Shown here: piece by piece, positions 1 through 64,000 of the stretch
Position numbering within the stretch: the stretch's first letter is position 1
Layout of the letters: every line of letters begins with the position of its first letter
Assembly: GCA_017416805.1 (NCBI GenBank)
Contig: JAFQBB010000033.1
Span: 1-64,000 of the forward strand
Direction of reading: 5' to 3'
DNA: 64,000 nucleotides
Source of the DNA: Bacteroidaceae bacterium
GTDB lineage: Bacteria > Bacteroidota > Bacteroidia > Bacteroidales > Bacteroidaceae
Position numbers and translations under genes: made by a program
Notes under the pieces: generated by a model
Database searches by the model: none
What the model saw: the letters and a program-made list of their open reading frames with translations, nothing else
Told to the model about the DNA's origin: nothing

Positions 1-100
1 CACGAATGACTTCACTGGCATTGTTATAACGTCCTTGTTCGACCTTCATCCGGATGAAGTTCTCAAAATAATTGCCGAGTGCTACTGATGTTGTCCTCAT
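1..100 (-). CDS. parD: ParD-family antitoxin, N-terminal part (cut by window edge)
   Basis: Read leftwards from the ATG at 100, this gives 33 residues beginning MRTTSVALGNYFENFIR and ending in NNASEVIR at the edge. This is the N-terminus typical of ParD/CC2985-type ribbon-helix-helix antitoxins: a DNA-contacting strand followed by the 'G.Y.NASEVIR' helix. In such type II toxin-antitoxin modules ParD binds and neutralises a RelE/ParE-fold toxin and represses its own promoter. The toxin gene would lie beyond the left edge and cannot be seen. The start is supported by a well-formed promoter just upstream with a palindrome inside it. The remaining uncertainty is whether a toxin partner exists. 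Confidence 0.85.
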   Translation of the reverse strand, partial: MRTTSVALGNYFENFIRMKVEQGRYNNASEVIR

Positions 101-118
101 ATTCTTATCATTTTGCTG

Positions 119-148
119 CAAAGTTACCAATATTTGGTAATAATGCAA
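119..148 (-). promoter_or_regulatory. Promoter of the ParD gene with an overlapping palindromic operator candidate
   Basis: On the minus strand the -7 box TAACTTTG (119-126) lies exactly 19 bases downstream of a TTG -33 element (146-148), the spacing usual in Bacteroidota. The palindrome TTACCAATATTTGGTAA (124-140, seven-base arms) overlaps the -7 box and fills the spacer. ParD proteins are known to repress their own promoters, so this is the natural operator. Its binding role is inferred. Confidence 0.55.
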
Positions 149-163
149 GCGCTTTCTTCATTT

Positions 164-1132
164 TTATTTCACCTTCACCTCTATCACACCACCATTGGGA
201 TTGAAGGTGACGAGGGCTTTACCGTCGTTGGTAAGGGTGACAGAGAGTTTCTTGCCACCTTGCTTGGCGGAGAGTTTCCGGATGGGGGTATCACCTTGGA
301 TGACGAGGGTAAGCGGCTCGACGAAGAGTGACGGGTCAAGACGCATAGTGGGGGTAATGAGCAACAGGTTTTCCTTCGGATGGGCGATACCGAGCGAGGT
401 GGCGCGTCGTTCGGCGGTGTAAGCCGCCACTTCGTAGAAGGTGCCGACCCAAATGCTATCTTTCAGCGAAGCTACCATGTCGAGATGTTTCCATAAGCGT
501 TGTGGGGTGCGGCCAAAGTTGTCGTATCCGTAGGTGATGCCGTGGGTCATGGCTACTCCCCAGTCGTGTGTGTCAATCATCCGGTGCGTCCATTCGGCCA
601 ACTCCTTATCGTTTGACTTACTGCCCAATGAGCGTTGGAAGGTACGGGTGCCCACACGTCCTTTGTCCGAGATGCGGCGTCCCTCTGCTTTCTTATTGTT
701 GTTCGGATAACAGAAGGTCAGTGCAGGTTTGCCTGTACAGGCCAAGATGGCACTGTCGTTCTTCTCGATATCCTCGCGTATCTCTTCGATGGGGAAGCGG
801 GCGAAGTTCTTGTGTGCCCATCCGTGATTGGAGATTTCGTGCCCACGGTCGGAGAGTTCGCGAAGGTGTGCCCACGTCATGCGGGTGGTGTCGGCCATGT
901 GTGTGTCATCCTGATTTATCTTGGAACCATTGATGAAGAACGTGGCCCTCATGCCTCGCTTCTCGAACTCGGGGCCTACCATCGTGTAGTGTTCCTTCAA
1001 TCCGTCGTCAAAGGTGTAGCTGATGGCACATGCCTTGTTGTCCTTATACTTGGCGACAGATACCTGCCACCCTTCGGCCGCACAACTGGTGGCGACCATT
1101 AATCCTGCTAAAAGAGTTGTCAGTTTTTTCAT
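164..1132 (-). CDS. Polysaccharide deacetylase (NodB-homology, CE4-like), exported
   Basis: This is a 322-residue protein with a signal peptide ending near residue 18-20 (TSCAAEG), so it acts in the periplasm or at the surface; the cysteine there could also be a lipidation site. The NodB domain begins with TFDDG (residues 40-44), which carries the metal-binding aspartates. The second motif is H-x3-H at residues 103-107 (SNHGWAH), whose histidines complete the metal site. Enzymes of this family remove N- or O-acetyl groups from glycans such as chitin oligomers, xylan or peptidoglycan; the substrate cannot be told here. About 100 residues after the catalytic domain look like a beta-rich C-terminal extension. 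The gene sits 16 bases downstream of a MORN-repeat gene on the same strand, so the two are probably co-transcribed. Confidence 0.85.
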   Translation of the reverse strand: MKKLTTLLAGLMVATSCAAEGWQVSVAKYKDNKACAISYTFDDGLKEHYTMVGPEFEKRGMRATFFINGSKINQDDTHMADTTRMTWAHLRELSDRGHEISNHGWAHKNFARFPIEEIREDIEKNDSAILACTGKPALTFCYPNNNKKAEGRRISDKGRVGTRTFQRSLGSKSNDKELAEWTHRMIDTHDWGVAMTHGITYGYDNFGRTPQRLWKHLDMVASLKDSIWVGTFYEVAAYTAERRATSLGIAHPKENLLLITPTMRLDPSLFVEPLTLVIQGDTPIRKLSAKQGGKKLSVTLTNDGKALVTFNPNGGVIEVKVK

Positions 1133-1148
1133 TGTCAGTATGTTTTGG

Positions 1149-1406
1149 TTATTTTACTTTTTCTCCATTCTTGAATTCTCCCTCGTAGATGATGACTTTT
1201 CTATCTTTTCTGTATAGTATTCCATGTCCATGGTATTCTCCATTTTTCCATTGGCCGGTATATATGGGGCGTAATTGAGTAGTGTCTCCGTTTATTACTT
1301 CGTACATGGTTCCATATCCATGACGTTTGTCATTATGGTTGTTTCCTTTGTATATTTCATAGCATTCTGCATATCTGTGCGTTTTAAGTCTTTTTGAATG
1401 CCGCAA
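1149..1406 (-). CDS. Small MORN-repeat protein, start uncertain
   Basis: About 85 residues contain at least two clear MORN repeats (YTGQWKNGEYHGHGILY and YEGEFKNG) and a degenerate earlier one around GNNHNDKRHGYG. MORN repeats are short beta-hairpins found in membrane-associated scaffold proteins and in many Bacteroidota proteins of unknown role. There is no signal peptide. The start is a problem: the only upstream initiation codon in frame is TTG at 1406, and it lies inside a good promoter -7 box (1404-1411). The first in-frame ATG is codon 34. The gene may therefore start at a non-ATG codon, use the internal ATG, or be the 3' remnant of a longer gene. It lies 16 bases before the deacetylase. 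Confidence 0.6.
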   Translation of the reverse strand: MRHSKRLKTHRYAECYEIYKGNNHNDKRHGYGTMYEVINGDTTQLRPIYTGQWKNGEYHGHGILYRKDRKVIIYEGEFKNGEKVK

Positions 1407-1411
1407 AGGTA
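1404..1411 (-). promoter_or_regulatory. Probable -7 box, promoter for the MORN-deacetylase unit
   Basis: The minus-strand sequence is TACCTTTG followed by CGGC, a canonical Bacteroidota -7 element. It would start transcription near 1397, inside the first codons of the longest reading of the MORN gene. Confidence 0.45.
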
Positions 1412-1507
1412 AGAATAATTTGGTACATACAGGGTCTATTTATGGAAAAAATCCCTGTATCGTGCCCTCTTGCCGGAGGACCACGTGGGGGAGGATGGAG
1501 AGTCGTG

Positions 1508-1598
1508 GTGACCCTTCTTTTTTACATACGGTATGTAACCGTTGTTTCATACCGTATGAAAGGATAGTTACATACCGTGTGTAAAGACAAGGGGTCAC
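1508..1598. repeat. Three palindromes at 23-bp spacing inside a 91-bp two-fold symmetric element
   Basis: There are three 17-bp odd palindromes centred at 1530, 1553 and 1576, exactly 23 bases apart: TTACATACGGTATGTAA, TTTCATACCGTATGAAA and TTACATACCGTGTGTAA. The first two have perfect eight-base arms, and the second differs from the first by paired changes that keep the arms complementary. The third has one G-T position. Outer inverted copies of GTGACCC (1508-1514) and GGGTCAC (1592-1598) are centred on 1553 as well, so the whole element is symmetric about its middle unit. Confidence 0.8.
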
Positions 1599-1798
1599 TG
1601 TGGCTTGCGGGAAGGGATTATGGCAGGTGATGGCGATGGGTGTCAAAGCATTGCTGACGGTCTTTTAGCTATACTCAGAGACCCTTCGGCTGCGCTCAGG
1701 GTGACAGAGACGGCATGAGCCTGCATGCTTTAGACTAAATGGTTTTGCCGGACACCACTGACAAATATTATACCTGTTTGGGTGTAGAATCAAACAAA

Positions 1799-1831
1799 AA
1801 TCCGTGTTAATCCGTGAAATCCGTGCCTAAA
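1799..1831. repeat. Single arm of the 'atccgtg' intergenic repeat
   Basis: AATCCGTG-like words occur three times in a row and end in GTGCCTAAA. This is the same word set that forms the right arm of the hairpin at 4565-4592. No matching left arm was found here. Confidence 0.5.
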
Positions 1832-1892
1832 AAACTATTGGCATCATTTTGCCCCTCCCCTACGGTGTGCTTTGTTTCCCCGTTCTGTACAG

Positions 1893-2336
1893 TTATTCGT
1901 TGTTCCAGAGCAGGAGTTCTTCGTGGCTGTCGAAGTATTCGTCGAGCACTACTCCGCACTGGTTGGCCAGCCTGATGACGAGTTGCTCTTCAGTGGGTTT
2001 CAGCAAGATTTCGCCCTTGCGTGCCTGGTAGTAGCGTCTGGCGCCCATGTGTGACATTATGCCTATGCGGAAGGTTGTGGTTTTTCCTGCAGAGATGGCG
2101 TTCAGCGTCCGTATGAATCCGCGTGCGCGGCGCACCCGTTCGTTTTTCAGGTAGTACTGGCATGGGCCTTTCTGCCTGGCTTTCCATTTGGGGCTGAGCA
2201 CGGTCATGAAAGGGTATTTCCCTTCCACCATGTCGTATGCCAAGTGGCGCAGGCATGTTTCGGCCAGAGGGCAGTCGGACACGTAGCATGTCGCAAATCC
2301 TCCGGGTATCTCGTTCGGGTCAATGGTCGTGTTCAT
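1893..2336 (-). CDS. Conserved Bacteroidales protein, DUF6078-like
   Basis: This is a 147-residue protein without signal peptide or membrane segment, so probably cytoplasmic. It opens with a cysteine cluster (residues 17, 22 and 28, in the stretch CYVSDCPLAETC) and has a further cysteine near residue 59 (GPCQYY), which could form a zinc or iron-sulfur site. The C-terminal half is basic and then acidic. I associate this layout with the DUF6078 family, whose function is unknown. The assignment is from memory of the family pattern and is moderate. The gene ends 32 bases beyond a repeat-rich gap and starts 20 bases after the end of the downstream dihydrouridine synthase gene, both on the minus strand. 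Confidence 0.6.
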   Translation of the reverse strand: MNTTIDPNEIPGGFATCYVSDCPLAETCLRHLAYDMVEGKYPFMTVLSPKWKARQKGPCQYYLKNERVRRARGFIRTLNAISAGKTTTFRIGIMSHMGARRYYQARKGEILLKPTEEQLVIRLANQCGVVLDEYFDSHEELLLWNNE

Positions 2337-2356
2337 GTCTGTAATGTGTGGTTTTT

Positions 2357-3355
2357 TTATTCTTCTGTCTTGTTGCCATATTCTTCTTTAATCCGTTCAA
2401 AGATTGAAAACAGCTCCTCCACCGTGTCGGCGCGGAGCATGGCGATGCGGGTGTCGCGGAAGTTGGGAAGTCCCTTGAAAAGCGGTGTGGCGGCCAGGTG
2501 GCGACGTATATGCAGGATGCCACGGTATTCGTCGAGCCGGGCCACACTTTGTAGCACTTCCTGACGGAGCACATCCATCTTCCACTCAAAGGAAGGAGGA
2601 GGAAGTTCCTCGCCCGTCTGCAGATAGTGCGTCACCTCTTTGAATATCCAGGGACGCCCGAAGCTGGCGCGGCCTATCATGACAGCATCCACCCCATAGC
2701 GGTCGAAGCACTCCTTGGCGCGTTGGGGAGTGGTGACATCACCATTGCCGATGATGGGTATGTGCATGCGGGGGTTGTTCTTCACTTCACCAATCAGTGT
2801 CCAATCAGCTTCACCGGTGTACATCTGGCTACGTGTGCGGCCATGGATGGTCAGTGCCTCAATGCCACAGTCCTGAAGTTGCTCGGCAAGGTCAACAATG
2901 ATGCGGTGGTCGTTGTCCCATCCGAGGCGCGTCTTCACCGTCACGGGGATATCCACGGCATCCACCACGGCACGGGTGATGGCCAACATCTGCGGCACAT
3001 TCTGCAGCATACCCGCCCCGGCTCCTTTACCAGCCACACGCTTCACAGGGCAACCGAAGTTCAAGTCGAGCACGTCGGGATGTGCCTGCTCCACCACGAT
3101 ACGGGCAGCTTCCACCATCGGCTCCACCTCCTTGCCGTATATCTGTATGGCCACGGGACGCTCGTCGGGGCTGATGGCCAGTTTCTGCATCGTCTTGTTC
3201 ACCAGACGCACCAAGGCATCGGCACTGGCAAACTCCGAATAGACCATCGCCGCGCCAAACTCTTTGCACATCAGGCGGAAGCCCAAGTCGGTGACATCCT
3301 CCATCGGGGCCAACACCACGGGGCGTTCGCCCAAGTCAATATTGCGTATCTTCAT
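2357..3355 (-). CDS. dusB: tRNA-dihydrouridine synthase (DusB-like)
   Basis: This is a 332-residue FMN-dependent TIM-barrel enzyme that reduces uridine to dihydrouridine in the D-loop of tRNA, in the cytoplasm. It opens with the flavin-binding APMEDVTD (residues 16-23). The catalytic cysteine is residue 102 in NFGCPVKRVAGKGAGAGM. Other visible Dus signatures are IHGRTR (near 172) and GNGDV (near 204), followed by the helical C-terminal tRNA-binding domain. Length and motifs match full-length DusB-type proteins. Which uridine positions it modifies cannot be read from the sequence. It lies between a glycosyltransferase gene 41 bases upstream and the DUF6078-like gene. Confidence 0.93.
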   Translation of the reverse strand: MKIRNIDLGERPVVLAPMEDVTDLGFRLMCKEFGAAMVYSEFASADALVRLVNKTMQKLAISPDERPVAIQIYGKEVEPMVEAARIVVEQAHPDVLDLNFGCPVKRVAGKGAGAGMLQNVPQMLAITRAVVDAVDIPVTVKTRLGWDNDHRIIVDLAEQLQDCGIEALTIHGRTRSQMYTGEADWTLIGEVKNNPRMHIPIIGNGDVTTPQRAKECFDRYGVDAVMIGRASFGRPWIFKEVTHYLQTGEELPPPSFEWKMDVLRQEVLQSVARLDEYRGILHIRRHLAATPLFKGLPNFRDTRIAMLRADTVEELFSIFERIKEEYGNKTEE

Positions 3356-3395
3356 TGTCCGTTTTTATAGAACCCACCTTTAGCTTATAGACGGA

Positions 3396-4496
3396 TTATT
3401 TATAGAAATTCTTTTCGAAAGCAGAAAATTCATCTTTTCCCAATACACACCGTTTCCACCAGGCACGGAGAAATCCCGTCCCGTATCCGGTCAGTTGGAT
3501 GAACGAAGCCGGTACGGAGAGCAGGCCGACCCACAAATTGCGGTTTCGTATGGTGGAATCGAGGCAGATGATGAACGAAAAGAGGAGTAGGGGAGCGATG
3601 GCAATCAGTGTGGTAATCCATCCCAAGGCAAGGACAGCTACAGGGCCGGTGATGCATTGGACACCAACTGCTGGGGCACGATAAATGGTGAAAGCGCCTA
3701 ACCCCATAAACAGTATTCCGATAATGAAAAGGAGAAGCAGCAATCCTACCCCTACGGTAAATATTGCCGGAAGCATGTGTACAAGTTTCAGAGACTCGGG
3801 ATATTTCTTGTAGAGATTGATGCGGGCAATGCCGGAATTGTGTACCTGCTTGAAGAACTTCTTCAAGTCGGTACGCCGCTTGTGCCACACCCATGCTTCG
3901 GGAAAGAGCCGGCAACGGTAGCCGCCCTTGAAGATGCGGATGCTGAAATCTATATCCTCTCCAAAACGCATCTTGGAAAATCCGCCCAAAGCTTGATATA
4001 CATCCTTGCGGATACCCATGTTGAAACTCCTTGGATAGAACTTGTCCATCTTCTTCTTCGAGCCACCACGAATACCACCTGTCGTGAAGAAAGACGTCAT
4101 GGCATAGTTGATGGCTTTTTGGACAGGTGTGAATGAGTCATGTGCACGGTCGGGGCCTCCAAATGCATCGGCCGGTTCGCGTCTCACTTCATCTTCAACC
4201 GCTTGCAGATAGCCGGGTGGGACGATACAATCGGAGTCAAGTACGATGACATATTCACCTGTGCTTCGCTCTACTCCATAGTTTCGTGTCTGTCCCGGTC
4301 CTGAATTATCCTTATTATAATAATGTATAGGCAGACGGTCAGTATATCTCTCCACGATATGCCGGCAAGGGATGGAAGAACCATCTTCCACTACTATGAC
4401 CTCAAAATCCATGAAAGTCTGATGAGTAAGGCTTTCTAATAGTTCGTCCACTTCATCGGGACGATTATAGACGGGGATGACGAATGAGTAGCGCAA
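3396..4496 (-). CDS. Family 2 glycosyltransferase with C-terminal membrane segments
   Basis: The N-terminal 230 residues are a GT-A fold: the start YSFVIPVYNRPDEV, the nucleotide-sugar site VVEDGS (residues 35-40), the DxD motif D87-S-D89 (LDSDCIVPP) and the acceptor/base region FGEDIDFSIRI near residue 190. Two long hydrophobic stretches follow (roughly residues 245-275 and 290-335), placing the enzyme on the inner face of the cytoplasmic membrane. Such enzymes add sugars to lipid carriers during surface-glycan synthesis; the sugar donor and product are unknown. No other glycan-assembly gene is adjacent, so it may act alone. The start at 4496 is the first ATG before the GT-A strand. Confidence 0.88.
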   Translation of the reverse strand: MRYSFVIPVYNRPDEVDELLESLTHQTFMDFEVIVVEDGSSIPCRHIVERYTDRLPIHYYNKDNSGPGQTRNYGVERSTGEYVIVLDSDCIVPPGYLQAVEDEVRREPADAFGGPDRAHDSFTPVQKAINYAMTSFFTTGGIRGGSKKKMDKFYPRSFNMGIRKDVYQALGGFSKMRFGEDIDFSIRIFKGGYRCRLFPEAWVWHKRRTDLKKFFKQVHNSGIARINLYKKYPESLKLVHMLPAIFTVGVGLLLLLFIIGILFMGLGAFTIYRAPAVGVQCITGPVAVLALGWITTLIAIAPLLLFSFIICLDSTIRNRNLWVGLLSVPASFIQLTGYGTGFLRAWWKRCVLGKDEFSAFEKNFYK

Positions 4497-4523
4497 GTGA
4501 ATATAAATTAAAGATTAAAAATC

Positions 4524-4592
4524 AGGCACGGATTACATGGATACGCGGATAAGTCTGTTGCATAATCCGTGTCATCCGCGTAATCCGTGCCT
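4524..4592. repeat. Hairpin repeat of the 'ggcacggat / atccgtgcc' family
   Basis: AGGCACGGATTAC...GCGGAT (4524-4550) faces ATCCGTGTCATCCGCG...GTGCCT (4565-4592) as an imperfect inverted repeat with a loop of about 14 bases. Related hairpins are at 19816-19871 and 60878-60940. Confidence 0.7.
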
Positions 4593-4596
4593 ATAA

Positions 4597-4668
4597 ACTT
4601 GTAGCTTGTAGTTTAAAACTCGTAGCTCGTAGCTTACTTGTAGCTTGTAGCTGATAACTCGTAGCTTA
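4597..4668. repeat. Reiterated 'cttgtagct / ctcgtagct' words
   Basis: The word (A/C)(T/C)TGTAGCT or CTCGTAGCT is repeated about seven times in 72 bases just downstream of efp. The same word set recurs at 60806-60850 and 61341-61412. Confidence 0.65.
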
Positions 4669-5238
4669 TTACGCCTCCTTCTTACGGTTCAGGTAAGAGC
4701 CGTCGCGAGTGTCGATTTCGATGAACTCGCCTTCGTTGATGAAGAGGGGCACGCGTACCTCGGCACCAGTCTCTACAGTAGCGGGTTTGGTGGCATTGGT
4801 TGCAGTATCACCTTTGAGACCAGGTTCGGTGTATGTTACCTGAAGTACAACCTTAACGGGGAGTTCGGCATAAAGAACGGTGTCAGTAGAGGCATCAGAA
4901 ACCACTTCTACTTCCATTCCTTCTTTCAAGAAGTTTACACCTGTGATGAGGTCTTTGGCAATGGGAGCTTGGTCAAAGGTCTCGTTGTTCATGAAGATAT
5001 AGTCCTCTCCCTCCTTGTAAAGGAACTGGTAGGGACGACGCTCTACGCGTACATCTTCCAACTTCTCGCCAATGTTGAAACGACGCTCAAGTACGTAGCC
5101 GTTTACTACATCTTTCAGCTTTGTACGCATGAAAGTGTTTCCCTTACCGGGTTTTACATGAAGGAATTCAATCACGAAATAGAGTTTGCCATCCATGCGG
5201 ATGCAGGTTCCGTTCTTAATGTCTTGTGCATTAATCAT
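4669..5238 (-). CDS. efp: Translation elongation factor P
   Basis: This 189-residue EF-P relieves ribosomes stalled at proline runs. The N-terminal KOW-like domain has [12 protein letters not shown] with the tip lysine at residue 32; OB domains II and III follow, ending in [16 protein letters not shown] chose the ATG at 5238 over an in-frame ATG at 5364 for three reasons: the protein then has normal EF-P length, AAGGAG stands 11 bases before it, and the promoter -7 box (5354-5361) lies only a few bases from the longer start, so that start would fall at or before the transcription start. Confidence 0.96.
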
Positions 5239-5353
5239 AATCTTGTTTCTCCTTATTTTATATGTGTTATAATTAAAAGTTTCATAGAGCGATGTCGTTT
5301 TCCCGACATACAAAACTAAGCCTTTGGAGGTTAAAAGCATTGTTTTGCGGGTG

Positions 5354-5385
5354 CAAAAGTACAAGAAATCGGTAAAATAAACAAA
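5354..5385 (-). promoter_or_regulatory. Promoter of efp
   Basis: On the minus strand TACTTTTG (5354-5361) is preceded by TTTG (5382-5385) at a spacing of 20 bases. Transcription would leave a leader of roughly 110 bases before the efp start. Confidence 0.6.
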
Positions 5386-5412
5386 ACTATCAGCTAAAAA
5401 AAGTCAGTTTGC

Positions 5413-5443
5413 TTGGTTGATTCAAAAAAAACATCTATTTTTG
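5413..5443 (+). promoter_or_regulatory. Promoter of rpmH
   Basis: TTGG (5413-5416) and TATTTTTG (5436-5443) are separated by exactly 19 bases, the Bacteroidota arrangement. It is divergent from the efp promoter about 30 bases away. Confidence 0.65.
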
Positions 5444-5488
5444 CACCCCGAAACTGTAGTCGGATAATAACATAAAACAAATATAGTA

Positions 5489-5653
5489 ATGAAAAGAACA
5501 TTTCAACCCTCTAACAGAAAGAGAAAGAACAAGCACGGTTTCCGTGAGAGAATGGCAACTGCTAATGGTCGCCGAGTATTGGCTTCACGTCGCGCAAAAG
5601 GTCGTAAGAAATTGACTGTATCTGACGAGTACAATGGTACTACCAAGAAGTAA
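5489..5653 (+). CDS. rpmH: 50S ribosomal protein L34 (bL34)
   Basis: This 54-residue, very basic protein begins [20 protein letters not shown] and has the family core [22 protein letters not shown]. It ends with a slightly extended acidic tail ([10 protein letters not shown]). L34 is a structural protein of the large ribosomal subunit. The gene stands alone, with its own promoter about 45 bases upstream and a strong terminator 22 bases downstream. The usual partners dnaA and rnpA are not adjacent, which is common in this phylum. Confidence 0.95.
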
Positions 5654-5674
5654 TTCCTCGGAAATTGTCGGAAT

Positions 5675-5722
5675 AAGAAGAGAGCTACACTGGATGTATA
5701 TGGTGTGGCTCTCTTCTTTTTT
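5675..5722 (+). terminator. Intrinsic terminator of rpmH
   Basis: AAGAAGAGAGCTACAC pairs with GTGTGGCTCTCTTCTT (one G-T pair) around a 14-base loop, followed by a run of T. Confidence 0.85.
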
Positions 5723-5794
5723 ACACTTTTCATGTGATTATTTCAACATTTTGTCGTAACTTTGACCCCTAAAACAAAATAAGAAGCATGTGCA

Positions 5795-6436
5795 ATGACT
5801 ATCAAAGATTTCTTTTCGTTCAAGAAGAACTTCTTCTTTTGGGGTAATTTGTTGGCCATGGCCATCGTGGCCGTAGGGTTGGTGTGGGGAGTATTCAAGT
5901 GGTTGAATCATTATACTGACCATGATGTGGCCGTGGTGGTGCCCGATGTGAAAGGCTTGTTGCGTAATGAGGCTGAGACATTGCTGACGAATCATAAGTT
6001 GAATCCTATAGTGACAGACTCGACATATAATACATCCAAACCTGGTGGTATTATTTTGGATATGAATCCTTCCGAGGGAGCTATTGTGAAGGAGGGACGT
6101 GCTATATACTTGACGGTGAATACTAACCGTCCGCCGATGCGTGTGATTCCTGATTTGATAGATAACAGTTCGTTGCGTCAGGCAGAAGCCAAATTGTTGG
6201 CCATGGGTTTTAAGCTGGATGAGAATGACTCTATAGCAGGAGAAAAAGATTGGATATATGGAATAAAATACCAAGGAGTCTCTTTGCAGAATGGAGATGA
6301 AGTGCCCATTGGGGCTACATTGGTGCTTGAAGTGGGGAGCGGCGAATATGATTTGGGATTTGAAACGGATAGTTTGCAAGTGCGTGACACCCGTAGTGAA
6401 GAAGCAACGGTTATTGATGATTCTTGGTTTGATTGA
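5795..6436 (+). CDS. PASTA-domain membrane protein
   Basis: This 213-residue protein has a short cytoplasmic N-terminus, one membrane helix (about residues 14-38, FFFWGNLLAMAIVAVGLVWG) and an exterior part with two to three PASTA repeats: VVVPDVKGLLRNEAETLL near 48-65, RVIPDLIDNSSLRQAEAKLL near 117-136, and a partial third. It ends in an acidic tail (EEATVIDDSWFD). PASTA domains bind muropeptides or beta-lactam-like ligands and are usually attached to Ser/Thr kinases or penicillin-binding proteins. Here no kinase or transpeptidase domain is present, a form common in Bacteroidota. It lies 21 bases before a pseudouridine synthase gene and upstream of ddl, so the unit pairs a putative wall sensor with a wall-precursor enzyme. 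Confidence 0.85.
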   Translation: MTIKDFFSFKKNFFFWGNLLAMAIVAVGLVWGVFKWLNHYTDHDVAVVVPDVKGLLRNEAETLLTNHKLNPIVTDSTYNTSKPGGIILDMNPSEGAIVKEGRAIYLTVNTNRPPMRVIPDLIDNSSLRQAEAKLLAMGFKLDENDSIAGEKDWIYGIKYQGVSLQNGDEVPIGATLVLEVGSGEYDLGFETDSLQVRDTRSEEATVIDDSWFD

Positions 6437-6457
6437 CGTATATATAATAAGGTACGC

Positions 6458-7531
6458 ATGAGAAATGAAGCAGAAGACATTTTGCCTGAAGAGTTGGATG
6501 ACATTGAACCGGTAGGACAAGAAGCGGGTGAATTGCACGAACACTTTCGGGTGGTGGTGGATAAGGGCCAGACACCCATGCGGGTGGACAAGTTCTTGTT
6601 CGAGCGCATTGTAAACTCATCACGTAACCGTATTCAGCGGGCTGCCGACATGGGGTATGTAATGGCCAACGGCAAACCGGTGAAGAGTAGTTATAAGGTA
6701 AAGCCTTGCGAAGTCATAACCGTGATGATGGATCGTCCGCGATACGATAATGACATCATCCCCGAGGATATACCTCTTGATATCGTATATGAAGATGAAG
6801 ACTTGATGGTCATCAACAAACCTGCAGGGTTGGTGGTGCATCCCGGATGTGGCAACTATCATGGCACATTGGTGAATGCCATAGCTTGGCATTTGAGGGA
6901 TAATCCTAAGTACGACCCTAATGACCCACAGGTGGGATTGGTTCATCGCATAGATAAAGATACGTCGGGATTGCTCGTTGTGGCCAAGACTCCTGATGCC
7001 AAAACACACTTGGGACTCCAGTTCTTCAACAAGACAACGAAGCGCCAATATAACGCCCTCGTCTGGGGAAATTTTCTGGAGGACACGGGAAAAATTGAGG
7101 GCAACATAGCCCGCCATCCGAAGGACCGTATGCAAATGGCCGTCTTCAGCGATCCGGAGATAGGCAAACATGCCGTCACGCATTATAAAGTGTTGGAGCG
7201 ATTCGGATATGTCACCCTTGTAGAATGCCAGTTGGAGACGGGACGCACCCATCAGATACGTGTACACATGAAGCACATCGGTCATATTCTCTTTAATGAC
7301 GAGCGTTATGGAGGGCATGAGATACTGAAAGGCACTCACTTTGCCAAATACAAACAGTTTGTACACAACTGTTTCGATATCTGCCCACGTCAGGCTTTGC
7401 ATGCCCGTACCCTTGGTTTCGTGCATCCCCGTACAGGCGAGGAGATGTTCTTCACCACCGAACTTCCCGAAGATATGACACAACTTATCGAACGGTGGAG
7501 GAGCTATATGAATGACAAAGAGATTGAATAA
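6458..7531 (+). CDS. rluD: RluD-type ribosomal RNA pseudouridine synthase
   Basis: This is a 357-residue RluA/RluD-family enzyme. An acidic N-terminal extension of about 35 residues is followed by an S4 RNA-binding domain (MRVDKFLFERI from residue 41) and the catalytic domain. The motif HRIDKDTSGLLVVAK holds the catalytic aspartate at residue 166, and ETGRTHQIRVH near 260 is the second family signature. RluD homologues convert uridines of 23S rRNA helix 69; the exact target is inferred from similarity only. It lies between the PASTA gene and ddl with short gaps, so probably one operon. Confidence 0.9.
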   Translation: MRNEAEDILPEELDDIEPVGQEAGELHEHFRVVVDKGQTPMRVDKFLFERIVNSSRNRIQRAADMGYVMANGKPVKSSYKVKPCEVITVMMDRPRYDNDIIPEDIPLDIVYEDEDLMVINKPAGLVVHPGCGNYHGTLVNAIAWHLRDNPKYDPNDPQVGLVHRIDKDTSGLLVVAKTPDAKTHLGLQFFNKTTKRQYNALVWGNFLEDTGKIEGNIARHPKDRMQMAVFSDPEIGKHAVTHYKVLERFGYVTLVECQLETGRTHQIRVHMKHIGHILFNDERYGGHEILKGTHFAKYKQFVHNCFDICPRQALHARTLGFVHPRTGEEMFFTTELPEDMTQLIERWRSYMNDKEIE

Positions 7532-7555
7532 TAATATAATGAAGATAAAATAGTA

Positions 7556-8533
7556 ATGAAAAAAACCATCGCTATCGTTGCCGGAGGCGACACTTCGGAA
7601 TATCAAGTATCCTTGCGCAGTGCACAGGGAATCTATTCGTTCATTGACAAAGAGAAATACACCTTATATATAGTAGTGATGCACGGCAACGATTGGCATG
7701 TGCAATTGCCTGATGAAACAGAACTTCCTATCGACCGTAATGACTTCAGTTTCATGCTTGATGGCGAAAAGGTGAAGTTCGATTATGCCTATATCACCAT
7801 CCATGGTACCCCTGGTGAAGATGGACGTTTGCAGGGTTACTTCGATATGTTGGGTATTCCCTATTCATGTTGTGGCGTATTTGCCGCGGCACTGACTTAC
7901 AATAAGTTCGCCTGCAACCAGTATTTGAAAGGATTTGGTGTGAAAGTGGCCGAGTCGCTGTTGCTCCGTCGCGGACAGACCATCGATGAGGCCGATGTGG
8001 TGGAGAAGATTGGATTGCCCTGTTTTGTCAAACCCAGTTTGGGAGGTAGTAGCTTTGGAGTCTCTAAAGTGAAGAGTCCGGAGCAGATAAAGACCGCTAT
8101 AGCTAAAGCCTTTGAAGAGTCCGATGAGGTGGTGATAGAAGCATTCCTTGATGGTACGGAAATCTCTTGTGGATGTTACAAGACTAAAGGAAAAAATGTC
8201 GTGTTGCCAATTACTGAGGTGGTGAGTCATAACGAATATTTTGACTATGATGCCAAGTATAACGGCGAAGTGGAAGAGATTACCCCTGCCCGTATTCCTG
8301 ATAGTGTGCGTGACCGTGTGTGGGCTTTGACATCAGCTGTGTATGATATTATTGGGGCTCAAGGCATCATCCGTATCGACTATTTTATTACCGAAGGACG
8401 GAAAATCAACCTCCTGGAGGTGAATACGACCCCTGGTATGACTGCTACCAGCTTTATCCCCCAGCAGGTGCGTGCTGCCGGATTGGACATCAAGGATGTA
8501 ATGACTGAGATTATAGAAGATAAGTTAAATTAA
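7556..8533 (+). CDS. ddl: D-alanine--D-alanine ligase
   Basis: This 325-residue ATP-grasp enzyme joins two D-alanines to make the dipeptide of the peptidoglycan precursor, in the cytoplasm. The N-terminal lobe begins with KKTIAIVAGGDTSEYQVSL. ATP-grasp signatures include KPSLGGSSFGVSKV near 160-173, and the C-terminal metal/ligand motif is NLLEVNTTPGMTATS. The length is typical. The gene is 24 bases downstream of rluD and before an acyltransferase gene, and the set PASTA-rluD-ddl-acyltransferase looks like one envelope-related transcript. Nothing in it suggests the D-Ala-D-Lac variant, but specificity cannot be proven by eye. Confidence 0.94.
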   Translation: MKKTIAIVAGGDTSEYQVSLRSAQGIYSFIDKEKYTLYIVVMHGNDWHVQLPDETELPIDRNDFSFMLDGEKVKFDYAYITIHGTPGEDGRLQGYFDMLGIPYSCCGVFAAALTYNKFACNQYLKGFGVKVAESLLLRRGQTIDEADVVEKIGLPCFVKPSLGGSSFGVSKVKSPEQIKTAIAKAFEESDEVVIEAFLDGTEISCGCYKTKGKNVVLPITEVVSHNEYFDYDAKYNGEVEEITPARIPDSVRDRVWALTSAVYDIIGAQGIIRIDYFITEGRKINLLEVNTTPGMTATSFIPQQVRAAGLDIKDVMTEIIEDKLN

Positions 8534-8543
8534 AAGTTGCAAG

Positions 8544-8623
8544 GGGCAAGTTGTCAGGGAGAATACACCTTCGTTAGCCGGTCAATTTCCTCGTTAACTT
8601 GTCAACTTGTTAACTAGTAAACT
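8544..8623. repeat. Reiterated 'cttgtcaac' words between ddl and the acyltransferase gene
   Basis: The short gap ends in CTCGTTAACTTGTCAACTTG and another TTAACT word, and begins with complementary AAGTTGCAAGGGGCAAGTTG. It can therefore fold as an imperfect hairpin. The same words recur at 24513-24583 before gmk. Confidence 0.55.
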
Positions 8624-8632
8624 ATACTAACT

Positions 8633-9787
8633 ATGAATATCCCTACTGAATTTGACGATATACGGCCTTATTCCCCAGAGGAACTTCCTGCCGTATATGA
8701 AGAGTTGATTGCCGATGAGGCTTTCCGTCATGTGATAGGCAAGGTGATGCCTGGTGTTCCTTTTGAAGCTGTAGCCATGCAAATGCGCCAGTGCAAGACC
8801 AATCTGGAGTTTCAGAAAACCTTCTGTTACCCATTCTTGCACGACCTTGCCCGCAAGTGTAGCGATGGCATGACGATTGATTGTGATGCCATTCAAGGTG
8901 ATGGGTATCCGCACACGTTCATAACTAATCATCGCGATATCGTTCTTGATTCAGCACTCCTCTCTGTTTTGTTGGTGGACAATGGCCAAAACACAGTGGA
9001 GATTGCCATTGGTGACAACCTGCTTATATTCCCTTGGATAAAGAAGTTGGTACGAATCAATAAGTCGTTCATCGTACAGCGTGCATTGACTATGCGCCAG
9101 ATGTTGGAGGCTTCGGCACGCATGTCGCGCTACATGCATTTTGCCATTGACGAGAAGAAGGAAAACATTTGGATAGCCCAACGTGAGGGACGGGCCAAGG
9201 ATTCGGATGACCGTACGCAAGACAGTGTGCTGAAGATGATGGCTATGGGAGGTGAAGGCACTATTGTTGAGCGCCTGAAAGGATTGAATATTGCACCGGC
9301 TGCTATCTCGTACGAGTACGATCCTTGCGATTATTTGAAGGCCAAGGAGTATCAGCAGAAACGGGACAATCCGGATTTTAAGAAAAGCAAGGAGGATGAT
9401 TTGCTGAATATGCAGACAGGTATTTTTGGACGTAAGGGACATATCCATTTCCAATTGACACCCTGCATCAATGATAAGTTGGAAGCATTGGATCCTGCAA
9501 TGCCGAAGACTGAAATATTCACTGCTATCAGCGCATTGATAGATAAGCAGATACATGCCAACTATCGCTTCTATCCTGGTAATTATGTGGCTTATGATTG
9601 GTTGACAGGTGAGAGCCGTTTCGCAGATAAGTATTCGGCTGAGGAGAAAGCAGCCTTTGAACAATACATTGCCGGACAATTGGCAAAAATAGACCTTCCA
9701 AACAAAGATGAAACTTTCTTGCGTAACAAGATGCTGGAGATGTATGCCAATCCTGTGAAGAATTATCTGAAAGCCACATGTGCATAA
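8633..9787 (+). CDS. Glycerol-3-phosphate/1-acylglycerol acyltransferase-like protein
   Basis: This is a 384-residue PlsC/LPLAT-superfamily protein. The acyltransferase core starts with TFITNHRDIVLD (His100 and Asp102 in the NHxD motif) and has the downstream substrate motif REGRAKDSDD near 184-193. No clear membrane helix or signal is seen, so it is probably peripheral on the inner membrane face. It is longer than housekeeping PlsC (about 240 residues), with an N-terminal helical extension of 90 residues and a C-terminal region of 130. Members of this longer Bacteroidota group are annotated only as acyltransferases. The substrate is unknown; phospholipid or aminoacyl-lipid synthesis are both possible. 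The stop codon overlaps the region of the next gene's start. Confidence 0.8.
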   Translation: MNIPTEFDDIRPYSPEELPAVYEELIADEAFRHVIGKVMPGVPFEAVAMQMRQCKTNLEFQKTFCYPFLHDLARKCSDGMTIDCDAIQGDGYPHTFITNHRDIVLDSALLSVLLVDNGQNTVEIAIGDNLLIFPWIKKLVRINKSFIVQRALTMRQMLEASARMSRYMHFAIDEKKENIWIAQREGRAKDSDDRTQDSVLKMMAMGGEGTIVERLKGLNIAPAAISYEYDPCDYLKAKEYQQKRDNPDFKKSKEDDLLNMQTGIFGRKGHIHFQLTPCINDKLEALDPAMPKTEIFTAISALIDKQIHANYRFYPGNYVAYDWLTGESRFADKYSAEEKAAFEQYIAGQLAKIDLPNKDETFLRNKMLEMYANPVKNYLKATCA

Positions 9788-9788
9788 A

Positions 9789-10451
9789 ATGTTTAAAATA
9801 AAGAAGCTGTATCCAATCGTGGCAGGCCTGTCTTTGTTGACGGGCTTGCTTTCCTGCTCAGATTATGAGGATAATTATGTCTATCCTTCTGTCTTGAGTG
9901 AATTTGCTGATGTCTATTCAGGAAGTGACAGAAGGCTTGTTTGTTTGCAAACTGATGGTGGGCAACGTTTGGAGATACTGAATGCATCAACAATTTCTAC
10001 AGATGGGGTGGTTGCTGATACCGTTTATCGCTCTCTGGTCCGCTATGAACGGAAGACGGCGGGAGCTGAAATCTATGCTATACAGATGATTGCGGCACCG
10101 GAGCCAGATTCTCCAGCGGATTTTCCCGATGGAATCAAGGATGACCCGGTGGAGATGCAAAGCCTCTGGCAGAGAGGTGACTATCTGAATATGATACTCT
10201 TGGTGAAGGCACAAAATGCAAGACATACTTTCCGCTTTGTAAGTGACAGTATCACCTCATCGCGCGATGGAGTCAAGACTTTGCATTTTCGCCTCTATCA
10301 CGATGCGGGAGGCGATGTGCAGGCTTATACGCAAAAGGCCTATCTCTCTTTACCCTTGACCTCATACAAGCCTCTTCTTTCTCGAGGAGATACACTTTCT
10401 CTTTCTATTCCTACTACGACTGGTTGGCAGCGGTGGAAGCGCTGTTATTGA
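9789..10451 (+). CDS. NigD-like lipoprotein
   Basis: A lipoprotein signal ends at the cysteine in LLTGLLSCSDYED (about residue 22), followed by the acidic residues common in surface lipoproteins of this phylum. The rest is beta-rich with a pattern I associate with NigD-like proteins, named after a Prevotella gene of unknown function. I start at the ATG at 9789; a GTG three codons earlier overlaps the previous stop. The end is odd: the last residues (TTTGWQRWKRCY) look unlike the rest, while the next frame continues as GSGGSAVIEFDYWTS. A one-base insertion near 10425 may have changed the C-terminus. Confidence 0.65.
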   Translation: MFKIKKLYPIVAGLSLLTGLLSCSDYEDNYVYPSVLSEFADVYSGSDRRLVCLQTDGGQRLEILNASTISTDGVVADTVYRSLVRYERKTAGAEIYAIQMIAAPEPDSPADFPDGIKDDPVEMQSLWQRGDYLNMILLVKAQNARHTFRFVSDSITSSRDGVKTLHFRLYHDAGGDVQAYTQKAYLSLPLTSYKPLLSRGDTLSLSIPTTTGWQRWKRCY

Positions 10452-10508
10452 ATTTGATTATTGGACATCTATCTATTTTTCTTGTTTGCTAATTCTGTTA
10501 TGTAGGCA

Positions 10509-12791
10509 TTACAGCTTCCATCGTATGTCAAAACTGAAGTCTCTTGGGCGACCAACCTGACTGAAATCCCGATTCATACTGTGAAAGCGGAATGTGTCGT
10601 AATGTGTATTGGTAATATTGTGTACCTGAAAATCAAATCCTATCTTGTTGAACTGGAGAGAGAAACCCGCATGAACCATGTTGTAATAAGGTTGATGTGC
10701 ATCGTTTGCCTCTGTCCACCAAATACGGCCGGCACCAATATAGTCGGTTTTAAAGCAGATATGTTTTATTCCCCACGGATTGTTGGTTAAGGGGAGAGTG
10801 TATTGTAGCCCGGCATTGATTGTATGTTCGGGAGCAAAAGGAATGTGATTGCCATTGTATTCGGTGTGTTGCCCGTCAGATGCAAATCCTCCGTCATAGT
10901 GGGTAAAAGTGGCATTTGTATATCCGTAATTAAGATTCAGCAAAAACCTGTCAGTAGGACGGATTTGCATGGACAGTTCGCCTCCCAGACTGCGTGTACG
11001 TCCGGCATTTACAAGGATTCGTCCTAATCCTTCAGGAGTGAAACGTGATACTTGCTGATTATGTGTGCTTATGAAAAACAACGCGACATTTGAAGTTAAT
11101 GCTCCATTGAAAAAAGTAAAATGTGAACCTATCTCGTAGTTGAGGCTCCATTCAGGGGAGTAGCTGATTTGCTCATTTACTTGTTCTGGAGTGAATTCTT
11201 CAGTGCGGAAACTCTGTTGTATGATTTCACTGAACATTTGCATGTTGTATCCTCCTGATCGTACTCCTTTGCTGAATGATGCATAAACCTTTCCATGATT
11301 AATGGAATAATTGATGGCTAAGCGGGGGAGCAAATGAGTTTGCCGTTTATGGAAGTTGCCGATATAGCTTATTTCTTTTTTCCCGGAAGCATTGGTTAAT
11401 CCCATGCCTGAAACCAAACAGTGAATAAGGGCCTGCGTGTTGTAGTTTATTTCTTGTCGTTCATGGTCGAAACGCAATCCCATAGTGAGTGTAATTCGGG
11501 GAAAAAGTTTGAAGTCGCTTTGATGGAATAATGCAATACCTTTCATTGGTGTATTGAAGCGGCCTGGAATGTGGATATTGTTATCTGTGAGCTTTATGCT
11601 GACAGGGGCATCTTTCATGCCCTCATCCATAGCATGCTGAATCATTTGGACTCCATCACCATAAAAGTTTACTGGTGCATTGGTTTTAGTCCATTGCAAA
11701 GTGCCGCTTACTCCTGTTACCCATTTCCAACGATGGGTAGAATTTCCCTTTAGCGTTAATTCTTGATTGATGGTGTGTATATGTTGCTTTTGTTGCAACG
11801 TGAATATGTCATCAAAAAGGAAATCTTGATCAATGCGCATATCGTCATCTATCCATTGGTATCCGGTAATACTGCTTAAAGTGATATCTTTTGTCTGCCA
11901 TTGATAGATTCCTCCAATATTCAGCATGTCGCGTCGGTATCCATGAGGACGGTTATTCGTTATATGACCTATGGCATGATTGTATCTTTCTGCATTATTG
12001 GTCAGTGGTCCATTGTATTGATAAGGGTATCCTCCTTCATCTGTATGGTCATAGTTCAATATGATGTCCAGTTTTGATATCTCTGTGGGTAGCCATACTA
12101 TACGTGAATTGATTCCTCCACTTTTTTTAGAATCTGTCCATTGTCCTGTTGTTTGGTTGCGGTATATTCCGCGAGCTTCATTTGCATAAACTCCAAATGA
12201 GTATCCGAGCTTTTCATTTACTTTCCGTCTGTGGAGACCCTTTATGAGCAGGCTCATGTCGGCTGAAGTTCCGTTGATATGGATTTCTGTGCCTGGTGAA
12301 CGCAATGGGTTGCGAGTGTATAGCCTTATCAATCCTCCCATTGTATTGCGTCCATATAAGGTGCCTTGTGGGCCACGTAAGATTTCTGCTCGTTCTACGT
12401 CTGCAAATTGAAAACTGAAAGCTGCCTTTTCTGTGTATGGGATGTCATCCACATACAAACCTACGGCAGGCGTGTTGATACGTGAACCAATGCCACGGAT
12501 ATATATAGCAGAAGTAAGATTGCTTCCGTAATTGGGGATAAACAGGTTTGGTGTAAGTCCCGACAGATTTTTAATGGATTCTATCCGATGCCTTTCTAAC
12601 ATCTCCGAATCCATTATGTTTGCGGATATAGGTTGTTGATTCAGTGAAAAATGTTCTTTTGGGGGCGATACGATGGTGATAGTTTCAATGTTTACAGTGT
12701 GTAAACTGTCTGCATCTGAAGCCCACAATGACAGAATGCCCGCCATAGCGAGCATTCCTGTCAATAGAATTCTATGTGTGCAGTTTGTCAT
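10509..12791 (-). CDS. TonB-dependent outer-membrane receptor (not SusC-type)
   Basis: This 760-residue protein has a signal peptide (cleavage near LSLWASDADS) and a plug domain (about residues 45-160). Typical plug features are a short TonB-box-like VNIETITIVS, ISANIMDSEMLERH, IYIRGIGSR and the LRGPQGTLYGRNTMGG signature near 138-154. The remainder is a 22-strand barrel ending in FSFDIRWKL. It lacks the carboxypeptidase-like N-terminal domain of SusC proteins. The strong GPQGTLYGRN form and barrel size resemble receptors for siderophores, vitamins or small organic ligands; the ligand is unknown. It is 8 bases downstream of a small lipoprotein gene in the same orientation, which is probably its surface partner. 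Confidence 0.9.
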   Translation of the reverse strand: MTNCTHRILLTGMLAMAGILSLWASDADSLHTVNIETITIVSPPKEHFSLNQQPISANIMDSEMLERHRIESIKNLSGLTPNLFIPNYGSNLTSAIYIRGIGSRINTPAVGLYVDDIPYTEKAAFSFQFADVERAEILRGPQGTLYGRNTMGGLIRLYTRNPLRSPGTEIHINGTSADMSLLIKGLHRRKVNEKLGYSFGVYANEARGIYRNQTTGQWTDSKKSGGINSRIVWLPTEISKLDIILNYDHTDEGGYPYQYNGPLTNNAERYNHAIGHITNNRPHGYRRDMLNIGGIYQWQTKDITLSSITGYQWIDDDMRIDQDFLFDDIFTLQQKQHIHTINQELTLKGNSTHRWKWVTGVSGTLQWTKTNAPVNFYGDGVQMIQHAMDEGMKDAPVSIKLTDNNIHIPGRFNTPMKGIALFHQSDFKLFPRITLTMGLRFDHERQEINYNTQALIHCLVSGMGLTNASGKKEISYIGNFHKRQTHLLPRLAINYSINHGKVYASFSKGVRSGGYNMQMFSEIIQQSFRTEEFTPEQVNEQISYSPEWSLNYEIGSHFTFFNGALTSNVALFFISTHNQQVSRFTPEGLGRILVNAGRTRSLGGELSMQIRPTDRFLLNLNYGYTNATFTHYDGGFASDGQHTEYNGNHIPFAPEHTINAGLQYTLPLTNNPWGIKHICFKTDYIGAGRIWWTEANDAHQPYYNMVHAGFSLQFNKIGFDFQVHNITNTHYDTFRFHSMNRDFSQVGRPRDFSFDIRWKL

Positions 12792-12799
12792 TCGTTTCC

Positions 12800-13306
12800 T
12801 TATTGCGCTATTCCATTGTATGTCAGTGCAAACTTCAATGTCATGGCAGGGCTGACAGGCAGGTCTATTTTCAGTTTCAATGCAGCAGTCTTTTCTTCGC
12901 CTATAATAGTCCCTTCTGCACTTAATGTGGCCAAAAAACCTCTTTCGCCTTTATAGAGACTGTCGGTACATTCTCCAAATAAGGCTACTCCGTTTGCGTT
13001 CTTGGTAACGGTCAGTGGCACGATAGTGAAGTCACCATAATTGACACTCTGATGGTCTGTCCAATTATGGTAAATCAGTTCTAATTGCCCTTGAGTATTT
13101 TCTCTGATGGTTATAGGCTGGTTGTATGTGGTGTCAATGGATATGTCTGTTCCCCTACTGTTAAGGTTGGTATAAGTTGTACCCGTATAGACTCCGATAG
13201 GATTAATATCCAGTGTAACCTCGTCTTCATCATCTCCACATGATGCAAATATCATACAAGCACATATCATTATGCTTGCCAAGTAGAATAAATAGTTCTT
13301 TTTCAT
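12800..13306 (-). CDS. Small beta-rich lipoprotein, calycin-like
   Basis: This 168-residue protein has the lipobox IFASC (cysteine near 23) and then GDDEDEV, an acidic stretch of the kind that sends lipoproteins to the cell surface in Bacteroidota. The rest alternates short beta strands such as GVYTGTTYTN, PITIRENTQGQLELIYHN and MTLKFALTYNG, resembling calycin-like or lipocalin-like barrel domains that follow TonB receptors. It is co-oriented with the TonB-dependent receptor with only 8 bases between them. It has its own promoter 34 bases upstream of the start. A ligand-capture role for the receptor is inferred. Confidence 0.65.
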   Translation of the reverse strand: MKKNYLFYLASIMICACMIFASCGDDEDEVTLDINPIGVYTGTTYTNLNSRGTDISIDTTYNQPITIRENTQGQLELIYHNWTDHQSVNYGDFTIVPLTVTKNANGVALFGECTDSLYKGERGFLATLSAEGTIIGEEKTAALKLKIDLPVSPAMTLKFALTYNGIAQ

Positions 13307-13339
13307 CTTACTTCTAAAACCTTATTATATTTTCGGATG

Positions 13340-13370
13340 CAAAGATACGCAGGTTTGTTTTATTGGGCAA
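13340..13370 (-). promoter_or_regulatory. Promoter of the lipoprotein-TonB receptor unit
   Basis: The minus strand has TATCTTTG (13340-13347) with TTG (13368-13370) 20 bases upstream. Transcription starts close to the lipoprotein ATG. Confidence 0.6.
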
Positions 13371-13402
13371 TCCTCATTTGTGAGGAAAATATCAGGTTCT
13401 TC

Positions 13403-14461
13403 TTATCTGTCTATCTTACGTATTCCTCCGGTAGCAGGGTCGAATGTTATTTTCGTATCCACACCTTTGTTGAATAATTCGTTGGCCAGTACATCTGTTT
13501 GTCCATATTGTGCAACAGGTATCTCTTCTTCGTACAGCACTTCGCTGTTTTGATAAATCCGTAACAAAGCCTTGCCCGGCAGATTGTACACAACTCCTTG
13601 TGGGCGTTTAGCTTTTTTAAGAGATTTCTCGTCAGGTTGGGGTAGATTAGTCAGGTTTTCAATGTCATAATATATTGGCGCACCGCTTAAATCATCAGCA
13701 TTTACAACTCCTAATAGTCGTGAGAATCGGAATAAAATTTGTTTGGTTTGGTCTTTGTCGCCAGGAGTCAGTCTGACAGCCAATGTCCGTTGCTCTGTTT
13801 CGGTAGTACCCTCAAACATAGAGATTAAGGCAGCTTCTTGTTCGTCCAGATTTTTTAGAATCAGTTTTAAAGCCTCACCATCTTTGGGCATATTGTCTGC
13901 TTGTCCGCGAATAATGCTATTTCTGCTATCCCGGATATTATAAATTTCCCTTGCCACCAGTTCGGCCATTTTGGCAGTAGATGTAGCACTCAGAATCTCT
14001 TCACTCAAAAGTTCTTTAGGATTTAACTGTTTGCTGGAATGAATAGTTTCTGTATCTTTGTCTTTCTTGTTGTCAGGTTCCTGTGTGGCATTGATGGATA
14101 GTAAGACTCCGTCTTCGGCTAATTCAACTAATGAGGCAATACTTTTATCCTTTAACTTGATTGTAAATGCTTTATTCGGATCTGCAATGCCGGCTAAAGC
14201 AATCTCTATACGCTTGATGTTCCAATGTGTGTCGGGCTTGTTTGATATTCCTTGTGTGCGTAGGAACTTGTTGGCATAATTACAGAATTCTCCGGGAGTG
14301 TATGTCACTTTCTCAGTTTCTATTGTAATATCCACAACCGTTTGTGGTAAGAAATAAGTAACCCCTTCTGCATTTAATCCGGGTACATATTCTGTCACTT
14401 CAGTTTGTGCCATACAATATGTGGCAAATATCAAGCTGGGTATTAAAAAAAACTTTCTCAT
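13403..14461 (-). CDS. Exported DUF4831-like protein
   Basis: This 352-residue protein has a signal peptide (MRKFFLIPSLIFATYCMAQ) and no lipobox. The N-terminal part starts with a YVPGLNAEGVTYFLPQTVVDI segment and a central region includes ARLT-like REIYNIRDSRNSIIRGQADNMP near 170-190. The length and this pattern match the DUF4831 family, whose function is unknown. It is 24 bases downstream of the NAD(P)HX repair gene on the same strand and is likely co-transcribed with it, but no functional link is evident. The protein is probably periplasmic or outer-membrane associated. Confidence 0.6.
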   Translation of the reverse strand: MRKFFLIPSLIFATYCMAQTEVTEYVPGLNAEGVTYFLPQTVVDITIETEKVTYTPGEFCNYANKFLRTQGISNKPDTHWNIKRIEIALAGIADPNKAFTIKLKDKSIASLVELAEDGVLLSINATQEPDNKKDKDTETIHSSKQLNPKELLSEEILSATSTAKMAELVAREIYNIRDSRNSIIRGQADNMPKDGEALKLILKNLDEQEAALISMFEGTTETEQRTLAVRLTPGDKDQTKQILFRFSRLLGVVNADDLSGAPIYYDIENLTNLPQPDEKSLKKAKRPQGVVYNLPGKALLRIYQNSEVLYEEEIPVAQYGQTDVLANELFNKGVDTKITFDPATGGIRKIDR

Positions 14462-14485
14462 TATTTTTACGACATTATGATAATA

Positions 14486-16036
14486 TTACAAGCATCTTTG
14501 TTCTTTGGCGCAGCAAAGGTACTCATTCTTTTCTATTTGTTTCCATGCTTTGGGTAAATAGTTGATTATGTCACTGGCATTCATGCTGATTTCGCCTTGT
14601 TGGTCAGCAGCCATATCGCCTGCAACCCCATGTATATAGACTCCAAGCAGACTTGCATCTTCGGGTGAAAAACCTTGAGATAGTAGTGCCAACAGGATTC
14701 CCGTTAATATATCTCCACATCCTCCTGTGGCCATTCCCGGATTTCCTGTAGGGTTCAGGCGGCAAAAACCTTGAGGGGTGATTACGGCCGTCCATGCACC
14801 CTTGAGGATAATGTTTACATGCAGACGCTCGGCTAACTCTTGGGCACGAATCAGCCGTTCGTAACTATTGTTACATCGCCCTACTAAGCGTTCCAATTCT
14901 TTGGGGTGTGGGGTGAGGATACTACCTTTGGGTATGAAAGGATATAAAGTCTTGTGAGCCGCCAGCAAATTAAGGGCGTCGGCATCAATGACCAATGGGT
15001 GGCGGCTTGATTTCAGCATAGCTGCCAATGCATGAGCCGTTTCTTCATTGACTCCTAACCCCGGGCCAATGGCTATGCTTTGGTATTTTTCTGTGGGGAA
15101 AGGCGTTGCAAAATGGGTTTCGTTTTCATCGTGATGTACCATAGCCTCAGGGACAGAAGCTTGCAGGATATGATTGTTGCATCGAGGAGCATGTATCGTC
15201 AGTAATCCAATGCCACTCCGAAAACTTGCGCGTGCGGCAAGAATTGAAGCCCCAGCCATGCCGTATGAACCGGCAATGAGTAATCCGTGTCCGAAGTTTC
15301 CTTTATGTGCAAAGTCGGAGCGTGGCTTGAGTAATGGTTGTACATCTTCAATCTTCGTGATTTTGAATTTGCTGTCGGCTTCATTGATTGCTTTAGTGCT
15401 TAATCTGATGTCCAAACTGAACCATTCACCAATGTATTGCTGGTTTTCGGGAAAGAAGAAAGCAAGTTTGGGTAGCTGGATGGTCAGTGTAATGTCGGCT
15501 TTGATGATATGCTCACTGATGTTGTGTGTGTTGTCTTCACACATGAGACCTGAAGGCATATCTATAGATATAACGCTGGCTTGCGAGGCGTTGATGTATT
15601 TGACTAAAGCTGCAAACCCGCCTTCAAGGGGCTTGTTTATTCCCGAACCGAACAGACCGTCTATCACGACATCGCCTTTTTGTAGAGGAAGGAGGGTGAA
15701 CTGTGATGTGACTTCGGTGAAGGATACGTCCGGATAGTCTAACAGACGTTCGGCATTGGTTTGACAGTCGTCCGACAGTTTACCTTTGGTGTTGAACAGG
15801 CATACCTCGATTTTGTATCCTCTTTCTGAGAGTAGCCGTGACATGGCCAATGCGTCACCTCCATTATTGCCCGGACCAGCAAAAACCTTGAAAATGCGAG
15901 GTTGGGGAAATAGCTGGCAGACGGCATCGGTCAGAACAGTGGCTGCTCGTTCCATCAGTTCTAACGAGGTGATTTGTTCCTCTTCAATAGTGCGTCTGTC
16001 AACCTCCTTGAGTTGCAAATTTGTCAGTAATTTCAT
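14486..16036 (-). CDS. nnr: Bifunctional NAD(P)HX epimerase and ADP-dependent dehydratase
   Basis: This is a 516-residue fusion of two enzymes that repair hydrated NADH/NADPH. Residues 1 to about 215 are the YjeF_N epimerase domain, with VFAGPGNNGGDALAMSRLL and the DGLFGSG motif. Residues about 225 to 505 are the ribokinase-like dehydratase, with IGPGLG, VIDADALN, LTPHPKE and the catalytic GMATGGCGDILTG near 432-444. It acts in the cytoplasm. The length matches E. coli Nnr (about 515). The start at 16036 follows a leader with a -7 box 22 bases upstream. The gene is divergent from adk. Confidence 0.94.
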   Translation of the reverse strand: MKLLTNLQLKEVDRRTIEEEQITSLELMERAATVLTDAVCQLFPQPRIFKVFAGPGNNGGDALAMSRLLSERGYKIEVCLFNTKGKLSDDCQTNAERLLDYPDVSFTEVTSQFTLLPLQKGDVVIDGLFGSGINKPLEGGFAALVKYINASQASVISIDMPSGLMCEDNTHNISEHIIKADITLTIQLPKLAFFFPENQQYIGEWFSLDIRLSTKAINEADSKFKITKIEDVQPLLKPRSDFAHKGNFGHGLLIAGSYGMAGASILAARASFRSGIGLLTIHAPRCNNHILQASVPEAMVHHDENETHFATPFPTEKYQSIAIGPGLGVNEETAHALAAMLKSSRHPLVIDADALNLLAAHKTLYPFIPKGSILTPHPKELERLVGRCNNSYERLIRAQELAERLHVNIILKGAWTAVITPQGFCRLNPTGNPGMATGGCGDILTGILLALLSQGFSPEDASLLGVYIHGVAGDMAADQQGEISMNASDIINYLPKAWKQIEKNEYLCCAKEQRCL

Positions 16037-16058
16037 AAAAACAACACTTTCGAGGGTG

Positions 16059-16066
16059 TAAAAGTA
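16059..16066 (-). promoter_or_regulatory. -7 box of the nnr promoter
   Basis: The minus-strand sequence is TACTTTTA followed by CACC, lying 22 bases before the nnr start. The -33 element is weak. Confidence 0.4.
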
Positions 16067-16099
16067 GCCTTTTTCTGATAAATTATCAAAGAAAAGTGC

Positions 16100-16107
16100 T
16101 ACTTTTG
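16100..16107 (+). promoter_or_regulatory. -7 box of the adk-obg promoter
   Basis: TACTTTTG is followed by an approximately 80-base leader. The leader contains a small hairpin (AAAGGC...GCCTTT, about 16123-16142). Confidence 0.5.
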
Positions 16108-16190
16108 TGCCAATTTTCTGAAAAAGGCATTAAAAGCCTTTGGTGTGAGAGTGAAATATAAACAAATAATAAATAATTAATAGCAAAGAA

Positions 16191-16766
16191 ATGTTGAATA
16201 TTGTGATTTTTGGAGCGCCCGGCTCAGGTAAAGGAACACAGAGTGCGCGTATTGTTGAAAAATATGGATTGAACCACATCTCTACGGGAGATGTACTTCG
16301 CGCAGAAATTAAGAATGGTACTGAATTGGGACAGACAGCCAAGGGATATATAGACCAAGGACAACTTATCCCCGACAGTCTGATGATTGACATCCTGGCC
16401 AGTGTGTTCGACTCGTTCAAGGATAGCAAGGGGGTTATTTTTGATGGATTTCCCCGTACTATCGCACAGGCCGAGGCGCTCAAGGCTATGTTGAGTGACC
16501 GCGAACAGGGAGTTTCCATCATGTTGGACCTTGATGTCCCTGAGGATGAATTAATGACACGTCTGATTAAACGTGGACAAGAGAGTGGACGTGCTGACGA
16601 CAATGAAGAAACAATCAAAAAACGTCTTGTAGTTTATCATACTCAGACAGCTCCCCTTATTGATTGGTACAAAACGGATGGTAAATACTGCCATATCAAT
16701 GGGTTGGGTACTATGGATGGTATCTTTGCAGAGATAGCAGAGGCTATAGACAAGGTAAACGGTTAA
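16191..16766 (+). CDS. adk: Adenylate kinase (short form)
   Basis: This 191-residue enzyme interconverts ATP + AMP and 2 ADP. It has the P-loop GAPGSGKGTQ (residues 8-17), the AMP-binding HISTGDVLRAE and the FDGFPRT signature near 84-90. The LID is reduced (RGQESGRADDNEE), so this is the short type without a zinc-binding LID. It is cytoplasmic. It precedes obg by 84 bases; the pairing of adk with the ribosome-assembly GTPase is widely conserved in the order. Confidence 0.96.
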   Translation: MLNIVIFGAPGSGKGTQSARIVEKYGLNHISTGDVLRAEIKNGTELGQTAKGYIDQGQLIPDSLMIDILASVFDSFKDSKGVIFDGFPRTIAQAEALKAMLSDREQGVSIMLDLDVPEDELMTRLIKRGQESGRADDNEETIKKRLVVYHTQTAPLIDWYKTDGKYCHINGLGTMDGIFAEIAEAIDKVNG

Positions 16767-16850
16767 TCTTTTTACCATTGTTGATGATTTGTAGGATGAA
16801 TTGAAGAGGACTTGCTCGAATAATTAGAACCTACCTTAAGAAAAACAAGT

Positions 16851-18026
16851 ATGGCAGAAAGCAACTTTGTTGATTACGTAAAGATATATTGCCGCTCGGG
16901 AAAGGGTGGACGAGGTTCCATGCACATGCACAGGGCCAAATATGTGCCTAACGGAGGACCTGATGGCGGTGATGGTGGCCGTGGTGGTGATGTTATCCTG
17001 CGTGGAAACCGTAACTATTGGACTTTACTTCACTTGAAGTACGACCGGCATGTCTTTGCCGGTCACGGAGGTAATGGTTCTAAGAACAAGAGCTTCGGGA
17101 AGGATGGTGAAGATAAAATTATAGATGTCCCATGTGGCACAGTGGTCTATAATGCAGAAACCGGAGCCTACATCTGTGATGTTACGGAGCATGACCAACA
17201 GGTGATTCTTCTGAAGGGAGGACGTGGCGGATTGGGTAACTGGCATTTTCGTACTGCTACCCGTCAGGCACCGCGTTTTGCCCAACCGGGTGAACCAATG
17301 CGGGAACTTACTGTCATTATGGAACTTAAGCTGCTGGCAGATGTCGGTCTTGTCGGATTCCCGAATGCCGGTAAATCAACATTGCTTTCGGCGGTCTCCT
17401 CAGCTCGTCCGAAGATTGCCAACTATCCTTTTACTACATTGGAACCTAATTTGGGGATAGTGCCTTATCGTGAAGGCAAATCCTTTGTTATGGCCGACAT
17501 TCCCGGTATTATCGAAGGTGCCAGCGAAGGGAAAGGGTTGGGATTACGCTTTCTTCGCCATATAGAACGAAACTCTTTGTTGCTCTTTATGGTGCCAGGT
17601 GATACGGACGATATACGCAAGGAATATGAAGTACTTCTCAATGAATTGGCAACCTTCAATCCGGACATGTTAGACAAGCAGCGTATCCTTGCCGTTACCA
17701 AAAGTGATGTGTTGGACGACGAACTTATCCAAATGTTGGGTGAGCATTTGCCGGAGGATGTACCTCATGTCTTTATTTCTTCGCTCACAGGACAAGGTAT
17801 CCAGCAACTGAAGGATCTTCTATGGGTGGCTCTCAACAGTGAAAGCAATAAACTGGCCGGTGCTATACACGATGATACGTTGGTTCACCGTCCTAAGGAT
17901 ATGAGTAAGCTGGCTCAAGAACTCCGCGAGATGGGAGAGGACGAAGAGATTGAATTCATAGACGATTGGGACGAAGAGGACGAAGAGTGGGAAGAGTTGG
18001 ACGACTTTGAATACGAAGAAGAGTGA
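16851..18026 (+). CDS. obgE: GTPase Obg/CgtA, ribosome assembly and stress
   Basis: This 391-residue protein has the three expected parts. The glycine-rich OBG fold is at residues 1-160 ([21 protein letters not shown]). The G domain has GFPNAGKST near 167-175, [10 protein letters not shown] (G3) and TKSD (G4). A strongly acidic C-terminal tail of about 45 residues ([16 protein letters not shown]) replaces the usual OCT domain. Obg binds the 50S subunit and controls late assembly and (p)ppGpp responses. The start is the first ATG after an adenine-rich leader. It is probably transcribed with adk. Confidence 0.95.
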
Positions 18027-18060
18027 CGCAATTCCCCTATACCTTATTATATATAGATGT

Positions 18061-18246
18061 ATGGACGATATTTCTAAAACTATTTTGCAAGGTATTACAT
18101 TCAAAAGTGGTGCCTCAAAGCCTAAAACGGACAAGAAAGTGAAGACTAAAGCCAAAAAGAAGGCATACATTACCGGTGCGCATGGCTCCGGCGCGGCCAA
18201 AATGAAAGCAGAATACCGGCGGCAGCGTGCAAACAGACATAAATGA
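18061..18246 (+). CDS. Small basic protein of unknown function
   Basis: This 61-residue protein begins MDDISKTILQGITFKSG. It has a lysine-rich middle (KVKTKAKKKAYITGAHG) and an arginine-rich end (EYRRQRANRHK), suggesting nucleic-acid or ribosome binding. There is no signal or membrane helix. An in-frame ATG at 18007 would overlap the end of obg by 20 bases, so I prefer 18061, which lies 34 bases after the obg stop. The composition resembles a small ribosome-associated or RNA-binding protein, but I do not recognise a family. Codon usage is not unusual. It could be co-transcribed with adk-obg. Confidence 0.5.
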   Translation: MDDISKTILQGITFKSGASKPKTDKKVKTKAKKKAYITGAHGSGAAKMKAEYRRQRANRHK

Positions 18247-18331
18247 GGAAATATAGAGCAGTTGATTAACATACGTTAAGAGAACGTAGCAAAAAACTCT
18301 CTTTTTTGTTTCTTGTTTACAATAAAAGCCC

Positions 18332-18339
18332 TACCTTTG
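18332..18339 (+). promoter_or_regulatory. -7 box of the outer-membrane barrel gene
   Basis: TACCTTTG followed by CATCG lies 81 bases before the ATG at 18420. T-rich TTGTTT words lie upstream at about the -33 position. The strong -7 match and the following A-rich leader suggest high expression. Confidence 0.55.
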
Positions 18340-18419
18340 CATCGAATTAAGAAAACGAAACACGAAGAGATAGTTTTCTCAACGCGTTTCAATGTCTAAC
18401 TTAAACAAAACAATTTATT

Positions 18420-18995
18420 ATGAAAAAGATTTTTTTGAGTTTAATGGTAATGGTTGCAGCTGTAGCTGCTAATGCTCAGATTTGGGTAGGTGGATCACTC
18501 GGATTCCGTACTTACAGCGAAGACAAAGTTGCTAATTGGAAGAGCACTTTCAGCATTAAACCTGAAGTAGGTTATGACCTGTCAGAAGATTTGTCAATTG
18601 CTATCGGTTTGGGTTATGAAATGTGTAAGCCTGAGCAGGGTGATAATGTAAGCACTCTTTCTGTTAATCCTTACGCTCGTTATAAATTCTTGAAGGCCGG
18701 TAACTTCAGTGTATTCGTTGATGGTGGTTTTACTTTTGAAACTGGTGACTACTTTGTTGGTAAGGATGGAGAGGCTCAACAGTATGAAGATGAGAATGGT
18801 GTACCTCAAAAAGATGGTAGCATGTTCAACATCGCCATCCGTCCGGGTGTAGCTTATGCTATCAACGATAACTTCAGCGTAGTTGCTCACTTGGGTGATG
18901 GTCTCATCTACCGTGGTGGTGACAACAAGGCTGAGAACGGTTTCGCTCTTGACATCGCTAATGGCTTGTCATTCGGCGTTTACTACGCATTCTAA
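18420..18995 (+). CDS. Outer-membrane beta-barrel protein (OmpA/OmpX-like size)
   Basis: This 191-residue protein has a signal peptide ending ANAQ (residue about 20) and alternating hydrophobic strands typical of an eight-stranded barrel: WVGGSLGFRTY, FSIKPEVGYDL, LSIAIGLGYEM, YARYKFLKAGNFSVFVDGG and FNIAIRPGVAYAI. It ends in an aromatic residue (SFGVYYAF), the usual barrel-assembly signal. No OmpA peptidoglycan-binding domain follows. Its own promoter and a strong terminator show a single-gene unit. The function beyond being a small porin-like envelope protein is unknown. Confidence 0.8.
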   Translation: MKKIFLSLMVMVAAVAANAQIWVGGSLGFRTYSEDKVANWKSTFSIKPEVGYDLSEDLSIAIGLGYEMCKPEQGDNVSTLSVNPYARYKFLKAGNFSVFVDGGFTFETGDYFVGKDGEAQQYEDENGVPQKDGSMFNIAIRPGVAYAINDNFSVVAHLGDGLIYRGGDNKAENGFALDIANGLSFGVYYAF

Positions 18996-19030
18996 TTATA
19001 GAGGATAACTAAATAAATAATCCGATAGGA

Positions 19031-19065
19031 CCGTGCTCCACACGTGTGTGGGGCACGGTTTTTTT
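19031..19065 (+). terminator. Strong intrinsic terminator after the barrel gene
   Basis: CCGTGCTCCACAC pairs with GTGTGGGGCACGG (one G-T pair) across a two-base loop, followed by eight T. Confidence 0.9.
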
Positions 19066-19118
19066 GTTGCCTCTCCCTAATATTTATGGCGATAGTTTTA
19101 CCGGATACCAATAATTTG

Positions 19119-19707
19119 CCTTACATTTTGTCAGAACTGTATATTTGTTGTGCAAGGATTCTGTATTTGTGGACAAAGGGACAAATGGAGACGTATGCAC
19201 CAGAGATTTTGGTTAATGAATGTTTAATCATCAGAAAGTCAGATGAATAGATCGTGCTTTGCTTTTCTGAAATAGGAAATCTGAGTCATGAAGGTATGGG
19301 CAGGAGTTGGGACGAAGAGAAGGGGAGTAGTGGTGACGATGGTGAGTAAAAGCCGATGTTCTCCTACGGTAGCGCAGATGCGTAGGAGAACATCCGGAGG
19401 AGCTCTCCTGCGGACGATATAGGTGCGTAGGAGAACATCGGCGGATGTTTAGGATTTCTTCGGTGGATGTTTAGGATAGGTGAATCGCTTCCTTCGGGAA
19501 TGAGTGATGGAGATGGTGTGGCAGGTCGGATGGTGAAAGAGGTGTTTTTCTGTCTCTTTCTGCCACCAGGACAGGCAAAAAGAGTTCTTTACAAAGAGGG
19601 ATATGCTGTATGAATATGCAAGAACGGGTGTGCGGAGAGTGACAGGTTTGTATATTTATTCATTTCTGACGCGCGGATATACATTTATGAATTGACAAAA
19701 TGTAAGG
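19119..19707. repeat. 15-bp perfect inverted repeat 560 bases apart
   Basis: CCTTACATTTTGTCA (19119-19133) and TGACAAAATGTAAGG (19693-19707) are exact complements. Just inside both, a GTATAT word lies in equivalent positions. It looks like the termini of a small decayed element, but no target duplication or transposase is visible. Confidence 0.45.
19355..19439. repeat. Hairpin with 14-bp arms and a third copy of the arm
   Basis: GATGTTCTCCTACG (19355-19368) faces CGTAGGAGAACATC (19381-19394) across a 12-base loop. The same CGTAGGAGAACATC recurs at 19426-19439, 45 bases on. Between them is the imperfect 20-bp palindrome CCGGAGGAGCTCTCCTGCGG. Confidence 0.65.
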
Positions 19708-19815
19708 TGATCTCTCCCGCTTGCGTGCGTTTTATAAGGTGTGCATATGGAGTGTGTCCGCTAAATATCCTTATCCGTATAAAAGGTTAGGTGTTTGTGA
19801 TTCTTGGGTGTGGAA

Positions 19816-19871
19816 AGGCGCGGATTGCTCGGACCTCATATTGTACTTGATTATCCGGGCAATCCGCGCCT
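19816..19871. repeat. REP-like hairpin 'ggcgcggattg / caatccgcgcc'
   Basis: AGGCGCGGATTGCTCGGA (19816-19833) pairs with TCCGGGCAATCCGCGCCT (19854-19871) around a 20-base loop. It stands 20 bases before the rseP stop and may also end the rseP transcript. Confidence 0.7.
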
Positions 19872-19890
19872 GAAAGATATAAAAGAGGTA

Positions 19891-21249
19891 TCAGAACCAG
19901 AATCTGATAACATCATTGAAGTTTGCCCAAATCATCAGGGCAAAGAGTAAAATCATGCCTGTGATCTGTGCGCGTTCCATGAACTTGTCACTGGGTTTGC
20001 GACGGGCTATAATTTCATAGAGCAGGAACAGGACGTGGCCACCATCCAATGCGGGGATGGGGAGTATGTTCATAAAAGCCAGAATGATGCTGAGGAAAGC
20101 TGTCATCTCCCAGAAGCGATGCCAATCCCAGGTCGTGGGGAAGATGCTGGCTATGGTGCCGAATCCACCGAGGCTGTTGGCTCCCTCTTTCGTGAACACA
20201 TACTTCAAGTCGTCCACATATCCCTTCAGCACGTTCAGCCCGTATGTGATTCCTGCGGGGAATGACTCCCAGAAGGTGTAGCTTACGTGGGTGTAGTTGA
20301 TTTCAATTTTAGGAGCGAATCCCAACTTGAAGTCCGGTGTCAGTACTGTTGTCAGTGTGTCCTGTCCGCCGTGGGCACGGGCTACCACCAACTCTACGTT
20401 GCGCAGAGGAAGGATGTTCTCGGGCAGGGTGATGGAGTCTGACTTGGCACGCAGGGCATTGATACATTCCGTAAACTCGTTATACGAATTTATGGTACGT
20501 CCGTTGATGCTCAGGAATCTGTCACCCTTTTGCAGGCCTGCCAAGGAGGCCGGGGTATCGGGGAGTACGCTGTCAATTACGGCAGGTTGCAGGAAGTTTA
20601 CGAAGAGTTGTCCGTCCTTGTTCATGTCCAAGAGCCCGAACTCTTCGGGGATGTTGACAGTTACCTCCTCTCCGTTGCGGAGCACCGTAACTGTGTTTGC
20701 ATCGGCAATGGCCCGCAGCATGTCGGCTCCATATCTGTCGAATCCCACTTCATTGGTGCGGAGCAGGATGTCTCCATCCCGGAATCCCATCTGTTTGGCC
20801 TGTTGGCTGAATATCATACCGTTCTTCTGGTCGGGGACTGAGATGTAGCTGTCTCCCCACGCATACATTACCATGGAGTATATAAAGAGCGCGGCTACGA
20901 AGTTTACCACTACACCTCCTATCATGATCAGCAATCGTTGCCAGGCTGGTTTTGCGCGAAATTCCCATGGCTCTACAGGGTGATTCAGGTCTTCGCTGTT
21001 TTGTGTCTCGTCCACCATGCCTGCAATCTGTACGTAGCCTCCCAAGGGTAACCAGCCGATGCCGTACTCCGTCTCACTGTTTTTGGGTTTCCACTTGAAT
21101 AGGGAGAACCACGGGTCAAAGAAAAGGTAGAATTTGGTTACACGTACTTTGAATAGTTTGGCAAAGAGGAAGTGGCCTCCTTCGTGGATGACGACCAGAA
21201 AGGCCAATGCCATAATCAGTTGCAGGATATTAATCAAGTTTATTTCCAC
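19891..21249 (-). CDS. rseP: RIP site-2 metalloprotease RseP
   Basis: This 452-residue membrane zinc protease cuts substrates within the membrane, as in release of ECF sigma factors from anti-sigma factors. The first helix contains the zinc site HEGGH (residues 22-26). A central periplasmic part has PDZ sequence (SVLPDTPASLAGLQKGDRFLSINGRTI near 215-240), and the third zinc ligand lies in NILPIPALDGGHVLF. There are about four membrane helices. The length equals E. coli RseP (450). It is last of the M23 peptidase-dxr-rseP run, with 13 bases between dxr and rseP. Confidence 0.95.
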   Translation of the reverse strand: MEINLINILQLIMALAFLVVIHEGGHFLFAKLFKVRVTKFYLFFDPWFSLFKWKPKNSETEYGIGWLPLGGYVQIAGMVDETQNSEDLNHPVEPWEFRAKPAWQRLLIMIGGVVVNFVAALFIYSMVMYAWGDSYISVPDQKNGMIFSQQAKQMGFRDGDILLRTNEVGFDRYGADMLRAIADANTVTVLRNGEEVTVNIPEEFGLLDMNKDGQLFVNFLQPAVIDSVLPDTPASLAGLQKGDRFLSINGRTINSYNEFTECINALRAKSDSITLPENILPLRNVELVVARAHGGQDTLTTVLTPDFKLGFAPKIEINYTHVSYTFWESFPAGITYGLNVLKGYVDDLKYVFTKEGANSLGGFGTIASIFPTTWDWHRFWEMTAFLSIILAFMNILPIPALDGGHVLFLLYEIIARRKPSDKFMERAQITGMILLFALMIWANFNDVIRFWF

Positions 21250-21262
21250 TGTTATATTACTT

Positions 21263-22435
21263 TTAATTGAGTTTGTTTGTTAATTCTTCTGCTGTTCTTC
21301 TTGCTTCGGCATCGGTTACCACATAGTCCTCGTATGAGGGGGTGGCTATGAAGGAGGTCCGTTGCATGGTCTGTTCTATCACTTCACTCATGCGCAGGAA
21401 GGGGATGCGGTCCTGCAGGAAGGCGGCATTCACCACTTCGTTGGCTGCATTGAGGATGCAGGCCATGTTTCCGCCACGATGCAGGGCCTCGTATGCCAGT
21501 GCCAGACAATGGAAACGGGTTGTGTCGGGCTGCTCGAAGGTGAGGTTTGTGCACCGGGTGAAGTCCAGTCGGTCGAATGATGCTTTGACTCGGGCCGGGT
21601 ATGAGAAGGCATATTGGATGGGCAGGCGCATGTCTGGCACGCCGAGTTGGGCTTTGACTGCTCCATCCTCGAATTGCACCATCGAGTGGATGACTGATTG
21701 CGGATGTACCACTACCTCTATCTGCTCAGGGCGTACGCCGAACAGCCACTTGGCCTCGATGACTTCAAACCCCTTGTTCATCATGGTGGCCGAGTCGATG
21801 GTAATCTTTGCTCCCATTTCCCAATTGGGGTGTTTCAAGGCTTGTGTCTTGGTCACGTGGGCCAATTCGTCCATTGTACACTTCAGGAAAGGCCCTCCCG
21901 AGGCCGTGAGCAATATTTTCTCTATAGGGTTGTCCAGTTCGCCTGCCAGACATTGGAATATGGCCGAGTGCTCTGAGTCCACCGGCAGGATAGGGACCCG
22001 GTATTGCATGGCCAGTTTGTTGATGAGCTCTCCTGCTACCACTAACGTCTCTTTATTGGCCAGAGCTATGGGCTTTCCGGCTTGAATGGCCCGCATGGTG
22101 GGGCGTAGTCCGGCATATCCGACCATGGCAGCCAGTACCATATCTACCGGTCCGGCTTCGACAACTTCGCACAGCGCATCAGCTCCGGCATAAACCTTGA
22201 TGGGGAGGTCGGCCAAAGCCTCCTTCAGTTGTCCGTATTTGGCTTCGTTGGCAATGACTACGGCATCGGGCATGAAGCGGCGTGCCTGCTCGATGAGGAG
22301 TTCCACCCGATTGTTGGCTGTCAAGGCGTATGCCTCGTACAGGTCGGGATGCTCGGCTATAACCTCCAGAGCCTGTGTTCCTATGGAACCTGTCGAGCCA
22401 AGGATTGCTATTCGTTTCTTCTTTATTTCTTCCAT
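21263..22435 (-). CDS. dxr: 1-deoxy-D-xylulose 5-phosphate reductoisomerase
   Basis: This 390-residue enzyme carries out the second step of the MEP isoprenoid pathway, converting DXP to MEP with NADPH. The Rossmann entrance is AILGSTGSIGTQALEV (residues 10-25), NKETLVVAGE lies near 126, and the substrate/metal site contains PVDSEHSAIFQCL near 153-165. GGPFLKC and the TIDSATMMNKGFEVIEA signature follow. It is cytoplasmic and the length is normal. Its position directly before rseP is conserved in many bacteria. Confidence 0.96.
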   Translation of the reverse strand: MEEIKKKRIAILGSTGSIGTQALEVIAEHPDLYEAYALTANNRVELLIEQARRFMPDAVVIANEAKYGQLKEALADLPIKVYAGADALCEVVEAGPVDMVLAAMVGYAGLRPTMRAIQAGKPIALANKETLVVAGELINKLAMQYRVPILPVDSEHSAIFQCLAGELDNPIEKILLTASGGPFLKCTMDELAHVTKTQALKHPNWEMGAKITIDSATMMNKGFEVIEAKWLFGVRPEQIEVVVHPQSVIHSMVQFEDGAVKAQLGVPDMRLPIQYAFSYPARVKASFDRLDFTRCTNLTFEQPDTTRFHCLALAYEALHRGGNMACILNAANEVVNAAFLQDRIPFLRMSEVIEQTMQRTSFIATPSYEDYVVTDAEARRTAEELTNKLN

Positions 22436-22573
22436 AAATGGTTCTTTTTGTCAGTTTCTTTGGGGGTATTTCTCCATTGAAGAGTTCGGGCAATAGTTGG
22501 ACAAACAATGCAGGCTGCAGTCTTGTCTGCACTCTTGCAACTCCTGTAACTCCTTTACGTGGAAAAAGTTGAA

Positions 22574-23443
22574 TTAAAACACTATGTACCGCTCCGGATC
22601 CAATGCTTGTCCTTTGTGCCAAAGCTCGAAGTGCAGGTGTGGCCCTGTGGAATGTGACCCGCTGTTGCCTACCAGTGCAATGGCTTCGCCTGCTTTTACC
22701 GGTGTGCCTTGGTTCTTCAATAGGGCGCCGCAATGCTTGTAGATGGATACCAGTCCCTTGGCATGTTGTATGGCTATGACGTAGCCCGTTTCAGTGGTGT
22801 AGGTACTCCAGATTACGGTGCCGTCAAGTGTGGCCAGTATGCTTTGGTTCGGGTTGGCGGCAATATCTACCCCATAGTGTTTCTTGTCTGCATCAAATAC
22901 CGATGAGAGTATGCCCCTTGTCGGGCGGTAGAACTTCAGTCCGTCTGTCGCCGGTATGGCATTGGGTGCTGTCAGGTTATAGCGCTCGGCCTCTTCATAG
23001 TTGGCGCGGAAGGTCTCTTCACGCTCAGTGGCAGCCTGTAGTTGGTCAACAGGCATAGCTGTCAGCGAGTCAAAGTCCTCAATGCTTTCTATGGAGTCAA
23101 TGTTGATGTTTCCTGCCAGCAGGTCTTGTATGTTGGCCACGTATTGCCGGTGTTGGTCAACAAGTTGTTCCAATGAGTCTGTTTGGAGTGCATTTTCTAC
23201 GATGGTCGAGCGCAGTTGGTTGCTCATATATCCGGGCAGGTAGTTGCGTAGCGGGGTATAGACCATAATCAGGGCTGTCAGGAGGAAAAGCAGTGCCAAT
23301 ACGGAGAATAGCACCGAGAGTCCGTTCAGTTTGGAGACATAGAGGCCGAACACCTCTTCAAGAGTGTTCTCATTGACTATCGTCAGTCTGTACTTGAACT
23401 TGATGTTCTGCCACCAGTGTTTCCTTTTCTTCTTGTTCGCCAT
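22574..23443 (-). CDS. M23-family membrane-anchored peptidase (LytM-type)
   Basis: This 289-residue protein has a basic N-terminus (MANKKKRKHWWQNIKFKYR), one membrane helix (about 42-62), a periplasmic coiled region and a C-terminal LytM domain. Zinc ligands are visible as H189-x3-D193 (HYGVD) and H269-x-H271 (GPHLHFEL), so it should be an active peptidoglycan endopeptidase. I start at the ATG at 23443 because the ATG eleven codons earlier gives an atypical N-terminus. It lies upstream of dxr on the same strand with a 138-base gap. Confidence 0.88.
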   Translation of the reverse strand: MANKKKRKHWWQNIKFKYRLTIVNENTLEEVFGLYVSKLNGLSVLFSVLALLFLLTALIMVYTPLRNYLPGYMSNQLRSTIVENALQTDSLEQLVDQHRQYVANIQDLLAGNINIDSIESIEDFDSLTAMPVDQLQAATEREETFRANYEEAERYNLTAPNAIPATDGLKFYRPTRGILSSVFDADKKHYGVDIAANPNQSILATLDGTVIWSTYTTETGYVIAIQHAKGLVSIYKHCGALLKNQGTPVKAGEAIALVGNSGSHSTGPHLHFELWHKGQALDPERYIVF

Positions 23444-23586
23444 TACGTGTGTATAAAGTCGGGCAAAATTACACAAATCCTTTCAAGTAGGCACACATTT
23501 CAGCCTATTTAACGTATTAATGAGGGAATATCCGCCCTCTCTGCTCTTTTTCGGGGCAGGGGTGTACAGGTTACGCGGATTCTTAC

Positions 23587-23594
23587 TACCTTTG
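23587..23594 (+). promoter_or_regulatory. -7 box of the yicC-gmk-nadD promoter
   Basis: TACCTTTG followed by CGAGC lies 28 bases before the yicC ATG. The -33 position is not well matched. Confidence 0.5.
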
Positions 23595-23621
23595 CGAGCA
23601 GAAACCTAACTATATATAATA

Positions 23622-24494
23622 ATGATACAATCTATGACCGGCTATGGTAAGGCCATGGCCACATACGGCGACAAGAAGATATTCGCTGAAATCCGTTCGC
23701 TCAACAGCAAGGCGCTGGACTTGAGTACCCGCATTGCTCCCCTCTATCGTGAGAAAGAGATGGAAATCCGTGCCATCATCAGTAAGGCGCTGGAGCGTGG
23801 AAAAGTTGACTTCAACCTGTGGGTGGAGAAGGAGGCCAGCGAGGCTGCCACTCCTATCAATGGCGCATTGGTGGCCAACTATTATGCCCAGATTAAGGAT
23901 GTCGCTACCCAATATGGCATTCCGCAACCTGCGGATTGGTTTGCCACCTTGTTGCGTATGCCTGATGTGATGACCCGTGTGGAAGTGCAGGAACTCTCTG
24001 ACGAGGAGTGGGCTGTGGCTCGTGGGGCTGTGGAAGAGGCTGTACTCCAATTGGTGGACTTCCGTAAGCAGGAGGGTGAAGCTTTGGCACGTAAGTTCAG
24101 TGAGAAACTTGACAATATTGCAGCCCTGATGAAGGCTATCGAACCTTATGAGGCGGAGCGTGTGCAGAAGATTCGCGACCGCATAGTGGAGAGTCTTCAG
24201 AAACTGCCCGTGGAGTATGACAAGAACCGCCTGGAACAGGAGCTTATCTACTACATAGAGAAACTGGACATCAATGAGGAGAAGCAACGTCTGACCAACC
24301 ATCTTGCCTACTTCCGCCAGACTATGAACGAAGGGCAGGGGCAAGGCAAGAAACTGGGATTCATTGCCCAAGAGATGGGACGTGAAATCAATACCACTGG
24401 CAGCAAGAGCAACCAGGCTGAGATGCAGAACATAGTGGTGAAGATGAAGGATGAACTGGAACAGATAAAGGAACAGGTATTGAATGTAATGTAA
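23622..24494 (+). CDS. yicC: YicC/YloC-family endoribonuclease
   Basis: This 290-residue protein starts with the family hallmark MIQSMTGYGKA and ends in the highly conserved stretch GKKLGFIAQEMGREINTTGSK plus IVVKMKDELEQIKEQVLNV. YicC proteins are endoribonucleases reported to cut RNA, including small RNAs. The family usually sits beside gmk, as here: the two are 94 bases apart with a repeat-rich gap. It is cytoplasmic. Confidence 0.93.
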   Translation: MIQSMTGYGKAMATYGDKKIFAEIRSLNSKALDLSTRIAPLYREKEMEIRAIISKALERGKVDFNLWVEKEASEAATPINGALVANYYAQIKDVATQYGIPQPADWFATLLRMPDVMTRVEVQELSDEEWAVARGAVEEAVLQLVDFRKQEGEALARKFSEKLDNIAALMKAIEPYEAERVQKIRDRIVESLQKLPVEYDKNRLEQELIYYIEKLDINEEKQRLTNHLAYFRQTMNEGQGQGKKLGFIAQEMGREINTTGSKSNQAEMQNIVVKMKDELEQIKEQVLNVM

Positions 24495-24512
24495 AGAAAC
24501 TGACAGGGCAAT

Positions 24513-24583
24513 AAGTTGACGAGTTTACATGGCTGTCCGGTGCAGATCCCTCGTCAACTTGTCAACTTGTCAACTTGTCAACT
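24513..24583. repeat. Reiterated 'cttgtcaac' repeat between yicC and gmk
   Basis: CTTGTCAA occurs four times in tandem at a period of 9-10 bases (24550-24583). AAGTTGACGAG upstream (24513-24523) faces CTCGTCAACTT, forming a hairpin in the yicC-gmk transcript. Confidence 0.65.
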
Positions 24584-24588
24584 AAAAT

Positions 24589-25155
24589 ATGAATAAACTG
24601 ATTATCTTCTCTGCCCCATCGGGGTCAGGCAAATCTACTATCATCAACTACCTGCTTGGGCAGGGGTTGGACATGGCTTTCTCCATCTCGGCTACCAGTC
24701 GTCCGCCGCGCGGACAGGAGCGTCACGGGGTGGAATATTTCTTTCTCTCTCCCGAGGAGTTCAGAGAGCGTATAGCCAACGATGAGTTTTTGGAATATGA
24801 GGAGGTCTATCCGGACCGCTTCTACGGTACACTCAAGTCCCAAGTGGAGTCTCAGCTGGCTGCCGGGCAGAATGTGGTGTTTGATGTAGATGTGGTCGGT
24901 GGGTGCAACATCAAGCAGTTCTATGGCGACCGTGCCCTTTCTGTCTTCATCCAGCCTCCTTCTGTCGAGGAATTGCGCAAGCGTCTGGTAGGTCGTGGTA
25001 CGGATTCTCCCGAGGTCATAGAAGACCGTATAGCCAAGGCGGAGTATGAGTTGGGCTTTGCTCCACGGTTTGATGTGGTCATTGTCAATGATGACTTGGA
25101 GACTGCCAAGGCCGAGGCTTTGCGGGTCATTAAGGAGTTCCTTCTAAGGAGTTAG
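24589..25155 (+). CDS. gmk: Guanylate kinase
   Basis: This 188-residue enzyme phosphorylates GMP to GDP. It has the P-loop [10 protein letters not shown] (residues 8-17), the GMP-binding [19 protein letters not shown] and the DVDVVGG motif near 100-106. It is cytoplasmic and of normal length. It is followed 13 bases later by nadD, so yicC-gmk-nadD form one operon of nucleotide and NAD metabolism. Confidence 0.96.
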
Positions 25156-25168
25156 AGGAGTTTTCACT

Positions 25169-25732
25169 ATGGACATAGGAATCTTCGGGGGCTCTTTCAA
25201 CCCCATACATATAGGCCATCTGGCTTTGGCCAATTACCTTTGCGAGTGGGGTTGGGTGGACGAGGTGTGGTTTCTTGTCTCGCCCCACAATCCGCTGAAG
25301 GATCGGGGTGACTTGTGGCCCGACGAACAGCGCCTTCGTCTGGTGGAGCGTGCCATTGAGGGGTATGCCAAGTTTCGTGCTTCGGATTTTGAGTTCCACT
25401 TGCCCCGTCCCAGCTACATGGTGAACACTCTGCGTGCGCTGCGCGAAGCTCATCCTGAACATGACTTCTCTCTGATTATAGGCAGTGACAATTGGGAGAC
25501 CTTCCCCCGTTGGTACAAGCACGATGAACTGTTGGCCGAGAACCGCCTGCTTGTCTATCCTCGTCCCGGATACCCTGTTGATGAGGCTTCCCTTCCCGGA
25601 AACGTCACCTTGGTCGAAGCACCTTTGTTGGACATCAGTTCCACCTTCATACGTCAGGCTCTTGGCGAGGGGAAGGATGTAAGGTTCTTCTTGCCGGACT
25701 TTGGAGAGGAGCCTCGGGGAGAAGGCGTATGA
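25169..25732 (+). CDS. nadD: Nicotinate-nucleotide adenylyltransferase
   Basis: This 187-residue enzyme joins nicotinate mononucleotide and ATP in NAD synthesis. The nucleotidyltransferase motif [12 protein letters not shown] (residues 6-17, with H-x-G-H) and the C-terminal [10 protein letters not shown] motif are both visible. It is cytoplasmic. It is the last gene of the yicC operon. No gene follows on this strand for more than 5 kb, and a bidirectional terminator stands about 340 bases downstream. Confidence 0.95.
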
Positions 25733-25825
25733 ACTCTCCTTTTATTTCTTTGTAGTAATAAAATATCTTTACAGTCAATCACTCTTTTTTCTTCCTTGGA
25801 AAGACTCACTTGTCTCTCTGTTTAT

Positions 25826-25954
25826 GACACAGGTGTGTCTCGGTCCGGGACACAGGTGGGTCATGCGAGGAGACACAGGTGTGTCTTGCCCGATGAGATA
25901 CCTAGGTCGTCAGGGGTGAGATGCCTAAGTCATCGGTGATGAGTAGGCCTACTC
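25826..25954. repeat. Six-unit array at exact 23-bp spacing, with palindromic units
   Basis: Units of 14 bases begin at 25826, 25849, 25872, 25895, 25918 and 25941, each starting with GA and separated by nine-base spacers. Units 1 and 3 are GACACAGGTGTGTC and unit 2 is GACACAGGTGGGTC: six- and five-base complementary arms around GG. Units 4 and 5 are GAGATACCTAGGTC and GAGATGCCTAAGTC, weaker palindromes that share the phase. Unit 6, GAGTAGGCCTACTC, is a perfect 14-base palindrome. The spacers are not conserved. Confidence 0.8.
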
Positions 25955-26072
25955 TCCGAGGGGGAGATGGTGGGGCTCTTTGGTGTATTGTAAATGATTG
26001 ATATTCAGGGTGTATAGAAGGTGCTTGAAGTTTGCCAAAGGAACAACCTTCCTTGGGCTTCCTTTAAAAAGA

Positions 26073-26136
26073 AACCAGTCCATTCCTTTCCGGTTGCCTC
26101 GGACTACGAGGTTGTGAGGAGAGAAATGGACTGGTT
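26073..26136. terminator. Bidirectional terminator between nadD and the SDR gene
   Basis: AACCAGTCCATT (26073-26084) and AATGGACTGGTT (26125-26136) form a perfect 12-bp stem. It has an A-run on the left side and ATTTTTATTT on the right. Confidence 0.75.
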
Positions 26137-26154
26137 ATTTTTATTTACATTTGG

Positions 26155-26898
26155 TTATCCGTTTGTCACTTTCAGACGCTCCCAGATGGGGCGGGGGATA
26201 AGGCGCCAGAAGAAGACAAGAAGGCGATAGCGCCAGTCAATGATGCGTATGCGGCGGCGATGGTGGAGGGCATGTACTATGTCGCGCGCCACGGGCTCGG
26301 CCTTCATCAGCAGGGGGTAGCGGGCATCGCGGAGCAGGTCGGTGGCTACAAACCCGGGACGGATATCGGTGAAGTGGATGGGCAGGTGTTGCATGCGGGC
26401 CAATTGGGTAAGGGCTTGGATATAGGTATTCTGGAAACGCTTGGTGGCCGAATAGGCCGGAGCCACACCTATCCCTTTGGTGCCGGCAATGGAGCTGATG
26501 ACGGCAATGTGGCCGCTGTGCTCCCTGCTGGCATGAGCCTTGAAGTAGTTGAAAGCACAGGTGACCATGCGTACAAACCCTTCACCATTTGTGCGGGCGG
26601 TACGCATCTCAATTTCGGGGTCGAGGGTGGCATTCTGGAATCCGATGCCACTGCTGTGGAAGTAGAGGTCCATGCCTCCAAGCCGGTCAATGAGTTCTTG
26701 GAGTCGGGTGGGGGCATCGGGGCTTGTCACGTCCAGCACTGTACTTTCCACTTGTCCGTCAGGAAACTCGCCTTGCAACGACTGCAGGAGTTCTTTCCGA
26801 CGTCCGGCTATACCAACTTTCCAACCCTCTTTTGCCAACAGGCGGGCCACTTCGCGTCCGATGCCTGAGGTGGCTCCAATGATAATAGCTCTTTTCAT
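26155..26898 (-). CDS. Short-chain dehydrogenase/reductase
   Basis: This is a 247-residue Rossmann enzyme of the classical SDR type. The cofactor motif is GATSGIGRE (TGxxxGIG form, residues 8-16), the following GRR suggests NADP, the catalytic serine lies in VISSIAG and the YxxxK motif is YSATK near 150-154. A basic, aromatic C-terminal tail (YRLLVFFWRLIPRPIWERLK) may touch the membrane. The substrate is unknown. It stands alone; nothing in the neighbourhood suggests a pathway. Confidence 0.88.
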   Translation of the reverse strand: MKRAIIIGATSGIGREVARLLAKEGWKVGIAGRRKELLQSLQGEFPDGQVESTVLDVTSPDAPTRLQELIDRLGGMDLYFHSSGIGFQNATLDPEIEMRTARTNGEGFVRMVTCAFNYFKAHASREHSGHIAVISSIAGTKGIGVAPAYSATKRFQNTYIQALTQLARMQHLPIHFTDIRPGFVATDLLRDARYPLLMKAEPVARDIVHALHHRRRIRIIDWRYRLLVFFWRLIPRPIWERLKVTNG

Positions 26899-26961
26899 CT
26901 TTGTTTGTTGTTTCTCTTGTTTTGGGGTTAAGGGGATGTCTTTAAAGGAGTTAGTTTTTTT

Positions 26962-27126
26962 TAGGAGTTAGAGGAGTTATCACTCGCTTCGCTCGTTAGG
27001 AGTTAAAGCCGATAGTCTTGCCAGTGATGAGCTACAAATGAGGGAATATTCATGCAAGCTGCACATTTGGCTTCAACTCCTTAGGCTCGGAGAGCCGATA
27101 ACTCCTTTAACTCCTCTAACTCCTTA
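26962..27126. repeat. 'aggagtta' inverted-repeat element, copy 1
   Basis: TAGGAGTTAGAGGAGTTATC (26962-26981) faces GATAACTCCTTTAACTCCTC (from 27097), and the arms are tandem AGGAGTTA words. The interior includes AAGCCGATAGT and the word AGCTGCACATTTG. A second copy of the same design is at 58125-58335. Confidence 0.7.
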
Positions 27127-27137
27127 AAAGAAACTCC

Positions 27138-30100
27138 TCACTCCACTCTCACCTTGTACGTGCTTGCCTGTCCGGCGGTCACGATGCGGACCAGTGTCAC
27201 TCCTTTGTGGCCCTTAGTGCTGAGGACGCAACGGCCTTGCAGGGTTGACTGGCCGATGGTGGTGCCTCGTGGGGTGTAGAGCAGGACGGTAGCCTCTTCC
27301 GGAAGGTCAATGTGGACGCACCCTTTGCCCCCTTTTACCTTGGCAGGCAGGGCATGGAGGACTTCTGCCGTTTCGGGGTTCAGGTCGGTAAGTGGAGCCA
27401 CGTTTGCGTTGATTACCCGTCCGGTGTTGGCATCAAGCAGCATGGCTGCCACCTTGCACTTCGCCGGGTCAGAAACGGTGTTCAGTACCTCCTCGAAGGT
27501 GATGGAGGCGGTTATGGTCTCGCCACTCTTCACTGTGGCAGGCACTATGCCCGAATAGCCGCTGATGGTGCTCTGCGAGTTTGCCAATACGGCACGTGCC
27601 ACATCGTGGTATTCCATCTGTACGGTAGCCTGTCCGCCATAGATGCCATTCTTTCCCCAGTCGCCATAAATGGGGTTGTCCATGTTGGCCCGCCCGTTTA
27701 TCTGCGTACCTTTCAGCCCGTCTTCCAGCAATACGTAGAAGAGGTTGGCCGCCACTCCTGCCTTGCTGATGGCATAGGTCACATTGGTATTGACTTGCAG
27801 GCTGCCCGTCGTCCTGTCGAAACCGGCTGACAGGGTTATGTCCGCATCGGCCTCGGTCTCCAACTCGCGCAGCACGAGGTCCATCCATGACTCATTGCCT
27901 GTGGCAGAGACGAAAGAGTATTCGTACGTATCCATGTTGATGACTATCGGGGCAACGATGGAATCCCTTCTGTTTACGCGGGCAGTGGGCAGGGCTGTCA
28001 GTCCCAGGGCGGTGGCATAGTCGTCGTTGCCAAAGATGTCGTTGGAGTGTATGCACACAGGGATGATACGTCCGGGCAGAGCCTCCTCCATGTGCTCTAT
28101 GGCCACCATGCCGTCAGGGCAGTTGCTGCACCATGTGCCTGTCACCTCCTCTATGACCACTTTCTTGTCGGTCTCGAAGGCCAGGTTCTTGATGGTGAAG
28201 TCGGTAGTCTTCGTGTCTTCTCCCAAGATGACCCCTACGGTCACCCTGTTCTCTTCGCCAACGGCCAAGGGGAGTTTCTTGTCGAAGAGGAACTCGTGTA
28301 TGTCTCCATTTCTTAGTGCAACCCCCGTAGTGCGGATGGTGTCGCAAACGGTCTTTTCCTCGTTATGGAAGAAAAGGGTGAGAGCCTCGTAGGTGTTGCT
28401 CTCGTCAGTGATTCTGACCACACCGCCAATGGCTGTCTCGCTTTGGTTCACTACGGTAGTCTTGGTGTTGAGAGCCAGGAGGCAGTTGCTCTTGTAGGTC
28501 ACCTTGATATTATCTACGAATAAGGCACTCTGGTTGGTATTTTGGTTAGCAAAGGCTATATAGACATGCTTTCCTGCAAACTGCTCCAAGGAGATTTTCC
28601 TGTGAGTCCATTCTCCACTCAAGTATTCTTCGGTATTGCCGCTTGCCTCCTGCTGGTCATATACGCAAATTCCTTTTGACTTGATGTCGCTGACGACCTC
28701 GCCGGTCAGTGAGGTGTAGATGGCATCATCGGCATAGACATACACCTTCAGACTGTCTTTCTTGGCGGTCAGGTATGACTGGACGTCGAAGAGCAGTGTG
28801 CAGAAGGCATTGGGCAGATAGATTTGGTTGGTCACCATCCAGTCGTCAGACTTTCCGGCAGGATTGTACATGGATATGCTTCCGGCACAGTAGTCGTAGC
28901 TGTTCTCGTCCTCGCTGATCATGAAGTACCACGGTGTGTTGTCGGCATCGAACTGCCATCCCTGTGCCGTGCTGTTGGGCGTCAGGTGGTCGCCCTCGTA
29001 GAGCATGAAGTTGTTGTACGAAGCCGAAGGGTCTGTAAAGTCATCGGCAAAGAGCAGAGTGTCAGCAGGAGCTTCGGGGATGTAGGCTCCCGTATAGTGG
29101 TAAGTGATTTCCTCGTTGCTGCAATTCCCCATGATGTCGGTGACGGCTCCTGCCGGAATCTTTACCACGTAGCTCACCCCCTTGAAAAGATTTCGCTTGG
29201 TGCTGGGATAGGCCGCCAGCATGTCTGCCGAAGTGGCCAATGTCAGGTCACTGATAGGGTTGCTGACTCCCTCCTGATATAGTGCGCCCTTGCTCCCTTC
29301 GGTCAATGAAATGCGGGTGTCAAACCGCATGGTCACGGGAATGCTGTAGCTGAGCGATGCCACTTCCATGCCGTCCTCCAGATTGACAGATACCACCTGC
29401 ACCGGTTTCTCGCTACGGCCTGTGTAGGTCACCTCAATGTCCTGGTTGTAGGTGTCCGTCTCTCCCAATCGGAAAGTGCCTGCAGGGACCTTGACGGTAT
29501 ATTTCACCCCATCCTCCAATGGTGTGTTGCGGAAGTTGACGTTGAACGTCTTGCACTGTGATTCGTCATCAGTAGGAGTAATGGAGATGGAAGAGCGTAT
29601 GGGAGCATCGCTGCCTTCTTTGTACAGGGCTGCCTGTGTGCCGTTGACAACCGTCGGAGCTTTGTCGAAACCAATGGTGATACCCTTGAAATAAGAGAAG
29701 GCGGAACCCGCTTCGGGAGTGACATACGAGCGTGCCAACAGGTTCACCCCACTTGCAGCCTTTTCGATGCTTTCCGGAAACGTCACCACATAGTTTCCTT
29801 CATTGACCGAAAAACCGGCAACGGTCTTTCCGTCGGCTGAAACCGATATGGCCAGCCCGCTGTTGTCGATGCCCGTGGTTGTGGCAAAGTCTATGCCGTA
29901 GCGTTCTCCCAGTATCAGCTCCAAGTTGTAATAGTACCCCCCTATCAGGTACATCTGTGTGCGGTAAGGGTTGCTGATGGGTGAAGCAACAGCCATCAGG
30001 CCGTTGTTGAACATGGCCGTGGCGGCAGCCCCATGGTGTTCGGATGTGGTATAGGGCAGAAACTCCTTGGTTTTGGTGTTGTACGTATAAGGTATCTCCT

Positions 30101-30917
30101 GCTGGTCAGGGTGTTGCGAACCCTCAACCGGTGTGATGAGTCGGGCCGTACCGCCTGCCCACTCGCCGTTGGTGCTGAGGCAGACACTGGTTACTGCACT
30201 TCCTGTCGCAAAGAAGTCGCTTGTACCTATCAGCTCGTAACTCTGCTCATCCACCCGATAGATGTAATGCTTGATGTCGTCCGGGAAAATGTACATGAGG
30301 CCTCCCACAATGATTTTCCCATCGGCAGAGATGTCGATGGCGCGGTTCAGCTGGTAAGTCCCATCGCCTGTAGGCATACCGGGAAGTTCTACGGGAACTC
30401 CCTCCTTCCACATCACTGGGTACTCGAAATACCCGCCGTCCAGGTTGCCGTTGTTGTAGTAAAGTGTGCCCACCATAATCTTCCCGTCCGGAGTGATGGC
30501 CGATACATATCCGTTGGCATCTGCCATACTTTCGGGCAGGGTCAACAATCGCCACGAAGAAGTCCCATCCGTATTGATGGTGCAGGTGGCCGGTTTCCCC
30601 TGATACGAGCCGACAACGGTCCGTCCGTCATCAGTCACATCGCGTACACCACAATCGGGCGAAGAGAGCACCTCCGCTTCAGTCAGCAGCGACACAGAAG
30701 TGCCTGCCGCAACATCCAGCAGGTAAGGATAATTCTCCAACGTGGAGTTGTTGGCATCCACATTGCTGGCCACTGCCCAAAGACCATTATCGGACAGTTT
30801 GTTGATATAGACAGTCTCTGCAAAGGTGAAACTTCGGAGCGATACTTCTTGTCCTCTCAGGGACATGCAAAAGTGTACGCAAATGAGTAGGGAAACGAGA
30901 GTGAATATTCTTCTCAT
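27138..30917 (-). CDS. Large secreted multidomain protein with an Omp28/thioredoxin-like domain
   Basis: This 1259-residue protein has a signal peptide (cleavage near MSLRGQEVS). Four regions follow. About 25-390 is a beta-propeller-like part with repeated 'DGK.IVGG' turns (TDDGRTVVGSY, TPDGKIMVGTL, SADGKIIVGGL, SADGKTVAGFS). About 400-610 holds two Ig-like domains. About 615-800 resembles a choice-of-anchor jelly roll (DDWMVTNQIYLP). About 915-1150 is an Omp28-like thioredoxin fold with C930-S-N-C933 in GTWCSNCPDG. The last 75 residues have the strand pattern of a type IX sorting tail, ending STYKVRVE. It is divergent from the operon beginning at 31067 and shares its themes. An extracellular thiol-active adhesin or receptor is the best reading. 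Confidence 0.75.
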   Translation of the reverse strand: MRRIFTLVSLLICVHFCMSLRGQEVSLRSFTFAETVYINKLSDNGLWAVASNVDANNSTLENYPYLLDVAAGTSVSLLTEAEVLSSPDCGVRDVTDDGRTVVGSYQGKPATCTINTDGTSSWRLLTLPESMADANGYVSAITPDGKIMVGTLYYNNGNLDGGYFEYPVMWKEGVPVELPGMPTGDGTYQLNRAIDISADGKIIVGGLMYIFPDDIKHYIYRVDEQSYELIGTSDFFATGSAVTSVCLSTNGEWAGGTARLITPVEGSQHPDQQEIPYTYNTKTKEFLPYTTSEHHGAAATAMFNNGLMAVASPISNPYRTQMYLIGGYYYNLELILGERYGIDFATTTGIDNSGLAISVSADGKTVAGFSVNEGNYVVTFPESIEKAASGVNLLARSYVTPEAGSAFSYFKGITIGFDKAPTVVNGTQAALYKEGSDAPIRSSISITPTDDESQCKTFNVNFRNTPLEDGVKYTVKVPAGTFRLGETDTYNQDIEVTYTGRSEKPVQVVSVNLEDGMEVASLSYSIPVTMRFDTRISLTEGSKGALYQEGVSNPISDLTLATSADMLAAYPSTKRNLFKGVSYVVKIPAGAVTDIMGNCSNEEITYHYTGAYIPEAPADTLLFADDFTDPSASYNNFMLYEGDHLTPNSTAQGWQFDADNTPWYFMISEDENSYDYCAGSISMYNPAGKSDDWMVTNQIYLPNAFCTLLFDVQSYLTAKKDSLKVYVYADDAIYTSLTGEVVSDIKSKGICVYDQQEASGNTEEYLSGEWTHRKISLEQFAGKHVYIAFANQNTNQSALFVDNIKVTYKSNCLLALNTKTTVVNQSETAIGGVVRITDESNTYEALTLFFHNEEKTVCDTIRTTGVALRNGDIHEFLFDKKLPLAVGEENRVTVGVILGEDTKTTDFTIKNLAFETDKKVVIEEVTGTWCSNCPDGMVAIEHMEEALPGRIIPVCIHSNDIFGNDDYATALGLTALPTARVNRRDSIVAPIVINMDTYEYSFVSATGNESWMDLVLRELETEADADITLSAGFDRTTGSLQVNTNVTYAISKAGVAANLFYVLLEDGLKGTQINGRANMDNPIYGDWGKNGIYGGQATVQMEYHDVARAVLANSQSTISGYSGIVPATVKSGETITASITFEEVLNTVSDPAKCKVAAMLLDANTGRVINANVAPLTDLNPETAEVLHALPAKVKGGKGCVHIDLPEEATVLLYTPRGTTIGQSTLQGRCVLSTKGHKGVTLVRIVTAGQASTYKVRVE

Positions 30918-30956
30918 AATTATGCAATTCTTAAAAAGTGTGTGTTAAAACGTTCG

Positions 30957-30964
30957 CAAAAGTA
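30957..30964 (-). promoter_or_regulatory. -7 box for the large secreted protein gene
   Basis: The minus-strand sequence is TACTTTTG followed by CGAACG, 40 bases before the ATG at 30917. It has a GTTG word about 20 bases upstream. Confidence 0.55.
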
Positions 30965-31038
30965 GGGGGAAAAGGCAATATAGGCAACGATTTGCAATAT
31001 TTTAACTCAAAAGTGATTAAATATTCATGCTTTATACC

Positions 31039-31046
31039 TATTTTTG
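31039..31046 (+). promoter_or_regulatory. -7 box for the thioredoxin-SusCD operon
   Basis: TATTTTTG followed by CAACC lies 21 bases before the ATG at 31067. It is divergent from the box at 30957-30964 and 75 bases away, so a regulator bound between them could control both directions. Confidence 0.55.
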
Positions 31047-31066
31047 CAACCGAAACGAAAAACAGA

Positions 31067-31561
31067 ATGAATATGAAGAGATTCTTTTGTATGGCAGTAC
31101 TTGCTCTGATGTGTGCTGCCATGTATGCCCAACTTCCTTCCGTAAAACTGAAGAACCTTGAAGGAAAGACCATTGACACTGCCGAACTCAGCAATGATGG
31201 CAAGCCCTTTATCATCAGTTTCTTTGCTACTTGGTGCAAACCCTGTAACCGTGAACTGAAAGCCATTCACGAGAACTATGCAGATTGGCAGGATGAGACC
31301 GGTGTGAAGGTTATCGCCGTCTCTATTGATCAGGCACATCAGATAGCCAAAGTGAAGCCTATGGTCGATGGCGCAGGTTGGGAATATGAAGTCCTGCTCG
31401 ACCCGAACAGCGATTTCAAGCGTGCTTTGGGTGTGAACATGATACCCCACGTATTCATCATTGACGGTAACGGAAAGATTGCCGATCAGCGTAGCGGATA
31501 CACGGATGGGGCAGAGGAACACTTGATTGAGAAGGTGCGCGAACTCATTGAAAAGAAATAA
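31067..31561 (+). CDS. TlpA-like exported thioredoxin
   Basis: This 164-residue protein has a signal peptide (MNMKRFFCMAVLALMCAAMYAQ) and a TlpA/ResA-type thioredoxin fold with the redox motif W56-C57-K-P-C60 (FFATWCKPCNREL). The central AVSIDQAHQ insertion and the cis-proline region NMIPHVFIID complete the fold. Such proteins reduce or exchange disulfides outside the cytoplasm. I use the ATG at 31067 because longer frames begin before the promoter box; the ATG two codons on is equally possible. It is the first gene of a nine-gene operon and probably serves the cysteine-bearing proteins encoded with it. Confidence 0.88.
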   Translation: MNMKRFFCMAVLALMCAAMYAQLPSVKLKNLEGKTIDTAELSNDGKPFIISFFATWCKPCNRELKAIHENYADWQDETGVKVIAVSIDQAHQIAKVKPMVDGAGWEYEVLLDPNSDFKRALGVNMIPHVFIIDGNGKIADQRSGYTDGAEEHLIEKVRELIEKK

Positions 31562-31600
31562 TAAACCGCTTGGTTTAAAAGGAGTAAAGAATATTAGAGA

Positions 31601-33274
31601 ATGTCGAAAATTACACGCGGAGTTGCCATATTTGCTATGGCACTGATTACTGTGCCCCTTACGGCGCAGGAGGAAGTCACTTTGAATGGTAGCATTCAGA
31701 GTGACATCTTGTTGCCTCAAGAGGACAATAAGATTGGTACAAAATATGACTCCAATTCAGACCTGCTGACCAATACGTATGTTGACCTGCATCTGCGCAG
31801 TCACTACATCGATGCCGGTGCCCGATTGGAGTATATGGACTATCCGCTTCCCGGCTTTGAAACGGACTTTCAGGGTTGGGGAGTCCCTCACATGTATGTC
31901 AAGGCCAAATTCGACCAAGGAGTGGATGTGACATTTGGTGACTTCTATGACCAGTTCGGTAGCGGATTCATCTTCCGTGCATACGAAGAACGCAGTTTGG
32001 GTATTGATAACTCCCTGCGTGGACTCCGTCTGAACATTACCGGCATCAAGGGCTTGAACCTGAAAGTGCTTGGAGGAGCCCAACGCCGTTATTGGGAGTG
32101 GGACGACAAAACCCTCGTTGGAGGAGCTGATGCAGAAGTGAATATCGAACAATACAGCCAAAAGATGCAGGACAAAGGCGTCAGTTGGATGGTCGGCGCC
32201 TCCTTTGTGGGAAAGAAAGAGGAAGACGAAATGATTATGCTCAACCCCGTACAGCGCTTGAACCTTCCAAAGTTCGTTACAGCCTTCGATGTGCGCAGCC
32301 GTTTCCAGAAAGGGAACTATAGCTTGATGGCGGAGTATGCCATGAAAAGCCAAGACCCCTCGTTCGATAATGGCTACATATACAAGAAAGGTAATGCACT
32401 GATGCTTTCTGCCTCGTACTCCAAACGTGGTATGAGTGCGTTGGTACAGGCAAAACGAAGCGAAGACATGTCATTCCGTAGTCGTCGTTCGGTGAATGGT
32501 ACGAGTGTGTTCCTCAATCACATGCCTGCATTTGCCTATCAACATACATACGCATTGGCTGCTCTCTATCCGTATGCCACACAGATGGCAGGCGGTGAGT
32601 GGGCTATGCAAGGCGAATTTGGTTACACTTTTAAGCGAAACACCTTGTTGGGCGGCAAGTATGGTACAAACTTGAAATTAAATATAAGCTATATCCGTGC
32701 CATAGATAAAGAACCAGTTGCTGCAGATAAACTGATGGGAACAGACGGATATACCTCATCTTTCTTTAAGTTCGGAGACGAAACTTACTATCAAGACATC
32801 AACGTACAATTGGAAAAGAAGTTTACCAAGGCATTCAAGATGAACTTGATGTATATGAACCAACGCTATAATCAAAGTGTGATTGAAGGACATGGGGGTA
32901 TGATAAACTCTAATATCTTCGTTGGTGAGGGCAAGTACCAGTTCAATAAAAAGTTTACTCTTCGTGGCGAATTGCAGTACTTGACCACTCCGCACGAAAG
33001 CGGTGATTGGATGTATGGTCTGCTTGAACTTTCAGTGCTTCCTTATCTTATGTTTACCGTGAGCGATATGTATGGTAAGCCGTCAGTCAATGGCGGACTT
33101 GAATATGCCGGCAAGGAACACTATTACATGGCTTCTGTTACCTTCAACTACAATGCCCATCGCATTATGGCAGGTTATGGCCGTACACGTGCCGGATACA
33201 ACTGCTCGGGCGGTGTTTGCCGCTACGTCCCTGCCAGCCGGGGAGTGAATATCTCGTATAACTATAGCTTTTAA
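31601..33274 (+). CDS. DUF6029-like outer-membrane barrel protein
   Basis: This 557-residue protein has a signal peptide ending LTAQEEV and a long series of amphipathic strands (ARLEYMDYPLPGF, VTFGDFYDQFGSGFIFRAYE, GVSWMVGASFVG, YASFNYNA-like). It ends in the aromatic barrel signature RGVNISYNYSF. The pattern 'DFYDQFGSG..FRAYEERSLGIDN' is characteristic of the DUF6029 group, which usually accompanies Omp28 genes, as here. Two cysteines near the end (SGGVCRY and NCSGG) are close enough to form a disulfide. It is probably a large outer-membrane channel or anchor. Its stop is 6 bases before the next start. Confidence 0.7.
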   Translation: MSKITRGVAIFAMALITVPLTAQEEVTLNGSIQSDILLPQEDNKIGTKYDSNSDLLTNTYVDLHLRSHYIDAGARLEYMDYPLPGFETDFQGWGVPHMYVKAKFDQGVDVTFGDFYDQFGSGFIFRAYEERSLGIDNSLRGLRLNITGIKGLNLKVLGGAQRRYWEWDDKTLVGGADAEVNIEQYSQKMQDKGVSWMVGASFVGKKEEDEMIMLNPVQRLNLPKFVTAFDVRSRFQKGNYSLMAEYAMKSQDPSFDNGYIYKKGNALMLSASYSKRGMSALVQAKRSEDMSFRSRRSVNGTSVFLNHMPAFAYQHTYALAALYPYATQMAGGEWAMQGEFGYTFKRNTLLGGKYGTNLKLNISYIRAIDKEPVAADKLMGTDGYTSSFFKFGDETYYQDINVQLEKKFTKAFKMNLMYMNQRYNQSVIEGHGGMINSNIFVGEGKYQFNKKFTLRGELQYLTTPHESGDWMYGLLELSVLPYLMFTVSDMYGKPSVNGGLEYAGKEHYYMASVTFNYNAHRIMAGYGRTRAGYNCSGGVCRYVPASRGVNISYNYSF

Positions 33275-33280
33275 AAGAAG

Positions 33281-34051
33281 ATGAAGAAACACCTTATATA
33301 TATAATAGGTATAGCAGCGACCCTGTTCACCGCTTGCGAAAATATCTCGGAAGACGAACGCTTCTTGGACGTGGAGGGGGTTACAGCCAAACGTGTAGTC
33401 CTCCTTGAAGATTACACAGGACAGGCATGTGTTAATTGCCCGGAAGCACATAAAGAAGCTGCAGTATTGCATGAAGAATACCATGATAATCTGATTGTAG
33501 TGGCAATACATGGAGGACCGCAAGCATTGCCTTTACCTGTAGGTCTGAAACAACCAGAGGGGGATGAGTATGTGACAGCATTTGGCGTCAAAAGTTATCC
33601 TATCGGACAAGTGAATCGCCGTGGTGGATTAAAGGATTATCCTTCATGGGGGGCTGCGGTGTATGATGAACTTCAGCGAGAATCCTGTTTGGAAATGTCC
33701 GTTTCTTCAACTTTGGCAGAAGATGGTAAGCTAAAAATAGAAACTTCTCTTATGCCCTTACAGAATTTGGAGGGACATTTGCAATTGTGGCTTGTAGAAG
33801 ACAGTATTAAGGCTCTTCAAGTGTCTCTTCAAGGTGGTAATCCTCAATATGTTCACAATCATGTTTTTCGTGGTGCAATAAATGGGACTTGGGGTGAAGA
33901 AGTTTCTTTGGCATTGGGTGAGCAGAAGGTTTTGGAATACAATGATATAGTTCTGGATGCAGCATGGAAGCCTGAAAATGTTTCAGTAGTTGCTTTTGTC
34001 TATAATGATGATGGAGTAGTACAAGCAACCCAGTGCAAGTTAAGTGAATAA
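33281..34051 (+). CDS. Omp28-family surface lipoprotein with a CxxC thioredoxin-like domain
   Basis: This 256-residue protein has the lipobox LFTAC (Cys19) and then ENISEDE, an acidic stretch fitting surface export. The Omp28 core begins VVLLEDYTGQACVNCPEA with C50-V-N-C53, followed by a thioredoxin-like fold with the cis-proline region KSYPIGQVNRRG. The C-terminal half is a beta domain (LWLVEDSIKALQ, HNHVFRGAINGTWGEEV). Omp28 was described as a surface lipoprotein of Porphyromonas gingivalis; its role is not settled. The CxxC is the same motif as in the 1259-residue protein across the divergent promoter. Confidence 0.88.
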   Translation: MKKHLIYIIGIAATLFTACENISEDERFLDVEGVTAKRVVLLEDYTGQACVNCPEAHKEAAVLHEEYHDNLIVVAIHGGPQALPLPVGLKQPEGDEYVTAFGVKSYPIGQVNRRGGLKDYPSWGAAVYDELQRESCLEMSVSSTLAEDGKLKIETSLMPLQNLEGHLQLWLVEDSIKALQVSLQGGNPQYVHNHVFRGAINGTWGEEVSLALGEQKVLEYNDIVLDAAWKPENVSVVAFVYNDDGVVQATQCKLSE

Positions 34052-34073
34052 TAATAATAAAATCAGATAAAGT

Positions 34074-34808
34074 ATGAGGAAAATATTTACTCTTTTTGCT
34101 GCAGTGGTGTGCAGCATTACAATGTTTGCCCAAAGTCTGCAACTTGAAACCAAGAGCGGACAAGTTATTGCAAACGGCTCTACCGTAACCATCGAGGGTG
34201 AAATGGTTGATATGTACGGTGCTTATGGTCAGTTTGAATCTAATTTGTATGTACGTAATTTGACAGAAAGTAATCAAGGAGTTTATGCAGAGATGAAGGC
34301 GGTGACTGGTGATACCCAGATTTGTTGGGGAGGAGGATGTGTGCCTGTAATGCCAGGAAACAGTCATACTACAGGTATGGGACTTGTTGGCGCGTCATCT
34401 TCGACAAGCCTGTTGATAGACAATCTTGTTATGACTCCAGGATATATGGAAGCAATTGTAACTCGTACAATTGAAATCACCGTGTGGACAGACAAGAAAC
34501 CCGAAGAAAAGATTTCAGCCACCGTTACCTTCACCAACGACCCAGAAGTGTTGGCTGCAGGTGTGGAGAGTGCAGAAGTAAATTCCGCCAAAGTCTATGC
34601 CAATGGCAACGTGCTTTATTACAGTTTTGCCGATGCCACTGACCGTCAGTTGCAGGTGTTTGATGTAACAGGTCATCTCCAGAAGGACATTCGTCTGACC
34701 AGTGAGGCAGGAAGTCTCTCTTTGGAAGGAATGACAAAGGGACTCTATATTTACCGCGTGGCCGAGGCAGGCAAGAAGATTGTGAGCGGCAAGTTCCTTG
34801 TGAAGTAA
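34074..34808 (+). CDS. Secreted protein with a type IX sorting tail and paired cysteines
   Basis: This 244-residue protein has a signal peptide (ITMFAQ) and an N-terminal beta domain of about 140 residues containing C84-W-G-G-G-C89, a likely disulfide. The last 75 residues form a type A C-terminal sorting domain: LQVFDVTGHLQKDIRL, then GLYIYRVAEAGKKIVSGKFLVK. Such tails send cargo through SprA and are then cleaved or linked to surface glycolipid. The translocon SprA is encoded at 49532. The gene lies between the Omp28 lipoprotein and SusC genes, suggesting its product is handled with them. Confidence 0.85.
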   Translation: MRKIFTLFAAVVCSITMFAQSLQLETKSGQVIANGSTVTIEGEMVDMYGAYGQFESNLYVRNLTESNQGVYAEMKAVTGDTQICWGGGCVPVMPGNSHTTGMGLVGASSSTSLLIDNLVMTPGYMEAIVTRTIEITVWTDKKPEEKISATVTFTNDPEVLAAGVESAEVNSAKVYANGNVLYYSFADATDRQLQVFDVTGHLQKDIRLTSEAGSLSLEGMTKGLYIYRVAEAGKKIVSGKFLVK

Positions 34809-34872
34809 TTTCTGCCCTGTCTGAAAAAAAGAAACGTATAACCTAAGAGAGAAAAAGTATAGAATAATAGAG

Positions 34873-37800
34873 ATGAAGAAACATTTGTTAGTGTGGATAT
34901 TGTCCCTCTTGCTGCCCGTCGGAGCCTTCGCACAGGTCACGGCTACCGGTACGGTCATTTCAGGGGAAGACAACTTCCCGATTATTGGTGCGGCAGTGCA
35001 GAGTAAGGAGGATCCTACAATTGGAACAGCCACCGACATGGACGGAAATTTTACCTTGGAAGTTCCTGCCGGTACGAAAACCCTGGTGATTTCATACATT
35101 GGTATGAAGACGCAAGAAGTCGCCCCCAAAATGGGCCTGAAGATAACCCTCATGCCCGAAACCGAAGTGATAGAAGATGTAGTGGTTACCGGTTTCCAAA
35201 AGATAGACCGTAAGATGTTTACCGGTGCAGCCCAGAAGATTACTGCTGAAGAAGCCAAAATTGATGGTGTGGCTGATATCAGCCACTCTTTGCAGGGACG
35301 TGTTGCTGGTGTTTCTGTGCAATCCGTATCTGGAACATTTGGTGTTGCACCCAAAATGCGTGTACGTGCTTCGGCTTCTCTTTTTGGTAATACCCAACCT
35401 CTGTATGTGGTAGATGGAGTGATTTTGGAAGATGTTGCAGAGATGACGGCTGATGAACTCTCTTCTGGAGATGCTTCGACAGCCTTAAGTTCACGTATAG
35501 CAGGTATCAGTTCAGAAGATATTGAAGACTTTCAGGTTTTGATGGATGCTAATGCTGTAGGTCTCTATGGTGCCCGTGCCCGTAATGGTGTGATAGTAAT
35601 CACTACCAAACGTGGAAAGAAAGGACAGGCGGCTTTGTCTTACTCTGGCGAATTCACCTATCGTCTTCGTCCTTCCTATTCACAATATGATATTATGAAC
35701 TCACAAGATCAAATGTCGGTCTATCAGGAAATGAAGCAAAAGGGATGGTTATATCATGTAGATATGGCTTCTGGCCGTACTCAGAATGGTGGTAGCTATT
35801 TCTTGATGAATGATATGATTTATAAGGGTAAATTAGCAAATAACCCTCTATCAATAGCTAATTATGAACGTTATCTTGAACAAGTCAATACCGATTGGTT
35901 TGAGGAATTGTTCAATCTCAATGTGCAGCAATATCATAGTTTGAGTATAACTGGTGGAACAGAAAAGGGTGCTTATCGTGCTTCGTTGAGTTATCGTGGT
36001 GATCCGGGTTGGACTAAAGGTAATGAGTTGGATGTCTATACTGCTTCGTTCAATTCTTTCTATGAGTTTAACAAAAAACTGAAACTTACATTGTTGGCCA
36101 ATGCCATGTATCGTAATCAGATTGGCCCTGGTACTGAAGAACGTAACTTGAATGTGGTGACAGGTGAGTATGAACGTGACTTTGATATTAACCCCTATAG
36201 TTATGCAGTTTCTACCAGTCGTACGATGTCTCCATACGATGAACATGGCAATCTTCAATATTACCGTCAGAATTTTGCTCCCTTCAATATATTGAACGAA
36301 CTGGACAATAATATAATGGAAATGGAGCAGTTTGATGTGAAATTCCAAGGAGAATTGGAATGGAAACCTATCAAAGAATTGACCTTGACAGGTTTGTTAG
36401 CCTATAGTGCAAACAATTCCCAGACCGAACATAAAATCTATGATAACAGTAACTATGCCAATGCTTATCGTGCAGCTGATGATGCTACGATGGCTGCAGG
36501 TAACAAGTTCTTGTATCAAGACCCGATGAATCCTGATGCTTTGCCTGAGGTTGTAATGAAGGATGGTGGGTTCTACAATACCAAGCGTAATACGATGAAT
36601 AGTCTTTATGTTCGTGCTACGGCCGATTATGATGCCATGATAGGTGAGGATTTTCGTATTCATCCTATGTTAGGTGCCGACCTGAAGCGTACGAATCGTA
36701 CTGTGAATTATGCTGATGGTTATGCATTTTCTTGGAGTGGTGGTGGTCAACCGATATTGGATTGGCGCATGATGCAGGATATGCTTATCAAAGGTGCTGA
36801 GTATTATGGTTATGCTGAAGGACGTGATCGCCAAATAGGATTGTTTGCTACAACAGCCCTTTCATTTAGAGACAAATACACTCTGAGTCTGATTGGACGT
36901 TATGATGGTTCTAATCGAATGGGTCGTACAGATAATTCACGTTGGTTGCCCACTTGGAGTGTCAGTGGTAAGTGGAACATTGGAGAAGAATCTTGGATGC
37001 AGAATCAGAATGTTTTCTCTTCGTTGGCTTTACGTGGTTCATATGGCTTGACTGCCGATTTGGGTCCTATGAACAATGCATATGTAATCTATTACTACAA
37101 TAATACATGGCGTCCGTTGACAGATCCTAACAGGTCGGATGAAGAACTTTCATTGTACATCAACCAGTTGGCCAATGATGATTTGACATGGGAAAAACAA
37201 TACGAATTGAATGTAGGTTTGGATATGGGCTTCTTGAATGAACGTATCAATGTCAGCACTAACTTTTATACACGTCGTACATTTGATATGATTGCCCCTA
37301 TGCAGAGTTCAGGAGTCGGTGGTCAAGGAATGAAGTGGGGTAATGTTGGTAAGGGTAAAGCCTGGGGTGCTGAAGCTACTATCACGACACAGAATATCGT
37401 GAATAAGGATTTCAACTGGACAACTCATTTCACTTATTCTTATTCAAAGGATGAAGTGACAGAGTTGGATGTGGTTTACAATGCCATCGGTATGTGTATG
37501 CCTGAAGGAGTTCCCTTGGTGGGAAATGCTTTCCATGGCCTTTATTCTTATAGATTTGCCGGTTTGTCAGAGGAAGGATATCCATTGATTTACAATGAGA
37601 ATGGAGTTCCAACCAGTACTGCTATTAATTTCCAAGATCGTAATGGACAGGATTATTTGAAGTATGAAGGAAGCATTGACCCTTCTGTGACTGGTGGTTT
37701 GCGTAACTCGTTCCGTTGGAAGAATTGGACTGCAGACATCTTCTTCTCATACCAGTTTGGTAACAAGATTCGATTGAACTCTCAGTTTGCATCATCATAT

Positions 37801-38196
37801 AGTGATATGCAATCTATGAGCAAAAGCTTTAATAATCGTTGGATGGTGCCAGGTGACGAGCACAAGACCAATGTACCGGTTATTGCGTCATATCGTCAAG
37901 TTCAAACTACTTCAAACTTAGATTATGGTTACAATGCTTATAACTATTCCGATGTACGTGTGGCCGATGGCGGGTTTATCCGTTTGAAAGAGGTAGCATT
38001 GGGTTATAACTTTACACAACCTTGGGTTGAGAAAATCGGTTTGAGCAATTTGAATTGCCGTTTGACTGCTTCCAATCTGTGGTTGGTGTATAGCGATTCC
38101 AAGTTGAATGGACAGGATCCGGAATTTATTCAATCCGGTGGTATTGCAATGCCTACTCCGCGACAGATTACTTTTAAGATAAGTACGAATTTCTAA
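34873..38196 (+). CDS. SusC/RagA-family TonB-dependent transporter
   Basis: This 1107-residue protein has a signal peptide (LPVGAFAQ). A carboxypeptidase-like regulatory domain follows at about 20-105 (GTVISGEDNFPIIGAAVQ, TDMDGNFTLEVP). The plug (about 110-235) has the family marks VVVTGFQKIDRKMFTGA and GLYGARARNGVIVITTKRG. A very long barrel ends RQITFKISTNF. SusC proteins import oligosaccharides or peptides through the outer membrane with a SusD lid and TonB energy. The plug start lacks the common 'VVGYG' and reads VVTGFQ, a form often seen in RagA-like or peptide-linked systems. With a peptidase lipoprotein downstream, peptide import is the likelier cargo, by inference. Confidence 0.93.
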   Translation: MKKHLLVWILSLLLPVGAFAQVTATGTVISGEDNFPIIGAAVQSKEDPTIGTATDMDGNFTLEVPAGTKTLVISYIGMKTQEVAPKMGLKITLMPETEVIEDVVVTGFQKIDRKMFTGAAQKITAEEAKIDGVADISHSLQGRVAGVSVQSVSGTFGVAPKMRVRASASLFGNTQPLYVVDGVILEDVAEMTADELSSGDASTALSSRIAGISSEDIEDFQVLMDANAVGLYGARARNGVIVITTKRGKKGQAALSYSGEFTYRLRPSYSQYDIMNSQDQMSVYQEMKQKGWLYHVDMASGRTQNGGSYFLMNDMIYKGKLANNPLSIANYERYLEQVNTDWFEELFNLNVQQYHSLSITGGTEKGAYRASLSYRGDPGWTKGNELDVYTASFNSFYEFNKKLKLTLLANAMYRNQIGPGTEERNLNVVTGEYERDFDINPYSYAVSTSRTMSPYDEHGNLQYYRQNFAPFNILNELDNNIMEMEQFDVKFQGELEWKPIKELTLTGLLAYSANNSQTEHKIYDNSNYANAYRAADDATMAAGNKFLYQDPMNPDALPEVVMKDGGFYNTKRNTMNSLYVRATADYDAMIGEDFRIHPMLGADLKRTNRTVNYADGYAFSWSGGGQPILDWRMMQDMLIKGAEYYGYAEGRDRQIGLFATTALSFRDKYTLSLIGRYDGSNRMGRTDNSRWLPTWSVSGKWNIGEESWMQNQNVFSSLALRGSYGLTADLGPMNNAYVIYYYNNTWRPLTDPNRSDEELSLYINQLANDDLTWEKQYELNVGLDMGFLNERINVSTNFYTRRTFDMIAPMQSSGVGGQGMKWGNVGKGKAWGAEATITTQNIVNKDFNWTTHFTYSYSKDEVTELDVVYNAIGMCMPEGVPLVGNAFHGLYSYRFAGLSEEGYPLIYNENGVPTSTAINFQDRNGQDYLKYEGSIDPSVTGGLRNSFRWKNWTADIFFSYQFGNKIRLNSQFASSYSDMQSMSKSFNNRWMVPGDEHKTNVPVIASYRQVQTTSNLDYGYNAYNYSDVRVADGGFIRLKEVALGYNFTQPWVEKIGLSNLNCRLTASNLWLVYSDSKLNGQDPEFIQSGGIAMPTPRQITFKISTNF

Positions 38197-38218
38197 AATC
38201 AGTTTATATATATAAGAG

Positions 38219-39871
38219 ATGAAGATACGAAAAATATTATATGGCGGATTGGTCGCATTGTTATCCTTCATGACAGTCTCATGCGATGATTTCTTGAGCG
38301 AGGATCCCGATAATCGTGTGTACCTTGAATCGCCCGAATACATAGCTTATTTGCTTGCTACCGCTTATCCCGAAGCAGATATAGCCTTTGCAGAAGCTAT
38401 GTCTGATTGTGCAGGTGACCGCGGATTGGATGCTATATTGGATGACAAGGCATTGGAGCAGTCCTATCTTTGGAAGAATGTAGTAGAAACCTATCAGGGT
38501 ACTCCTTCTTATTATTGGTTTCAGGCTTATGCTGCTATTTCAGCAGCCAATCATGCATTGGAAGCCATTGAGGATTTTGAAGCTGCAGGTCGTGGTGATG
38601 AAGTTAAGGAAGTACGTGGTGAAGCCTTGATTTGTCGTGCATACGCTCACTTCATGTTGGCAAATGTGTTTGCAATGCCTTATAATCCGGCAACAGCTGA
38701 TGCAGAAATGGGTGTTCCTTATGCAACCAAACCTGAAACAACACTGAATCCAGTCTATGAACGCGAAACATTGGCCGAGACATACCGTTTGATTGAAAAA
38801 GATTTGTTGGAGGGATTGGAACTGGTACCTGCAAATTTTGAAGAGGCTCCGGCTTACCATTTTACCCGCAAGGCCGCTTACGCTTTTGCTTCTCGTTATT
38901 ACCTCTGGAAAGGTGGCGATGATAACTTCCGTAAGGCTATAGAGTGTGCCAACATGGTTTTAGGCGATGTAAAGACCGATGATCCTTCGAGTTTGTTGCG
39001 TCAGTTAAATGACCCTAATAGCGATTACTTGGGCGATTATTATGATGCACAGACCCTTTATACTTCTTCGGCAGAACCTGCAAATTTATTATTGGTAGCT
39101 GTTGTGTCAAATCTGTATTACCAACCTTATTGGCGTTACGGTATGACTGCGGTCATTCGCCAGACTGTTTACAGAAATGGAATTTTTGGTTATCAATGGG
39201 CTTACCAGACAAGTGGCGGATATGATTATGTAATTCATCGTCCGTTGTGGGCCTATTACTTCTTGCAGGAAGGGTTGAATGCAAACTATGGAACAATGCT
39301 TTCTTCAATTCCTTTGTTAACAACAGAAGAGGTGCTCTTGAACCGTGCAGAAGCCAATGCTTTGTTGGGTAATTACTCCGATGCGTTGATTGACATGAAT
39401 ACTTTCCTTAGTAAACGTTTGAATAAGAAATCTTGGACAGGAACTTCTATTACAGAAACGGATGTCAGGAAATCATTTGGTGTAGATACAAACGCATATC
39501 CTAATTGGCGTGAAACCAGTGTGAATCTCTTTCCTTATTTCATGGATTTCAAGGATGAGACAAATTTGGAAACGTTCTCTTACGTAAGTGCGATACTTGC
39601 CATGCGTAAAGCTGAATTCTTGGGTACAGGACTTCGATGGTTTGACATCCGTCGGTATGATATTCCGGTGGTACATACTTCCGTTACTCAGCCGACTGAG
39701 ACATTGGAATCCGGAGACCGTCGTCGTGCCTGCCAGATACCCGATCAAGCACAAGGAAGTGGCATTAAACCTAATCCTGTGGAGAATCCTATACCGGAGA
39801 GTATGAGAGAGGCTGCGACAAAGAATTACCCGTTTGGGTGGGAATTTGTAGAAACTCCGAATGAACAATAA
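38219..39871 (+). CDS. SusD/RagB-family surface lipoprotein
   Basis: This 550-residue protein has the lipobox TVSC (Cys22) followed by DDFLSEDPDNRVYLES, the typical SusD N-terminus. The helical TPR-like half is visible (AYAAISAANHALEAIE, EALICRAYAHFMLANVFA), and a C-terminal loop-rich part holds the ligand site. SusD proteins cap the SusC channel and capture the ligand; homologues of the RagB type bind peptides. The gene is 22 bases after SusC and 14 bases before the metallopeptidase gene, which is tight coupling. Confidence 0.92.
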   Translation: MKIRKILYGGLVALLSFMTVSCDDFLSEDPDNRVYLESPEYIAYLLATAYPEADIAFAEAMSDCAGDRGLDAILDDKALEQSYLWKNVVETYQGTPSYYWFQAYAAISAANHALEAIEDFEAAGRGDEVKEVRGEALICRAYAHFMLANVFAMPYNPATADAEMGVPYATKPETTLNPVYERETLAETYRLIEKDLLEGLELVPANFEEAPAYHFTRKAAYAFASRYYLWKGGDDNFRKAIECANMVLGDVKTDDPSSLLRQLNDPNSDYLGDYYDAQTLYTSSAEPANLLLVAVVSNLYYQPYWRYGMTAVIRQTVYRNGIFGYQWAYQTSGGYDYVIHRPLWAYYFLQEGLNANYGTMLSSIPLLTTEEVLLNRAEANALLGNYSDALIDMNTFLSKRLNKKSWTGTSITETDVRKSFGVDTNAYPNWRETSVNLFPYFMDFKDETNLETFSYVSAILAMRKAEFLGTGLRWFDIRRYDIPVVHTSVTQPTETLESGDRRRACQIPDQAQGSGIKPNPVENPIPESMREAATKNYPFGWEFVETPNEQ

Positions 39872-39885
39872 AAATCGAATGGAAT

Positions 39886-40845
39886 ATGTTGAAGAATCAA
39901 ATATATAAAATCTTTTGGATTGTGCCCTGTTTGATGTTAGGGCTTGCATCGCCAATCTTTACTGCATGTGACGATGATGAGATTAGTGGCTCAATTATTG
40001 AAATCCCTGAATATGAGATGTGGGATACTACCGAAATAGGCAAGTTTATTTATGAGAACTTTACAAAGCCTTACAATATCCGGGTTATTTATCGTTGGGA
40101 GAATGGTCGTCAGGATATGGGTAAGAACTTAGTCCCCCCAAAGGAAGAAAAGATGATTCCTTTTCTTACCATGTTGAAGGAGGTATGGATGGAACCGTAT
40201 GTGGAGTTTTTGGACTCAGCCGATTTTGCCAAATATACAGTAAAGGAGATGTTGGTTTCCGGTTCAAAGGCTCTCGAAGAATCTGGTACAGTCACTTTGG
40301 GATTTGCCGAAGGTGGACGTCAGATTCTGCTTTACGATGTGAACAGCCTTTCGCCTGAGAATGAAGCCGATTTTGTAATGTATTTCCATACTATGCATCA
40401 TGAGTTTGCTCATATCCTTCAGCAGAACAACAAGGATTATGATGGAGAGTACCGTGTCCTTTCCAAAGGTTTATATACCTCTGCATGGGCAAATACCACT
40501 AATGATGCAGCTCGCGAGGAAGGATTCATTACTGCCTATTCAAAAGCTAAGGAAGACGAAGATTTTGTAGAAGTCCTCTCAATAAAGTTAGTGAACAGTC
40601 CTCAAGCCTGGAACTATTTGATAGACCGTATCCAGAATGAAGAAGCTCGCAAAATTCTTCGTGAGAAAGAGCGAATTGTAGATGAATGGATGAAGGATGT
40701 ATGGGATATCGATATGGATAAATTCCAAGAGAGAGTTTATAAAACCATTAAAAAGAAAATGGGGCTTCCCGATAACGAGGATTATATCCATGACGGAAAC
40801 TATATCATAGGTAGAATTATTAACGGACAAGTAGAACTCAAATGA
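39886..40845 (+). CDS. Zinc-dependent metallopeptidase lipoprotein (HExxH)
   Basis: This 319-residue protein has a lipoprotein signal (SPIFTAC, Cys28) followed by DDDEI. The catalytic motif is H172-E173-F-A-H176 within TMHHEFAHILQQ. A downstream aspartate/glutamate in AREEGFITAYSKAKEDEDF (near 210-228) may be the third ligand or a gluzincin glutamate. Its position after SusCD and its surface-type acidic N-terminus suggest a cell-surface peptidase that trims substrates before uptake. Related proteins are annotated only as putative zinc-binding metallopeptidases. The end overlaps the next start by four bases (ATGA). Confidence 0.88.
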   Translation: MLKNQIYKIFWIVPCLMLGLASPIFTACDDDEISGSIIEIPEYEMWDTTEIGKFIYENFTKPYNIRVIYRWENGRQDMGKNLVPPKEEKMIPFLTMLKEVWMEPYVEFLDSADFAKYTVKEMLVSGSKALEESGTVTLGFAEGGRQILLYDVNSLSPENEADFVMYFHTMHHEFAHILQQNNKDYDGEYRVLSKGLYTSAWANTTNDAAREEGFITAYSKAKEDEDFVEVLSIKLVNSPQAWNYLIDRIQNEEARKILREKERIVDEWMKDVWDIDMDKFQERVYKTIKKKMGLPDNEDYIHDGNYIIGRIINGQVELK

Positions 40846-42287
40846 AAAGAATTGCATATTATATAATGCCTTTGTTTGCTGTAGTTGTTCTTGCTACGGC
40901 CTGCGATGATGAAGATTATCGCAACCCAAGTGGTATAGTGAACTCTTATGTCGATGAACATCAGAATTTGTTGATATCTTCTGAATATGGATGGAGATTT
41001 GATTATTCTCCGAACGAAGATAAATATGGAGTTTATACATTTTTGATGGACTTTAATGAGAATGGTCGCGTGACAATGCAAACTGATATGGACTTCTTTT
41101 ATCAGTCTGCATCAGGCGAAGATTTGCAACGGGATTATGAACCTCAAGAGTCTGATTACACGATTCAGAATGTTGAAGGTCCGGTTTTGACTTTTGCAAC
41201 TTATTCGTTGTTGACAAAATTGGCCGATCCCGAACTGAATGTTGCCGGTAGCGGATGGAATGGCGATAATGATTTTATCATCATGGGGCACAGTGTCACT
41301 AATGATACCATCTATCTGAAATCGTTGAAGGCTCAGAAGAAATGCTTCTTGGTAAAGAATACTGAGGATTGGGATTCCTATTTTGAAGGTATGAACAAGG
41401 TGATTGAGAAGTTCGCTGCTGTTACAGCCGTAAATACATATTTCAGGGATATAGAAATAGAAGGATGCGAGCCCGCTGTAATGGCCGAGTTTAACATGGC
41501 TACTCGAATGGGAGTAGTTTATCAGAATGTTAATGGCCAAATGGTTGCAGATACTTGCCGTTTTAGATTTACGTCAAACGAAGTGCGTCTTGAAGAGCCA
41601 TTATTGATAGGTAATGTAGAGGTTACTCATTTCACAAATAGAGATGATATTGATGGATTCTTGGTTAATGGAAAAGAGGGTTCTACTATCAATGTTGTGA
41701 CAGATGGTCGTCCGAAGATGATATTCGATGTTCGTGATAAAGTCTTTAAAGGTGTTTTTGAAGAAGTTATTGATGGCGTCTCCATTGAACGCGATGACAT
41801 GTACCAATTCTTCCTTCATCCCGAAGAGAGCAATGACGAATGGGCTGCTTTATCTCTTAAAATCAATAAAGATGATTATCAGTATATGTTGGTAGTTCCT
41901 GATGACAAGAAGAACTATTATTTTGCTCTTTATGTTATGTTGTCTGATGATAAGGGGCAGAGACATTATGTGTTGGCTCAGTGTCAGGTTAACTATACGT
42001 GGATAGCAGATGATGAGGTCAGATTCCAAGGTGCAAAACCAAATACATTACTTTTCGCAGGAATGGATACAGAAGATGGAGAGTGGAAAATTGGCACACC
42101 TTTAGCAAAGAAGTTTCAAGAAGCTGTCGAAACTGAATTTATGAATTATTTAGGTAGTATGCTTGGTGTAAGTGAACGATACCCTGACAGAGTGGAATGT
42201 GTAGTTGTTCCCTCAATTGATGGCTACTATTTTAATTTTGTAAATAAGAAGACAGGTGGTCTTCTTCAGTTGATGAAAGCATATTAA
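40842..42287 (+). CDS. DUF4302-like lipoprotein
   Basis: This 481-residue protein has the lipobox LATAC (Cys21) and then DDEDYRNPSG. The N-terminal half carries the DUF4302 pattern (EYGWRFDYSPNEDKYGVYTFLMDF followed by beta-rich strands), and the rest is beta-rich with no enzyme motif. DUF4302 proteins commonly follow a SusD and HExxH peptidase pair in Bacteroidales; their role is unknown and they may be surface binding proteins. Its translation is coupled to the metallopeptidase by a four-base overlap. Confidence 0.75.
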   Translation: MKRIAYYIMPLFAVVVLATACDDEDYRNPSGIVNSYVDEHQNLLISSEYGWRFDYSPNEDKYGVYTFLMDFNENGRVTMQTDMDFFYQSASGEDLQRDYEPQESDYTIQNVEGPVLTFATYSLLTKLADPELNVAGSGWNGDNDFIIMGHSVTNDTIYLKSLKAQKKCFLVKNTEDWDSYFEGMNKVIEKFAAVTAVNTYFRDIEIEGCEPAVMAEFNMATRMGVVYQNVNGQMVADTCRFRFTSNEVRLEEPLLIGNVEVTHFTNRDDIDGFLVNGKEGSTINVVTDGRPKMIFDVRDKVFKGVFEEVIDGVSIERDDMYQFFLHPEESNDEWAALSLKINKDDYQYMLVVPDDKKNYYFALYVMLSDDKGQRHYVLAQCQVNYTWIADDEVRFQGAKPNTLLFAGMDTEDGEWKIGTPLAKKFQEAVETEFMNYLGSMLGVSERYPDRVECVVVPSIDGYYFNFVNKKTGGLLQLMKAY

Positions 42288-42322
42288 ACCGTTATAGAGT
42301 AAAAAAAAGAGTATTTATTGTT

Positions 42323-44035
42323 ATGAGAAAAACATTGAAATTTGCAGTGGTGGTTTGTATGGCTGCAACATCAGTAATGGCACAGTTGCCGCAGGTAAAT
42401 TATTTGCCAATGCAGAAAATGACTATGCCAAAGACCACGAAGGAACATTGTGTTGTGGAAAACTTTGGGGCATTGAAGTCGCTTCCGCTTAATACCATGA
42501 ATATGAATAATCAGGTATTTACCGAAAGGGGAGTTCTTCCTATTACTGTTCTTCCCGGAGTGAAGAATCCAAATGCAGTATTGACCAGAGCTGCCACCTT
42601 CAAGGCATATTATGAGAAACCTGCCGGAGTGTATAACATAAAAGCCGGTTTTGCATATACCGACACTACCTATTCACGTCATGGAATATTGGCACCAATC
42701 TTTCAGGATGTGGTTTATCGGAATGCATCGACAAATGCTGTAGCAATTGATTGGGAAATTGATGGAAACATCTCTTTTATAGATTCAGCTTCAGTTATTT
42801 ACCTCCCTGGTGGAAGAAACTTTTACGAACCTATGCCGAAATTGACAGCATACGCTGCGAATGATGCTGAAGATACTTTTCAATACGGCTACTGCTTGAA
42901 CAAGGATTCTGCTCAAGCCGGTAAGACTGTGTATGACGAGGGTCAGGCGGTGACAGTACCTTTTGGTATGGTACATAACCTTGATGCCGGTGCTGAGAGC
43001 TTCTATAACACTTATATTGCGACTAAGGGTACTGACTGGACACAGATGCTTTTTGGGTATGATAAAGATTATAAGCCGAGCTATGTTGAAATTTTTGAGA
43101 AACCATTGGGCTCAGTAGTGCTCTCTTCCGTATATACATATATTGCTACACCTGTGAATTATGATTTGGCAGATGTCCAGTTCAGCATGTATGTTATGGT
43201 TTACGATGAGTCTACAGGTTGGATGCCGCTTACTCAAAAGGTTACAGCGAAACCCGGCGGACGTTTGGGACAGCTGACAGATGAGTGTGATGTATGGCAT
43301 ATAACCTTCTTTTTTGAGAAACCGCTTATTGTTGACAAGCAGTTTGGTATAGTTCTTGATGGTCCGCAGGATGGTTCTGCCCAGTGGGCATTCATGCATC
43401 AGAATGACAGGGAAATGGGTACAGGTCATTACACTGCCGGATACATCCCTTCTGTTGGCGAATATACCGGATACTTGATGCCGTATGCATTGAACTACAA
43501 TGGTACTCCAACTCCTTATCCCGCATCTATTGACATGGGCGTTGAAATGTTTATGCCTTATAATATGGTGATGGATACTGTGAATTTCCAGTTCCTTAAT
43601 TATGGAGGCTATATTGAATTCTCTGAACAAGGTACGGCAGGTACCCCATGGCCTGCTTATTTGTGGAACTGGTATGCCTATATCTATGGTTCAAAGGCTA
43701 AGGTGAGAATTACCTCAAATGTTGATTGGTTGAGTGCAGAGGTAGTCAAGCAGCCGGCTGATGACAGATTCTTGTCTGAAATCAATATTTCAGTAGATCC
43801 GCTGCCTGCCGATGTGAAAGGTCGTGCCGGAGTGTTGACCATCATTGACAATATGGGATATGAAACACATTGGAAGTTTATCCAGGGCGATGCAGCTGCA
43901 GGCATAGAAGAAGTTACGGTTGCCCAACCGGCTCTTGACCCTAATGCTCCTGTATATGACCTCACAGGCCGTCAGGTTCTTAATCCTACGAAGGGTGTAT
44001 ATATCCAGAACGGATGCAAGTTTGTGGTGAAATAA
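42323..44035 (+). CDS. Secreted beta-rich protein with a BACON-like domain and short sorting-type tail
   Basis: This 570-residue protein has a signal peptide (SVMAQLPQ). Its long N-terminal part is a beta-sandwich without a motif I recognise (repeats of 'YGYCLNKDSAQAG'-like turns). Near residues 455-520 a BACON-like domain is visible (ITSNVDWLSAEV, then GRAGVLTIID). The end, PVYDLTGRQVLNPTKGVYIQ, is the short 'tGr.v..p.kGiYI..gkK.v' tail common in Prevotella-type secreted proteins and thought to mark surface or type IX export. It is the last gene of the operon, 38 bases before a perfect terminator stem. A target- or glycan-binding role is likely, but unproven. Confidence 0.65.
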   Translation: MRKTLKFAVVVCMAATSVMAQLPQVNYLPMQKMTMPKTTKEHCVVENFGALKSLPLNTMNMNNQVFTERGVLPITVLPGVKNPNAVLTRAATFKAYYEKPAGVYNIKAGFAYTDTTYSRHGILAPIFQDVVYRNASTNAVAIDWEIDGNISFIDSASVIYLPGGRNFYEPMPKLTAYAANDAEDTFQYGYCLNKDSAQAGKTVYDEGQAVTVPFGMVHNLDAGAESFYNTYIATKGTDWTQMLFGYDKDYKPSYVEIFEKPLGSVVLSSVYTYIATPVNYDLADVQFSMYVMVYDESTGWMPLTQKVTAKPGGRLGQLTDECDVWHITFFFEKPLIVDKQFGIVLDGPQDGSAQWAFMHQNDREMGTGHYTAGYIPSVGEYTGYLMPYALNYNGTPTPYPASIDMGVEMFMPYNMVMDTVNFQFLNYGGYIEFSEQGTAGTPWPAYLWNWYAYIYGSKAKVRITSNVDWLSAEVVKQPADDRFLSEINISVDPLPADVKGRAGVLTIIDNMGYETHWKFIQGDAAAGIEEVTVAQPALDPNAPVYDLTGRQVLNPTKGVYIQNGCKFVVK

Positions 44036-44073
44036 ATTTTTACTTATAAATTACCTGCAAAGGGATTATAGGT

Positions 44074-44108
44074 GAGGGTGTGTCTAAATTTATTTTTGAC
44101 ACACCCTC
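44074..44108 (+). terminator. Terminator of the nine-gene operon
   Basis: GAGGGTGTGTC and GACACACCCTC form a perfect 11-bp stem around a 13-base loop, followed by TCTTTG. Confidence 0.8.
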
Positions 44109-44233
44109 TCTTTGATTATAGAATACTTTTCTTGCCTATTTTCGTGTCTCTGAAGGTAAGAAGTCAACTTGCTTCAGAACCTTTTGTCTCTATTTGCGTT
44201 TCATTTGGAAAAACTTGATATTGTATTTGAGGT

Positions 44234-44836
44234 ATGAAACGTAGTTTTAAAGAGGCCCTTTTGCATCGTCGCAGTCATTATGCTTTAGGCAGTGAAGTAT
44301 TGGTGGACTGCAAAGAGATTCAGCGTATGGTAGAGTTTGCCTTGATGCATGTTCCCTCTGCTTTCAATTCCCAATCATCGCGGATTGTCTTGTTATTGGG
44401 TGATGCCCACCATCGGTTGTGGGAGATTGTGAAGGAGGTATTGGGGACCATGTTGTCCGGTGAGACTTATCTGAAGACGGAGCGGAAAATCAACCATAGT
44501 TTTTCATCGGGTTACGGAACGTTGCTTTTCTATGAGGACCGTAGTGTGGTGGAAGGATTTCAGAACAGTTATCCTTTATACTCCGAACAATTTCCCGGAT
44601 GGTCGTTACAGACATCCGCTATGCATCAACTGACTTTATGGTGCTTGTTGGAAGATGCCGGCTTGGGAGCCTCGCTCCAGCATTACAATCCGCTGATAGA
44701 TGCTCGTGTCCGCATGGAGTGGGATTTGCCTGTCACTTGGGATTTGGTGGCACAAATGCCATTTGGTTATCCGCTCTCTATGCCTGAAGCAAAAACTCAT
44801 GAACCAATGGCAGAACGTATGAGGGTGTATGAGTAA
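44234..44836 (+). CDS. Nitroreductase-family flavoprotein
   Basis: This 200-residue protein of the HBN/nitroreductase fold binds FMN and reduces nitro compounds or quinones with NAD(P)H. It begins SFKEALLHRRSHYAL (the FMN phosphate-binding basic pair), has the PSAFNSQSSR signature near 44-53 and the dimer/FMN site WCLLEDAGLGASLQHYNPLI near 136-156. It is cytoplasmic. It is a single gene between a terminator and a convergent gene. The physiological substrate is unknown. Confidence 0.87.
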   Translation: MKRSFKEALLHRRSHYALGSEVLVDCKEIQRMVEFALMHVPSAFNSQSSRIVLLLGDAHHRLWEIVKEVLGTMLSGETYLKTERKINHSFSSGYGTLLFYEDRSVVEGFQNSYPLYSEQFPGWSLQTSAMHQLTLWCLLEDAGLGASLQHYNPLIDARVRMEWDLPVTWDLVAQMPFGYPLSMPEAKTHEPMAERMRVYE

Positions 44837-44853
44837 GTGAAGAGTGAAAAAAC

Positions 44854-44901
44854 GAAGAGTGAAGAATCCGATGGTTTGTACATCATGATTCTTCACCCTT
44901 C
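44854..44901. terminator. Bidirectional terminator between nitroreductase and ddh
   Basis: GAAGAGTGAAGAATC (44854-44868) pairs with GATTCTTCACCCTTC (44887-44901) with one mismatch. T-rich sequence follows on the plus strand. The arm is itself a reiterated GAAGAGTGAA word. Confidence 0.65.
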
Positions 44902-44931
44902 ATTTTTAATTCTTTGTTTCCCTTTTTTCCC

Positions 44932-45831
44932 CTATACAAGGTGGGCAATCCACTCTTCACGGTTGCCGGGAAGGAGGTCGATGACTGGAATTTCTACCAT
45001 GGTGTAGCATCCCGGTTGCTGTTTCATGCTGGCACGTGCCACATTGACCAATACTTGTGAGGTCAGTGCCGGGTTGTTTATTTTCATGTTGAACTCGAAG
45101 AGCTGGTTCTGTGTTTTTCCACTCACTCCTTTGCGTGTCAGGTTTACACCGTGTCCCATATCCTTCAATTCATCTACACTGGCAACTTGTTTCACATGCG
45201 TCTCATCGTTCACAAAGTAGGGGTCGGCTTTGATGGCGGCTGCAATTTGGTCGAAGTCATTTCCTTCCTCTACCTCGATATATACCATGCGGCGGTGTAT
45301 GCCTGTGCCTACAGGGATGGTCATTGACAAAGCATCTTTAACACCTTCTATGGCTTTGCAGCATACACTATGCCCCATGCTCATTCCTGGTCCGAAATTG
45401 GTGTAAGTGATGCCTTTGGGGGCAAGACTTTGCATCAAGGTACGTACTACACTGTCACTTCCCGGATCCCAACCGGCCGAAATGATTGATACTGCACCAT
45501 GTTCTTTGGCTACTTTGTCAAGTGAACAGCGTAGCTCTACGATACCAGAGTGTATGTCATAGCTATCCACGGTGTTGATGCCCATTGCCAATATTTCCTT
45601 GGCGTATGCCTCTATGCTACGTGTGGGGGCGGCCAAAATGGCCACATCGACTTGTTCCAGTTCACTGATATGTTTCACTACGGGATAGCCTGCCAATTCT
45701 GCCGGTTTGTTCTCGGCACCACTACGGCGCACTACGCCTGCCACTTCAAAATCGGGAGCTGCTTCCAGCGCTTCCAATGCAAACTTCCCGATGTTGCCAT
45801 ACCCAACGATGGCTGCACGAATTTTCTTCAT
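44932..45831 (-). CDS. ddh: meso-diaminopimelate D-dehydrogenase
   Basis: This 299-residue NADPH enzyme directly aminates tetrahydrodipicolinate to meso-diaminopimelate for lysine and peptidoglycan synthesis, bypassing the succinylase/acetylase steps. The Rossmann motif is VGYGNIGKFAL (residues 9-19). The family segments SAGWDPGSDSVVR near 116-128 and GPGMSMGHSVCCKAIEG near 145-161 line the substrate pocket. It is cytoplasmic. It has its own promoter (45911-45918) and stands as a single gene. Confidence 0.94.
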   Translation of the reverse strand: MKKIRAAIVGYGNIGKFALEALEAAPDFEVAGVVRRSGAENKPAELAGYPVVKHISELEQVDVAILAAPTRSIEAYAKEILAMGINTVDSYDIHSGIVELRCSLDKVAKEHGAVSIISAGWDPGSDSVVRTLMQSLAPKGITYTNFGPGMSMGHSVCCKAIEGVKDALSMTIPVGTGIHRRMVYIEVEEGNDFDQIAAAIKADPYFVNDETHVKQVASVDELKDMGHGVNLTRKGVSGKTQNQLFEFNMKINNPALTSQVLVNVARASMKQQPGCYTMVEIPVIDLLPGNREEWIAHLV

Positions 45832-45910
45832 CTTTGTATTGTTTGTTTTGGTTGGAGGGATATCTCATGAATGAGACTCCTCATTGTTGCATTATTCTAT
45901 AAAACGAACG

Positions 45911-45918
45911 CAAAAGTA
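45911..45918 (-). promoter_or_regulatory. -7 box of ddh
   Basis: The minus-strand sequence is TACTTTTG followed by CGTTCG. It lies 80 bases before the start. Confidence 0.55.
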
Positions 45919-45983
45919 TGCAAAAAGTTTGAAATGACATAAGCATCGCCTGCTTTTTGTTAGCGGAAGATGAAAAAAAATGG

Positions 45984-46823
45984 TTATTGGACAGTTTTTA
46001 TCCCCTTATATCCTAACTGTAAGCAACCTTTGTTTCCTGATTCGTCAGCTGGTATAATATTCTTTATGTGGAAAACTCCTTCGGCTGTATCATTGTGCCC
46101 AATCAGGATGATGTCATTGACAGAAAGATTTTGAACGGCATCCGAACGGACTGAACTTTGATAAACAGCTTGGATTTGTGTAGCCGTGGCTGTGGTGTAA
46201 TTGAAACTGTTGTTGCGCACAAATTTAGCTTTTGTCCGGCTCTTCCAATTTATGCGTATAAAAGTAGTGTCTGCTTCGACATAAAGATCTGCTTTGAGTG
46301 AGTCGGGAGAGAATTTGGACGTGAAGGGTTGAGAAACATCTGCAAGATTGATGGCATCGGGGTTGTCCGAATATGGGCTATATAGGACGATACCGTTCAA
46401 TTCATTTAAGGTGATGAGTTTATTCCTTACTCTTAAATTTCGTTTGTTTTCGGCAACATTCCCTTCATTGTCTTCGACGGTGAATCTCAGTTCTACCATC
46501 AGCTGTTCGCGGTCAATCTCAGATGCTGTATATACGAAATCATAGGTGAAACTGTTCCGCTTCTGTTCGCAGACAGAATCAAGGAGGGTGATGTAGCCTC
46601 TGTAAACGTCGAAAGATTTGATGCTGAATCGGTGTATATGGTCGTGTATGGTTGACAATTCAAGTTCGTAACGTTTTTTATCTCCCGAGTAGAGGGTAGG
46701 GAGCGAATCATTTGAAGGCTCTACGAATACGACCACGTCAGATACGTCAGGGGTATCTTCTGTACATGCACCGGGGATGAAGAGGGTGGTGAGGCAAATA
46801 GCTGTGTATAACAGTTTTTTCAT
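45984..46823 (-). CDS. Lipoprotein of unknown function
   Basis: This 279-residue protein begins MKKLLYTAICLTTLFIPGAC, with the lipobox cysteine at residue 20 followed by TEDTPDVSD. The rest is beta-rich, with two Ig-like segments around DKKRYELELSTIHDHIHRFSI and LRFTVEDNEGNVAENKRNLRV. I chose the ATG at 46823 because upstream codons (to 46898) run through a hairpin and give no signal-like sequence. It is the distal gene after a 46916-47344 lipoprotein gene and a barrel gene, all on the minus strand. No family is recognised. Confidence 0.65.
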   Translation of the reverse strand: MKKLLYTAICLTTLFIPGACTEDTPDVSDVVVFVEPSNDSLPTLYSGDKKRYELELSTIHDHIHRFSIKSFDVYRGYITLLDSVCEQKRNSFTYDFVYTASEIDREQLMVELRFTVEDNEGNVAENKRNLRVRNKLITLNELNGIVLYSPYSDNPDAINLADVSQPFTSKFSPDSLKADLYVEADTTFIRINWKSRTKAKFVRNNSFNYTTATATQIQAVYQSSVRSDAVQNLSVNDIILIGHNDTAEGVFHIKNIIPADESGNKGCLQLGYKGIKTVQ

Positions 46824-46854
46824 AGTTTTTGTTGTGCGAATGAAACGAAGAAAA

Positions 46855-46896
46855 GCCGATAGTAACCACAAACTGTGAAGAAGGGGTACTATCGGC
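46855..46896 (-). terminator. Hairpin between two lipoprotein genes, terminator or attenuator
   Basis: On the minus strand GCCGATAGTA and TACTATCGGC form a perfect 10-bp stem with a 22-base loop, followed by TTTTCTTC. It lies between the 46916 stop and the 46823 start, so read-through or a separate promoter must serve the downstream gene. Confidence 0.6.
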
Positions 46897-46915
46897 AAAT
46901 GAAAAAGATTTGTGA

Positions 46916-47344
46916 TTATTTCAGGCGGTAGGCTCTTACTTTAGCGGTCTTTTTAGTGACACTGCCTAAGAACATGCGGTCCTTGACTGTGCTTTCATAG
47001 ACAATCTGGAAGTAAACAGCTTGGGGGAACTCTTCGGCCAATTTATAAGCGGCCAGTTCCATTCCTGTGCCATTCAAAGTGAATTTCTGTCCGGGAATGT
47101 TCAGTTTCTTTTTGGGTTCTCCGGGGTTGTAGGCTTCACCGTTGATTCTTTCAAGTTTGGTGAATACTCCCAACACGGTGTTGTATTCTGCTGAAATCTC
47201 GGTTTCTCCCAGACAAACAAGGTCATCCATATTCATCTCCAAGCTGATGCGGCCAGCCGAGAAACTCTGATCCTTCGTGATGGTGCCACATGACGTAAAG
47301 CACAGCACAAGGGCAAGAGCATATAGTAAATTGTTCAGTTTCAT
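46916..47344 (-). CDS. Small lipoprotein of unknown function
   Basis: This 142-residue protein has the lipobox LCFTSC (Cys19). The mature part is short and beta-rich (FSAGRISLEMNMDDLVCLGETEISAEYN, then TGMELAAYKLAEEFP and YFQIVYESTVKD). It has no motif I recognise. It starts 16 bases after the barrel gene's stop on the same strand, so the two are co-transcribed, and the pair may form an outer-membrane complex. Confidence 0.65.
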   Translation of the reverse strand: MKLNNLLYALALVLCFTSCGTITKDQSFSAGRISLEMNMDDLVCLGETEISAEYNTVLGVFTKLERINGEAYNPGEPKKKLNIPGQKFTLNGTGMELAAYKLAEEFPQAVYFQIVYESTVKDRMFLGSVTKKTAKVRAYRLK

Positions 47345-47360
47345 AATTCAGCTCATGGTT

Positions 47361-48095
47361 TTAGAGTTTGAAGAAATAGGTCAATGTCACGCGAGCTTGA
47401 TGTCCCAGTTTCCAACTGCTGTTGCTCACATCTTCCTGATAACCGGCAGCTTTGTCAATGGTCATTCCGTCTTTGGTCAAGGTACCATCAGATGTGCTGT
47501 TGTAGAGAGTGCTGATACCATATTCTACACCAAGAGCCAAAGGCAAGTTGCCGATGTAGGCCTGCAAGCCAACGAACGCACCCAAACCGAAACGGAACTG
47601 AGAGGTCTTGTATTCGTCTTCATCATCTTCACTTCCGTATGAGCCCCATCCAATAGGAAGTTCAGCACCTACATAAACATCGAGCAAGTTTGTGTTAGAG
47701 AAGTGGTAAGCTATTCCAGGGTAGAACATCATGCTACTCTCGAAGTTTGTGTTTTCAACAGTTTCACTTCCGTCTTCTTCACCTTCTTCGTTGTAGTTAG
47801 GCACCTTGACCTCACTAGTGTTGCTTTCTCTCCACCATTCGATACCTACGCGACCTTCTACCTTATCTGTAAACATGTACTTCACATTGATGAGGGGCAG
47901 GAAGTCGAAATTGTCCATGTTGTCAAAGTTCTTGAAGATAGTGCTTGTTCCACCCAAATAAAGACCGAAGTCACCTGCCTGTGCACGGTTACCGGTGCGG
48001 ACTACGCGTGATGAACTTTCACCTGTGGTGATTTGTGCATGACCCACCATGCATCCTGCACACAGCATCAACAAAAGAAATCTTAGCTTTCTCAT
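47361..48095 (-). CDS. Outer-membrane beta-barrel protein
   Basis: This 244-residue protein has a signal peptide (MVGHAQITTG) and a series of barrel strands: FGLYLGGTSTIFKNF, PLINVKYMFTDKVEGRVGIEW, SMMFYPGIAYHF and RFGLGAFVGLQAYIG. It ends in VTLTYFFKL, an aromatic C-terminus. An acidic loop (NYNEEGEEDGSETVEN) lies near 100-115. The size suggests a 10-12 strand porin-like barrel. It is the first gene of the trio, with a -7 box upstream at 48247. Confidence 0.75.
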   Translation of the reverse strand: MRKLRFLLLMLCAGCMVGHAQITTGESSSRVVRTGNRAQAGDFGLYLGGTSTIFKNFDNMDNFDFLPLINVKYMFTDKVEGRVGIEWWRESNTSEVKVPNYNEEGEEDGSETVENTNFESSMMFYPGIAYHFSNTNLLDVYVGAELPIGWGSYGSEDDEDEYKTSQFRFGLGAFVGLQAYIGNLPLALGVEYGISTLYNSTSDGTLTKDGMTIDKAAGYQEDVSNSSWKLGHQARVTLTYFFKL

Positions 48096-48246
48096 AATTG
48101 TAATAGTTTTTAGTGCCTCGGTCGTCTCAGCCTTAGCTTGTTTCTTAATTTTTTTGTTCTTAATTCTATTATATTGTTAATGGTTATGGTCGCTTCTTTT
48201 GGGGAGACGAAAGTTATGAAACCCTAAAAAGCATCCTTTTATGCTG

Positions 48247-48254
48247 CAAAAATA
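48247..48254 (-). promoter_or_regulatory. -7 box of the barrel-lipoprotein trio
   Basis: The minus-strand sequence is TATTTTTG followed by CAGC, with a long (about 150-base) leader before the start. Confidence 0.45.
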
Positions 48255-48328
48255 CAAAGACTTCTAAAAAATACCCCCCCCAATTGTTAAATTATACTAA
48301 TTGGCAGATTAGTGGCTAATGTTGGAAC

Positions 48329-48372
48329 GAATGCTGTTCGAATACCGTTTGAATGCTGTTAGAATATTGTTC
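48329..48372. repeat. 11-bp tandem repeat, four copies
   Basis: GAATGCTGTTC, GAATACCGTTT, GAATGCTGTTA and GAATATTGTTC follow one another without gaps. The 11-base period matches about one helical turn, so all copies face the same side of the DNA. Confidence 0.75.
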
Positions 48373-48413
48373 GTAATCTGTGGGGCGGATTCTCTACATG
48401 GCTTTTCAGTTGC

Positions 48414-48495
48414 TTTAAGGGAGGTCCTATAAATCCTCGCAAGTAGAAAACCAGCCTGAATAAATGTAGGAACTAATTTATAGAACCTCCCTAAA
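48414..48495. repeat. Inverted repeat with 17-bp or longer arms
   Basis: TTTAAGGGAGGTCCTATAAAT (48414-48434) faces ATTTATAGAACCTCCCTAAA (48476-48495) with one or two mismatches around a 41-base interior that itself repeats AATTTA/TAGGAAC words. Confidence 0.7.
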
Positions 48496-48521
48496 GTCTG
48501 CCAACCTTCTGCAATAGGCGT

Positions 48522-48600
48522 GGCAGTACACTACACCCGGCGTGGCAGTACACTACATCCGGCATGGCAGTACACTACACCCGGCATGGCAGTATAGCAA
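48522..48600. repeat. 22-bp tandem repeat, about 3.6 copies
   Basis: GGCAGTACACTACACCCGGC is followed by GT or AT before the next copy. Copies begin at 48522, 48544, 48566 and 48588, with the last incomplete. Copies 1 and 3 differ only at one base of the joining dinucleotide; copy 2 has one T for C. Confidence 0.8.
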
Positions 48601-48768
48601 CGATATACGAGAGGGTGCCGGTAGATTCGTAGGGAACTCCCATCTGGAATGAATGAATCTTGAGCTTGCAGATACAATAAAATGTGTAATTTCGCGTTTT
48701 TTCTTTGTTTACGGGTGTTGCGCGAATGTCGCATCATCCTTTTGAAAGAGGGAAAATAGAGAATCATT

Positions 48769-49383
48769 ATGATAGAATACATCAAAGGAGAGGTTACGGA
48801 GATAACCCCAGCCACGGTGACGTTGGAGACGAGTGGAGGAGTGGCCTACCTGCTCAATGTGTCATTGAATACCTATACGGCAGTACAGGGAAAGAAGCAG
48901 GTGCGCCTGTATGTTCATGAAGCTATCCGCGAAGATGCATGGGTACTTTTCGGTTTTGCTACCAAGGAGGAACGCGAACTGTTCTTGCAACTGATAACGG
49001 TAAGTGGCATAGGTGGAAATACTGCCCGTATGATATTGTCAGCTCTCAGTCCGCGTGAGTTGTGTGATGTGATAGCTACAGGCAACGACAAATTGCTGAA
49101 AACAGTGAAGGGCATCGGCTTGAAGACTGCCCAGCGTATTATTGTTGATTTGAAAGATAAAATCAAGCTGTTGCCTTCGGCTGCAGGAATGGCCGGTGGG
49201 GACGGTGAATTGCCTTTGGCTGGAGCAGGTGCAACCAGTGCTGTGATGGACGAAGCCGTCTCGGCTTTGACCATGTTGGGATTTCCTGTTGCTGCTTCAC
49301 AGAAGGTGGTGATGGCAATTTTGAAGGAGGAACCTTCTGCACCTGTAGAGCGCGTTATCAAAGTGGCGTTAAAGAGACTGTAG
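48769..49383 (+). CDS. ruvA: Holliday junction ATP-dependent DNA helicase subunit RuvA
   Basis: This 204-residue protein starts [17 protein letters not shown] with the OB-fold domain I. Helix-hairpin-helix motifs follow in domain II ([17 protein letters not shown] and [17 protein letters not shown]), then a flexible linker and the C-terminal domain III that contacts RuvB. RuvA tetramers hold four-way junctions during recombination repair. The neighbour sprA follows 148 bases on, a pairing also known from Flavobacterium. It is preceded by the repeat-rich gap at 48096-48768. Confidence 0.95.
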
Positions 49384-49435
49384 TTTAATTATAATTAAAG
49401 GACGAAAGGGGACAAAGGCCGATAGTGCTGTTTAC

Positions 49436-49478
49436 TTTGAACCTTGAACTTTAAACTTTGAACTTTGAGCCTTGAGCT
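49436..49478. repeat. Reiterated 'tttgaac' words before sprA
   Basis: TTGAACCTTGAACTTTAAAC continues as TTTGAACTTTGAGCCTTGAG, about six near-copies of a 7-8 base word in the ruvA-sprA gap. Confidence 0.55.
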
Positions 49479-49531
49479 CCGGCAGGTTGTGCCTGTGAGA
49501 ATTGAATTAATTGATTTCTACCATTGGGGTG

Positions 49532-52500
49532 ATGAAGAGAGGTAAATATATCATCTATATATTGCTGCTGGTTGTGGCCAGTTTGCAGACGGTAGCCGCC
49601 ATTAGCGGTGAAAGCCCTCTTCATGTCATGCAACCGGCAGAGCAACAACCTCAACAACCTGCTGACACGGTAACGGGCAAGAAACCTCGTTATAGTGTAA
49701 AAAAGACAGCACCCCAATACAATGAGAAGGAACTGAAACAGGGGCCTGCCGACTTGAAAGACCCGGAGAATATCAGTCTGACTACGGAGTACGATGAGAA
49801 GACCGGACACTATGTGATAGGTTCGAAGATGGGAGACAGTTATCTGAATGCTCCAGTGTTGATGACTCCCGAGGAATATACCACATGGAGCATGAAGCAA
49901 TCCATGAACGCCTATTATCGCAACCGTAATACGGAAGAATATGAGAAGGCTGGTAAGGAGAAGTTTGATTTCTCGGATATGCATTTTGACTTGGGGCCTG
50001 CCGAGAAGATTTTTGGTCCGGGCGGAGTCCGTATCAAGACACAAGGATCGGCAGAATTGAAGTTTGGTGGCCGCTATAAGAATACGGAGAATCCGAGTCT
50101 GCCCGATCGCCAACGGAAAACTTTTGGTTTTGAATTTGATGAAAAGGTAAACCTGAACATCAACGGTAAGGTAGGCGACAAGATGAGTTTGGATATGAAC
50201 TACAATACCGATGCCACATTTGATTTCGACACCAAGAAGATAAAACTGGCATACGAGGGAAAGGAGGATGAGATTATCCAGTTGCTCGAAGCAGGAAACG
50301 TCAGTATGCCTACCAATTCTTCGCTCATTCGGGGAGCGACTTCGCTGTTTGGTATCCGTGCCGACCTTCAATTCGGTAAATTGAAATTGCAGACGGTGGT
50401 TTCTCAAAAGGAGTCCTCTTCCAAGACTGTTTCTTCCAAGGGTGGTTCCCAATTGACAGATTTTGAGGTTAGTGCTGCCAATTATGATGAAAACCGCCAT
50501 TTCTTCCTCAGTCATTACTTCCGCGACAATTATGACAAGAACATGGCTTCGTTGCCTAATGTGATGAGCGGAATCAATATTACCCGTGTAGAAATCTGGG
50601 TGACAAACAAGACCAGCAACTACGACAATCCGCGAAACATCATAGCCTTGACCGACTTGGGAGAATCTAATAAGATTAGTAATCCGATGTGGACAGCTAC
50701 GGGTGGTTCCAATCCGTCGAATGCGTCGAACAGCTTGTATCAAAGTCTGGTGAACCAGTATGGTGCAGCGCGTGATATAACCCAAACCACTTCTGTGCTT
50801 GATGGAATCCCAGGGTTTAGTGGGAGTGTTGATTATGAGAAAATAGAAAATGCCCGTTTGTTGACGGCCAATGAATATACGTTGAACAGGGCGGTGGGTT
50901 ATGTGTCGTTGAAGCAGACCCTGCAACCCGATGATGTGTTGGCCGTGGCATACGAATATACGTTGGGAGGAACACGTTATCAGGTGGGAGAATTTGCCGC
51001 CGATGTGAGTGATACGAAACAGGCTATCTACGTAAAGTTGTTGAAGAATACCAGCAACCAGCCCGGCATGGGGACGTGGGACCTGATGATGAAGAACGTT
51101 TATGCCCTTGGAGCAACCAGTGTGCAGAAGGAAAAATTCCGTCTGGACATCAAGTATCAGAGTGATACCGCTGGTGTCTATCTTAATTATATACCAGAAC
51201 CGGCTTTGAAGGAGACCACCCTTCTGCGTGCCCTTAACTTGGATCGTCTGGATAATAATAACCAAAGTCGGCCTAACGGATTTTTTGACTTTGTCGAAGG
51301 ATATACCGTTGTTGCTCAGAATGGCCGCATTTATTTCCCTGTAGTGGAGCCGTTTGGTGACCATTTGCGTAAGTTTATAGGCAATAACCAATTGGCAGAA
51401 AAATATGTGTTTGACGAACTTTATGACTCAACCAAGACTGTTGCCAAGCAGATTGCGGAAAAGGACAAGTTTATTTTTACCGGTCAGTATAAAGCTACCA
51501 ATGGTAGTGAGATTGACCTTGGAGCATGGAATATTCCGCAAGGTTCGGTGACGGTGACGGCCGGTGGTGTCACCCTTGTTGAGAATAGTGACTATACGGT
51601 GGATTATAGTTCGGGTCGTGTGACCATCATCAACCAAAGTATCATTGATGCCGGTACGGCGGTGAATGTGAGTCTGGAGAGCAATACCAACTTCAGCATG
51701 CAGCGGAAGACCATGTTGGGTATGAACTTCATGTACGATTTCAGCAAGGAGTTCCAGTTTGGTGGTACCATCATGCACTTGAGTGAGAAGCCGCAAACCA
51801 GTAAGGTGGCAATGGGAAGTGAACCGTTGAAAAACACCTTATGGGGTGCGAATATTGCATGGAAGAAGGAGAGCCAATGGTTGACCAATATGATAGACAA
51901 GTTGCCCTTACTTGAAGCCACACAACCATCGACCATCAATTTGACGGCAGAATTTGCCCAACTGATAGCGGGTGAGGCCAGTGGGGTGCAGGGTAACGCT
52001 TCTTATTTGGATGATTTTGAGAGTACAGAAAATGGTATTGATGTGCGCCAACCCGAAAGCTGGATGTTGTCCAGTACCCCTTCCGGATTGCCCAATGCCA
52101 CACTTGTGGGAGATACAAAGTATGGAATGGACAGGGCCATGCTGAGCTGGTACTACATCGATCCTTTGTTTACTCGTCGCAGTTCTTCGCTTACCCCTTC
52201 ACACATAAAGAGTGACTTGGAACAGCTTTCCAACCATTATGTGCGCGAAGTGTATGAGCGTGAACTTTATCCTAACAAAGAGGCTGAGTTCAATTCGTCA
52301 ACAACCTTGAATATTCTGAATTTGGCTTATTATCCGGATGAGCGCGGTCCTTATAACTTGGATACGGATTTGACCCCAGAGGGAAAACTCCCCAATCCGG
52401 CCAAGCGATGGGGAGGAATGATGCGCAAGTTGGAGACCAGTGATTTCGAGACAGCCAATATAGAATATGTAGAGTTCTGGATGATGGATCCCTTCATGTA

Positions 52501-55500
52501 CGAGGCAAAAGACACTCGTCCACGCGGTGGAGATTTCTATATTCATTTAGGAGAAGTCTCGGAAGATGTGTTGAAGGATGGCAAGAAGTTTTTCGAGAAT
52601 GGTATGCCGGCCGATGGTTCGCCCCGCTACACGGAGACAGTGTGGGGACGGGTGCCTACCGACAGGAGCATTGTTTATGCGTTTGACAATACGAGTGGTG
52701 CACGTGGCCGGCAGGACGTAGGATTGGACGGACTCTCCAATGAAGAAGAGGCAGCGTTCCCTACTTATCGTGACTACTTGAGTGCCATTCAGAGCAAAGT
52801 GTCGGCTGAGGCTTTTGCCAAGTTTCAAGCGGACCCTGCCGGTGACAATTATCACCATTATCGTGGTTCGGACCATGACGACGGACAGGTGGGGATATTG
52901 GAGCGCTATAAGTATATCAATAATACAGAGGGAAACTCTGTGGCCTCGGAGGATTCACCTGAGAGTTACGATATATCCTACAAGCGTACTCCGGATGTGG
53001 AGGACATCAATCAGGATTATACTTTGGGTGAGTACGAAAAGTACTACCAATACTACATCAGTATGCGTCCGGAAGATTTGCAGGTGGGGCGCAATTATAT
53101 TGTTGACAAGCGGGTGAGCAGTGTGAAACTCCGTAATGGAAACACTGAAGAGGCTACGTGGTACCAGTTCCGTATTCCTGTGGATGAGTATGAAAAGGCG
53201 GTTGGCGGTATCAATGGTCTCAATTCCATTCGTTTCATGCGTATGTACCTTACAGGTTTTGAGCAACCCATTGTCTTGCGCTTCGCTACACTTGATCTGA
53301 TTCGGGCTGAGTGGCGCACTTACGGACAAGCGCTCTACAATACCGCGACAGCTCCCACGGTCAGCGGTTCGGTAAATGTCTCTTCAGTGAATATTGAAGA
53401 GAATGGCGACCGTGAACCGGTGAACTATGTGCTGCCTCCAGGTATCAGTCGGGTGCTCGATCCCAGTCAGCCCCAATTGCGTCAGGACAATGAACAGGCT
53501 CTTTGCATCAAGGTTACTGATTTGAATACTGGCGATGCACGTGCCATTTACAAGAATATCAATATAGACCTGCGCCAATACAACCGTTTGCAGATGTTCA
53601 CTCATGCCAATGCCCCGGTGAATGATGTGACAGGGTTGGAAGATGGAGAAGTGTCGGTATTCATCCGTCTGGGCTCCGATTATAAGAATAATTTTTATGA
53701 ATATGAAATACCATTGAAACTGACTCCGGCAGGAAACTATGACCGTTATTCAGGTTCTTCGGCCACGGCGGTTTGGCCCGAAGAAAATATGTTGGATATA
53801 GATTTCAGTGTCTTCACTGATTTGAAGAAGGCTCGAAACATGGCACGCGGTGTGGCCGGGTCAGGGGTAAGTTACACAACCTTGTATAGTCAGTACGATG
53901 AGAATCAGCCCAAGAATAAGGTGAGTGTGATGGGTAATCCGTCGTTGGGCGAAGTCAAGACCATTATGATAGGTGTGCGCAACAACGCCCGTTCGAAGAA
54001 GTCGGTCGAGGTGTGGGTGAATGAGTTGCGTTTGCAGGATCCGGCTATTGATGGTGGTTGGGCTGCGCAAGGAAATATGAATGTGCAACTCTCCGATTTG
54101 GGAAGTGTGAACCTGACGGGGCATGTGGAAACTGCCGGTTTTGGCGGATTGGAAGAGAAAGTCAGTGAGCGCCGTATGGATAACTATTACCAGTATGCTG
54201 TGACTACCAATTTCGAAGCAGGCCGTTTCTTCCCCGAAAAGGCGAAAGTGAGCATCCCTCTCTATTTCTCGTACACCAAGGAGAGACTTTCTCCCAAGTT
54301 CAATCCGTTGGATACGGATATGTTGTTGGAAGATGCTTTGGAGGCCGCAATAGATAGTCATGAGGAGGATTCTATACGTAGCATTGCCGAAACCGTGAGC
54401 ACCTATCGGAACTTCAGTGTCAGCAATGCCAAAGTGAATATTGCGAGCAAGAATCCTATGCCGTATGACCCTGCAAACTTTGCATTCAGCTATTCTTATA
54501 GCAAACGTGATAATAGTGGAGAGACCACAACATACGAAAAAGAGGTCGATTGGAAATTGGGTATGAACTATAACTATGCACCGGTTTACAAACCTCTTGA
54601 ACCTTTCAAGGGTATGAAAAGCAAGTCGAAGTGGTTGCAGGTGGTCAAGGATTTTGGCGTCAACTGGTTGCCTCAGACGGTCTCTTTCAATACGGATATC
54701 AATAGGCACTATTACGAATTGCAGGAGCGCGATTTGGAGAATCTGGATGTTTCTGCCACGTTGCCAGTTTCTTTCTCACAACAATACTTGTGGAACCGTG
54801 AGTTGGCCATCCGTTGGGATTTGACCAAAAACCTGAAGTTGAACTATACTTCAGCGACTCATGCGGAGATTGAGGAACCATACGGACCGGTAAATAAGGA
54901 TCGCTATCCGGATGAATATGCCGCATGGAAAGACTCGGTCAAGCATAGTATCATTCGTTTGGGACGTCCTATGGATTACCAACAGACCTTTTCGGCATCG
55001 TATCAAGTGCCCTTGAATAAGATTCCGGCTACCGATTGGATTACGGCCGATGCCAGTTTCAATTCATCTTATAATTGGAATCGGGGTACTATGCTCGACA
55101 ATGGCATGTCGCTTGGAAACACCATTGCCAATCAGCGTACCATCAACATCAATGGGCGCTTCAATATGGAAACTCTCTACAATAAAGTTGATTTCCTGAA
55201 AGAGGCCAACAAGCGTTTTGCTACGGCCAAGAAACAGCCTACAAGCAAGATTGCCCGACAGAATGCCAAGAAGCAGGCCGACAGGAAGAAGGAGACAGAG
55301 AAGAAAAAACGCGAATACAACAAAGAGGTACAGTTGCTTGCCGATACTACGGTAACCATCGTGCATTCCCGCAAGACGAAGCGGGTCGAGGTGCGGGCCG
55401 TCACGGCTGATGGCAAGCGTTATCCCATCAAGTACAAGGTGCTGGATGAAAATAAGATTCTTATCCGCAATCAGGATACGGTGAAGATTAAACTTACCGT

Positions 55501-57004
55501 AGCGCCAGGTCCTAAGCCCGAGGAGCAGAAGTGGTACAAGACGGCACAGGTTATTGCACGTGGTGCCATGATGGTACGCAATTTCAGTATCAGTTATCGC
55601 AACACTTATGCGATGTCTGTGCCAGGCTTCATCCCATCGGTGGGCGATGCTTTCGGCCAAGGCAAGAATGGCGGCATCTTTGCTCCCGGATTGGATTTTG
55701 CATTTGGTATTCAGGGCGATGATTATTTGCGTCGGGCTTCAGAGCGTGGTTGGTTGATGAATAGTGACAGTGTGGCTACACCAGCTACGACAAACTCCAT
55801 GGAGGACTTCCAGTTCAAGATGACGTTGGAGCCTTTCCGGGATTTCAAGATAGACCTCAATGCCAGCCGTACGATGAACCGTTCGCGCAGTATCCAATAT
55901 ATGTATTCGGGTATGCCAGAGGTGCAGAGTGGAAACTTTTCAATGACGGTAGTCACTATTGGTACCGCTTTTACCTCGAAAGGAAATTCGGGAAATGGAT
56001 ACTCTTCGCGTACTTTCGACCGCTTTATCCGTAATCTTGATGTTGTTCATGGGCGTATTGAGAGCCAGTATGCCGGAGCTGTCTATCCGGTAGGAACGGC
56101 TTTGGCCGGCCAGCCTTATGACCCTGTTAATGGTGGTGTTGACAAATATTCGCCCGATGTGATGATTCCCGCTTTCTTGGCCGCTTATACCGGAAGCGAT
56201 GTGGGTAGCTCTGCGCTTGACATCTTCCCCTCGTTGTTGAAGATGATGCCCAACTGGACCATCAAGTATGCCGGCCTTGGCAAGTTGCCTTGGTTCAGTG
56301 AGCATTTCAAGAGTGTGACATTGAGTCATGGATATAAGAGTGTCTATTCGGTGGGCTCTTTCAACACATACCAGAGCTATTGGTCATTCATGGGCGAACG
56401 GGGATTCATTGAGAATACGCAGACGGGTAATCCTGTGCCGAGCAGCATGTATGATGTAAGCACGGTGAGCATCAACGAGTCGTTCTCTCCGCTCATAGGT
56501 TTGGATGTGACATTGTTGAACAATCTTTCGGCTAAGGTCGAATTAAAGAAAACCCGTGTGCTCAACCTCAGTATGGCGGCCAATCAGATAGTAGAGACTA
56601 CCAGCGACGATTTTGTTGTAGGGTTTGGATATAAGATTACCAACTTCAAGATTTTTGGTGGTGGAGGAGGTTCCAATAATAAGAAAGGACGTAATGCGAA
56701 GAATAATAATTCAAAGACAACTACTCGTAGGGGCGGAGTGAGCAATGACCTGAATCTGCGTGCTGATTTCTCTTGGCGTGAACAGAATGCTTTGTGTCGG
56801 GACATACAGACCGTTACAACGCAGGCCACCAGTGGAAACAAGGCATTGAAGGTGTCGCTTTCGGCCGACTATACCGTCAGCCGTTTGCTTACGGTGAATG
56901 CTTATTATGACATGCAGCGCAACGAGCCGTTGGTGTCAGCATCGGCCTATCCCGTGACCAACATGGATTTTGGAATTAGTTTGAAGTTCTCGTTGACAAG
57001 ATAA
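49532..57004 (+). CDS. sprA: SprA/Sov, outer-membrane translocon of type IX secretion
   Basis: This protein of about 2490 residues has an N-terminal signal (IIYILLLVVASLQTVAA). SprA forms a giant 36-strand barrel through which proteins bearing C-terminal sorting domains leave the cell. Repeated barrel-type segments run to the end (MDFGISLKFSLTR). Two low-complexity inserts are visible: a Lys/Arg-rich stretch near 1899-1931 (KKQADRKKETEKKKREYNK) and a Gly/Asn/Lys-rich one near 2376-2405. I start at the ATG at 49532, since the earlier TTG at 49511 and GTG at 49529 give no better signal peptide. The length matches known SprA (2300-2500). It follows ruvA, a conserved neighbour. Confidence 0.94.
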   Translation: MKRGKYIIYILLLVVASLQTVAAISGESPLHVMQPAEQQPQQPADTVTGKKPRYSVKKTAPQYNEKELKQGPADLKDPENISLTTEYDEKTGHYVIGSKMGDSYLNAPVLMTPEEYTTWSMKQSMNAYYRNRNTEEYEKAGKEKFDFSDMHFDLGPAEKIFGPGGVRIKTQGSAELKFGGRYKNTENPSLPDRQRKTFGFEFDEKVNLNINGKVGDKMSLDMNYNTDATFDFDTKKIKLAYEGKEDEIIQLLEAGNVSMPTNSSLIRGATSLFGIRADLQFGKLKLQTVVSQKESSSKTVSSKGGSQLTDFEVSAANYDENRHFFLSHYFRDNYDKNMASLPNVMSGINITRVEIWVTNKTSNYDNPRNIIALTDLGESNKISNPMWTATGGSNPSNASNSLYQSLVNQYGAARDITQTTSVLDGIPGFSGSVDYEKIENARLLTANEYTLNRAVGYVSLKQTLQPDDVLAVAYEYTLGGTRYQVGEFAADVSDTKQAIYVKLLKNTSNQPGMGTWDLMMKNVYALGATSVQKEKFRLDIKYQSDTAGVYLNYIPEPALKETTLLRALNLDRLDNNNQSRPNGFFDFVEGYTVVAQNGRIYFPVVEPFGDHLRKFIGNNQLAEKYVFDELYDSTKTVAKQIAEKDKFIFTGQYKATNGSEIDLGAWNIPQGSVTVTAGGVTLVENSDYTVDYSSGRVTIINQSIIDAGTAVNVSLESNTNFSMQRKTMLGMNFMYDFSKEFQFGGTIMHLSEKPQTSKVAMGSEPLKNTLWGANIAWKKESQWLTNMIDKLPLLEATQPSTINLTAEFAQLIAGEASGVQGNASYLDDFESTENGIDVRQPESWMLSSTPSGLPNATLVGDTKYGMDRAMLSWYYIDPLFTRRSSSLTPSHIKSDLEQLSNHYVREVYERELYPNKEAEFNSSTTLNILNLAYYPDERGPYNLDTDLTPEGKLPNPAKRWGGMMRKLETSDFETANIEYVEFWMMDPFMYEAKDTRPRGGDFYIHLGEVSEDVLKDGKKFFENGMPADGSPRYTETVWGRVPTDRSIVYAFDNTSGARGRQDVGLDGLSNEEEAAFPTYRDYLSAIQSKVSAEAFAKFQADPAGDNYHHYRGSDHDDGQVGILERYKYINNTEGNSVASEDSPESYDISYKRTPDVEDINQDYTLGEYEKYYQYYISMRPEDLQVGRNYIVDKRVSSVKLRNGNTEEATWYQFRIPVDEYEKAVGGINGLNSIRFMRMYLTGFEQPIVLRFATLDLIRAEWRTYGQALYNTATAPTVSGSVNVSSVNIEENGDREPVNYVLPPGISRVLDPSQPQLRQDNEQALCIKVTDLNTGDARAIYKNINIDLRQYNRLQMFTHANAPVNDVTGLEDGEVSVFIRLGSDYKNNFYEYEIPLKLTPAGNYDRYSGSSATAVWPEENMLDIDFSVFTDLKKARNMARGVAGSGVSYTTLYSQYDENQPKNKVSVMGNPSLGEVKTIMIGVRNNARSKKSVEVWVNELRLQDPAIDGGWAAQGNMNVQLSDLGSVNLTGHVETAGFGGLEEKVSERRMDNYYQYAVTTNFEAGRFFPEKAKVSIPLYFSYTKERLSPKFNPLDTDMLLEDALEAAIDSHEEDSIRSIAETVSTYRNFSVSNAKVNIASKNPMPYDPANFAFSYSYSKRDNSGETTTYEKEVDWKLGMNYNYAPVYKPLEPFKGMKSKSKWLQVVKDFGVNWLPQTVSFNTDINRHYYELQERDLENLDVSATLPVSFSQQYLWNRELAIRWDLTKNLKLNYTSATHAEIEEPYGPVNKDRYPDEYAAWKDSVKHSIIRLGRPMDYQQTFSASYQVPLNKIPATDWITADASFNSSYNWNRGTMLDNGMSLGNTIANQRTININGRFNMETLYNKVDFLKEANKRFATAKKQPTSKIARQNAKKQADRKKETEKKKREYNKEVQLLADTTVTIVHSRKTKRVEVRAVTADGKRYPIKYKVLDENKILIRNQDTVKIKLTVAPGPKPEEQKWYKTAQVIARGAMMVRNFSISYRNTYAMSVPGFIPSVGDAFGQGKNGGIFAPGLDFAFGIQGDDYLRRASERGWLMNSDSVATPATTNSMEDFQFKMTLEPFRDFKIDLNASRTMNRSRSIQYMYSGMPEVQSGNFSMTVVTIGTAFTSKGNSGNGYSSRTFDRFIRNLDVVHGRIESQYAGAVYPVGTALAGQPYDPVNGGVDKYSPDVMIPAFLAAYTGSDVGSSALDIFPSLLKMMPNWTIKYAGLGKLPWFSEHFKSVTLSHGYKSVYSVGSFNTYQSYWSFMGERGFIENTQTGNPVPSSMYDVSTVSINESFSPLIGLDVTLLNNLSAKVELKKTRVLNLSMAANQIVETTSDDFVVGFGYKITNFKIFGGGGGSNNKKGRNAKNNNSKTTTRRGGVSNDLNLRADFSWREQNALCRDIQTVTTQATSGNKALKVSLSADYTVSRLLTVNAYYDMQRNEPLVSASAYPVTNMDFGISLKFSLTR

Positions 57005-57016
57005 CGTAATGTAATT

Positions 57017-58117
57017 ATGAAAATAGGAGATAAAGTACGCTTCCTCAGTGAAAAGGGAGGAGGCATTGTGTCAGGTTTCCAAGGTAAGGATATTGTCCTT
57101 GTGGAAGATGAGGATGGGTTTGAAATACCCATGCAGATCAGAGAGTGTGTGGTGATTGACACCAACGATTATAATATTGCCAAAGTGAATACGTTGGGGT
57201 TGAAGAAACCGGCGGATAAAGAACCGGCAGATAGGGGTGTGAAGCCATCCGTCGCTGAAGCTCCGCAGGCTCGTCAGTTTGTTGCTCCTCCTACGGAAAT
57301 CAAGGGCAATGACACCCTCAATGTCAAACTGGCCTATGTGCCACAGGACATCAAGGCTGTGACCACCACTTTGTTTGATGCCTATTTGGTGAACGATAGC
57401 AACTACTTCCTCTACTACATCTATATGGTGGCCGAGGGCAAGAGTTGGACCGTTCGGGCTCATGGCCTGATGGAACCGAACACCAAGATGTATCTGGAAG
57501 AGTTTGGCAAGGAGTTTCTCAACAATATGGAGCGTGTTGCCGTCCAGTTGATTCCCTTCAAGGAGGGCAAAAGTTTCTTGATGAAACAGGCGGTCAGTGT
57601 CGAACTTCGTATTGATACCGTGAAGTTCTACAAACTCCATACTTTCCGCGATAGTGATTTTTTCGAAGAGCCAGCCCTGCTCTACGATGTGGTGAGGGAC
57701 GATATTCCCGTCCGTCAGGTCTTTGTTGATTCTGTACAATTGAAGGATGCTCTTTTGGGAAAGAAAGAGGGCAAAGAAAGACTCTCTTCCAACCCCTCAA
57801 CAAGGGAGGGGAGTAAAATGTCATCGGATAAAAAAATCATCGAAGTCGATCTCCATATCCATGAACTGTTAGACAATACCTCGGGCATGACCAATGGCGA
57901 GATGTTGGAATACCAGCTCGGGGTCTTCCGTCGCACGATGGAGGAGAACCGCCGTCGGGTAGGACAGAAGATTGTCTTCATCCACGGCAAAGGCGAGGGA
58001 GTGCTCCGCCGTGCCATTGAGACTGAGTTGAAGACCAAGTACAAAAGTTGCACCTTCCAGGATGCCTCCTTCCGTGAGTACGGATTCGGGGCCACGATGG
58101 TGACGATAAGGATTTGA
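57017..58117 (+). CDS. DUF2027 protein with a C-terminal Smr domain
   Basis: This 366-residue protein has an N-terminal KOW/SH3-like part ([18 protein letters not shown] and [14 protein letters not shown]), a middle beta region of about 170 residues and a C-terminal Smr domain. The Smr marks are [10 protein letters not shown] near 277-286 and [12 protein letters not shown] near 323-334, the D-x-H and H-G-x-G-x-G motifs of the MutS2-type nuclease. Such proteins may cut nucleic acid or resolve collided ribosomes, but this architecture has no assigned role. It is 13 bases downstream of sprA and probably co-transcribed. Confidence 0.85.
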
Positions 58118-58124
58118 TTCTTTA

Positions 58125-58335
58125 TTAGGAGTTAAAGGAGTTATCATTGAAGGAGTTAAAGGTGTTATCGGCTCTGACGAGTCTGGGAGTAAAGGAGTTA
58201 AAGCCGATAGTTCTGCTTGCATGATGGAAGACTTTCGGCTAGCAAGCTCTGCTTGCGATAACTCCTAAGCCCAAAGGGCTGATAACTCCTTTAACTCCTA
58301 TAACTCCTTCAGAAGAACTTCTTTTAACTCCTTAA
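58125..58335. repeat. 'aggagtta' inverted-repeat element, copy 2
   Basis: The left arm is tandem AGGAGTTA words (58125-58200). The right arm is tandem TAACTCCT words (58258-58335). The interior carries AAGCCGATAGT, as in copy 1, and a GCAAGC/GCTTGC hairpin. It fills most of the gap between the Smr gene and the peptidase gene. Confidence 0.7.
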
Positions 58336-58366
58336 AAACTCCAGTAATAAATAAAAATATACTCAT

Positions 58367-60802
58367 ATGAAATCCCCATTCCTACTGTGTGCCCTCCTGG
58401 CGTTTTCCGCCTCGATGCAGGCACAACACAAGACAGAGATTAAAGAGTTCAACCTCGCAGGCCCCTATCGGGTGACCGCTCCGTTGAGTATGGACACCGT
58501 GAATGTGGCGGGCAAGAAATACGACCCCGCTTCGCAACTGGAGGCCGTTTCCCTGACGGCTGAGGCTTCCGCCACCTTCAGTGGGCAGGTGTTGCCTCGT
58601 GTGGAGGGCGAGCGCAGTGTGGGTGTGCTCAGCTTCTACATCAACAACCGAGACTTCCTGAAAGGCAAGTTGGAGGTGAAGGGCCCGAAGCACTACAAAC
58701 TCTATGTCGATGGACAGGAGTCGCAGGGCGAACTGAAACTGGCTCCCAACCACCATACTTTGGCCATCCGCTATCTCACCGAGCCGAAGGATACCGACTC
58801 TATCAGCGTAGTGCTCGATGCTCCGCAAGCCGTGGACTATACTCTGGACAAGGCACACCCCCTGATGGTGAACGACCTGACCGATGGACGTTGGGTGCGT
58901 AGCATTTCTCTCTCGCCCGACGGGAAATACACGGTGCTCTCTTGCCAGACAGTCGAACCGGACGGCAAGTCGCATTGGGACTATGAGTTGCGCGATACCA
59001 AGAGTGGCCGCCTCCTGCGCAAACTCGACTATGCGTGGGGATGGATGCCCCGCACCTCCGCCTTCTTGCAAGAGGTTACCGAGGGTGGTAAGCGTAACCT
59101 TTATAAGATTGACCCCCTGACCGGTGTGCGCGAACTTCTGACCGCTAACGTGCCTGGGGGCCACATTACCCTCGCCCCCACGGAGGACTACCTGATACTG
59201 AGCCGTACCGAAGAAGGACCCAAGGAGGATGCCGACATTTACGAGATTGTCGAGATGGACGACCGGCAACCAGGTTTCCGTACACGTCGTTACCTTGCCC
59301 GTTATGACATGGCCAGTGGACTCACCCAGCGTCTCACCTTCGGTAGCCAGAGCGCGTGGCTGATGGACATCAGTGCCGATGGCCGCAAATTGTTGCTGGG
59401 CAGTTCGCGTTCGCGCCTCACCAAGCGCCCCACTACGGTGACCGACGTTCTGGTGATGGATGCACAAACCCTTCAGGCCGACACCCTTCTGCAAGCCGCC
59501 GAGTTTCTGGGCGAAGGCCACTTCTCGCCCGATGCCTCAAAGGTGCTCTTCACCGGAAATCCCGAAGCTTTTGATCGCATCGGATGTGTGCTCCCGCCCG
59601 AGGTCACTCCCAGCATGACGGAGTACGAACTTTTCCTCTTCGATATCGCCACCAAGCAGGTCAAGCCCCTCACACGCGACTTTGACCCCTCAGTGAGCAG
59701 TCTCCAATGGTCGGTGGCCGATGGCAAGGTCTATTTCACGGCCGAGGACCGCGACTATGTGCGCCTCTTCTCCCTCGATACCAACACGGGCAAGATACGC
59801 ACCCTCCCTACTTCGGGCGAATATGTCTATCGTCTCTCATTGGCAACTCAGACTCCCACCGTGGCCTATCTGGCCGAGAGTGTGATGCAACCCTCGTCGG
59901 CCTATGTCATGAACCTCAAGAAGGAGAAGGAACTCCAGCTTTTCGACGGACTCACCACCCTGGGCGATGCCCGTATTGGAGAGTGCACCGATTGGAATTT
60001 CCTCAGTTCACGGGGCGACACCGTCTATGGCCGTTGCTACCTCCCTGCCGACTTTGACCCTGCGAAGAAATACCCCCTCATTGTCTATTACTACGGTGGT
60101 TGTTCGCCCGTGTCGCGCAACTTCGGCCTGGCCTATTCGGGCCACTATTGGAACTCGTTGGGCTATGTGGCCTACATCCTCCAACCCAGTGGAGCCACCG
60201 GCTTCGGACAGGAGTGGGCTTCGCGCCATGTCAACACCGCCGGAGTGGGGCCTGCTGAGGACATCATCGAGGGCACGCGCCGTTTCTGTCAGGAGCATCC
60301 CTTTGTCGATTCCACCAAGATTGGTTGCATGGGCGCCTCCTACGGCGGATTCATGACCATGTACCTGCAGACCCGCACCGACCTCTTTGCCGCCGCTATC
60401 AGCCATGCCGGCATTGCCAACCACACCAGCTATTGGGGACAAGGCTATTGGGGCTACAACTATAGCGAGGTCAGCATGGCCAACAGCTATCCTTGGAGCC
60501 ATCGCGAACTGTACGTTGACCGTTCGCCCCTCTTCAATGCTGACAAGATTCACACTCCGCTCCTCCTGCTCCATGGCGATGTCGATACCAACGTGCCCCC
60601 CATTGAGAGCCTCCAGATGTTCACCGCCCTGAAACTCCTCGGTCGCGAGGTGGCCCTCGTGCAGGTCAAGGGGCAGGATCACCACATCCTCGACTACACC
60701 AAGCGTCAGAAGTGGCTCGCCACCCAGATGGCATGGTTCCAGCGTTGGCTCAAGGGCGACTCCTCGTGGTGGGATGCCCTCTATCCGAAGAAGAATTTGT
60801 GA
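58367..60802 (+). CDS. S9-family prolyl peptidase, DPP-IV-like, exported
   Basis: This 811-residue protein has a signal peptide ending SMQAQ, an N-terminal seven-to-eight-bladed beta-propeller (about 150-560) and a C-terminal alpha/beta hydrolase. The catalytic serine is residue 658 in GASYGG, the aspartate residue 740 in HGDVDTNV and the histidine residue 772 or 773 in QDHHIL. Such peptidases remove dipeptides from N-termini, usually X-Pro, in the periplasm. It is a single-gene unit, with the repeat element before it and a long gap after it. It could complement the peptide-uptake island at 31-44 kb, but no direct link is visible. Exact specificity is uncertain. Confidence 0.92.
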   Translation: MKSPFLLCALLAFSASMQAQHKTEIKEFNLAGPYRVTAPLSMDTVNVAGKKYDPASQLEAVSLTAEASATFSGQVLPRVEGERSVGVLSFYINNRDFLKGKLEVKGPKHYKLYVDGQESQGELKLAPNHHTLAIRYLTEPKDTDSISVVLDAPQAVDYTLDKAHPLMVNDLTDGRWVRSISLSPDGKYTVLSCQTVEPDGKSHWDYELRDTKSGRLLRKLDYAWGWMPRTSAFLQEVTEGGKRNLYKIDPLTGVRELLTANVPGGHITLAPTEDYLILSRTEEGPKEDADIYEIVEMDDRQPGFRTRRYLARYDMASGLTQRLTFGSQSAWLMDISADGRKLLLGSSRSRLTKRPTTVTDVLVMDAQTLQADTLLQAAEFLGEGHFSPDASKVLFTGNPEAFDRIGCVLPPEVTPSMTEYELFLFDIATKQVKPLTRDFDPSVSSLQWSVADGKVYFTAEDRDYVRLFSLDTNTGKIRTLPTSGEYVYRLSLATQTPTVAYLAESVMQPSSAYVMNLKKEKELQLFDGLTTLGDARIGECTDWNFLSSRGDTVYGRCYLPADFDPAKKYPLIVYYYGGCSPVSRNFGLAYSGHYWNSLGYVAYILQPSGATGFGQEWASRHVNTAGVGPAEDIIEGTRRFCQEHPFVDSTKIGCMGASYGGFMTMYLQTRTDLFAAAISHAGIANHTSYWGQGYWGYNYSEVSMANSYPWSHRELYVDRSPLFNADKIHTPLLLLHGDVDTNVPPIESLQMFTALKLLGREVALVQVKGQDHHILDYTKRQKWLATQMAWFQRWLKGDSSWWDALYPKKNL

Positions 60803-60805
60803 TGG

Positions 60806-60850
60806 TGACGAGCTACGAGCGACTAGCTACGAGTGATGAGCTACAAGTGA
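60806..60850. repeat. 'agctacgagtga' word repeat, left of an inverted pair
   Basis: AGCTACGAG-type words are repeated about four times. The complementary set CTCGTAGCT lies at 61341-61412, so the two flank the gap as an inverted pair. Confidence 0.6.
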
Positions 60851-60877
60851 CTAATGGTCATGCGGAACTGATTTTTT

Positions 60878-60940
60878 AGGCGCGGATTACGCGGATAACA
60901 CGATTCATATTATAGTTTTAATCCGCGCAATCCGCGCCTA
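60878..60940. repeat. REP-like hairpin 'ggcgcggattacgcggat / atccgcgcaatccgcgcc'
   Basis: TAGGCGCGGATTACGCGGAT (60878-60897) faces AATCCGCGCAATCCGCGCC (from 60920) with one mismatch around a 22-base AT-rich loop. It belongs to the family at 4524 and 19816. Confidence 0.7.
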
Positions 60941-60963
60941 AATCATGTAAGCTGCACATTTGT

Positions 60964-61169
60964 CTATACTCCTGCATTCTTTGGGGAGTTGGAAAAGGCA
61001 GCTTTTACTTCCTTCATCACCTCCTCGTCACAAACCTTTTGAGCAGGAATGTAAGGAAGTAGGGGAAGGTGTAGAATTTGCCATCTATCTTTCTTCTTAG
61101 CATTCCGTTCATAAGCGTAATCAGTTTGTTTTCAGGTGTAAAGATGATGAATTTCACATTATCCGCCAT
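60964..61169 (-). pseudogene. Small gene apparently broken by one deleted base
   Basis: From the ATG at 61169 the first frame reads MADNVKFIIFTPEN and then drifts into an unlikely hydrophobic tail ending FVTRR. The frame one base back continues as KQTDYAYERNAKKKDRW, then LPLLPYIPAQKVCDEEVMKE, then VKAAFSNSPKNAGV and a stop at 60964. Adding one A to the run of four at 61129-61132 (plus-strand T) joins the two into a plausible 68-residue basic protein. Total length is one base short of a multiple of three, consistent with a single deletion. I recognise no family. It is either a sequencing error, a decayed gene or chance; the composition argues for a real remnant. Confidence 0.45.
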
Positions 61170-61227
61170 ATAAATCAACTGATTTTTCACATTTCCCGCT
61201 TTTTAAGGGGCGTGTTGACAGGATAAA

Positions 61228-61272
61228 AAAAGGACAGAAGAACTTGTATAAGCATTGTTCTTCTGTCCTTTT
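61228..61272. terminator. Bidirectional terminator with a perfect 16-bp stem
   Basis: AAAAGGACAGAAGAAC (61228-61243) and GTTCTTCTGTCCTTTT (61257-61272) pair completely around a 13-base loop. A-rich sequence stands on the left and T-rich on the right. It can end the leftward beta-galactosidase transcript. Confidence 0.85.
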
Positions 61273-61340
61273 AGTTTTATGTCAGAACTATTGTGCGAGA
61301 TGGTGTTCTCTTCCCTTCGGGGTGGGGATGGGGTGAATCC

Positions 61341-61412
61341 ATCGCTTGTAACTCACCACTCGTAGCTTGTCGCTCATTACTCGTAGCTTGTAACTCACCA
61401 CTCGTAGCTATC
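61341..61412. repeat. 'ctcgtagcttgt' word repeat, right of an inverted pair
   Basis: About seven copies of (C/T)(A/T)CTCGTAGCT or CTTGTAACTCAC words directly downstream of the beta-galactosidase stop codon. They are complementary to 60806-60850 and of the same family as 4597-4668. Confidence 0.6.
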
Positions 61413-64000
61413 TCACTTGCAGTTCGTCACGTCTATTCTGATTTCTCCGGTGAAGGTTTGGTTAGCGTGCAATTGCTCGAAGAAGTCATCAGCGGGGCGT
61501 CCCTTTTCCGGACGGGGATAGATGCCGCTCAGGATGTAGCATAGGCTGGGGGAGGCTGCAAAATGTTCCATATAGCCGTTAGAGGAGATTTGCAACATGG
61601 CTTTGTCACTCGCGAGGTCAATGCGGCGTATCTGCTTGGTTCCGCAAGCCTCAGGAGAAGCGATGTCGCCACCCCAATATCCCAAGTAGGAGGCCGACTG
61701 GCGGTTGGAATACGAGTCGTATGGCCCTTTGCCCAGCCAATGGAGTTGCTTGATGTCTTTGCCCATCTGCAGAGAGAGTCCTACGTGTGGAAGTTCCTTG
61801 ACTTGTACGTGGCAAACGGTTTCGTAACGGACATTCAATGCCCCATCTTCTGTGATGGTGTAAAGCCACTGCACATCAAACTCATTCTTTTCGTTGACAA
61901 CGTATTTCATGGTGGCTTCAATCCGGACATTCTCTTCGTGTTGCTCTACCTTCCATGCAGTCTTTTGGACTTTATAGTTGTTCAAGTTGGGCAACTTTTT
62001 GGGTGTGACCTTCATGGCGGTGACTTCGTTATGGTCCAACTTTCTCCATATTGTGGGGCGGAGTCGGGTGGCCAGCGTATTTCCCGCCTTGCGGATTTCT
62101 GCCAGTTCGCCCTGTTGGGGGTCAAAGACATACTCCACATCACCACACGAAACGAGTGTCTTTCCTTCAGATTCGCTGACGGCAATCTTCTGCTTTTCCG
62201 GCATGTTGTAGAGAGACAGAGAGGGTACAATCTCCACCGCACGTCGGGTGATAGTCTGCTCTCCGTTGTGGAAGGTTATCCAAGCATAGCAAGTCTTTCC
62301 GGGGATAAACTCTTTGATGCCGTCTAATGGCAGGTTCAGTGTCGTGGAGGTGTGAGGCTTGGCTTCCAGTTGGCTGGTTCCTTCTGCCATCAGTTCCTTC
62401 TCCATATAGATTTGCCATCCAACGGATATGGCCGAGAGGTTTGTAAAGTCGAAATCGTTCTGTATAGGTATCTTTACCTCTTTCTGTCCGTTGTCGGCCT
62501 TTACTTGTTCAACCAGAGGATAGACGGTCGCATAGACCGATTTTGCCTCATGGAAGTCTTGTGTGAGGTTGCGGTCAGAGTCAACGATGCCGTCCCATCC
62601 CGCACCGTCCAGTCTGAGGTAGGGGTCGTCATTGTGGGCAATGTTGTTCTTCTTGGCCGGGCGCTTCTGTGCCGTACGGATTCCTTGGTCGGCCCACATC
62701 CAGATGGCAGCTCCCGCACCGGACGGATACTTTGTAAGGGCTTCCCACCGCTCTTTCAGTCCTCCGAAACCATTTTCTCCGTATGCATGGGTGTATTCGG
62801 TCGAAATGATGGGGCGTGTCGATTTGGCTGCTATCTGCTCATAGAGTCCTGGAGTCCAGTAGTGTACCGAGAGGATGTCCACCTCCTCAGGCAACGTCTG
62901 TTCGAATCGCCAAGGGATAAGCACCGGGCGGGTAGGGTCTATGGCTTTGGTCAATCTGATGCAGTCGAGGTGCATCTGCGTCAGAGGGTCCTCATTGCCT
63001 ACCGACCAATAGATGACCGATGGGTTGTTGATGTCGCGTGACACGGTTTCCCAGGTCCTCAGCAGGGCCACGTCCATCATCGAAGGTTTGAAGAAGTAGT
63101 CTTCGCCTCCGCCCAAGGATACCTCTTGGCCTACATACATGCCCAAGCTGTCGCACAGGTCAATGAATCCCTTGGCGTGCGGATAGTGGCTCAGGCGGAT
63201 AAAGTTGATGTTGGCATCTTTCATCAGTGTGATGTCGCGCAACCAATGTTCGCGGGTAGTGGCGCGTCCCACATCCGGCCATTCGTCATGTCTGTTCACT
63301 CCGCGCAGTTTCACGGTCTGTCCGTTGATGCGCAACACACCGCCATCCGTGTCTATCTGTCTGAATCCCACATGGGTCCGATAGGATTGTGTCACCTTTG
63401 ATTTTTCCACAAGTTCCACCGTCAGACCGTACAGGTGAGGTGTTTCTGCCGTCCATTTCAAGGGGGCTGACATCCGTATCGTCAGGTTGGTCTCCTTGCT
63501 GGTATAGGCATGGCTGTCCACCTTCTTTTCCTCGGTCAGCAATGTCTCTCCTTCGGGTGTCTTCAGTGTGACACGCAAGCGGTACGGGTCGCCCCCATTG
63601 GGCTTGTGTATATCCTTTTTATACTTATTCCTACGGTCGTGTACCATGACTTTGATGGCCAGGTCTGCATCGCAAAAATCCTTGTCGAAAGTCGTCTTGA
63701 ACGCGACACTCTCCACCCAACGGTCGCGAGGCATGGCCTCAATGCTGACATCGCGGTAGATGCCGCTCAATGACCAGTCGTCGAACACATCAAACTTGAA
63801 ACTGCGGTTCTTTTGGCTTACACGTACGGCCAGCAGGTTCTCACCTTGGCTTTTCAGCCCCTTGTCCACGGCCATGCGGAAGGAGGTGTATCCACCTTCG
63901 TGGTGGTCAATGAACACTCCGTTCAGCCACACATCGCAGGCCGACCACACACCACCGAAGTTCAAATATATACGCTTGCTGTCCCATCCCTTTGGGGTCG
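61413..64000 (-). CDS. GH2 beta-galactosidase, C-terminal part (start beyond right edge)
   Basis: More than 860 residues are present; the frame is open to the edge, where it reads PKGWDSKRIYLNFGGVWSAC, part of the sugar-binding jelly roll, so the N-terminus is missing. Next come an immunoglobulin-like domain and the TIM barrel: the conserved RGVNRHDEWPDVGRAT, the acid/base glutamate in VGNEDPL (codon at 62991-62993) and the nucleophile in ISTEYTHAYGENG (glutamate codon at 62795-62797). A Bgal small-chain domain ends the protein (HWLGKGPYDSYSNRQSASYLG). These features indicate a LacZ-type enzyme that releases beta-galactose. No signal peptide can be judged. Neighbours beyond the edge may show a glycan-utilisation locus. 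Confidence 0.92.
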   Translation of the reverse strand, partial: TPKGWDSKRIYLNFGGVWSACDVWLNGVFIDHHEGGYTSFRMAVDKGLKSQGENLLAVRVSQKNRSFKFDVFDDWSLSGIYRDVSIEAMPRDRWVESVAFKTTFDKDFCDADLAIKVMVHDRRNKYKKDIHKPNGGDPYRLRVTLKTPEGETLLTEEKKVDSHAYTSKETNLTIRMSAPLKWTAETPHLYGLTVELVEKSKVTQSYRTHVGFRQIDTDGGVLRINGQTVKLRGVNRHDEWPDVGRATTREHWLRDITLMKDANINFIRLSHYPHAKGFIDLCDSLGMYVGQEVSLGGGEDYFFKPSMMDVALLRTWETVSRDINNPSVIYWSVGNEDPLTQMHLDCIRLTKAIDPTRPVLIPWRFEQTLPEEVDILSVHYWTPGLYEQIAAKSTRPIISTEYTHAYGENGFGGLKERWEALTKYPSGAGAAIWMWADQGIRTAQKRPAKKNNIAHNDDPYLRLDGAGWDGIVDSDRNLTQDFHEAKSVYATVYPLVEQVKADNGQKEVKIPIQNDFDFTNLSAISVGWQIYMEKELMAEGTSQLEAKPHTSTTLNLPLDGIKEFIPGKTCYAWITFHNGEQTITRRAVEIVPSLSLYNMPEKQKIAVSESEGKTLVSCGDVEYVFDPQQGELAEIRKAGNTLATRLRPTIWRKLDHNEVTAMKVTPKKLPNLNNYKVQKTAWKVEQHEENVRIEATMKYVVNEKNEFDVQWLYTITEDGALNVRYETVCHVQVKELPHVGLSLQMGKDIKQLHWLGKGPYDSYSNRQSASYLGYWGGDIASPEACGTKQIRRIDLASDKAMLQISSNGYMEHFAASPSLCYILSGIYPRPEKGRPADDFFEQLHANQTFTGEIRIDVTNCK

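Follow-up and report, generated by a model that had tools for sequence, protein, structure and literature searches.

A conserved TlpA-DUF6029-Omp28 gene triad of the Bacteroidota and its putative PorA-family partner: a possible thiol-exchange module at the outer membrane

Background

The passage of reducing power over a membrane, between partners on both sides, is a feature of the DsbD/CcdA-type thiol carriers and the Mtr porin-cytochrome conduits. However, DsbD resides in the inner membrane and the Mtr conduits employ haem rather than thiols, and we know of no described system for thiol exchange across the outer membrane. A further point of comparison is HBP35 (PG0616), a surface thioredoxin-domain protein of Porphyromonas gingivalis, for which no link to DUF6029 or Omp28 is known to us. 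It is listed as T9SS cargo in the accessible text of the PorA paper, and, like the module considered here, involves a thioredoxin-type protein that type IX secretion delivers to the cell exterior, but it is a single protein.

PorA of P. gingivalis (PGN_0123/PG2172), according to the same accessible text, stands upstream of the PorXY-SigP system that controls type IX secretion, through a route yet to be established; that text makes no mention of Omp28, DUF6029 or TlpA. Its fold is Ig-like and similar to that of FimH, and loss of porA is reported to lower sigP and T9SS transcripts. The PorA gene adjoins an Omp28 gene (PG2173), as read from the consecutive locus tags PG2172 and PG2173 in published papers.

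Another related system is the Paraprevotella 00502-00509 locus (Li et al. 2022, Nature, PMC9477747). Its 00502 and 00509 proteins recruit trypsin, and 00503-00508 are dispensable for trypsin degradation; bead-bound 00502 was sufficient and free 00502 was inactive, in a study whose culture medium contained cysteine.

Here we analyse a window of 64,000 nucleotides (positions 1-64,000, forward strand, contig JAFQBB010000033.1, assembly GCA_017416805.1) from a Bacteroidaceae bacterium of the gut, which carries genes resembling parts of both of these systems.

Results and discussion

Architecture of the locus

The island consists of nine co-directional genes in one run (31067-44035, +) and a divergent gene for a large secreted protein (Table 1). 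An earlier note on this DNA had described the same arrangement, and its divergent 1259-residue protein, its four motifs (WCKPC, CVNC, WCSNC and CWGGGC) and its family calls for TlpA, DUF6029, Omp28, the sorting tail, SusC, SusD and the HExxH lipoprotein were all borne out. The intergenic gaps along the run are 39, 6, 22, 64, 22, 14, -4 and 35 bases, the first having been given as 40 and the remainder as found here. The perfect 11-bp stem that had been taken for a terminator is present, but the repeat is followed by no long T run and is not listed by the terminator scan. No Rfam match was found between 20 and 50 kb of the window.

Table 1. Features of the island in window coordinates
Feature	Position	Strand	Remarks
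Divergent 1259-aa secreted protein	27138-30917	-	propeller-like repeats (N-terminal, by eye), Ig-like part, choice-of-anchor J, Omp28 domain with WCSNC, tail
TlpA/ResA-like thioredoxin-fold protein, WCKPC	31067-31561	+	plain signal peptide (by eye)
DUF6029, probable outer-membrane beta-barrel	31601-33274	+	597 bits; Cys535 and Cys540 at 33203-33220
Omp28 lipoprotein, thioredoxin-like N-domain	33281-34051	+	NF033782, 269 bits (cut-off 150); CVNC at 33428-33439
Putative PorA-family protein with T9SS tail	34074-34808	+	CWGGGC at 34323-34340
SusC/RagA-type TonB-dependent transporter	34873-38196	+	SusC 647 (cut-off 368)
SusD-like lipoprotein	38219-39871	+	family match
Import-associated zinc metallohydrolase lipoprotein (HExxH)	39886-40845	+	LP_HExxH_w_tonB 267 (cut-off 75)
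DUF4302 lipoprotein	40842-42287	+	family match
570-aa secreted protein, without family match	42323-44035	+	varies among relatives; position like Paraprevotella 00509
Inverted repeat closing the gene run	44074-44108	.	arms 44074-44088 and 44094-44108, 15 nt, 93%

The SusC, SusD and LP_HExxH_w_tonB genes lie side by side and constitute a SusCD importer with a metallohydrolase lipoprotein. The redox triad and the PorA-like gene are embedded here in a larger predicted operon for protein capture and import. All ten genes recur in identical order in 5/5 long loci (L005-L009) from the nearest relatives that bear a name, which is beyond chance. Of the ten families, whose co-occurrence the earlier note had suggested as a check, the triad and the PorA-like cargo are spread across the phylum, but only in the window genus did the triad have SusC, SusD, the peptidase and DUF4302 as neighbours, among loci whose flanks often span only about 5 kb and with one weak SusC label in L098. 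The role that the note had proposed for the unit, in digestion by the peptidase and in uptake, is unsupported: the importer genes were seen next to the triad in this one genus, while the triad and PorA-like gene are phylum-wide.

The two end genes recall the Paraprevotella locus. Within the 1259-aa protein the Omp28 domain scores 36.4 bits (cut-off 34.9), choice-of-anchor J is matched and Big_5 falls just under its cut-off, while the family model scan yielded no model match for a T9SS tail or propeller. Its WCxxC thioredoxin-like stretch is retained in the listed window-genus copies. By published description, this protein resembles Paraprevotella 00502; the protein of the last gene, which had no match in the family model scan and varies between relatives, is likened to 00509 by position and description. 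One end of the Paraprevotella locus is occupied by a large Omp28-related protein of T9SS type that has propeller and Ig-like parts, the other by a variable secreted protein, and the genes between are conserved; the window island, with ten genes versus eight, may share this layout, a likeness drawn entirely from the published account. The earlier note's statement that the gene set was undescribed is thus partly overtaken, both by this locus and by the likely kinship of the sorting-tail protein with PorA. Neither the Omp28 domain of the 1259-aa protein nor the Cys535-x4-Cys540 pair of DUF6029 had been recorded in that note.

Iron uptake was also considered as a theme for the island. In passages of PMC10434189, B. 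theta BT3958-59 (TonB receptor and SusD) and BT3961 (DUF4302) go down when iron is limiting; the theme was set aside because these data are silent on the redox genes.

Conservation of the triad

The conserved core of the locus is the triad of TlpA (WCxPC), DUF6029 and Omp28 with its thioredoxin-like CxxC. We collected 100 DUF6029 loci from 98 genomes, leaving out G029, G050, G098 and G223, where DUF6029 is present, as long loci; many of the 100 end at contig ends, with flanks often of only about 5 kb. Within 5 kb of DUF6029, TlpA is encoded in 88/100 loci and Omp28 in 84/100, and at least one of them is near in 97/100, which supports the view that the redox genes form a unit. The cysteine motifs, whose invariance the earlier note had put forward for testing, are kept in 86/88 TlpA neighbours as WCxxC (84/88 as WCxPC) and in 84/84 Omp28-type partners as CxxC; the counts still include L100 and L169, the two TlpA misses, and L048, whose "Omp28" row is in fact a severed end of the large protein.

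DUF6029, described as a barrel in the accessible text of PMC9603273, bears its C-x4-C pair (Cys535-x4-Cys540) in 103/103 distinct copies reaching those columns; glycines aside, no more than eight column sets are invariant throughout, this pair among them. Seven of the 112 alignment rows fall short of the cysteine columns: five hold the N-terminal part of a split copy whose other part reaches them, and in the remaining two, L123 and L125, the frame is truncated or broken. When aligned with TlpA by hhalign, the Omp28 N-domain has its CxxC in register (E 3.2e-5, probability 73%, in a match that also spans the signal peptides). The lipobox C19 of the window Omp28 lipoprotein is invariant in 12/12 sequences.

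The sorting-tail protein as a putative PorA homologue

A 16-member family profile, with the window protein as its first member, retrieved the PorA N-domain (PDB 6kjk) as its top PDB match (E 3.9e-5) with the cysteines aligned; 6kjk was not found in a single-sequence search with the window protein alone. Like PorA, the window protein is composed of a signal peptide, one domain and a T9SS tail (TIGR04183, 28.4 bits, cut-off 23), in 244 residues versus 246, and lies beside an Omp28 gene. Its cysteine pair is CWGGGC versus CFGQC in P. gingivalis PorA. Both cysteines are kept in 45/45 PorA-like proteins near DUF6029, and C-x3/4-C recurs in 20/20 further PorA-like proteins fetched away from DUF6029; TIGR04183 detects a T9SS tail in 15/18. 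On these sequence comparisons, the small sorting-tail protein belongs with PorA and is the predicted fourth partner of the triad. A four-gene module, widespread in Bacteroidota and with a conserved cysteine pair in each protein, is well supported.

Omp28-PorA fusion proteins occur in three genomes (G126, G508 and G610), in the latter two of which tlpA and DUF6029 come after the fusion. An Omp28-PorA-Omp28 protein of the SprA-less genome G016 (L059), with QICAGGQC in its middle part, was left out of this count because its profile match is unconvincing (hhalign E 0.0074, probability 5%). As an alternative identity we considered the T9SS surface endonucleases of the AS87_RS02955 family (NF052644), which the whole-length protein matches at 23.7 bits against a cut-off of 260. 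This was rejected because the match sits in the sorting tail, and tail-less domains match in 0/16 cases. A search with an Omp28 fragment for a P. gingivalis genome suited to direct synteny gave a best match of 40% identity. PDB entries 2r2c and 2m72 are P. gingivalis proteins, the latter being PG_2175.

Genome-wide distribution and type IX secretion

Lists of genomes with DUF6029, PorA-like genes and SprA were compared by eye and then by scripted counts. With a PorA-like profile seeded from genes linked to DUF6029, and genomes not weighted for kinship, DUF6029 is present in 54/58 genomes with a PorA-like gene versus 29/337 others; in 17 of the 54 the two genes are unlinked. SprA is found in 82/83 DUF6029 genomes versus 221/312 others, likewise not weighted for kinship, and within the window genus in 7/9 versus 0/6. 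The window genome itself encodes SprA, a PorX-like protein and a DsbD_TM protein.

A proposed mechanism and its rivals

The best reading of these observations, which we hold with about even confidence, is thiol-disulfide exchange across the outer membrane in the service of PorA, combined in this island with a predicted operon for capture and import. Periplasmic TlpA would exchange thiols with DUF6029 in the outer membrane, through its single C-x4-C hairpin, and DUF6029 in turn with the thioredoxin-like Omp28 on the surface. The surface client would be the PorA-family protein, whose C-x3/4-C pair Omp28 would reduce or oxidise. The module would most likely set or read the state of PorA, because PorA acts upstream of PorXY-SigP by an unexplained route; in the window organism, signalling by the putative PorA homologue to PorXY-SigP may be similarly affected. 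In the window genus the module is joined to the SusCD importer, the surface metallohydrolase and two end genes like the trypsin-recruiting pair of Paraprevotella, and the island may accordingly have some connection with trypsin. Certain observations count against this reading: a PorA-like gene was not detected in 29/83 DUF6029 genomes, nor DUF6029 in 4/58 PorA-like genomes; in L166-L169 Omp28 is absent and another TlpA-like protein stands in its place; and the PorA authors, in the accessible text, detected no PorA-PorY interaction and held that other factors should mediate.

The same linkage of a barrel, two thioredoxin-like proteins and PorA, together with the Omp28-PorA fusions, could point to maturation and export, with TlpA keeping PorA cysteines reduced in the periplasm, DUF6029 serving as PorA's route through the outer membrane, and Omp28 closing the disulfide outside and helping to pull PorA out. 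We consider this rather unlikely, given the T9SS tails of most PorA-like proteins, the nesting of DUF6029 within SprA genomes and the poor fit of a fused Omp28-PorA to a small dedicated channel. The cysteine pairs might instead be permanent structural disulfides, TlpA and Omp28 merely assisting folding and the linkage reflecting joint production with the type IX apparatus. A lone invariant pair in DUF6029 and in PorA could indeed stabilise a hairpin, and the association with SprA fits, but WCxPC, prevalent among the TlpA neighbours, is a reductase-like motif and not the typical oxidase one, and the fusions place a CxxC domain beside PorA on the surface side; this explanation appears unlikely.

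In the role favoured by the earlier note, captured substrates would be acted on by the redox proteins to allow digestion by the peptidase and SusCD import, and host trypsin might be one such substrate. This idea draws on the resemblance of the end genes to the trypsin recruiters and on the WCxxC stretch of the 1259-aa protein, and the cysteine in the Paraprevotella medium could have masked a need for surface reductants. We regard it as quite improbable in view of the genus-limited importer and peptidase and of the Paraprevotella findings that 00503-00508 are not required and that 00502 is enough on beads but inactive when free (PMC9477747). Finally, Wzi-type barrels near OPX genes show an HHpred likeness to DUF6029 in the accessible text of PMC9603273, which could make DUF6029 a polysaccharide export porin whose neighbours protect export; with TlpA or Omp28 adjoining nearly every copy and the invariant cysteine pair left unexplained, this seems very improbable indeed.

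Conclusions

Returning to thiol exchange in the service of PorA, a wider reading can be offered tentatively, as possible though rather doubtful: the TlpA-DUF6029-Omp28 triad would be a dedicated carrier of thiol state across the Bacteroidota outer membrane, PorA proteins its surface reporters, and the redox state outside would control type IX secretion through PorXY-SigP, with surface reducing power in the window genus, and perhaps Paraprevotella, also acting on a captured host protease. For the gap between PorA outside and PorY in the inner membrane, three candidate mediators from the same conserved locus can now be named; each, as also PorA, bears a cysteine pair and goes with type IX secretion. 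The uncharacterised DUF6029 thereby gains a testable role, and a thioredoxin-like stretch is pointed out in a protein resembling a Paraprevotella trypsin recruiter. If thiol exchange does pass over the outer membrane, no described system that does the same is known to us, and redox chemistry inside the cell envelope may be linked to the surface signalling protein PorA.

Organization of the island and its recurrence in the genus

The ten-gene cluster described in the earlier note, a co-directional run of nine genes with one divergent gene, is real, and its positions, orientation and Pfam and NCBIfam families all agree with that description; the inverted repeat thought to close it is present, but lacks a long T run after it. 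The 3.16 Mb genome that carries it has as its closest named relatives, among the scanned genomes, uncultured Bacteroidaceae of sheep, roe deer and water buffalo hindguts. In the nearest of these relatives, every one of the 5 long loci fetched (L005-L009) has all ten genes in unchanged order. Within the genus, DUF6029 is found in 7 of 15 genomes, and the metallohydrolase in those 7 and in genome G008. Another genome, G002 (76% complete, 5% contamination), has two island copies on separate contigs (L049, L050). Between the run and the divergent gene, TAnnTTTG boxes, which resemble the Bacteroides -7 element, lie 20 bases 5' of tlpA and 39 bases 5' of the divergent gene; these are weak evidence, because 49 such boxes occur across the window.

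Features of the window discussed in the text
Feature	Coordinates	Strand	Remarks
Divergent gene (1259-residue product)	27138-30917	-	Family assigned by Pfam and NCBIfam
Region with TAnnTTTG boxes	30918-31066
Co-directional run of nine genes	31067-44035	+	Families confirmed by Pfam and NCBIfam
DUF6029 hairpin CSGGVC	33203-33220
PorA-like loop CWGGGC	34323-34340
sprA/sov, T9SS translocon gene	49511-57004	+	2855 bits to TIGR04189
LacZ-type beta-galactosidase	61413-63965	-	Frame reaches window edge

A conserved core wider than the island

The conserved core is wider than the island. We surveyed 100 DUF6029 loci from 98 genomes, ranging from the genus to the phylum, and found TlpA within 5 kb of DUF6029 in 88 (within 300 bases in 85) and Omp28 in 84 (within 300 bases in 68); both were near in 75 loci and one or more in 97. 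The triad of TlpA, DUF6029 and Omp28 is also present, with the orientation of tlpA reversed, in L012-L015, labelled Chitinophagales, Sphingobacteriales, Bacteroidetes and Chitinophaga. The purpose that the earlier note had assigned to its redox relay, namely peptidase digestion and uptake, was not borne out: among the loci examined, SusC, SusD, the metallohydrolase, DUF4302 and the last gene adjoin the triad solely in the window's genus, a limited view in that single-sequence queries were used and flanks were often 5 kb. A single weak SusC label lies near the triad in L098. The simplest reading of SusCD and the metallohydrolase is that of an uptake system attached in the window's genus.

Some loci (L166-L169) have DUF6029 with its cysteine pair kept and no adjoining Omp28; extra TlpA-like proteins are encoded downstream in L166, L168 and L169, and one upstream in L167. 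A second cluster of the window genome (L061, G000:C6:66000-85000) has two further Omp28-containing frames, of 649 and 661 residues, interleaved with large secreted proteins.

Cysteine pairs, predicted folds and location in the envelope

The cysteine motifs picked out in the earlier note are conserved in orthologues, with WCxxC in 86 of 88 TlpA copies and CxxC in 84 of 84 Omp28-type partners (54 by script, 30 read from the listing). In DUF6029, Cys535 and Cys540 are kept in all 103 distinct copies spanning those columns and, with six glycines, form the 8 fully invariant positions among 504 well-filled columns; other cysteines are absent from the aligned part in 63 of the 103. The pair is situated in the hairpin preceding the last strand. 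The C-terminal strand of outer-membrane barrels usually ends in the periplasm, and if that of DUF6029 does so, the cysteine hairpin would face outwards. A barrel is supported by the likeness to Wzi-type barrels in published HHpred results (PMC9603273) and by the presence in P. gingivalis vesicles of PG_2174 (PMC4335976), by position probably the counterpart of DUF6029. The DUF6029 hairpin and the PorA-like loop of the window look alike, possibly by chance.

The N-terminal part of Omp28 aligns with TlpA with the CxxC in register (hhalign E 3.2e-5, probability 73%, over a stretch that takes in the signal peptides), and the Omp28 part of the 1259-residue protein matches thioredoxin 2ypm (E 0.0029); hence the Omp28 domain is probably thioredoxin-like. 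There was also a weak match to the NCBIfam Omp28-related selenoprotein model.

By eye, the TlpA signal peptide is of the plain type. Of the 84 Omp28-type partners, 44 were script-marked lipoproteins and the remaining 40, when read, comprised 15 lipoproteins, 24 proteins with a T9SS-type tail (cut-off exceeded in 10 of 10 scanned) and one cut fragment. By a lipoprotein or a T9SS-tail route, this partner is thus of surface type in nearly every case. A DsbD_TM protein encoded in the window genome could feed TlpA.

A PorA-like fourth partner and fusions with Omp28

In divergent genera, small proteins with a T9SS tail and a C-x3/4-C pair are encoded close to the triad. Within 5 kb in the 100 DUF6029 loci we found 45, all with both cysteines, spaced by three or four residues in 43, by five in one and by a long insert in one. 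A profile search with the family found the PorA N-domain (PDB 6kjk) first, at E 3.9e-5 (next match E 0.19), and aligned the LCFGQ-C of PorA on this cysteine pair; PorA was still found outside the tail when tails were kept (E 7e-4); the window protein as lone query did not find it. In the literature, PorA (PG2172/PGN_0123), a 246-residue surface protein, influences PorXY-SigP signalling, and PG2173 is the Omp28 lipoprotein (PMC9722745). Judged by the profile alignment, the fourth partner belongs with PorA. Tandem PorA-like domains, two to at least four per protein in frames of up to 1020 residues, occur at G610:C19:28921-30498, L131, L205, L207 and L231. In L193 and L194 (G304 and G262, genomes without DUF6029), PorA-like frames of 162-165 residues have the cysteine pair and no sorting tail.

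That Omp28 may act on PorA, or PorA on Omp28, is indicated most strongly by their fusion. A single protein of G126 carries Omp28 at 20-247, a PorA-like domain at 268-387 and a tail. G508 and G610 belong to one genus; in the pieces of their proteins that were seen, Omp28 (at 94-336 and 228-476) is joined to two PorA-like domains and to one, respectively, again with a tail, and tlpA and DUF6029 lie downstream (all tails by eye). In L059, from G016, a genome without SprA, DUF6029 adjoins a protein with two Omp28 domains, whose middle QICAGGQC is a candidate PorA-like part only.

Co-occurrence with PorA and type IX secretion

In one draw of 395 Bacteroidota genomes, DUF6029 was found in 83, a PorA-like match in 58 and both in 54; DUF6029 was thus present in 54 of 58 genomes with a PorA-like match versus 29 of 337 without (Fisher p 3.6e-40), and in 41 of 43 PorA-like genera (p 7.6e-23). 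The only such match in the window genome is its island gene. As linked genes supplied the seeds of the profile, unlinked matches are the fairer test: the two lie within 5 kb in 37 of the 54 genomes and not in the other 17, and of the 21 genomes in which no PorA-like match is linked, 17 have DUF6029, versus a base rate of 83/395. All 20 fetched non-adjacent matches (from 15 of the 17 unlinked genomes, a second G252 copy and four DUF6029-less genomes) have C-x3/4-C. Among 24 further order-level genomes, PorA-like matches were found in 7 of the 10 that have DUF6029 and in none of those that lack it (p 3.5e-4, scoring as negative G060, which is not among the matches listed, and counting among the positives G057, which supplied a seed sequence). 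An order draw gave matches in 162 of 393 genomes; 30 loci fetched from it, including the window's, all have the cysteine pair, and in 17 of them Omp28 is matched no more than about 1.5 kb away. All these comparisons ignore kinship among the genomes. Counting against the link, the profile search detected no PorA-like gene in 29 of the 83 DUF6029 genomes.

SprA is present in 82 of the 83 DUF6029 genomes (the exception being G016) versus 221 of 312 others (p 8.7e-10), and in the window's genus DUF6029 is found in 7 of 9 SprA-positive versus 0 of 6 SprA-negative genomes. In the window, sprA lies about 5.5 kb past the island. It is on the opposite side in G014 and G011; in G105, of a different family, the DUF6029-sprA distance is likewise about 10 kb. 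The window genome also encodes a 525-residue receiver-PglZ protein, PorX-like by eye and with a PglZ match.

Functional implications

The ends of the island recall the 00502-00509 locus of Paraprevotella clara (Li et al., Nature 2022, PMC9477747). In that paper 00502, named an 'Omp28-related outer membrane protein', combines a WD40 domain, Ig-like domains and a T9SS tail; it recruits trypsin, which then digests itself. Recruitment is aided by 00509, and 00503-00508 were reported as dispensable for trypsin degradation. Compared by description, the 1259-residue protein is similar in make-up to 00502, and the last gene of the island is similar to 00509 in position and variability; the former gave no match to T9SS or propeller models and the latter no model match, and the correspondence remains a likeness. 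The WCxxC stretch of the 1259-residue protein is kept in the window-genus copies listed, and, if the likeness to 00502 holds, disulfide reduction through it might help trypsin to fall apart. Against this, the same text reports free 00502 to be inactive and bead-bound 00502 to be enough; the EGEF medium of that study contains cysteine, so a need for surface reductants was possibly masked.

The redox relay of the earlier note is a reasonable idea, although its unit is TlpA-DUF6029-Omp28-PorA and not the whole island. No paper joining these four was among the literature matches listed, which covered few subscription journals. Together the four form a conserved gene module associated with T9SS: each member has a cysteine pair, the fourth is homologous to PorA, and fusions join Omp28 to PorA-like domains. 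Its proteins would exchange thiols in some direction, the exchange may cross the outer membrane at DUF6029, and it would serve PorA signalling rather than PorA maturation or export.
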